From positions 1-21,376 of the IMG/VR virus record IMGVR_UViG_3300011436_000009: 21,376 nt of DNA. One strand, written 5' to 3'. The notes under the pieces are model-generated. The model was given only the letters and a program-made list of their open reading frames with translations. It did not search any database and was not told where the DNA came from. The DNA is from a virus. Position 1 is the first letter of the stretch, and the number at the start of each line of letters is the position of its first letter. The position numbers and the translations under genes are program-made. This document shows, piece after piece, positions 1 to 21,376 of this stretch.

Positions 1-205
1 TGCCGAGCGCGCTGCTCAGCTTCGCGATCCTGTCGATGGTCGTGGACACGCTGCCCGCCTCGATCTTCTGGTAGGAGCGCGGGTGCATCCCAGCGCGCTC
101 GGCGACGGTTGCTTGGGTGAGCCCAGCGTTCGCTCGTGCCTTCCGTAGGCTGGCGGCGAGACGGTTGCGGGCGACGGCGATCAGTTTGACGGTGGTCTTA
201 TTCAC
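1..205 (-). CDS. XRE-family helix-turn-helix regulator (N-terminal part, runs off the left edge)
   Basis: A DNA-binding regulator, probably of lysogeny or cargo expression. The GTG at 205 opens a frame of 68 codons that is still open at the window edge. Residues about 18-66 carry the Cro/C1-type five-helix pattern: an arginine-rich first helix (NRLAASLRKARANAG), then LTQATVAERAGMHPRSYQKI as helices 2-3 with the classic LTQ...VAE.AG core, then EAGSVSTTIDRIAKL. This pattern is diagnostic of the XRE family. The start is not certain: there is no good Shine-Dalgarno before the GTG, so a weakly translated or leaderless start is possible. It is transcribed in the same direction as the tail operon but lies beyond its last genes, as phage regulators or neighbouring host genes often do. 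The C-terminal half, which would show a peptidase or oligomerisation domain, is outside the window. Confidence 0.85.
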   Translation of the reverse strand, partial: MNKTTVKLIAVARNRLAASLRKARANAGLTQATVAERAGMHPRSYQKIEAGSVSTTIDRIAKLSSALG

Positions 206-260
206 GCCGCAGACACTACCAAAAGATCGACGCCACAGAGAATGCGATGATCGTCGTAGG

Positions 261-509
261 TCAGGTAGCGACGTGGGAGGGGCAAGCGTCGACGACATGG
301 GAGGCGCATACGCATGCAGCGCAGGAGGCGGTGAACTCGGCGTGGGAAGCGCAAGCGTGGGGGGTGTGGGCGCAGTTGCACGTGGCACAAGCAGCACACG
401 CGACGCTTGCGCTGGGCGCAACCGTGGGACGCGGGGCCCGCGCTACGGGCGCAGGCGAGCTCTTGGGCGAAGGACACCGCGCTGGGCTACCGATTATCAA
501 GATTCTCAT
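261..509 (-). CDS. Candidate small Cys/His-rich protein (82 aa)
   Basis: Not a recognised gene. The frame starts at an ATG overlapping the end of the upstream 70-aa gene by 23 bases and ends 55 bases before the XRE gene. Residues about 12-35 are Pro/Ser/Ala-rich. The C-terminal half holds about nine cysteines and five histidines in a repetitive pattern (CAACATCNCAH, HACASH, SCAACVCASH, DACPSH). This could be a metal-binding or disulfide-rich peptide. Third codon positions are mostly C or T, reasonable for this genome. The opposite strand is also open here and gives a Trp/Ala-repeat peptide, so the repetitive base pattern may mislead in either direction. No Shine-Dalgarno is obvious. Treat this as a candidate only. 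Confidence 0.3.
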   Translation of the reverse strand: MRILIIGSPARCPSPKSSPAPVARAPRPTVAPSASVACAACATCNCAHTPHACASHAEFTASCAACVCASHVVDACPSHVAT

Positions 510-699
510 TGGCGAACCTCTTCATCTCGGAACGGATCGCGAGCTCCAACGCGGCCCGCTCCTCCTCGGTGCTCCGGCAACCGATTCCGTTCTCGAAGGC
601 CTCGAGGTCGGCCACGGTAAGCCTGTACACGCCCGCGCCGAGCCGTAGATTCTCGATCGCGAGAACCGGCGCGATCGCTGAGATGGCGCGCGAGTTCAT
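487..699 (-). CDS. Small protein of unknown function (70 aa)
   Basis: No family recognised. The ATG at 699 overlaps the stop of the preceding small membrane-protein gene (ATGA, 696-699), so it is probably translated by coupling. The protein is soluble-looking: an N-terminal hydrophobic stretch (residues 4-15) is followed by GAGVYRLTVADLEAFENG and a charged helix (EEERAALELAIRSEMKRF). The C-terminus is Asn-rich (NENLDNR). The GC-rich third positions and the tight packing behind two other minus-strand genes support a real gene. It belongs to the 487-1673 cluster at the distal end of the tail operon. The longer reading of the same frame up to 990 would cover the two upstream genes antiparallel to their phase and is rejected. 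Confidence 0.6.
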   Translation of the reverse strand: MNSRAISAIAPVLAIENLRLGAGVYRLTVADLEAFENGIGCRSTEEERAALELAIRSEMKRFANENLDNR

Positions 700-830
700 G
701 CCCTGCGACCATTCCCGGTTTTGCGCATGTCCCCCCAAACGAATCCAGAAGCGAACGACAGGGCGAGCAGACCGACGATGATCACGAGGCTCAACACGAG
801 CTCGAGCGAGTCCGTGCTGATCGTGATCAT
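696..830 (-). CDS. Small single-pass membrane protein (44 aa), holin-like size
   Basis: Below the usual ORF cut-off. The ATG at 830 follows the coiled-coil gene (stop at 849) by 18 bases, and the stop overlaps the next start as ATGA. Residues about 10-33 (LELVLSLVIIVGLLALSFAS...) form one strongly hydrophobic helix. The N-terminus is short and the C-terminal tail is basic (DMRKTGNGRR), which predicts a cytoplasmic C-terminus by the positive-inside rule. Small single-TM proteins at the end of a late operon are often holins or spanin parts, but no endolysin is visible nearby, so a lysis role is only a guess. The Shine-Dalgarno is weak (GGCAGC), which suggests coupling to the upstream gene. Confidence 0.6.
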   Translation of the reverse strand: MITISTDSLELVLSLVIIVGLLALSFASGFVWGDMRKTGNGRRA

Positions 831-848
831 CGTCGTGCTGCCGATGGC

Positions 849-1673
849 TCAGCCGTTGCCGTGCCCGCCGCCGTTGCTCTTGCCGCTGCACGCCTTGGCG
901 ACGGCGGATTCGATCTTGAGCTGGTTGAGCTCCTCGCGGAGACGGTCGCTCTCGATCGTGGACATCTTTTCCTTCAGCTCGCAGCAGCACTCGGCGAGCT
1001 GCTTCGCGGCGTCGGCGGCGAGCGAGCGCGCCGTGAGCTCCGCCTTGCTCGCGTTCTCGAACGCGATCTGCTTGAGCTCACAGCAACACTTCTCGGCCGC
1101 GAGCGCGGCAGCGGACGCGTTCCGCTCCGCCTGGAGGCGCAGCTCGAAGGTGTTCCGATCGGCCTGCCCGGTCAGCTCGGCGCGGACGCGCTCCACCTGC
1201 ACGTTGGACAGGTTGAAAAAGTTCTGCGCCGCCACCGACGCCTGCCCAGCGAACGTGGTCGCCTGGAGACCGAGCGCCGCCGCGTTCTTGTCCGACTGCA
1301 CGCCGAGGGCCGCCGTGTTCCGCTCGATCGCAACACCGAGCGCCGCGCCGATCTTCTCGGCCTGCGTGGACGCCGAGCCGAAGCCGTCGCTCACGCGCTC
1401 GCCGAGGTGCGAGATCGTGCCCTTCACGTCGCACAGTTTCTCGGAGGTGCCGGAGAACCCGGAGGCGAGCTGGCCGCTCAGATCGAACCGCGCATCCTTG
1501 ATGTCGCGCACGGTCGTGGTGAAGTTCGCGGCCGCCTCGCGGAAGCCGGCGGCCTGCTCGGTCAGGATCTTCCAGTCGATGCCGTGCTCGCCGCGGTGGC
1601 GGCCGTGGTGGTCGTCGTCGCCGGTGACGATGACGCTCTGTCCAGGCTGGGGGGTGATGACTTGGGTTTCCAT
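849..1673 (-). CDS. Coiled-coil phage protein with paired CCCELK motifs (274 aa)
   Basis: The start chosen is the ATG at 1673, preceded by AAGGAG eight bases upstream; the longer reading to 1730 lacks such a site. Residues 1-35 are a disordered, Gln/Pro- and His/Asp-rich head. Residues about 35-250 are almost entirely helical heptad-like sequence rich in Ala, Glu, Gln and Asn, including tandem elements such as ERNTAALGVQSDKNAAALG. Two copies of CCCELK occur at residues about 196-201 and 229-234, exactly 33 residues apart in the same helix. The tail ends in GKSNGGGHGNG. Coiled-coil phage proteins with Cys triplets followed by ELK/DRLR segments recur in many phage genomes as hypothetical proteins; that similarity is from memory and has not been checked. 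A role as a virion accessory or fibre-like protein is inferred from position. Confidence 0.85.
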   Translation of the reverse strand: METQVITPQPGQSVIVTGDDDHHGRHRGEHGIDWKILTEQAAGFREAAANFTTTVRDIKDARFDLSGQLASGFSGTSEKLCDVKGTISHLGERVSDGFGSASTQAEKIGAALGVAIERNTAALGVQSDKNAAALGLQATTFAGQASVAAQNFFNLSNVQVERVRAELTGQADRNTFELRLQAERNASAAALAAEKCCCELKQIAFENASKAELTARSLAADAAKQLAECCCELKEKMSTIESDRLREELNQLKIESAVAKACSGKSNGGGHGNG

Positions 1674-1722
1674 TCGTGGAGCTCCTTGGTGGGCGTCAAA
1701 CGTAAGCTCGACGCGATCCATC

Positions 1723-1754
1723 GGGCCCACTCAGGCCCGTGGCGGGCCCACTCA
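1723..1754. repeat. 11-bp direct repeat, two helical turns apart, upstream of the coiled-coil gene
   Basis: GGGCCCACTCA occurs at 1723-1733 and again at 1744-1754, with a 21-base period. The GGGCCC core of each copy is itself palindromic, and GCCCG/CGGGC arms lie between them. The pair sits between the end of the zinc-ribbon gene (1767) and the coiled-coil gene start (1673). It could be an operator read on one face of the helix, or part of a weak hairpin that ends the zinc-ribbon transcript. Confidence 0.5.
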
Positions 1755-1766
1755 TGAGCGTCGCCG

Positions 1767-2036
1767 CTACGGGGTCGTCTTGCTCGTTTGTGGCGTCGTC
1801 GAATCGCCCGAGGCAGACGCGATCGCGCGCCTTGCGCGGCGACGTTTGACCGCCGAAGCCGCCTCGCTATGGGCACACGAGCGGCACCGCGTCTTACCTA
1901 TCCGCCAAGCCTCGATCGCGCGTGAGCATGAGTGGCACAGGCCAAGTCTCTTGTTCTCTTTCCAGAGACTTGACACGGACGAGGCGCATGGTTTGCGCGA
2001 GAGCAAGCCGCGGAGCGGGCCGAGGACGTACCGCAT
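1767..2036 (-). CDS. Small zinc-ribbon protein (89 aa)
   Basis: Residues about 34-60 contain CHSC...CRSC, two CxxC knuckles separated by 14 residues, preceded by KENKRLGL and followed by a basic helix (VKRRRARRA). This arrangement is common in small phage and bacterial zinc-ribbon proteins and in the leader region of some HNH nucleases, but no HNH catalytic motif follows here. The Ser/Thr-rich tail (SGDSTTPQTSKTTP) looks disordered. The start ATG at 2036 has a poor Shine-Dalgarno. A long plus-strand frame crosses the same bases but has no conserved features, whereas the paired CxxC motifs support the minus strand. Role unknown; nucleic-acid binding is likely. Confidence 0.6.
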   Translation of the reverse strand: MRYVLGPLRGLLSRKPCASSVSSLWKENKRLGLCHSCSRAIEAWRIGKTRCRSCAHSEAASAVKRRRARRAIASASGDSTTPQTSKTTP

Positions 2037-2066
2037 CTACTGGCCGATCTGGCGTACCACTGAACG

Positions 2067-2192
2067 ATGACCACTGAGCGCGTGCGTCGCCTGCAAGTCC
2101 AACTGGGTGGGACCGTGTGGCACCATTCTGGCGGGCCCTATTTATGGCGTATTGACGCGGGGCGCGTCCGCCGCATTAAGTGCATGTCCTGA
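2067..2192 (+). CDS. Possible 41-aa plus-strand ORF ahead of the lipoprotein gene
   Basis: A short open frame whose ATG lies 30 bases from the divergent zinc-ribbon start. Its TGA runs into the lipoprotein gene's Shine-Dalgarno (gap to the next ATG is 11 bases). The product is basic, with a plausible WHHSGGPYLWRIDAGRVRRI segment and about 70% G/C in third positions. There is no Shine-Dalgarno and no recognised family, and other frames are also open. It could instead be untranslated leader. Confidence 0.25.
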   Translation: MTTERVRRLQVQLGGTVWHHSGGPYLWRIDAGRVRRIKCMS

Positions 2193-2198
2193 AGGAGG
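2152..2198 (+). promoter_or_regulatory. Candidate promoter and strong Shine-Dalgarno of the lipoprotein gene
   Basis: TTGACG at 2152-2157 is a good -35 match. After 18 bases TTAAGT (2176-2181) is a weak -10 (three of six). AGGAGG at 2193-2198 lies five bases before the ATG at 2204 and is close to ideal. The AT-richer patch just upstream (around 2140-2150) is unusual for this region. The -10 is the weak part of the prediction. Confidence 0.35.
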
Positions 2199-2203
2199 AC
2201 TGA

Positions 2204-2611
2204 ATGACCTTGAAATCGGGCTTGGTTTGCATGCTTGCTGCGTGCATGTCGGTGAGCTTGGCGGATTGCGGAGGTATAGTGGGCACAAGCTCACACGGCT
2301 CTTCTGGATCCGGGAACGGTCAGGGTGGTCAGGTCGGGTTTTCGGCGTCCGACTCGACATCCTCGTCGTCTGGCGTTGAGTCTTCTACCTCTAGCAGCGG
2401 AAGCGGTGCCTCATCGACATCGAGCGGAATGCCCTGTGACGCTGGCACATGCAGCCACTGGACAGATTGCCCAACAAACATTCCGGAATGCATTCGGCCA
2501 GCGTGTAAACTCGGATGCTGTGCTGTAGAAAACGCGCCCAACGGCAGCCTTTGCACCGACAATGGTTCGCCGTCTGGCATGGGAATTTGCTTTGACGGCA
2601 CTTGCCAGTAG
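2204..2611 (+). CDS. Secreted Cys-rich lipoprotein (135 aa), Polyangia-type, carried as a moron
   Basis: Signal peptide region at residues 1-21 (MTLKSGLVCMLAACMSVSLAD). Two lipobox-like sites are visible: LAAC ending at C14, a perfect box but a short signal, and LADC ending at C22, a better length but with an unusual Asp at -1. Residues about 23-75 are a Gly/Ser linker, and residues about 76-135 hold about ten cysteines in spacings such as C-DAGTC, DC-PTNIPEC, C-KLGCC and CFDGTC. Signal plus Ser/Gly linker plus Cys-rich module is the usual build of cell-surface lipoproteins in Polyangia. The gene is plus-strand, against the tail operon, has its own strong Shine-Dalgarno, and its stop abuts the minus-strand virion gene's stop with no gap. 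Base composition is lower in GC than its neighbours. It probably modifies the lysogen surface; that role is inferred. Confidence 0.85.
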   Translation: MTLKSGLVCMLAACMSVSLADCGGIVGTSSHGSSGSGNGQGGQVGFSASDSTSSSSGVESSTSSSGSGASSTSSGMPCDAGTCSHWTDCPTNIPECIRPACKLGCCAVENAPNGSLCTDNGSPSGMGICFDGTCQ

Positions 2612-3262
2612 TCAGCCAGTGCCCTTGTCTTGCGCTGTCGAAGTGATCGTATAAGTCGCTCCGACAACGAGTACAGCCTGTGAGTTCGCGCCCGCCTCGC
2701 CATCGAAGCGAATGCTATACATGTACCTTGACCTGTCGATCGTCGAAGCAAGCCCTGACACAGTAATTCCGTGGTACTGCTCGTAAGCGGCAGCGCTTGC
2801 CGCCGGGTCGGTCAGCGACCCGAGAGTCGACACGGTGCCGTCATTGAGATCCCGACGCAGGACCGAGACGAGCGGTTTTGTGGCCGGCAAGTTCCCGTCA
2901 ACTGCTGGCGAGATGTAGACCGTGACTGACGATAGAACATTGCCATGAGGGACTCGGATCGCTGCCCCTATCGACTCGCTAACAGCAACGTTTGCTGGCA
3001 GCCCACCCTTCGATGACGTGCCTACAATGTCAAACGCATCTGTATCGACTGTGCGAGTGACAGATGAGGACGCATAGGCAAGCGTGCCGTCTACGCGCAG
3101 GCCAGCGTTTCCGATCTCGATGGCAGACGTCGGCAAGTACGTCCCACCCGCCGCTCCATCGATGGCCTGCGAGATTGCCGTGCGCCAATAGTTGAGCGTG
3201 GCAGCCGTGATGGTGGACAGCTTGGCCGTGAACGCGAGGGCGGGAGTGAGTGAAAAGGTCAT
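2612..3262 (-). CDS. Fibre/receptor-region virion protein (216 aa)
   Basis: No catalytic motif is visible. The N-terminus is a helix (AKLSTITAATLNYWRTAISQAIDG) followed by AGGTYLPTSAIEIGNAGLRVDG, a build typical of phage fibre or virion proteins that begin with a short attachment helix. The rest is beta-rich, Ser/Thr/Val/Gly-rich sequence with little charge, ending in a strand-like QAVLVVGATYTITS. It is the last virion gene of the tail cluster, nine bases after the larger fibre-like gene, where phages usually place receptor-binding proteins. AGGA lies upstream of the ATG at 3262. GC is somewhat lower than in the baseplate genes, as is common for exchanged fibre modules. The receptor role is inferred from position. 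Confidence 0.75.
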   Translation of the reverse strand: MTFSLTPALAFTAKLSTITAATLNYWRTAISQAIDGAAGGTYLPTSAIEIGNAGLRVDGTLAYASSSVTRTVDTDAFDIVGTSSKGGLPANVAVSESIGAAIRVPHGNVLSSVTVYISPAVDGNLPATKPLVSVLRRDLNDGTVSTLGSLTDPAASAAAYEQYHGITVSGLASTIDRSRYMYSIRFDGEAGANSQAVLVVGATYTITSTAQDKGTG

Positions 3263-3271
3263 GCAGTTGTC

Positions 3272-4333
3272 CTATGGTGTCGGCACAAAGCCGAAACCGT
3301 GCTCGAGGTTGGCGACGCCCTGTTGCTCACCCGTCGGCGCCGTGGGCGCGGCCGCAGCAATGGCGTTGAGAAACGCGACGATTGCCGCAGGAAGCGGCAA
3401 CGGTGCCGCCATGGTGTTCGTGTTGTCCGCTCCGCCGTGGACCGCTGGGCTTCCAAGCTTCACCCGGTGCGCCTCGTAGACGCGCTCGCGTAGGTCGGCC
3501 TTCATGACGATCGCTTCGCCGAGCGTCTTCGCCTTCGCGGTCAAAGGCGCGTTGTAACCGTCGTCGTTCTGGTGCCATGTGCCGCCGCCTGTACCAGCGA
3601 CAAGGTGGCCCATCATCGCGTCATACAGGTCATTCAGGTCGGCGATCGAAGCGTCGACAGCCCCTACTACAGCCTCGCGCGTTGTAACGTTCGTGGTGTC
3701 CGCGGCAGTATGGGTGTCCGCACTGGTCTTGGCGATGTGCGCAAGGTACGCGGTGCGCAGAGCGGTGACGTCGGTCGCGAAGTCCACATCGAGCGTGCCG
3801 GCTGCGGTGCTCACGCCGACCAACGCGGCTACCGCTGCTACCACCGCGCTGTCGAGGATGCACACGCGGGAGATGTCGGTGAGCGGGTCGACAAGCTCAG
3901 CGCTGCGCACCGTGGCGTTGACAGCGATCAGCCGAAGCGTAGCGCCGTCGCCGCGCACCGTGCGGATAGGAAGATCCATGCTCTGCCCGACGTACACCGA
4001 GCCATCGACAGAGCTTTCAACGATGCGCTGCGGTTGCCCTACAGGGTCGTCTGCATGCGCTCCGCCGGTGCCGTCGATGATGCGTACGACCGAAGCCCTG
4101 ACGCCGTACACGCCGGCCACGTCGGGCGTGAACACGGTGCTCGTGTCGTCGAGCGTGGGGATGATGCGGTTGCCGTCCACGTCGAGGATGAAGCCGATTG
4201 GGATGGCCGAGCCGTCGGGCACCGAGAGCACCTCGAACTCACCGACACGCCCAGCGTCCTGCCCTGTGATGTCGAGCGTCACCTCGGCAGCTGCCGTGGT
4301 CGCTGTAGGGCTTGTGGTGATCGTGACAGCCAT
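3272..4333 (-). CDS. Fibre-like virion protein with N-terminal Ig-like region (353 aa)
   Basis: Residues about 15-85 look like an Ig-like beta-sandwich (VTLDITG, GEFEVLS, DVAGVYGVRASVVRI). Residues about 105-145 hold further strands. Residues about 165-310 contain two copies of a motif of the form H...H-x2-AD-x-TN: one at about 199-215 (HIAKTSADTHTAADTTN), the other at about 289-306 (HRVKLGSPAVHGGADNTN). They are joined by a helical, Asp-rich segment. The C-terminus is hydrophobic and Ala/Pro-rich (APLPLPAAIVAFLNAI). The ATG at 4333 has GGAAG five bases upstream and follows the gpI homologue by one base, so this is the expected fibre position after gpI of Mu-like phages. No similarity to the Mu tail fibre S was recognised. 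Confidence 0.8.
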   Translation of the reverse strand: MAVTITTSPTATTAAAEVTLDITGQDAGRVGEFEVLSVPDGSAIPIGFILDVDGNRIIPTLDDTSTVFTPDVAGVYGVRASVVRIIDGTGGAHADDPVGQPQRIVESSVDGSVYVGQSMDLPIRTVRGDGATLRLIAVNATVRSAELVDPLTDISRVCILDSAVVAAVAALVGVSTAAGTLDVDFATDVTALRTAYLAHIAKTSADTHTAADTTNVTTREAVVGAVDASIADLNDLYDAMMGHLVAGTGGGTWHQNDDGYNAPLTAKAKTLGEAIVMKADLRERVYEAHRVKLGSPAVHGGADNTNTMAAPLPLPAAIVAFLNAIAAAAPTAPTGEQQGVANLEHGFGFVPTP

Positions 4334-4334
4334 G

Positions 4335-4991
4335 TCAGCTTCCGAGCAGCGTCACGTCGACGATACCGATCTCCACCACCCAGCCGCCCTCGTCGGTGCC
4401 GATCTGGTAGCCCATCCACGCCGGGATCATCGCATCCAGCATCTCGGCCGCGCGTGCCAGCAGAGCGTCGAAGGCGATGTCATCGAGGCCGAGCCGCTGG
4501 GTGCGCACAGCGATGAGCGCGCGGTTGGACGTCCACTCGAAGCCAGGCGGGCCGGGGTTGACGCCGGGCCAGTAGGTCACCTCATCTGCCACCGTCGGGC
4601 CGAGCACGCCGAGGAAGTGCGACCCGAGGAGCGCCGCCATCGCGTCGTAAATATCGCTGACGGTGTTGGCGATGATGCCGCGGAACTTCGCAGCAACACG
4701 CCTGCGTCGGTCTTGCACCGAGTCGGTCGGCGTCGGGCGCAGTCGGCACGCCGCTTCCCACGTGGTCAACGTCTCCAGCATCTTGCTGGGCACGAGCTGG
4801 TTGCGCAGCCGGCCGTTGAGGCGCCAGATCCATGCGAGCGCGAGAGCATGGGCGTAGGCCTCCGCGTAGACGGCCGAGTTCTCGGAGACGTCGAAACCCT
4901 TGTCGAGCGCGCGAAGCATCGCGTTGTGCTCGATGACGATCGGGTTCGCCCCGCCGCCGAACCGACGGGGGAACGGATTCCGACCGAACAT
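4335..4991 (-). CDS. Baseplate/tail protein of the Mu gp48 (gpI, DUF2313) type (218 aa)
   Basis: In Mu-like phages this protein caps the outer baseplate wedge and connects to the fibres. The diagnostic stretch is at residues about 70-105 (LETLTTWEAACRLRP...DRRRRVAAKFRG): the WE...L.P...RR.AV.A segment of this family, followed by a helix and the ALLGSHF turn. A second basic half has RTQRLGLDDIAFDALLARAA. The usual length is about 180-220 aa, which fits. ATG at 4991 is preferred over GTG at 4994 because AGGTGG (4998-5003, minus strand) is six bases from the ATG. The stop of the upstream gene overlaps as TGATG. The order J, accessory, accessory, I agrees with a Mu-type baseplate operon. Confidence 0.85.
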   Translation of the reverse strand: MFGRNPFPRRFGGGANPIVIEHNAMLRALDKGFDVSENSAVYAEAYAHALALAWIWRLNGRLRNQLVPSKMLETLTTWEAACRLRPTPTDSVQDRRRRVAAKFRGIIANTVSDIYDAMAALLGSHFLGVLGPTVADEVTYWPGVNPGPPGFEWTSNRALIAVRTQRLGLDDIAFDALLARAAEMLDAMIPAWMGYQIGTDEGGWVVEIGIVDVTLLGS

Positions 4992-5446
4992 CACGCCCCA
5001 CCTGCCGGTGAGTCACACTTGACCCATGCGTGATGGGTCAGTTTTGACCCACGGGTGAAAGTTGACCCATTCCGCAGGATTCGGTTGGCTGCTACCTCAA
5101 TCGGGCCCCGGATTGAAGCCCGGGGTGGGCATACCTCACGGAATACGGGCACCCCCCGGATCCGACCGAGTTCCCAACCCCCCGAAGGGGGGAAGGGGGG
5201 GCTCCCTTCGGATCCGGGTCTCATCCCTGATCCGGATCTTATCTGGATCAGGTAGAGATCGCGCGGGCGAGGGCAATCGACGATGGCTGAACAGATCACG
5301 GTGATGTGGGGCGGGGTCGAACGGACCGTTTCGGCATGAGGCTCCGGCGGCTTTCGCACCCGCGCTCGCCCGATGGGGATCACGTTCGGCGGCTGCGGCA
5401 CCTCCCTGTCGAGGTCGGCCTGCGAGAAGGCTCTCTCTGCGCTCAC
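4991..5446 (-). CDS. Unknown baseplate-operon protein with a hairpin-derived C-terminal half (151 aa)
   Basis: The GTG at 5446 overlaps the upstream stop as GTGA, and its TGA overlaps the gpI homologue's start, so both ends are coupled as elsewhere in the operon. Residues 1-65 use normal GC-rich codons and look like a genuine Pro/Arg-rich protein (VPQPPNVIPIGRARVRKPPE, then a hydrophobic HITVICSAIVDC). From about residue 66 to 143 the sequence is encoded by four hairpins (5020-5252). Codon use there changes, with ATA, AGA, GGA and TCA appearing, and the peptide becomes Gly/Pro/Arg-rich with no domain. Either a repeat inserted in frame and was kept, or the gene really ends earlier and the rest is a non-coding spacer that happens to be open. 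No family recognised. Confidence 0.5.
   Translation of the reverse strand: MSAERAFSQADLDREVPQPPNVIPIGRARVRKPPEPHAETVRSTPPHITVICSAIVDCPRPRDLYLIQIRSGSGMRPGSEGSPPFPPSGGWELGRIRGVPVFREVCPPRASIRGPIEVAANRILRNGSTFTRGSKLTHHAWVKCDSPAGGA
5020..5040. repeat. Inverted repeat with extra TGACCCA copies nearby
   Basis: TGACCCAT (5020-5027) and ATGGGTCA (5033-5040) form 8-bp arms around a 5-base loop. TGACCCA recurs at 5045-5051 and TGACCCAT at 5063-5070, so four copies lie within 51 bases. This could be an operator array or a repeat element. Confidence 0.65.
5106..5125. repeat. Short inverted repeat CCCCGG...CCGGGG
   Basis: Six-bp arms at 5106-5111 and 5120-5125 enclose an ATTGAAGC loop. A GC-rich stem around an ATTGAA-type loop is the form of REP-like palindromes found in many high-GC genomes. 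That link is by analogy only. Confidence 0.55.
5155..5218. repeat. 64-base nested hairpin with a C6/G6 core
   Basis: The outer 10-bp arms are CCCGGATCCG (5155-5164) and CGGATCCGGG (5209-5218). Inside, CCC-AA-CCCCCC (5173-5183) and GGGGGG-AA-GGG (5187-5197) pair around GAA. On the minus-strand transcript the tip reads C6-UUC-G6, which can fold as a very stable C(UUCG)G tetraloop. No U-tract follows on either strand, so this is not a normal intrinsic terminator. Confidence 0.7.
5226..5252. repeat. Inverted repeat CCTGATCC...GGATCAGG
   Basis: Eight-bp arms at 5226-5233 and 5245-5252 have an 11-base loop that itself begins with GGATC, giving a GATCCGGATC palindrome at 5229-5238. It is the fourth hairpin of the block. 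Confidence 0.65.
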
Positions 5447-5940
5447 AACGCCTCGACCTGAATCGGGACGTTGCCGCCCAGATCGCTCAGCGTGTCCGTC
5501 CCGGCGTTGTTCGTGATGACGCTCACGAGCACGACGTTCGCCCCGGCGGCTGTGCATTGGACCCGAGCGAACGTCGTGTTGTGGATCACGTCGCCCCGGG
5601 CGAAGGTCAGCGAAAGCGTCTCGGTGACACCCAGCTCATCGACGAACGAGGCAGGCCAGGTGACCGTGTAGCGGCCCGTGGCGGTCTTCGAGACCGTCGG
5701 CCACAGCCCCGAGCTTGTGCCTGCATGGGAGCGCCCAGCGGTCACGGTGGCGGGCGTAACGGCGGCCGTGGTGGTCGTCAGGAACTGGAGGATCACCTTC
5801 GGCGTCGTGCGGCTCATGTGCGCCACGTCCTCGTTGACGCGGTTGGCGTACGCCGCCGACTGCTCGGTGGTCGCGTCCTCGACGCTGTAGGCGTCATCGA
5901 ACACGCTGCCGTAATTGTCGATCGTCCGCGGGGTCGTCAT
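5443..5940 (-). CDS. Unknown virion protein between gpJ and gpI homologues (165 aa)
   Basis: Starts two bases after the baseplate J homologue. Residues about 1-45 are helical and polar (DNYGSVFDDAYSVEDATTEQ). Residues about 45-165 are Thr/Val/Ala-rich alternating beta strands (KVILQFLTTTTAAVTPATVT, ATGRYTVTWPASFVDELG, RGDVIHNTTFARVQC, NVVLVSVITNNAG). This looks like a short attachment helix plus a beta-sandwich, as in small fibre or baseplate decoration proteins. Mu has no gene at this place, so it is an insertion relative to the classic order. Its stop overlaps the next start as GTGA. No family recognised; a structural role is inferred from position and composition. Confidence 0.8.
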   Translation of the reverse strand: MTTPRTIDNYGSVFDDAYSVEDATTEQSAAYANRVNEDVAHMSRTTPKVILQFLTTTTAAVTPATVTAGRSHAGTSSGLWPTVSKTATGRYTVTWPASFVDELGVTETLSLTFARGDVIHNTTFARVQCTAAGANVVLVSVITNNAGTDTLSDLGGNVPIQVEAL

Positions 5941-5942
5941 GG

Positions 5943-7439
5943 TCAGGCTCGAATCGCGAGGTGCTTCAGCACGAGCACCTTGGGCGGGTCCGCAGTGGTT
6001 GCGGGCACGCCCGGTGAACTGCGCGGCGTCGCTGTGCCCGTCTCGACGCGGAGCATGTATTCAAGCCCGGCGAGCTCATCGTACTGGTTGGTGACGGCAG
6101 CTTGGAGACGCGAGGTCAGGTCAGCCATGTCCTGCACGTCAGGGCTCGGGTGACGGCGCGCGAGCGGGAGGATGTCCGTGCTCGTCGTCTTCTCGCCGGG
6201 GCCGAGCTTGCGCATCTCGGCAAGGATCGTAGCTGCGTAGCCGACGAGGTTGACCGCGCCCGCGCTTACGTAGGGCTCAAGCGTGGCGCCGTCGGTGGGG
6301 TCGAATCCCACGGCGCCCTGTACCAGGGACGTCCACGCCCCAGCGACGCCACCGATAGAACCGGTGATCACGTACTCGCGCATCACAGGCTCGTCGGGAT
6401 CTGTCACGTTGTTCCACAGCCCGATGTGGTTGCCCACGTTGGGCGTCGCTGTGCTGTCGACGGTGAGCACGCCGGTCTGTGTGTTGTACGCCGTAACCTT
6501 CGTGTCCTCAGCTGGCCAAGGCACACCGTCAAGGAAGCCGCCCCCAGCTCCTCCCGCACTCTGCGGCAGAGCGAGCTGAGCCTTGAACACAACGTCGACG
6601 TATTGCGGCGTCACGGTGGTCACGTTGCGCTTCTGCTGACCCGGCATCACGGCGTCGAGCGCGGAGCCGACCAGTGCGATTGTCGTGGCGCTCAGCGTGC
6701 GGTCGCCCGTGTTCTTGACGATGGTCACGCCGTACGAAGCCGGCCCCTGCTCAGCCATGTATACATACGCCGCGCTCACCGCGCTGCTCGCGTTCTCCGC
6801 GGTCTCGACCACGAAGGCCCAGTTGCCGCCGACGCTCGGGAAGCTCAGCCGGCGGAGCAACCGCTCACGCAGCGTCTCGTCGTCGTCCGCCTCGGTGCCG
6901 TCCTCGATGCCGCCGACGCCGGCTGTGCAGATCCGCCGGAGCGCACCGATCGCAGCGCTGTCCCACGAGAGCTGTGTCCCCTCGTCCTGGTTGCCCGCCT
7001 CGCCGCCGACGAGCGCGATGACCTGAACCGCGGCACCGGTAACGTAGCTGCCCGCGGTGATCGTCTGGTACTGCGAGCCGTTCGGAGCCGTGCTTTGGAA
7101 GCCGGCAGGGATGTTGACGACGCCGGTGCAAACGATTGTGACCGGGCCGGCAGCGAACGCCGCGGGCCTGCGCGTGACGCCGAACACACCGGCGAGCGTG
7201 TCGAGCGCGTCGCCCGTTGCAGTGAGCGGGTTCGAGTCCGCGAGCGCGAGCTGGTTGTTCGCGATGGCGACGCTCACGCGATCCGCGTAAGCCTTCGCCC
7301 GATACCAGTGATCGCTCCCCTCGAGGAGGTTGATGTCGATCCCACGACGCGCGTAGCTGTACCTGAGAGCGCGCAGGATCGTGTTGAGCACGTCCTCAGG
7401 CGTCGGGTACTGCGCGTCCTGAACGCTGGGAAGTGCCAT
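5943..7439 (-). CDS. Baseplate wedge protein, Mu gp47 / P2 gpJ-like (498 aa)
   Basis: A core wedge component that links the central hub to the baseplate periphery in contractile tails. Family signatures are clear: the N-terminal helix pair (residues about 20-95); the beta region VNIPAGFQSTAPNGSQYQT at 108-126 (the IPaG...G..Y.T motif of Baseplate_J); GGEAGNQDEGT at 145-155; and GGIEDGTEADDDETLRERLL at about 176-195 (the GG.e.E.DE.LR.R motif). It is longer than Mu gp47 (about 360 aa) because residues about 290-390 carry an extra beta-rich insert (GGFLDGVPWPAEDTKVTAYN and on). The start overlaps the stop of the wedge gene (TAATG). Order W, J, accessory, I is as in Mu-like phages. Confidence 0.95.
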   Translation of the reverse strand: MALPSVQDAQYPTPEDVLNTILRALRYSYARRGIDINLLEGSDHWYRAKAYADRVSVAIANNQLALADSNPLTATGDALDTLAGVFGVTRRPAAFAAGPVTIVCTGVVNIPAGFQSTAPNGSQYQTITAGSYVTGAAVQVIALVGGEAGNQDEGTQLSWDSAAIGALRRICTAGVGGIEDGTEADDDETLRERLLRRLSFPSVGGNWAFVVETAENASSAVSAAYVYMAEQGPASYGVTIVKNTGDRTLSATTIALVGSALDAVMPGQQKRNVTTVTPQYVDVVFKAQLALPQSAGGAGGGFLDGVPWPAEDTKVTAYNTQTGVLTVDSTATPNVGNHIGLWNNVTDPDEPVMREYVITGSIGGVAGAWTSLVQGAVGFDPTDGATLEPYVSAGAVNLVGYAATILAEMRKLGPGEKTTSTDILPLARRHPSPDVQDMADLTSRLQAAVTNQYDELAGLEYMLRVETGTATPRSSPGVPATTADPPKVLVLKHLAIRA

Positions 7440-7867
7440 TACTTGATCACCACAGTCCCGTCGGCCTTCACCGTCTGCTGCCGTTTCGCGATCTGGTCGT
7501 AGTACGTGACGCTCTCGAAGAGCTTGCCGCCACCGCCGTCCGACACAACGATCTTGACGTTCTTGATCGCCGGCTGCTTACCCGACGTGAGCGGCTTCAA
7601 CGCAGAACGGATCGCCTGCTCCTGTGCGGCCAACGTTGTTGGCGTGATGATGTCGGGCGGCTTCACGTTGAAGTTGATAAGGAGGATTACCCGCTGCGCC
7701 GTGTCGTCCATCGGCTCGAAGCCACCGTCATCAGCGATCACGTAGTGGCCGTAGGTGTCGATGGCTCGCGAGCTTGACAGGGCCGCGCGTACGGTCTGCG
7801 CGGGCAGTTCATAGGCGAGCCCCATCGGAGCTATCCCGAAGGGGCCTGTACCGAAACCAGCACTCAT
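7439..7867 (-). CDS. Baseplate wedge protein, gp25/GPW-like, Mu gp46 equivalent (142 aa)
   Basis: The gp25-like protein joins the wedge to the first sheath ring. The family core is at residues about 30-68: SSSRAIDTYGHYVIADDGGF, then EPMDDTAQRVILLINF, which is the G.....G..EA..Q.i...L pattern; here the usual E-A is PMDD. The C-terminal half gives the strands KNVKIVVSDGGGG and VTYYDQIAKRQQTVKADGTV. Length fits the family (110-150 aa). The start overlaps the previous stop as ATGA (7864-7867), and it is followed directly by the J homologue, the conserved W-J pair of contractile baseplates. Confidence 0.85.
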   Translation of the reverse strand: MSAGFGTGPFGIAPMGLAYELPAQTVRAALSSSRAIDTYGHYVIADDGGFEPMDDTAQRVILLINFNVKPPDIITPTTLAAQEQAIRSALKPLTSGKQPAIKNVKIVVSDGGGGKLFESVTYYDQIAKRQQTVKADGTVVIK

Positions 7868-8256
7868 CGACTAGTTACCGTCAACCATTCACCACCGCCA
7901 ACGAACACTACGCCATCCAATGTTGTAGCTGGCAGATTTAGAATGAGCGTTAAGTGAACGCCGTCTGCATTCGTGTCACTACCTATAGACCACGACGCGC
8001 CTGCGTTCTCCGCGTTGGCGCCCGCCGCTATCTCCTGGCTGCCGGGGAACGTTACAACTGTGCCAGTTGATTCATATCCAACGTTGATCTGCGACGTGAC
8101 AGAAGACGCTGGGCTTGTCGATCGCACGGCAATCAAAGCGGCGATCACTCTGCCGGCGTGGGCGTCCTGCGAGATCGGAATTCGCCCCATTACAGTGTTG
8201 ACAGCAAGCGCCGCCCCGGTAGCAGATCCAGCGATGTTTCCTCTGTCTGTAGGCAT
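7864..8256 (-). CDS. Unknown beta-rich virion protein (130 aa)
   Basis: No family recognised. After a short head (MPTDRGNIAGSATGAALAVN) the sequence is alternating beta with few charges (GRVIAALIAVRSTS, TSQINVGYESTGTVVTFPGS, VHLTLILNLPATTLDGVVFV), consistent with a small jelly-roll or fibre-like domain. GC is visibly lower than in the flanking baseplate genes. The start overlaps the preceding stop as TGATG and its own stop overlaps the wedge gene, so it is tightly built into the operon. Mu has no counterpart between gp45 and gp46. A decoration or host-contact role is inferred. Confidence 0.8.
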   Translation of the reverse strand: MPTDRGNIAGSATGAALAVNTVMGRIPISQDAHAGRVIAALIAVRSTSPASSVTSQINVGYESTGTVVTFPGSQEIAAGANAENAGASWSIGSDTNADGVHLTLILNLPATTLDGVVFVGGGEWLTVTSR

Positions 8257-8852
8257 CAGACAACCTCAACACCGATCTGGAACGCGAACGTCCAAGCCAC
8301 CGTCGAGCCGTTCGGCCCGCTGGCGTCCACTCGAAGCCTGTTCGCTCCGACGTCGATCGATAATGAACATGTCGCGGCTCCCATCTGGGACCCTCGTCTG
8401 GACATATCGGTGATCTCGGTGCCGATGATGGCAGCTGGTGGCGAGAGGTTGTCTATTGCCACGGACTTCTTGAAAATTGCAACGCGACCACTGCCGCCGG
8501 TGTCTGTTCGTGTGCCTGCCACGCTGACCATGATGAGCAGCGCGGTGGCCGGCTCGATCTTGATCAGAGCGAATGCATCAGGTGCGCCGACGCCTGTGCC
8601 AGAGGCAGGAAGGCCGCCTGGTGCTCTTGTCGTCAGTAGATCGTATATGTAGGTCGCGATCGTGGTGGATAGTCTTGCCTGTGCCCTCGTGCGCGCAACA
8701 GAGACCGGCCCGGTCGGCAGCGCGTGCCCAGGGAATGAAGCGATCGCGACGTGCGAGTCGGCCTCTAGAAGGCTGTACACGACATCGCACTCGCCGGTCT
8801 TGACAACCGTTCCGTTGTCCTGGACCGTGACTGAGCCGAGTGTCAGAGCCAT
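8256..8852 (-). CDS. Unknown fibre-like virion protein near the spike (198 aa)
   Basis: The ATG at 8852 is chosen; the frame continues upstream to 8954 but that part is the antisense-phase shadow of the proline-rich gene. Residues 1-75 read as a short tail-binding module (GSVTVQDNGTVVKTGECDVV, then a helix TTIATYIYDLLTT). A Gly/Pro hinge lies at about 77-95 (RAPGGLPASGTGVGAP). Residues about 95-198 form a beta sandwich (ALLIMVSVAGTRTDTGGSGR, VAIFKKSVAIDN, VAWTFAFQIGVEVV). It sits four bases after the proline-repeat gene. An N-terminal adaptor plus beta head suggests a small fibre or decoration subunit of the baseplate; function unproven. Confidence 0.8.
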   Translation of the reverse strand: MALTLGSVTVQDNGTVVKTGECDVVYSLLEADSHVAIASFPGHALPTGPVSVARTRAQARLSTTIATYIYDLLTTRAPGGLPASGTGVGAPDAFALIKIEPATALLIMVSVAGTRTDTGGSGRVAIFKKSVAIDNLSPPAAIIGTEITDMSRRGSQMGAATCSLSIDVGANRLRVDASGPNGSTVAWTFAFQIGVEVV

Positions 8853-8856
8853 GGTG

Positions 8857-9186
8857 TCAGTCGAGCGGGCAAGTGGGGAGCTCAGGGATCGGCGGGAACA
8901 GATCCGGAATGGCCGGGAAGTCGGGCGGGAAAACGGGCGCGCCAGGCGGCACAACGTTGGTGCTGATCCCGATGTTGAAGCTCAGATCAGGCAGCGGAGG
9001 AATCAGATCCGGGATGGCGGGCGGGAAGCCAGGCGGGAACGATGGGTCCTGACTACCGGCGATGCTGATTGGAATGCCGAAGTCGAACGACAGATCAGGC
9101 AGCGGAGGAATCAGATCCGGAATGGCCGGGGGGAAAGCGGGCGGGAAGGCGGGCGACGTGATCGCCGGGATGTTGCACGCGCTCAT
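8857..9186 (-). CDS. Proline-rich 36-residue tandem-repeat protein next to the spike (109 aa)
   Basis: After a 12-residue head (MSACNIPAITSP) the whole protein is three tandem repeats: residues 13-48, 49-84 and 85-109 (the last one is truncated). Each begins FPP.FPPAIPDLIPPLPDLS. The first two are near identical for 20 residues and then diverge. About one residue in three is proline; charges are nearly all acidic (Asp), and there is one Cys near each end (C4, C106). It is coded three bases after the gp45-like spike, with GGTGTGAG before the ATG. The regular PPxxPDL pattern suggests an extended polyproline rod or a flexible tether rather than an enzyme. No family is recognised, and no Mu gene exists at this site. 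Confidence 0.8.
   Translation of the reverse strand: MSACNIPAITSPAFPPAFPPAIPDLIPPLPDLSFDFGIPISIAGSQDPSFPPGFPPAIPDLIPPLPDLSFNIGISTNVVPPGAPVFPPDFPAIPDLFPPIPELPTCPLD
8983..9120. repeat. 30-bp perfect direct repeat, period 108 bp
   Basis: The 30 bases at 8983-9012 are repeated exactly at 9091-9120; both start CAGATCAGGCAGCGGAGG. The 108-bp period corresponds to the 36-residue protein repeat. A third, diverged copy lies at about 8886-8925. The exact identity implies recent duplication or ongoing recombination. Confidence 0.85.
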
Positions 9187-9189
9187 CGC

Positions 9190-9858
9190 TCACACCGTAG
9201 CGCACGTCCACCCAGCCGACGCGATTGCCACGTTGCCAGCAGGGCCCGCACAGATCGAGTTGACGCCCGGTGGAGGAGGCAGCGGTCCTACGCAGCCTAG
9301 GTTCCCGGTCTTCGTGTTGAGCGCAGTGTGCTTGCCGTACACGAAGAACCCACCTTCGGTGATCCGAATCATCGTGCCGCCCACGCCGATGAGCCACTCA
9401 TCCTTGGTCATCGTCGCGTATGCCTTGCCGTTGATGATGCGTAGCGCGCCTTTCTCCCCGTTGAACTCGAAGATCATTGACGAGTTGCCGTCGGCCTGGT
9501 TCTCCGTGTAGAGCGTGATCGCCGACATTGCGTTCTTAAGGAACAGCCGCGCCGCAGAGCTCGACAGGATTGCACGGTCTCCAGGTGCAAGCGCGCCGCC
9601 CTTCTCGGAGTACCTCCGGTCACGCACGGCCAGCGCGCGCCTTGTGCTTCCCTCCTGGAGATACAGCACCTGCGCACATCCGTTCTCGTCCGGGACGTTC
9701 GGCACCGAGACGAAGCCGTCGGCGTTGCCCCACAACCCGACATCGGCAGCGAGTCCTTCCTTCGTGCTCCACTCGCCGAATGTGACGGTCACAACGCCGT
9801 TCTTGACCTCGGTCTGGAGGACGTCGGCGATGTCCGTGTCCGCGCTTGCCCAACCCAT
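9190..9858 (-). CDS. Central baseplate spike, Mu gp45-like (222 aa)
   Basis: The cell-puncturing spike below the hub. ATG at 9858 is favoured over 9885: GGGGGAG lies six bases upstream and it overlaps the previous stop as TAATG. Residues about 15-80 are an OB-fold-like beta barrel (VTVTFGEWSTKEG, CAQVLYLQEGSTRRALAVRD). Residues about 85-150 show the gp45 signature of short strands (GDRAILSSSAARLFLKNAMS, ITLYTENQADGNSSMIF, GALRIINGKA), which make the triple beta-helix shaft. The C-terminus (LPPPPGVN, then C and C near the end) does not show the HxH iron-binding tip known from Mu gp45. Location after the hub supports the call. Confidence 0.75.
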   Translation of the reverse strand: MGWASADTDIADVLQTEVKNGVVTVTFGEWSTKEGLAADVGLWGNADGFVSVPNVPDENGCAQVLYLQEGSTRRALAVRDRRYSEKGGALAPGDRAILSSSAARLFLKNAMSAITLYTENQADGNSSMIFEFNGEKGALRIINGKAYATMTKDEWLIGVGGTMIRITEGGFFVYGKHTALNTKTGNLGCVGPLPPPPGVNSICAGPAGNVAIASAGWTCATV

Positions 9859-10349
9859 TATAGGCTCCCCCAAATTGTGGCCCACTGGTAGGCCTTGTCG
9901 CTGCGTCGCTGCACGTAAAACGCCACGTCTCGAAAGATGAGCTTGAGGTACGCGTCGTTCTTGAGCGCCGCTCTCATGTCGGCGTAGTTGAGCGCGGAGA
10001 GCGCTGGAATCAGCAGCTTCACGTTGGCGTCAACCACGTCGAGAGTGATCGAGCCTGAGTGATTGGCGCTGTGCGCGCCCACCGTGAAGTACTGGTTCGC
10101 GCTCGTGTCGGTTCGCTGCGATACGTACCAGTCGTACTCGTCAACACCTGCAACCGAATCGGCCGCGAACGAGTTGCACGTGGCGCTGAACGGGATGCCC
10201 GACGCCATTATCGACGTGAACGCGAGCGAGCCAGAGAAGCCGCCGGTGTTGAGCTTCGCGTACGGCCACACCGGGAAGCCATCAAGATCGAGGGCGGCAC
10301 CAACGAGCGCGAACCCGGGGCGGAAGTCCTGGTAGCGTGTGAAGATCAT
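9858..10349 (-). CDS. Unknown protein between baseplate hub and spike (163 aa)
   Basis: ATG at 10349 is chosen because the longer frame (to 10445) would cover the whole 5' part of a plus-strand gene. It begins MIFTRYQDFRPGFALVGAAL and continues with mixed beta and turn sequence (VWPYAKLNTGGFSGSLAF, QYFTVGAHSANHSGSITLDV) and a C-terminal helix (YADMRAALKNDAYLKLIFRDVAFYVQRRS). No Shine-Dalgarno precedes it, and the start is only 17 bases from a divergent plus-strand start. Mu has no gene between gp44 (hub) and gp45 (spike), so this is an insertion. A hub accessory role is inferred from position only. Confidence 0.75.
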   Translation of the reverse strand: MIFTRYQDFRPGFALVGAALDLDGFPVWPYAKLNTGGFSGSLAFTSIMASGIPFSATCNSFAADSVAGVDEYDWYVSQRTDTSANQYFTVGAHSANHSGSITLDVVDANVKLLIPALSALNYADMRAALKNDAYLKLIFRDVAFYVQRRSDKAYQWATIWGSL

Positions 10350-10351
10350 TG

Positions 10352-10366
10352 TGCTAAGGTGTGGGC
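10352..10366 (+). promoter_or_regulatory. Candidate extended -10 / Shine-Dalgarno overlap before the 10367 gene
   Basis: The whole intergenic space (10350-10366) holds TGTGCTAAGGTGTGGGC. TAAGGTG is a usable Shine-Dalgarno six bases from the ATG, and TGC-TAAGGT also reads as an extended -10, which would make the transcript leaderless. The divergent minus gene starts at 10349, so any -35 would lie inside that gene. Confidence 0.3.
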
Positions 10367-10561
10367 ATGTCGCCCAACTATCTATTTTCTCTACGAAACC
10401 CCAATGTGCCGCTTGGAATGTTGCCGCAGGCCGACCCGACTGCACGATTTCGTGACGCGCTGCGATCGCAAGGAATCAGCAGGTCTGATGCCTTGGCGAC
10501 CGACGCTGGCCTTACTGCTTTTGGCATTGGAATGATACGCATCGCCTACGCCTTCAACTAG
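10367..10561 (+). CDS. Plus-strand small cargo protein (64 aa)
   Basis: Not a recognised family. The ATG at 10367 is preferred to GTG at 10361 on Shine-Dalgarno spacing. The product has a hydrophobic-aromatic N-terminus (MSPNYLFSLRNPNVPLGMLP), a central DALRSQGISRSDALATDAGL that resembles a short helix-turn-helix segment but is too short to call one, and a hydrophobic C-terminus (AFGIGMIRIAYAF). GC is lower than in the flanking baseplate genes. It fills the gap between the hub and the 163-aa gene: it starts divergently 17 bases from the latter and its stop overlaps the hub stop tail-to-tail (10554-10561). It is one of the counter-oriented cargo genes. Confidence 0.6.
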   Translation: MSPNYLFSLRNPNVPLGMLPQADPTARFRDALRSQGISRSDALATDAGLTAFGIGMIRIAYAFN

Positions 10562-11738
10562 GCACATCCCCCAGCACCAGCGCTCCCTTTGGGAGGAGCT
10601 TGAGCCTCGTGTGCTCCCCGTCACCTTCCCCGCCCCCGCGGCTGAGCGTCAGCACGCGCTCGGCGATCCACATGTCCTCGGCGATGTCCTCCTGCTCGAT
10701 GACGACATGCGCGATCGTGTCGACCGACCAGATCCTCCCGGTGACGCTCACGAAGCCGTCGACCGTGCCGGTGATGTAGAAGGCCTTGGCCGCCTGTAGG
10801 CCGAGCTCCAGCTTCGCCGTCGACGTCGCCGTCGCCCTATCGCGCGAGCCCTTGTCCTTGACGTTTTTGGGCTTGTACGGCGCGGCGATCGGGCTCCTGT
10901 AGCTCGGTCGCCCGGGGTGCAGGAGGTTCTCTTGTACGCGCGCAACTGGCAGGTTTGTCTGCGTCGCGTCGGCCGTGTCGTTGCTCTGCCCGCGGACCTG
11001 CGCCTCGCTGTGCTGCCCGTCGTTCGTGTCCACCACGTCGACGTCCCCCACGAAGTAGTCCCCAGGCCCCGCCTTGCCGCTCAGCGTGCGGATCAACGTG
11101 TAGACAGGCGGCTGGTCGTAGTCGGGCTTGCCGACGAGCAGCGTGCCATCTGGGGCCATCCTGAGGCAGCAGCCGAGTCGCGTGATGAGCCGCGCGATGT
11201 ACTGGTACGCGGTTTCGCCTTGCTGGGGGTGGGATTCGTTGTGCTTGAGCGCGGGGAGTGACACCGCCGGCGCGCGCCCGTCGATCGGCTTGCCGCTGAC
11301 CGTGGACACGCTTGCCGCAGTGTCGGCAATGATAGTCTGGAAGCCGTACGGACCGAGCGACTGAAGTATCGTCTCGGTGAGCGGCACGTCTGTTGGCGTC
11401 TTCTTGACCAGAGCTTGGTCGATCGAGCTCTGGTACGGCGTCACGAGCGGCGTGTGGCAGGTGATGGAGAACGTCGACCCGCGCTTGCCATGTTTGCGGT
11501 TGCAGGTCTGGATCAGGAAGACGCCCTGGTTCACGCCGTTCACGAGCACGGTCACAAGCTCGCCCTTGGCGAGGCGCGCGCGGTAGTCGGCGATGAACCG
11601 AGCGGGCGGCGTGGTCTCAAAGGTGAGCTCACCGAGTGGGTCGGTGTACGTCTCTCGCATCGTCAGGCTCTGCCAGGTGTCGATGCTCGACCCGTCGGCA
11701 AAGTGCATAGAGACGACGCCGTGTGTGCGCTCAGTCAT
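10554..11738 (-). CDS. Baseplate hub protein, Mu gp44 (gpP)-like (394 aa)
   Basis: A T4 gp27-like hub that forms the base of the tail tube and holds the spike. Recognised from the order (DNA circulation protein, hub, spike) and from the sequence. Residues about 5-80 form the first gp27-type barrel (SLTMRETYTDPLGELTFETT, GELVTVLVNGVNQGVFLIQT). Residues about 165-205 contain NESHPQQGETAYQYIARLIT and the ...RLGCCLRMAPDGTLLVGKPD pattern found in these hubs (a domain with L...G...DG.L.V..P). Later strands are HVVIEQEDIAEDMWIAERVL. Length (Mu gp44 is about 380 aa) matches. The start overlaps the previous stop as ATGA. Confidence 0.85.
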   Translation of the reverse strand: MTERTHGVVSMHFADGSSIDTWQSLTMRETYTDPLGELTFETTPPARFIADYRARLAKGELVTVLVNGVNQGVFLIQTCNRKHGKRGSTFSITCHTPLVTPYQSSIDQALVKKTPTDVPLTETILQSLGPYGFQTIIADTAASVSTVSGKPIDGRAPAVSLPALKHNESHPQQGETAYQYIARLITRLGCCLRMAPDGTLLVGKPDYDQPPVYTLIRTLSGKAGPGDYFVGDVDVVDTNDGQHSEAQVRGQSNDTADATQTNLPVARVQENLLHPGRPSYRSPIAAPYKPKNVKDKGSRDRATATSTAKLELGLQAAKAFYITGTVDGFVSVTGRIWSVDTIAHVVIEQEDIAEDMWIAERVLTLSRGGGEGDGEHTRLKLLPKGALVLGDVPS

Positions 11739-12625
11739 GTGTAGTACGTCATCGTCGTTCCGCGGCTGACGATGGGCAACCGAAGCGCGTGGAGGTTTAG
11801 CCCCATCACATCAACGAGAGAGTTGTTGACCGAAGCGGCAAACGCGTCGAGCGTGGCATCCTGACGCAAGACCTTCTTCGATGTTGGCCTGTTCGCGGCG
11901 GCGACCTTGGCGCTCTTGTCCTTGATCGAGTTCCAAAACGCGATGGTGTTGTCGTACGCTGCAATTGCCGCCGGGTCGTTGAGCGAGTCGATCGCGTCGA
12001 TCATGCCGCCCGCAATGCCCATGAGCTGGTCAAGCTGCCCGGATACCGTAAGGCTCGCCGAGAAGAGTCCGCTCTTGACGGCGTTCCACGCATCGAGGAG
12101 CGATGTGTACCCCTTGCCGGTGGGGAACGTTACGCCGAACTCGGCCGCGCTCGTGTCAGCCGCGGCAGCGAGCGTGCCGGCGTCGATGTCAGGAGGCAGT
12201 AGCCCCTGCGGTCCGGCAGGGTCGTCGAGTGTCTCAGAAAAAGAGACATCAACGATGATGCCACTGGCGGTCGAGGATCGAATTTCGAACTTCCCGCCAA
12301 CCACACACGCGAGCACGGGGCCGAGCAGCGGGTGAATCAGCGTGTCCGCGGAACCGTCGAGGAGCGCCGTCCTCCAGTCTTCCCATGTGTCAGGGAAATG
12401 GTTCGGCTCATCGAGCAATCCATTCAGGAAAAAAAGGCGAACGGTGAACCTGAAACTGGTCCTTCCCGTCCAATCGTGCATCTCGCCGTCGACATACGGG
12501 ACGCCCCGCGCCGCTTGGTCGTGAGACCATTCGACGGTGATGATGTCGTACGGCGGCGCGTCGAGTCCGCGCCACTGCAATCGAGGCAGATCCCTGATGA
12601 TCTGCATGGGCGAGTTCGACGACAT
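11735..12625 (-). CDS. DNA circulation / tail protein, Mu gp43 (gpN)-like (296 aa)
   Basis: The N-terminal DNA_circ_N domain is visible at residues about 10-100: LPRLQWRGLDAPPYDIITVE, then GRTSFRFTVRLFFLNGLLDE with its fold of alternating strands and the final GPVLACVVGGKFEIR. In Mu this protein is a tail/baseplate component placed between the tape measure and the hub; the name DNA circulation comes from early genetics. The C-terminal 140 residues are helical (LLDAWNAVKSGLFSASLTVS, LMGIAGGMIDAIDSLNDPAA), also as in the family. Mu gpN is about 490 aa, so this one is short. It is coded directly upstream of the hub with an ATGA overlap. Confidence 0.8.
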   Translation of the reverse strand: MSSNSPMQIIRDLPRLQWRGLDAPPYDIITVEWSHDQAARGVPYVDGEMHDWTGRTSFRFTVRLFFLNGLLDEPNHFPDTWEDWRTALLDGSADTLIHPLLGPVLACVVGGKFEIRSSTASGIIVDVSFSETLDDPAGPQGLLPPDIDAGTLAAAADTSAAEFGVTFPTGKGYTSLLDAWNAVKSGLFSASLTVSGQLDQLMGIAGGMIDAIDSLNDPAAIAAYDNTIAFWNSIKDKSAKVAAANRPTSKKVLRQDATLDAFAASVNNSLVDVMGLNLHALRLPIVSRGTTMTYYT

Positions 12626-12626
12626 G

Positions 12627-12716
12627 TCACACGGCCATTTTGTGCAAGATGGTTTTCATGCAAGTCACCCAACTCTCAACAGACTCAGTACCTTTCATGT
12701 AATTGCACTGTTCCAT
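12627..12716 (-). CDS. Possible 29-aa peptide between tape measure and gpN homologue
   Basis: An ATG at 12716 opens a 29-codon frame (MEQCNYMKGTESVESW...) whose TGA ends one base before the gpN homologue's ATG. There is no clear Shine-Dalgarno. The gap 12626-12730 is markedly lower in GC than either neighbour. A 37-codon plus-strand frame (12624-12737), rich in His, competes for the same bases, and its ending would mimic the tail-to-tail pattern seen elsewhere. Third-position GC favours the minus strand slightly. Confidence 0.3.
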   Translation of the reverse strand: MEQCNYMKGTESVESWVTCMKTILHKMAV

Positions 12717-12730
12717 GATGGTGCCATGGT

Positions 12731-14905
12731 CTACTGAGTTCCGCCGACGAGCGGCGCGCCTGTGATGCTCGGCTGGCCGCCCGCCGTGGCGATCTTATCC
12801 GCGGCAGCGCCGAACTTGTCGGCCGCCGCGATCATCTTTTCGGCCGCCGCCTTTGACGCGTTGTCAATGTCTCCACCCTTCGCGTAAGCGCCGGTGCCCT
12901 GCTCGAACTCGTGGCGTTCCTTGGTCTGCGCCGATGTCTCCAACGAACGATCGGACATCTCGTCGAAGAATCCGGTCTTTTCTCCTGACGCGACCCGTTT
13001 GACGATGCCCCTGGCATATCCTTCGGTGAAGGACTTATCTTCCGAAGGGTCGGCCGACATATACCGCTCTGTGAATCTTTTAGCGCGTTCCTGATCTGTC
13101 ACGGCCGTCGTCATGTTCTCGTGCAGAGCCTTTGCCTCGAGGCTTTCCGAGTAGAGAGACTTCGCTTTTGCTTGGTTCTCCGGAGACAACTTGGCAAACG
13201 CCGCCTGTCCAGCGCGTGTGTTGATGCCGGCTCCGCCGAGCATTGTAGAGAGTTCCTCGTTTACTCTCTTAGCCTTTTCGCCAGCTTCCTTCCGCCCCTC
13301 CATGGCGTCGTCCTCGACGAATCCAAAGCCCTTGGCGGCACCTCCAATGTACTCCAAGGCCTTGACGACGGCGTTTACAGCGGCTGTTAGACCATCGAAG
13401 GCGGCCTTGTTTGTGGCGATCTTCGCGACGAGATCGGCAATGGCCGGGGCAAACTTTTCGCCCACGGTAGCCTTGATCTTCTCCCACGCTGCCGTGACCT
13501 TGGCGCTTGACGACGACTGTGCCTGTGCGGCGTCTTTGACTACCTCAGACCAGGCACCAGGGGCCTCTATCGCCTTGTCGAGGGCCGCTTTCAGGGCATC
13601 AACACCGGCAGCCGTCTTCTCCTGCTTCGTGCCAGAAGCCGCTCCCTGCGCATCAGTGAACGCCGAAATCAGTGGGCTGACGGCGCGCATCCCTTCGCGG
13701 CCAAAGATGCCGCCGAGAGCTACCTTGTTCCCGCCCGACTTCGATATGATGTCGACAAGGATGTCCTTGATGTCCCTCGTCTTCGAGTTGCCAGAGCCTT
13801 TCTGAAAGACCAGGTTTTGCCCGAGCTTGTTTATCTTTTTTTGCTTCTCGGCCGATGTCAGTTCAGACAACATTGCCTCAACTGCCGTCGATGCAACGTC
13901 CCTGTCCCCCGTGGCAGACATGGCGATCTGGCTTAGCCCACCAAGCGTCTTGAGCCCAGAGAGGCCTGAGAATCCAAACTGCTTTGCAGCCGCGCCGGTT
14001 TTTGCAAACTTCCCGGCAGCGTCCCTTAGCTCAAAGGCCCCCTCTTTGCCCTGGAAGGTAAGGGCAGCAAGGGCTTCTCGCATGTCGTCAATGCTCTTGA
14101 CGTCAAACTTCTGGGAGATGTCCGCCGCGGCGCTAGCGATGTCTTGTACATCAGCGCCAGACGCGCTCGCGGTCGTGGCAAACGTGCCAGAGAACCTGCG
14201 CGCCGCAGCAAGATCGCCCGTCTTGGCGACGAACCCACCGATCCCCTCGGCGATGTCCGTCGCCTTGATGCCAGGTGTGGCGATGGCCGTCGCCTCGAAT
14301 TCCTTGCGCAGCTCCGTCGCATCGACGCCACGCTGGCCCGCCCCACGCGAGTTGATGCTGATGCGGTTGGCGATGTCCTGTAGTTTCATCGAGTCGCGAG
14401 CCGCGGCGCCGATAAGACCCGCGCCGGCCAAGCCAGCGCCTACTCCAACCTTGGCGGCCCCCATGCCGAGCGTCATAGCGGCTCCGCCGAACGTGCCGAC
14501 GACTTTCTTGCTGAACGCCTGGCGGCGCTTGTCTGCGGCGGCCTCCTGCTTCGCGAGCTCCTTTTCGTAGCGCCGGCGGATCTGGTAGACGTGCTCGACG
14601 GCGCGCGCCTTCTCCCGCGCGGCGCGCTTTGCTTCGCGGATCTCGGTGTCAGCGGCCTTCTTCGCCGCGCGCTCCTGGTCGGCCGCGACCTTCTTCGCGA
14701 GCCGTTCGATGTCGTTGATGGGGCGCTTTGCTTCGCGCCCGTAGGTCTGCGCTGAGCGCGTAGCCTGCCCTGCACCAGCCACGCTCGCGCGGTACATCCC
14801 CGCGGTAGCCTTCTCGCTTGCGCGAGCCTCGGCCGTGATGGAGCGGAACTCCGCCGGTACCTCGCCCTTGCCGGCCACGACGAACTGGTAACGGATCTCG
14901 GGCAT
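12731..14905 (-). CDS. Tail tape measure protein (724 aa)
   Basis: Sets tail length and fills the tube before DNA ejection. Residues about 1-60 are a small beta/helix head (YQFVVAGKGEVPAEFRSITA). About 60-135 is a strongly charged Ala/Lys/Arg/Glu coiled coil (RAAREKARAVEHVYQIRRRY, EKELAKQEAAADKRR). About 135-172 is Gly/Ala-rich and hydrophobic (GMGAAKVGVGAGLAGAGLIG). About 172-430 corresponds to the TP901-type core (LQDIANRISINSRGAGQRGV, DVQDIASAAADISQKFDVKS, VALGGIFGREGMRAVSPLIS). The rest is helical with Ala/Lys-rich spacers. By the rule of about 0.15 nm per residue it would give a tail near 110 nm. The start has only a weak ribosome site, and a divergent plus-strand gene begins 45 bases away. 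It is the longest gene of the window, in the usual place after the chaperone genes. Confidence 0.95.
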   Translation of the reverse strand: MPEIRYQFVVAGKGEVPAEFRSITAEARASEKATAGMYRASVAGAGQATRSAQTYGREAKRPINDIERLAKKVAADQERAAKKAADTEIREAKRAAREKARAVEHVYQIRRRYEKELAKQEAAADKRRQAFSKKVVGTFGGAAMTLGMGAAKVGVGAGLAGAGLIGAAARDSMKLQDIANRISINSRGAGQRGVDATELRKEFEATAIATPGIKATDIAEGIGGFVAKTGDLAAARRFSGTFATTASASGADVQDIASAAADISQKFDVKSIDDMREALAALTFQGKEGAFELRDAAGKFAKTGAAAKQFGFSGLSGLKTLGGLSQIAMSATGDRDVASTAVEAMLSELTSAEKQKKINKLGQNLVFQKGSGNSKTRDIKDILVDIISKSGGNKVALGGIFGREGMRAVSPLISAFTDAQGAASGTKQEKTAAGVDALKAALDKAIEAPGAWSEVVKDAAQAQSSSSAKVTAAWEKIKATVGEKFAPAIADLVAKIATNKAAFDGLTAAVNAVVKALEYIGGAAKGFGFVEDDAMEGRKEAGEKAKRVNEELSTMLGGAGINTRAGQAAFAKLSPENQAKAKSLYSESLEAKALHENMTTAVTDQERAKRFTERYMSADPSEDKSFTEGYARGIVKRVASGEKTGFFDEMSDRSLETSAQTKERHEFEQGTGAYAKGGDIDNASKAAAEKMIAAADKFGAAADKIATAGGQPSITGAPLVGGTQ

Positions 14906-14950
14906 GGCGGATCAGTCTGAAAGTGCTACTGGAGAAGACGGAGGAATCAG

Positions 14951-15166
14951 ATGACAGACCGACTAAAGGGCGCTTGGGTAGCGTTTGATCATGACATCCG
15001 CGAAGACGACGCGAAGTGCCTGATCGACGCCATCAAGATGTTGCGCGGGGTGCTGGAGGTGAAAACAGAAGTCTCGAGCTCCGATGACTGGATCGCAGAG
15101 TCGAGGATCCGTCACGAACTCGGTAAAAAACTGTTGGATATAGTCTACCCAAAGAGGAAGACTTGA
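14951..15166 (+). CDS. Plus-strand conserved phage accessory protein (71 aa)
   Basis: Has GGAGG six bases before the ATG at 14951. The sequence (RLKGAWVAFDHDIREDDAKC, then LIDAIKMLRGVLEVKTEVSS and IRHELGKKLLDIV) resembles a small family I know from many phages, with the pattern RLKG...F..DIREDDA...I.AI.ML.GV..V, which looks like one ferredoxin/ACT-like alpha-beta fold. Recognition is from memory; no function is known. It lies divergent to the tape measure (45 bases) and is followed in overlap by a tiny membrane protein gene. It is part of the counter-oriented cargo set. The minus-strand frame over the same bases is a shadow with no motif. Confidence 0.8.
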   Translation: MTDRLKGAWVAFDHDIREDDAKCLIDAIKMLRGVLEVKTEVSSSDDWIAESRIRHELGKKLLDIVYPKRKT

Positions 15167-15249
15167 CCCCAACGGAGCCCGCCGACCCAGCCTGTCTGGG
15201 TTGCCTTATTCTGGCCGTGGTCGTCGTTATCGCGGTCCTGTTCCGCTAG
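15163..15249 (+). CDS. Tiny single-pass membrane protein (28 aa), TTG start
   Basis: Too short for usual gene finders. The TTG at 15163 overlaps the stop of the 71-aa gene as TTGA, and GAGGA lies four to five bases before it. The peptide is MTPTEPADPACLGC followed by LILAVVVVIAVLF and a final Arg, i.e. a polar head and one hydrophobic helix with a CLGC pair at the membrane border. Its TAG (15247-15249) interlocks with the opposite stop of the HK97-gp10-like gene in a shared CTAG. The hydrophobicity and both exact overlaps argue for a real gene, although the rare start and small size keep this tentative. Confidence 0.5.
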   Translation: MTPTEPADPACLGCLILAVVVVIAVLFR

Positions 15250-15581
15250 AACGTCATGCCGTCGAAGAAGAACTCCATCTCCGTTGCGGCGTGGTCAGCG
15301 GCCTCGTCAATTACCATGTAGCCGCGGGTGTTTACGTATGACGCGTAGGGCATCTCGGCGACCAGATCGACGCGCGTCTCGTCGCTGCTCGTCTCGGGCG
15401 CGGTTGCCTTGGTCGAGCGCTCGAGGTCGCCGGTGCGGTTCTGGTAGGTGTGTCCGCGCTGCTCTTCTGTGGCCGCGTCCGACGCGATCCTGTGCATCTC
15501 GCGTGGGATCTCGTGCTCAAGATGACGGATAGCGGCGCGCTCGGCGGCGATCACCTCGGATATGTCGAGGCCTGGCTTCAT
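15246..15581 (-). CDS. HK97-gp10-like tail/head-tail completion protein (111 aa)
   Basis: ATG at 15581 is chosen because it overlaps the stop of the preceding gene (ATGA, 15578-15581), as elsewhere in this operon; the frame is open further to 15704 but that part overlaps the 66-aa gene throughout. The HK97-gp10 signature is clear: a helical N-terminal half (EVIAAERAAIRHLEHEIPRE), then HTYQNRTGDLERSTKA (the ..TG.L..S....), then DLVAEMPYASYVNTRGYMVI (the ...A.YA.YVE.Gt pattern). In other phages this protein takes part in tail completion or head-tail joining. Its place here, next to the tape measure, is unusual for a Mu-type order but seen in long-tailed phages generally. Confidence 0.8.
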   Translation of the reverse strand: MKPGLDISEVIAAERAAIRHLEHEIPREMHRIASDAATEEQRGHTYQNRTGDLERSTKATAPETSSDETRVDLVAEMPYASYVNTRGYMVIDEAADHAATEMEFFFDGMTF

Positions 15582-15778
15582 GTTCGAGGCAGACGCCACG
15601 GTTGACAGGACGGGCTTCGTCTCCTGCCACGACGGACAATCTTTCCAGAAGAAACCATCGTCAACGCTGTTTTGATGAGCGCAGTAGGCAATTCGTGCGG
15701 ACACACGCCGGATGGCCGCGACGCGAGCAGCACGATGTTTTCTTCCGGGGTCTTGTCTATCCTGATGGTGACCTTCAC
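15578..15778 (-). CDS. Small unknown protein upstream of the gp10-like gene (66 aa)
   Basis: The GTG at 15778 overlaps the stop of the 250-aa chaperone-like gene (GTGA) and its TGA overlaps the gp10-like start (ATGA), so it fits the coupled chain exactly at both ends. Sequence: KVTIRIDKTPEENIVLLASR is a plausible beta-alpha start, PSGVCPHELPTALIKTALTM follows, and the tail is very basic (KIVRRGRRRSPS). No family recognised. The competing longer start of the gp10-like frame covers the same bases. The exact overlaps are the main argument that this is the right reading. Confidence 0.6.
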   Translation of the reverse strand: MKVTIRIDKTPEENIVLLASRPSGVCPHELPTALIKTALTMVSSGKIVRRGRRRSPSCQPWRLPRT

Positions 15779-16527
15779 GGCTTCGGTTCTACCACATCTC
15801 CCGCGCTCGGTCCGGGAGGATACTGGGCTGACTTGGGCGGCGTAGCTTCGAGCGCCTCCTGTTCGCGGAGCAACGTCTCGACGGACAGCCGCGCCGCTGC
15901 GAGCTTCTGCGAGAGAAGCACGACGAGATGCGTGAGCACGTGGCGCGCCGTCCCTGCAAGCATCTGCTCAGGTATGTCGTTACCCGCGTGCTCACCGCAC
16001 ATTTTCGCGACCGCCTCTACCGCGCCATCGTCGATGTCCTCCGCGATGCCTCGGTCAAGGCCATCCTTGCGCTTCGCTTCACCGAGCAGGTTGAGGAGCA
16101 TGGCAAGCTCACGCTTCGTGAGGTGCTCGCGCATCCACCTCGCCCCGCCCATGAACGCGGGGTAGCCCGTTGGCTTCCACTGGCCAGAGCCTTCGGGCTG
16201 CTCCTCGGCCTCGCGCGTGCAGCGCCAGAGCGCCTCCACGGTCTTCGCGTTGTCGAGCAAATCGCCGTCGACTCGTGCGGCCGCCCCAGCGTCGCCAGCG
16301 CCGCGCGTGAGCTCGTCGAGGTACTTGTGCGCAGCGACGACCGCGGCGTCATCCTCGAGGCTGCCCTGCATGCGGAAGCCGATGTGCAGGATGGGCTTCG
16401 AGCCGAGCCCGAAAAAGCCCGACACAGGGAACGTGTAAACCTTCTCGCCGCGTGCCTCGATGGCGCGCTCCAGCGCGGTCTTGCGCTCGGTGACGATGGG
16501 CGCTGGGGGTGGTGCTTGCTTGATCAT
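15775..16527 (-). CDS. Tail-assembly-chaperone-like protein 2 (250 aa)
   Basis: ATG at 16527 is chosen: it overlaps the previous stop as ATGA and is preceded by a purine-rich GAGAAGAAG. Residues 1-60 include KTALERAIEARGEKVYTFPV. The middle has NAKTVEALWRCTREAEEQPE and FMGGARWMREHLTKRELAML, followed by LNLLGEAKRKDGLDRGIAED. This pattern (a short 'insert'-type helix, WM...LT..E...LLN.L.E.RRK) is found in hypothetical tail genes located between tube and tape measure, which act as assembly chaperones in other phages. The C-terminus ends in a disordered Pro-rich stretch (SAQYPPGPSAGDVVEPKP). The chaperone role is inferred from position and pattern. Confidence 0.65.
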   Translation of the reverse strand: MIKQAPPPAPIVTERKTALERAIEARGEKVYTFPVSGFFGLGSKPILHIGFRMQGSLEDDAAVVAAHKYLDELTRGAGDAGAAARVDGDLLDNAKTVEALWRCTREAEEQPEGSGQWKPTGYPAFMGGARWMREHLTKRELAMLLNLLGEAKRKDGLDRGIAEDIDDGAVEAVAKMCGEHAGNDIPEQMLAGTARHVLTHLVVLLSQKLAAARLSVETLLREQEALEATPPKSAQYPPGPSAGDVVEPKP

Positions 16528-17108
16528 GTCTTCTTCTCTTTGAGCTTCTCGACCGCTGCGCGTGCGGCTCGGTAGACCATCCAATGGCCGTCGAGGAGCC
16601 GTTTGAGCGGCACCCCCCAGTACCTGTCGGGTCGTGGGATGATGCCGGCAAGGCTCACGTCGACACAGGACGCGAGCGCGAGCGTCTCGTGCCAGTTGCC
16701 GCCGGTGAGCGCGCCTTCCTCAAGAGTTCGCTCCCACGCCCTGACGTCGCTCCCGCAGTACATCGGCGAGCACACGCACAACGCTTCGGCTACATGCCGC
16801 CCAAGCTCCAGCAGCTCCGGATGGGGCAGCGCCCCCACCGCTTCGGACGACGAGAACGCGGGCCCCTCGGGCGTCCACAGGGCGGCGGCGACGAGCCCCC
16901 GGATGAACGCCCCATCCCGGGCCGCCTCTGGGGCTCTGGCGGTCTCATCCTCGACGAGCGCCTTGTCGATGCCGCGGAGCGCGCGGACCCGCAGGGGGAC
17001 ATCCTCGGCGCCGTTGACGCGGCATGTGAGCGACCGCTCCGGATGGGGGTCAAGGAGCATCCGGAACAGGCGTGCCGGTGGCTCGTTTTTGGGCGGCGGG
17101 CCGCGCAC
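16524..17108 (-). CDS. Tail-assembly-chaperone-like protein 1 (194 aa)
   Basis: Starts three bases after the tube gene stop, with GTG at 17108 (no Shine-Dalgarno); an in-frame ATG at 17060 is an alternative start. After a Pro-rich head it contains ERSLTCRVNGAEDVPLRVRA and LRGIDKALVEDETARAP, close in style to chaperone proteins that follow the tube in long-tailed phages (a beta pair, LR.L......E.E). A helical middle (HPELLELGRHVAEALCVCSP) and a C-terminal region rich in Trp (RAWERTLE, GNWHETLA, RYWGVPLK, GHWMVYRA) follow. It overlaps the next gene by four bases (ATGA, minus-one relation). I saw no X-XXY-YYZ slippery site near its end. Confidence 0.6.
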   Translation of the reverse strand: MRGPPPKNEPPARLFRMLLDPHPERSLTCRVNGAEDVPLRVRALRGIDKALVEDETARAPEAARDGAFIRGLVAAALWTPEGPAFSSSEAVGALPHPELLELGRHVAEALCVCSPMYCGSDVRAWERTLEEGALTGGNWHETLALASCVDVSLAGIIPRPDRYWGVPLKRLLDGHWMVYRAARAAVEKLKEKKT

Positions 17109-17111
17109 GTG

Positions 17112-17495
17112 TCACGCGAACAGGCTGGCTTCGCCGACGAACTCCCAGTTCTGCTCTGTGGTCTTTCCGATGCCGCTCGTGATGCTCGGCGCGGACACGA
17201 TGTATCCCTTCGTCACCGTGCTCTTGCCGCTGCCCCCGAACTGGAGACGAATCGTCACCTGCTCGGAGTTGATGAGCGCCTTCTCGGCGTCGAATTCGAA
17301 GCCGGTCAGCGGTATGACACCCTTGCACTTGACGCGGCGCTTGGGCCCGCCAGGCGTGATGCCTGACCAGCCTTTGACCGTAGTCTCCACCTCGGTCATG
17401 TTGCTCTCGATCGACGTTTCGACCTCCTGGTTGTCGCTCATAAGCGACCCGTTGACGTAGCAGAACAGGAAGTCGTGGAGTTGCGGATCAGCCAT
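17112..17495 (-). CDS. Tail tube protein, Mu gpM-like (127 aa)
   Basis: The inner tube subunit on which the sheath assembles. ATG at 17495 is chosen, with GAGGGA five bases upstream; a longer frame to 17624 overlaps the end of the sheath gene and is rejected. Sequence: FLFCYVNGSLMSDNQEVETS, ESNMTEVETTVKGWSGITPG, KRRVKCKGVIPLTGFEFD, QVTIRLQFGGSGKSTVTKGY, EQNWEFVGEASLF. This is a small beta-barrel with the N-terminal loop and the 'G.S......W.F.G' end typical of contractile tail tubes. Its length (Mu gpM is 118 aa) and its place 13 bases after the sheath gene match the universal sheath-tube pair of contractile tails. Confidence 0.85.
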   Translation of the reverse strand: MADPQLHDFLFCYVNGSLMSDNQEVETSIESNMTEVETTVKGWSGITPGGPKRRVKCKGVIPLTGFEFDAEKALINSEQVTIRLQFGGSGKSTVTKGYIVSAPSITSGIGKTTEQNWEFVGEASLFA

Positions 17496-17508
17496 GGCTA
17501 TCCCTCGT

Positions 17509-19050
17509 TCAGTAGGCGGGGCCCGCCTGGTTGATCTTGAAGTCGTCGAAGAGGTTGTGCCGCACCGGCTGCACCGTCGCGGTCGTGCCGAAGCCAGCAG
17601 AGCTGAGCTGGACCGAGATGCCACCGATCATCTCATCGAGCACGCTCGGGTCCAGGTAAGCCCTGCCGTTTTTGAACGGACCGGCCATGTCGGTCATCAC
17701 CTTGCCGACGAGATCGCGCATTGTCTGCGGCGTGTCGAAGCCCGCGATGGGGCGCCTACCCTGCGGCGGATCAGCCATCACGTTCGGCTGCCGCTGGGCG
17801 ATGTAGCGCTGCTCCACCTCCTCCCAGAAGGCGAAAGTAACGCTCGGGATGTGGCCTTCGCGCGCGCGATAGTCCTTGGTTGCCGAGGAGCCCGTCCATG
17901 AGCGGCTCGTAACGTCGCGCACGAGGTACGGAGTGCCATCGGTGCGGAACGACACCGGGGAGACGCCGTTGTTGATGTCCGCTGCTTGCTCCGTCGTCGT
18001 GGGTACGTCTGCCTTGGCGAACGGCGGAGGCACGAAGTACGGCGTGGTATCCGTGTTCGTGTAGCCGGCGAAGTTGTACGCGGCGTAGTTGACCTCTTGC
18101 GATCGCTTCATCGCGGCGTGGTGCGCAGCGATCATCGGTGGCGGCCAGTCGTTGTTCTCGACGCGGTAGAAGAACGCGTAGACGCTGTTCGCGACGCTCG
18201 ACGTCGCGACGCTGGTAGCCTGAGCCTGGGTGCAGTCGAGACCGATGATCACCGTTTGGTTCTTGCCGTTGACGGGAAGCGCCTGGGTCTTGATGAACGT
18301 GATGTACTCGCCGACTCCGTTGTCTGTCGCGGTGATGCCAGCCGCCGCTGTTGCCGCGAGCACGTGGTAAAAGAACGTCGAGCCGGTCAGCTCCGCGACC
18401 ACGTTGGTCACGTCGTCGGCGCCGGTGCCAGAGCTGACAGCGCCGACCGTGATCGTGGTGGCCACGCTCTTCTGATACGTCATGCGGACGCGGCCGAGTA
18501 TGAAGTCGCCTCGGGGCCCGAGCTGCGCGGCCGTGAGCGTTACGATATGCTCGCTGCCAACACCACCAATCGCAGCGCTGAATGGAAGGGAGGGGTCGGC
18601 CGTGGTCTTCGCCGCTACCGCAGCAGCCTGCACGACGGCTGTGTCTCCGCTCGCGATCGGAACGGTGAAACGGAAGCCGCCCCAGTCGATGAACAGGTTG
18701 GTCGCGTCGTTCGCAGCCGTCGCGAAGGTGTACGTTCGGGTCGCCGCCGTTGCCCCGCCGCCCTCGGCGACCACGCACACCGACACTGGACCGGTCGGAT
18801 CGATCAGCCTGTACGCGTAGTACATCCAACGAAGCTCGCTTCTTGCGCCGCACCGCGTCTCGGCGTCCTCGAGGCTCTGGATGGGCTGGCCGAGCGTCGC
18901 CGCGGACTCGGTGCCAGCAGACGTCTTGTTTCCGACGAGCACCACGGGGCGCACGTTCCCGGCACCGGTGCTGTCACCTTGGCCGAAACTGAATTCGCGA
19001 GCGATTCGAGGGATGGGGCTGTCGCCGATCCCTGTGAGCAGGAGCGTCAC
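17509..19050 (-). CDS. Contractile tail sheath protein, Mu gpL-like (513 aa)
   Basis: Forms the contractile outer tail. The GTG at 19050 follows GGAGGTGA at ideal spacing, and this site also forms the end of the previous gene (GTGA overlap). Residues about 15-60 carry the sheath head pattern (REFSFGQG, NVRPVVLVGNKTSAGTESA, QPIQSLEDAETRCGARSELR). A long beta-rich protruding domain follows at about 100-235. The C-terminal third is the conserved sheath core: DCTQAQATSV, VENNDWPPPMIAAHHAAMKR, DTTPYFVPPPF, DGTPYLVRDVTSRSWTGSSA, KDYRAREGHIPS and the final subunit-linking arm (LFDDFKINQAGPAY). Length agrees with Mu gpL (495 aa). The intact sheath shows that this is a contractile tail. Confidence 0.95.
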   Translation of the reverse strand: MTLLLTGIGDSPIPRIAREFSFGQGDSTGAGNVRPVVLVGNKTSAGTESAATLGQPIQSLEDAETRCGARSELRWMYYAYRLIDPTGPVSVCVVAEGGGATAATRTYTFATAANDATNLFIDWGGFRFTVPIASGDTAVVQAAAVAAKTTADPSLPFSAAIGGVGSEHIVTLTAAQLGPRGDFILGRVRMTYQKSVATTITVGAVSSGTGADDVTNVVAELTGSTFFYHVLAATAAAGITATDNGVGEYITFIKTQALPVNGKNQTVIIGLDCTQAQATSVATSSVANSVYAFFYRVENNDWPPPMIAAHHAAMKRSQEVNYAAYNFAGYTNTDTTPYFVPPPFAKADVPTTTEQAADINNGVSPVSFRTDGTPYLVRDVTSRSWTGSSATKDYRAREGHIPSVTFAFWEEVEQRYIAQRQPNVMADPPQGRRPIAGFDTPQTMRDLVGKVMTDMAGPFKNGRAYLDPSVLDEMIGGISVQLSSAGFGTTATVQPVRHNLFDDFKINQAGPAY

Positions 19051-19385
19051 TTGTCACCTCCGAGCGCCGTTGCCTTCTTTTTGAGATCGTGTTCGGCGTC
19101 GACGTGGCTGCGCGCGACGCACTCGGTGACCATCCTCAGGTGGCCGTGCTTGATGGCCGCCCGCAGGTCGATGTGGTCGACGATCACCTGCTTGACCGGT
19201 TTGTAGTGGTCGATGATGCCATCGACCTCCTCGGCCCCCTTGCCGTCGGTGCGCATCTTCGGCGCGTACTGCCAGCCGGCGTAGCGCGCGGGGGATGCGC
19301 TCGGGTTGTGCGGATCGGTCACGGGGAAGCCGCGCCCGTTCTCGTCGAAGACGCCCTCGACGAGCAGGAAGCGTTGCATGGGCAT
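19047..19385 (-). CDS. Small protein preceding the sheath, Mu gp38 (DUF2635) position (112 aa)
   Basis: ATG at 19385 has CGGAG seven bases upstream; a second ATG follows two codons later. The N-terminal VEGVFDENGRGFPVTDPHNP matches the short beta hairpin with G..V.DP found in the DUF2635 proteins coded just before the sheath in Mu-like phages. The rest differs: a helix DGIIDHYKPVKQVIVDHIDL followed by AAIKHGHLRMVTECVARS, a basic end and GGDK, about 50 residues longer than the Mu protein. Assignment rests mainly on position (it overlaps the sheath start) and on the hairpin. Function is not known even in Mu. Confidence 0.65.
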   Translation of the reverse strand: MPMQRFLLVEGVFDENGRGFPVTDPHNPSASPARYAGWQYAPKMRTDGKGAEEVDGIIDHYKPVKQVIVDHIDLRAAIKHGHLRMVTECVARSHVDAEHDLKKKATALGGDK

Positions 19386-19427
19386 GGTGTGCTCCGTGGC
19401 GCCGCGCTGGGCGCCGGGGTGGTGGTG

Positions 19428-19451
19428 TGCTATGGTCGAGAGGTCAGGAGG
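19428..19451 (+). promoter_or_regulatory. Candidate extended -10 and strong Shine-Dalgarno of the 19457 gene
   Basis: TGC-TATGGT at 19428-19436 reads as an extended -10. AGGAGG at 19446-19451 lies five bases before the ATG at 19457. The 71-base gap to the divergent minus gene (19385) leaves room for a full promoter, but I see no good -35. Confidence 0.35.
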
Positions 19452-19456
19452 AGAGA

Positions 19457-19672
19457 ATGACGTTTGACGTAGAGGCCGGGCGGCGTGTCATCAGAGAGGC
19501 CGAAGAGGTCGCCGACGACGTGGCCCCCGGCGCAGTTCACCCAGTGATTGACGCGCTTTCGGCATCGCTCGACGAGATCACGCGGCTCACGAACATGCTT
19601 CACGCCGTGCATATGGCGCTTCAGTGCCCGAAACTACGTCGTGAGCCTCAGCCAGAGGAGCCACGAACATGA
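19457..19672 (+). CDS. Plus-strand small helical protein (71 aa), Ea22-like pattern
   Basis: Strong Shine-Dalgarno (AGGAGG, five bases). The product is acidic and helical: VEAGRRVIREAEEVADDVAP, then VIDALSASLDEITRLTNMLH, a leucine-spaced helix, and a Pro/Glu tail. The VI.AL...LDEI.RL pattern resembles the coiled-coil part of lambda Ea22-type accessory proteins; that is a weak, pattern-only likeness. Its TGA overlaps the next gene's start. It belongs to the counter-oriented set and lies between the gp38-position gene and the 161-aa gene. Function unknown. Confidence 0.65.
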   Translation: MTFDVEAGRRVIREAEEVADDVAPGAVHPVIDALSASLDEITRLTNMLHAVHMALQCPKLRREPQPEEPRT

Positions 19673-20106
19673 TGGCTTTCATGCGTGGCGAACACGGCGC
19701 CTTCGAGCCGTGCGAGTGCCAAGGACACTCGATCTTCGTGATGCCGCCGGTGGAACGAGCGGAGGAGTCATTGGTCCCGCCAGAGCGAACGCTGACGCGG
19801 GCGGAGCGGCGTCGTGAGGCACGGTCCCGAACACGTAACTGGCAATGGGCCCCCGGTCGCCGTCGAGCACTTCGCATCTCGAAGACAGAGTTTGTCTTTC
19901 CAGAGGAAATCACGCTTCCAGAACCAATTCAGCTGCACGGGAGGTACTATCGCAATGGACCTCTCGATGTGGTTCTTTACTTGCGTGAGGGCGACGCTCC
20001 GACAGTGGCCGAGCTGAGGCAGATTGAAAGGGCCGTTCTCTCGCGAGGCAGCCAGAAACCTACAACGACAACCCCGACGGCCCCTTCTGCCACGCAGACC
20101 CGTTGA
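19669..20106 (+). CDS. Plus-strand protein of unknown function (145 aa)
   Basis: Starts in overlap with the 71-aa gene (ATGATG; either ATG is possible), with AGAGGAG about eight bases before. Residues about 10-35 contain a C-x-C-x-G-H cluster (EPCECQGHSIFVMPPVE), followed by a basic helix rich in Arg (TLTRAERRREARSRTRNWQW). A beta segment then a helix follow (EPIQLHGRYYRNGPLDVVLY, APTVAELRQIERAVLS). The end is Thr/Pro low complexity and overlaps the 3' end of the minus-strand 161-aa gene by 47 bases, the deepest convergent overlap in the window. Possibly a nucleic-acid-binding protein; no family recognised. Confidence 0.6.
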   Translation: MMAFMRGEHGAFEPCECQGHSIFVMPPVERAEESLVPPERTLTRAERRREARSRTRNWQWAPGRRRALRISKTEFVFPEEITLPEPIQLHGRYYRNGPLDVVLYLREGDAPTVAELRQIERAVLSRGSQKPTTTTPTAPSATQTR

Positions 20107-20545
20107 AGTAGATCATCGCCCAAGATTCCACGCTCACAGGCATCGTCACGAGCCCGCCGATGTCGACGGTGAAAGCGCTCGTGTCGGTGCGCACGAAGAC
20201 GATCGGGTCGCCAACCGATGCGTTCGTGGTACTCAGCGTAAGCGTCGCGTTTGCCGACAGCGCGGTGATGTAGCGCAGCTTGTTGCCGCCAACCGTGATC
20301 GTCGTCGAGCCGGTGATGTCGTCGCCCTTGATGTCCTCGCGCACGCGGATCCAAGCGCCGGCGAAGCCGCCGGAACCCTGGAGCACGGTGCGCCCGTCGT
20401 CGACCAGTGCGGACTCGAGCGACCAACGGAACAGCGCCGGCACGTCGAGCGGCAGCACGTACTCGGTGAGGTACGGGCTCGCCTGCGAACGAAGGCGCGC
20501 GATGCCGCCGGAGATGACCGTGACCGCTCGTCGAAATACGCTCAC
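20060..20545 (-). CDS. Beta-rich virion protein, possible decoration or fibre domain (161 aa)
   Basis: The GTG at 20545 overlaps the previous stop (GTGA), with GGAGAG before it. The N-terminal half is charged and helical (MSVFRRAVTVISGGIARLRS), then ALFRWSLESALVDDGRTVLQ. Residues about 80-161 have the look of a phage surface beta domain: GSTTITVGGNKLRYITALS, TLTLSTTNASVGDPIVFVRT, SAFTVDIGGL, SWAMIYFNGSAWQKG. The last motif (..YFNGSAW) is very common in phage fibre and decoration heads. The gene lies before the sheath, in the zone of Mu genes gp36-gp38, but no Mu homologue was recognised. A surface role is inferred from sequence style. Confidence 0.75.
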   Translation of the reverse strand: MSVFRRAVTVISGGIARLRSQASPYLTEYVLPLDVPALFRWSLESALVDDGRTVLQGSGGFAGAWIRVREDIKGDDITGSTTITVGGNKLRYITALSANATLTLSTTNASVGDPIVFVRTDTSAFTVDIGGLVTMPVSVESWAMIYFNGSAWQKGPSGLSL

Positions 20546-21363
20546 GTCAAGCTCTCCGTTCCGTCGGGCGCTTCGAGGTAGCGCTGCATGATCTCAACAG
20601 CGTCAACCGCGCCGCCATGTGTGTTGGCCTTGATCGTCAAAAGCATTTGCGGTGTGACGTCCGTGGGGTCGACGGCCGCAAAGTCCTCGACGAGCTCCCA
20701 CGCCGTGAACTGCGCGCGCAGGGTGGGGTACGCGCGCAGCACGTGCCCGTCTTGCCCAGCACCGCGCGCCAAGCTCTGGCCCGGCACAGGGGCGAGGTTC
20801 ACATGCTCGCCGCCGTCGTAGCTGAGCCCCGGCCCTGACAGCCGCAGCGACACCGCGATGGGCGTTCCTGCTGGCGCGCCGTTGTACCCGAAGCTTGGGT
20901 GGAAACCGTTCGCCATCGCTGAGAAGAACACGGCATCCACCGCGCTGAGGAGCCCCGAACGCCGGGTCAGCGCGCCAGGAATAGTCAGCTCATCGAAGAT
21001 GTACGCGACGCCGATCGTCTGTTTTCGTAGGTCACGTGTCGAGCTGTACTGGATGTACTGCGGGCGGCCGATGCGCCACGCGTACAGCGCTGGGAAGTGG
21101 CTCGCTTCGGTGCCGCCCTTCTCGTCGCCGCGCACGAAGTACGTCGCAGGGTCCCACGGGAAGCGGTTCGCCGCGGGTGACGCGCCGACCGTGCTAGCAT
21201 TGGTGCCGCGCAACGAGGCGAGCTTCACGTCGAGCGACACGCTGAGCCAGTGCCCGAGGTAGGCGAGCAGGCCAACGAGCGTAGGATCGTCGAGCGCGCT
21301 GTCCTGTGCGCCGGCCGGAACCGGAAGCTCGAGGTTGCCGACGACGGACGAAGATCCAGGCAT
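20542..21363 (-). CDS. Unknown virion protein, tail-terminator position (273 aa)
   Basis: The most upstream complete gene of the operon in this window. Sequence: an opening helix (LVGLLAYLGHWLSVSLDVKL), then WDPATYFVRGDEKGGTEASH, a strand-rich centre (RDLRKQTIGVAYIFDELTIP, SGLLSAVDAVFFSAMANGFH, VSLRLSGPGLSYDGG), and a helical end (VDAVEIMQRYLEAPDGTES). The repeated pattern of strands about a helix is compatible with tail-terminator proteins (Mu gp37 lies two genes before the sheath), but the likeness is too weak for a firm call. The start ATG shares its A with an upstream stop (TGATG), showing that the operon continues to the right of the window. Confidence 0.6.
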   Translation of the reverse strand: MPGSSSVVGNLELPVPAGAQDSALDDPTLVGLLAYLGHWLSVSLDVKLASLRGTNASTVGASPAANRFPWDPATYFVRGDEKGGTEASHFPALYAWRIGRPQYIQYSSTRDLRKQTIGVAYIFDELTIPGALTRRSGLLSAVDAVFFSAMANGFHPSFGYNGAPAGTPIAVSLRLSGPGLSYDGGEHVNLAPVPGQSLARGAGQDGHVLRAYPTLRAQFTAWELVEDFAAVDPTDVTPQMLLTIKANTHGGAVDAVEIMQRYLEAPDGTESLT

Positions 21364-21376
21364 CAGAAAGGCACCA
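21363..21376 (-). CDS. Last codons of an upstream operon gene (edge fragment)
   Basis: A TGA at 21363-21365 overlaps the next start as TGATG, the same junction type used elsewhere in this operon, which suggests that a further minus-strand gene ends here (last residues ...VPF). Only 14 bases are visible, so nothing can be said about its product. Confidence 0.3.

Follow-up and report, generated by a model that had tools for sequence, protein, structure and literature searches.

Small gene cassettes have been inserted in reverse orientation, and repeatedly, at the gene joints of the contractile-tail operon of this phage group. The window analyzed here is an entire IMG/VR record of 21,376 bases (a 21.4-kb fragment), and Pfam and PHROG searches place a contractile-tail module of Mu-like order on its minus strand; four loci on the plus strand lie at the joints between the tail genes. 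The arrangement is probably that of a Mu-like-tailed late operon that has taken up reversed cassettes repeatedly and independently, which would be expressed from their own promoters and turned down by late transcription. What is new is that a single tail operon contains several morons that are reversed and swappable, three of which have a promoter-like motif in common; descriptions of morons usually deal with a single site.

The tail operon and its plus-strand ORFs

The sheath, tape measure, gpP-like hub, J, and Gp48-like genes follow one another in the order of a Mu-like contractile tail (Table 1). In an alignment of g2612 with its homologues, the N terminus is conserved and the remainder variable, and g2612 has no match in Pfam or PHROG. 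No tRNA or known RNA family was found in the window.

Table 1. Features of the window (positions in nucleotides)
Feature	Position	Strand	Remarks
p2067	2067–2192	+	41-aa ORF upstream of p2204; poor codon score
p2204	2204–2611	+	135 aa, joint D; predicted signal peptide, Ser/Gly-rich linker, Cys-rich C-terminal domain
g2612	2612–3262	-	fibre-like late gene; converges with p2204
Gp48-like	4335–4994	-	Pfam 34.2 bits, just below the cut-off of 37.4
Baseplate J	5943–7439	-	
Motif GCG-N13-GTGCTAAGG	10335–10359	+	before p10367
p10367	10367–10561	+	64-aa ORF, joint C
Baseplate hub, gpP-like	10554–11738	-	phrog_177, E 2e-24; converges with p10367
Hub protein	11735–12625	-	
Tape measure	12731–14905	-	phrog_794, E 7e-24; divergent from p14951
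Motif GCG-N13-GTGCTACTG	14907–14931	+	before p14951
p14951	14951–15166	+	71 aa, joint B; Shine-Dalgarno GGAGGA
p15163	15163–15249	+	28-aa TTG-start ORF; one predicted membrane segment
g15246	15246–15704	-	phrog_5377; homologues in relatives; converges with joint-B cassette
Sheath	17509–19050	-	
g19047	19047–19385	-	upstream of sheath, divergent from p19457; homologues in G005, G007, L028, G009
Motif GCG-N13-GTGCTATGG	19411–19435	+	before p19457
p19457	19457–19672	+	71 aa, first gene of joint-A cassette; Shine-Dalgarno AGGAGG
p19669	19669–20106	+	145 aa, second gene of joint-A cassette
g20060	20060–20545	-	converges with joint-A cassette in window, G005, G007

The coordinates and junctions of the four loci, taken from a preliminary description of this DNA, were all exact on re-check. 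The ORF at 2204–2611 ends directly at position 2612, where the numbering of g2612 starts, with no gap; 10367–10561 overlaps the end of the hub gene (10554) by 8 bp, 15163–15249 has 4 bp in common with g15246, and 19669–20106 runs 47 bp into g20060. The same description had noted strong Shine-Dalgarno sequences at three of the plus-strand starts, and these were found at 2204 (score 7.7, with a perfect AAGGAGGA), 14951 (5.5), and 19457 (6.7). A score of at least 5 is reached by just 1.7% of the 288 plus-strand ATGs and, among the late genes, by the sheath gene only; a separate late-strand gene (849–1673) also reaches it.

When ORF length was tested against chance, gaps A (P = 0.12), B (P = 0.10), and D (P = 0.06) were near expectation, and gap C alone lay beyond it (P = 0.0065). 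Codon-usage scores are weak for most of the plus-strand ORFs, and alternative minus-strand ORFs within the same gaps were rejected, their overall score being no better. The GC content of the gaps is 0.55–0.62 versus ∼0.64 for the window, and third-position GC is low. For the neighbor of gap C, g9858, position 10349 fits the start better than 10445, so that p10367 sits in a 204-bp gap and not within a gene. Because the codon scores are weak and the ORF lengths near chance, comparison with relatives had to decide which ORFs are genes.

The near-chance ORF lengths of three gaps (A, B, and D), the weak codon scores, and the failure to find homologues of p19457, p19669, p10367, and p2067 would also fit a reading in which only some of the plus-strand ORFs are genes, the rest being spacer or decaying recombination DNA and the mini-operons partly an artefact of ORF finding. 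We consider this unlikely in view of the three strong Shine-Dalgarno sequences, the ATGA overlap that couples p19457 to p19669, the certain homology of p14951, and two results presented below, namely a common motif with consistent spacing and the presence, at the corresponding joints of relatives, of reversed genes that are unrelated and in some cases match a family. On sequence grounds, p14951 is certainly a real gene, and p2204, p19457, and p19669 are likely to be so; p10367 is supported as a gene by its promoter-like site. Two ORFs are doubtful as genes: p2067, which has neither a Shine-Dalgarno sequence nor a homologue, and p15163, which is very short, starts with TTG, and overlaps a terminator-like hairpin.

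The joints in related phages

Single-protein queries with the sheath or J against viral contigs retrieved no close relatives. Four IMG/VR relatives were reached with an alignment of two sequences, one of them from the Manatee Spring phage (MW202476); G012 came from an alignment of J with six rows, and nine more from one of the sheath with three rows, which gives 14 collinear relatives with the late genes in the order of the window. A Methylocaldum match from one genome-contig scan was rejected as spurious. Across these 14 relatives, cargo is present or absent at the joints while the virion genes remain collinear, as the preliminary description had predicted.

One exception to the collinearity was noted: g3272 precedes g2612 in the window, and the g2612-like gene comes first in the relatives.

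Joint A (19386–20059) lies between g20060 and g19047. It is closed to 8–27 bp in G001, G002, G004, G006, G008, G009, G010, G011, and L028, and in G003 it measures ∼160 bp with no reversed ORF. The window has two reversed ORFs here, coupled to each other and ending 47 bp inside g20060; G005 has three that are likewise coupled and end 37 bp inside, and G007 has a single reversed ORF that ends 52 bp inside and starts at either 3179 (103 aa, with a Shine-Dalgarno sequence) or 3095 (75 aa, with the motif described below). The joint-A proteins of these three phages are mutually non-homologous. Joint B (14906–15245, from g15246 to the tape measure) is closed in G001–G009 and G011, and joint C (10350–10553, from the hub to g9858) is closed in eight relatives (G001–G004, G007, G009, G010, and G011); both are closed in every relative in which the joint was readable. 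Because joints B and C are closed and joint A is exchanged or closed in relatives, the cassettes of the window are swappable, moron-like insertions.

Reversed genes also occur at other joints. In G007, a gene for a 118-aa protein of phrog_5370 lies at the joint between J and g5443 with a 14-bp overlap, and two genes for predicted exported proteins follow g3272 with a 4-bp overlap. Beside the g2612-like gene, G003 carries a reversed matrixin metalloprotease gene (Pfam score above the cut-off, 4-bp overlap) and G004 a reversed gene, overlapping by 13 bp, whose product has a lipobox and an HELGH motif. Further reversed cargo is present in G005 upstream of g20060.

To explain where reversed cargo is present on the sheath tree, a minimum of three changes must be placed on branches with strong support. 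G006, which is empty at joint A, groups with the window and G005 (support 100/98). The earlier proposal of repeated acquisition in the reverse orientation is right for this lineage. Its companion, that the tail-to-tail placement is unusual, does not stand, since any reversed insert between genes of the same direction necessarily lies tail-to-tail with one neighbor. The informative part, which geometry does not force, is the abutment or overlap at every converging end: in all 10 cassettes, from five phages, the end of the cassette either touches the late gene with a gap of 0 bp or overlaps it, by at most 52 bp.

Antisense ORFs opposite a proline-repeat gene were rejected as shadows of the repeat (G001 49491–49826, G002 22724–23056, G004 20059–20316, and L019 9193–9501), and those opposite truncated tape-measure genes (L023 6574–8186 and L026) as contig-end artefacts.

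A promoter-like motif upstream of several cassettes

The window contains exactly three copies of the motif GCG-N13-GTGCTA-NN-G, each in the plus-strand orientation and a short distance upstream of a cassette; shuffled sequence contains 0.08 on average. The motif was spotted by eye in these upstream regions, and the window statistics are therefore post hoc. For the same reason an independent test must lie outside the window. When a matrix built from the three window sites only was run on G007, the site of the reversed gene at the joint between J and g5443 ranked first and the joint-A site third. On G003, the best site of the same matrix is reversed and lies at the start of the tape measure gene, where no cassette was recognized. 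Matches to TGCTANNGT in the window, G003, and G007 are always intergenic and point against the late operon; in most other relatives they lie inside genes.

Written as GCG-N13-GTGC-TAnnG, the motif is promoter-like in that it can be read as an extended -10 box (TGC-TATGGT). Where no Shine-Dalgarno sequence is present, namely at p10367 (6 nt) and at both G007 genes, the motif ends 6–7 nt before the ATG, a spacing consistent with a leaderless start. At p19457 and p14951, which have a Shine-Dalgarno sequence, it ends ∼20 nt before the ATG. The strongest argument for p10367 being a gene, and for these cassettes having promoters of their own, is this coherence between motif spacing and Shine-Dalgarno sequence.

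The motif could instead belong to the late strand, as an element that precedes late-gene starts and reads CNNTAGCAC. It does abut a late-gene start codon in G003 and at joint C of the window (10349–10360), but the late start lies anywhere from 0 to ∼66 nt away, whereas the cassette start is 6–7 nt away, or ∼20 nt with a Shine-Dalgarno sequence. The extended -10 box reads in the direction of the cassette, and in G001 the motif stands 6 nt before a forward gene that has no divergent partner. A late-strand element is therefore improbable, and assignment of the motif to the cassettes is preferred.

The motif is absent before p2204 and from G005, and other types of promoter may serve the cassettes that lack it. 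Inspection by eye showed TTGACA-N17-TTTAGT upstream of the G004 gene and TTGACG upstream of p2204. The independent promoters that the preliminary description had ascribed to the cassettes gain sequence support from the shared motif, but a scan with the standard σ70 consensus gave nothing at the cassettes. A terminator-like hairpin follows p14951 (15183–15203); no convincing terminators were found at the cassettes, and their total did not exceed that in shuffled sequences. Together, the motif and the joints provide a sequence handle by which accessory genes could be located in phages that otherwise lack annotation.

Proposed working of the cassettes and relation to known systems

In the working that we propose, small accessory cassettes are inserted in reverse at the gene joints of the late operon, repeatedly within this phage group. 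Their own promoters would be active early in infection, or in the lysogen if the phage is temperate, and late transcription passing through the cassettes from the opposite strand would turn them down by transcriptional interference. Opposite-strand genes are nested in the operon, as in a noncontiguous operon, and the overall arrangement would be a noncontiguous operon with several nodes. Late transcription as an off-switch for accessory genes thereby becomes testable. The window had been called a prophage, which the gene content does not bear out: a search of the window and of the relatives covered, all of them fragment records, found no tyrosine integrase, rve transposase, or resolvase except in the distant G012, which has a tyrosine integrase.

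A more specific version of this scheme seems to us rather doubtful: several dedicated docking joints would take reversed cassettes with one class of promoter, late transcription would silence the whole swappable early or lysogenic set at once, and the joint at the fibre gene would be kept for exported proteins that act on the surface and are matched to host recognition. The preliminary description also suggested antisense brakes on tail genes; a reading in which the reversed transcripts act chiefly as such brakes, with the proteins secondary, is very improbable. The geometry allows it, since the cassettes all run up to or into a late gene at their converging ends and read-through would be antisense, and superinfection exclusion can result from an antisense RNA that a prophage makes opposite a tailspike gene (PMC7067206). 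But relatives have the same tail operon without cassettes, the exchanged content includes conserved protein families and not a transcript alone, and interference from the antisense promoter of phage 80α was minor beside the protein effect (PMC11087260).

The proposed cassettes with their own promoters resemble known morons. Prophage genes antisense to lytic genes and with promoters of their own have been described as characteristic of moron or accessory loci, an example being STMMW_20121 of ST64B (PMC7067206). As in morons, extra genes stand in a syntenic late operon, vary among relatives, and are sometimes antisense with their own promoter; unlike the morons described, the cassettes of the window, known from sequence alone, are all reversed, and three have a common promoter-like motif. 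P22-like phages carry variable morons beside the tailspike gene, such as the ant moron (PMC2629481), at one site in the morphogenetic cluster, whereas the window uses several joints of one tail operon. For the regulatory logic, the precedent is tha/ith of phage 80α, a measured noncontiguous operon (PMC11087260). Both systems nest an opposite-strand gene in an operon, with its own promoter predicted here; in contrast to the few single antisense genes and measured transcripts of 80α, the cassettes are multiple, exchangeable, situated in tail genes, and read from sequence. The old/tin hotspot of P2-like phages (PMC9122126) likewise combines a fixed site between conserved genes with varying cargo in contractile-tailed phages, but it lies between gpA and gpQ near cos, outside the tail operon, and carries defence systems.

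Cargo of the cassettes

By sequence, p14951 is a member of a widespread and conserved family of small phage proteins, with homologues in Brevundimonas phage Kabachok and at 12 IMG/VR viral loci (35–61% identity), mostly within clusters of small genes at the latter. An AlphaFold model of the family (pLDDT 79, pTM 0.47) gave no convincing match in the PDB, and structure prediction for p19669 gave no usable model. The search with PADLOC returned no match and thus gives no sign of a known defence system. Among the G005 cassette genes, one matches phrog_19503 and is 46% identical to a homologue in the early region of G002, upstream of terminase and portal; part of the cargo at least therefore comes from an early-gene pool.

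Reversed genes for predicted exported proteins lie beside the fibre-like g2612 or g3272 in four phages. A strict lipobox rule selects 3 of the 15 cassette proteins versus 3 of 403 other genes (P = 7e-4), the three reversed genes being in G007 and G004; the G003 matrixin and p2204 are near misses that fail the rule. No match to p2204 was found in the databases searched. The product of a cassette beside the variable fibre gene would most plausibly alter the cell surface, for example in superinfection exclusion. Exclusion lipoproteins are encoded beside receptor-binding genes in T5 (Llp), in related phages, and in the case of Cor (PMC9586334), and the likeness lies in small predicted exported proteins encoded beside a putative receptor-binding gene. 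Unlike Llp and Cor, to which no sequence relation was found, p2204 combines a Ser/Gly linker with a Cys-rich domain, fails the strict lipobox rule, and has a gene that converges with the fibre-like g2612. Exported proteins that recur beside a variable fibre gene are candidate exclusion factors in phages without a studied host.

The architecture of p2204 recurs in one reversed gene of G007. A Ser/Gly linker followed by a Cys-rich domain is common among Myxococcota lipoproteins, and this style of protein is the one hint of a Myxococcota host.

Gene Order and a Tyrosine Integrase among Relatives

The minus-strand late genes g3272 and g2612, the latter fibre-like, are arranged in the window in the inverse order to that in the relatives covering this region, where the order is g4335, a g2612-like gene and g3272. 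In the relative G004, polyglycine runs are abundant in the gene at the g2612 position, which is reminiscent of polyglycine phage adhesins. Among the relatives searched, a tyrosine integrase is found only in the distant G012 (L058, a 39-kb record), and therefore at least part of the wider phage group may be temperate.

Additional Motif Copies and Other Genes

In G003, the promoter-like motif that precedes several of the reversed cassettes recurs in reverse orientation, as a strong match placed exactly at the tape-measure start. No reversed ORF was recognised behind this copy, which is either a relic or a bare antisense candidate promoter. The fourth plus-strand match in the window, which is weaker (TTGTCCTATGGT), falls at the g3272|g2612 joint, which holds no cassette.

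The endonuclease gene of G007 is a forward insertion, with the tape measure on one side and hub genes on the other. Proline-repeat genes also fill the position equivalent to that of the window's proline-rich gene in relatives including G002, G004 and G007. The gene of the coiled-coil-like protein has a good Shine-Dalgarno site, in contrast to most late genes.

Features in the window and its relatives
Feature	Location	Strand	Remarks
Swapped g3272/g2612 order	window 2612-4333	-	
Weaker motif match	window 3267-3278	+	
G003 motif copy	L016 7082-7097	-	
G004 polyglycine-rich gene	L018 4144-5043	+	
G007 HNH/endonuclease VII-type gene	L025 9878-10657	+	phrog_1035, E 6e-26
Proline-rich repeat protein	window 8857-9186	-	IPDLIPPLPDLSF units; baseplate region
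Coiled-coil-like protein	window 849-1730	-	matches phrog_8119 (family of unknown function); beyond joint D, which holds reversed cassette p2204
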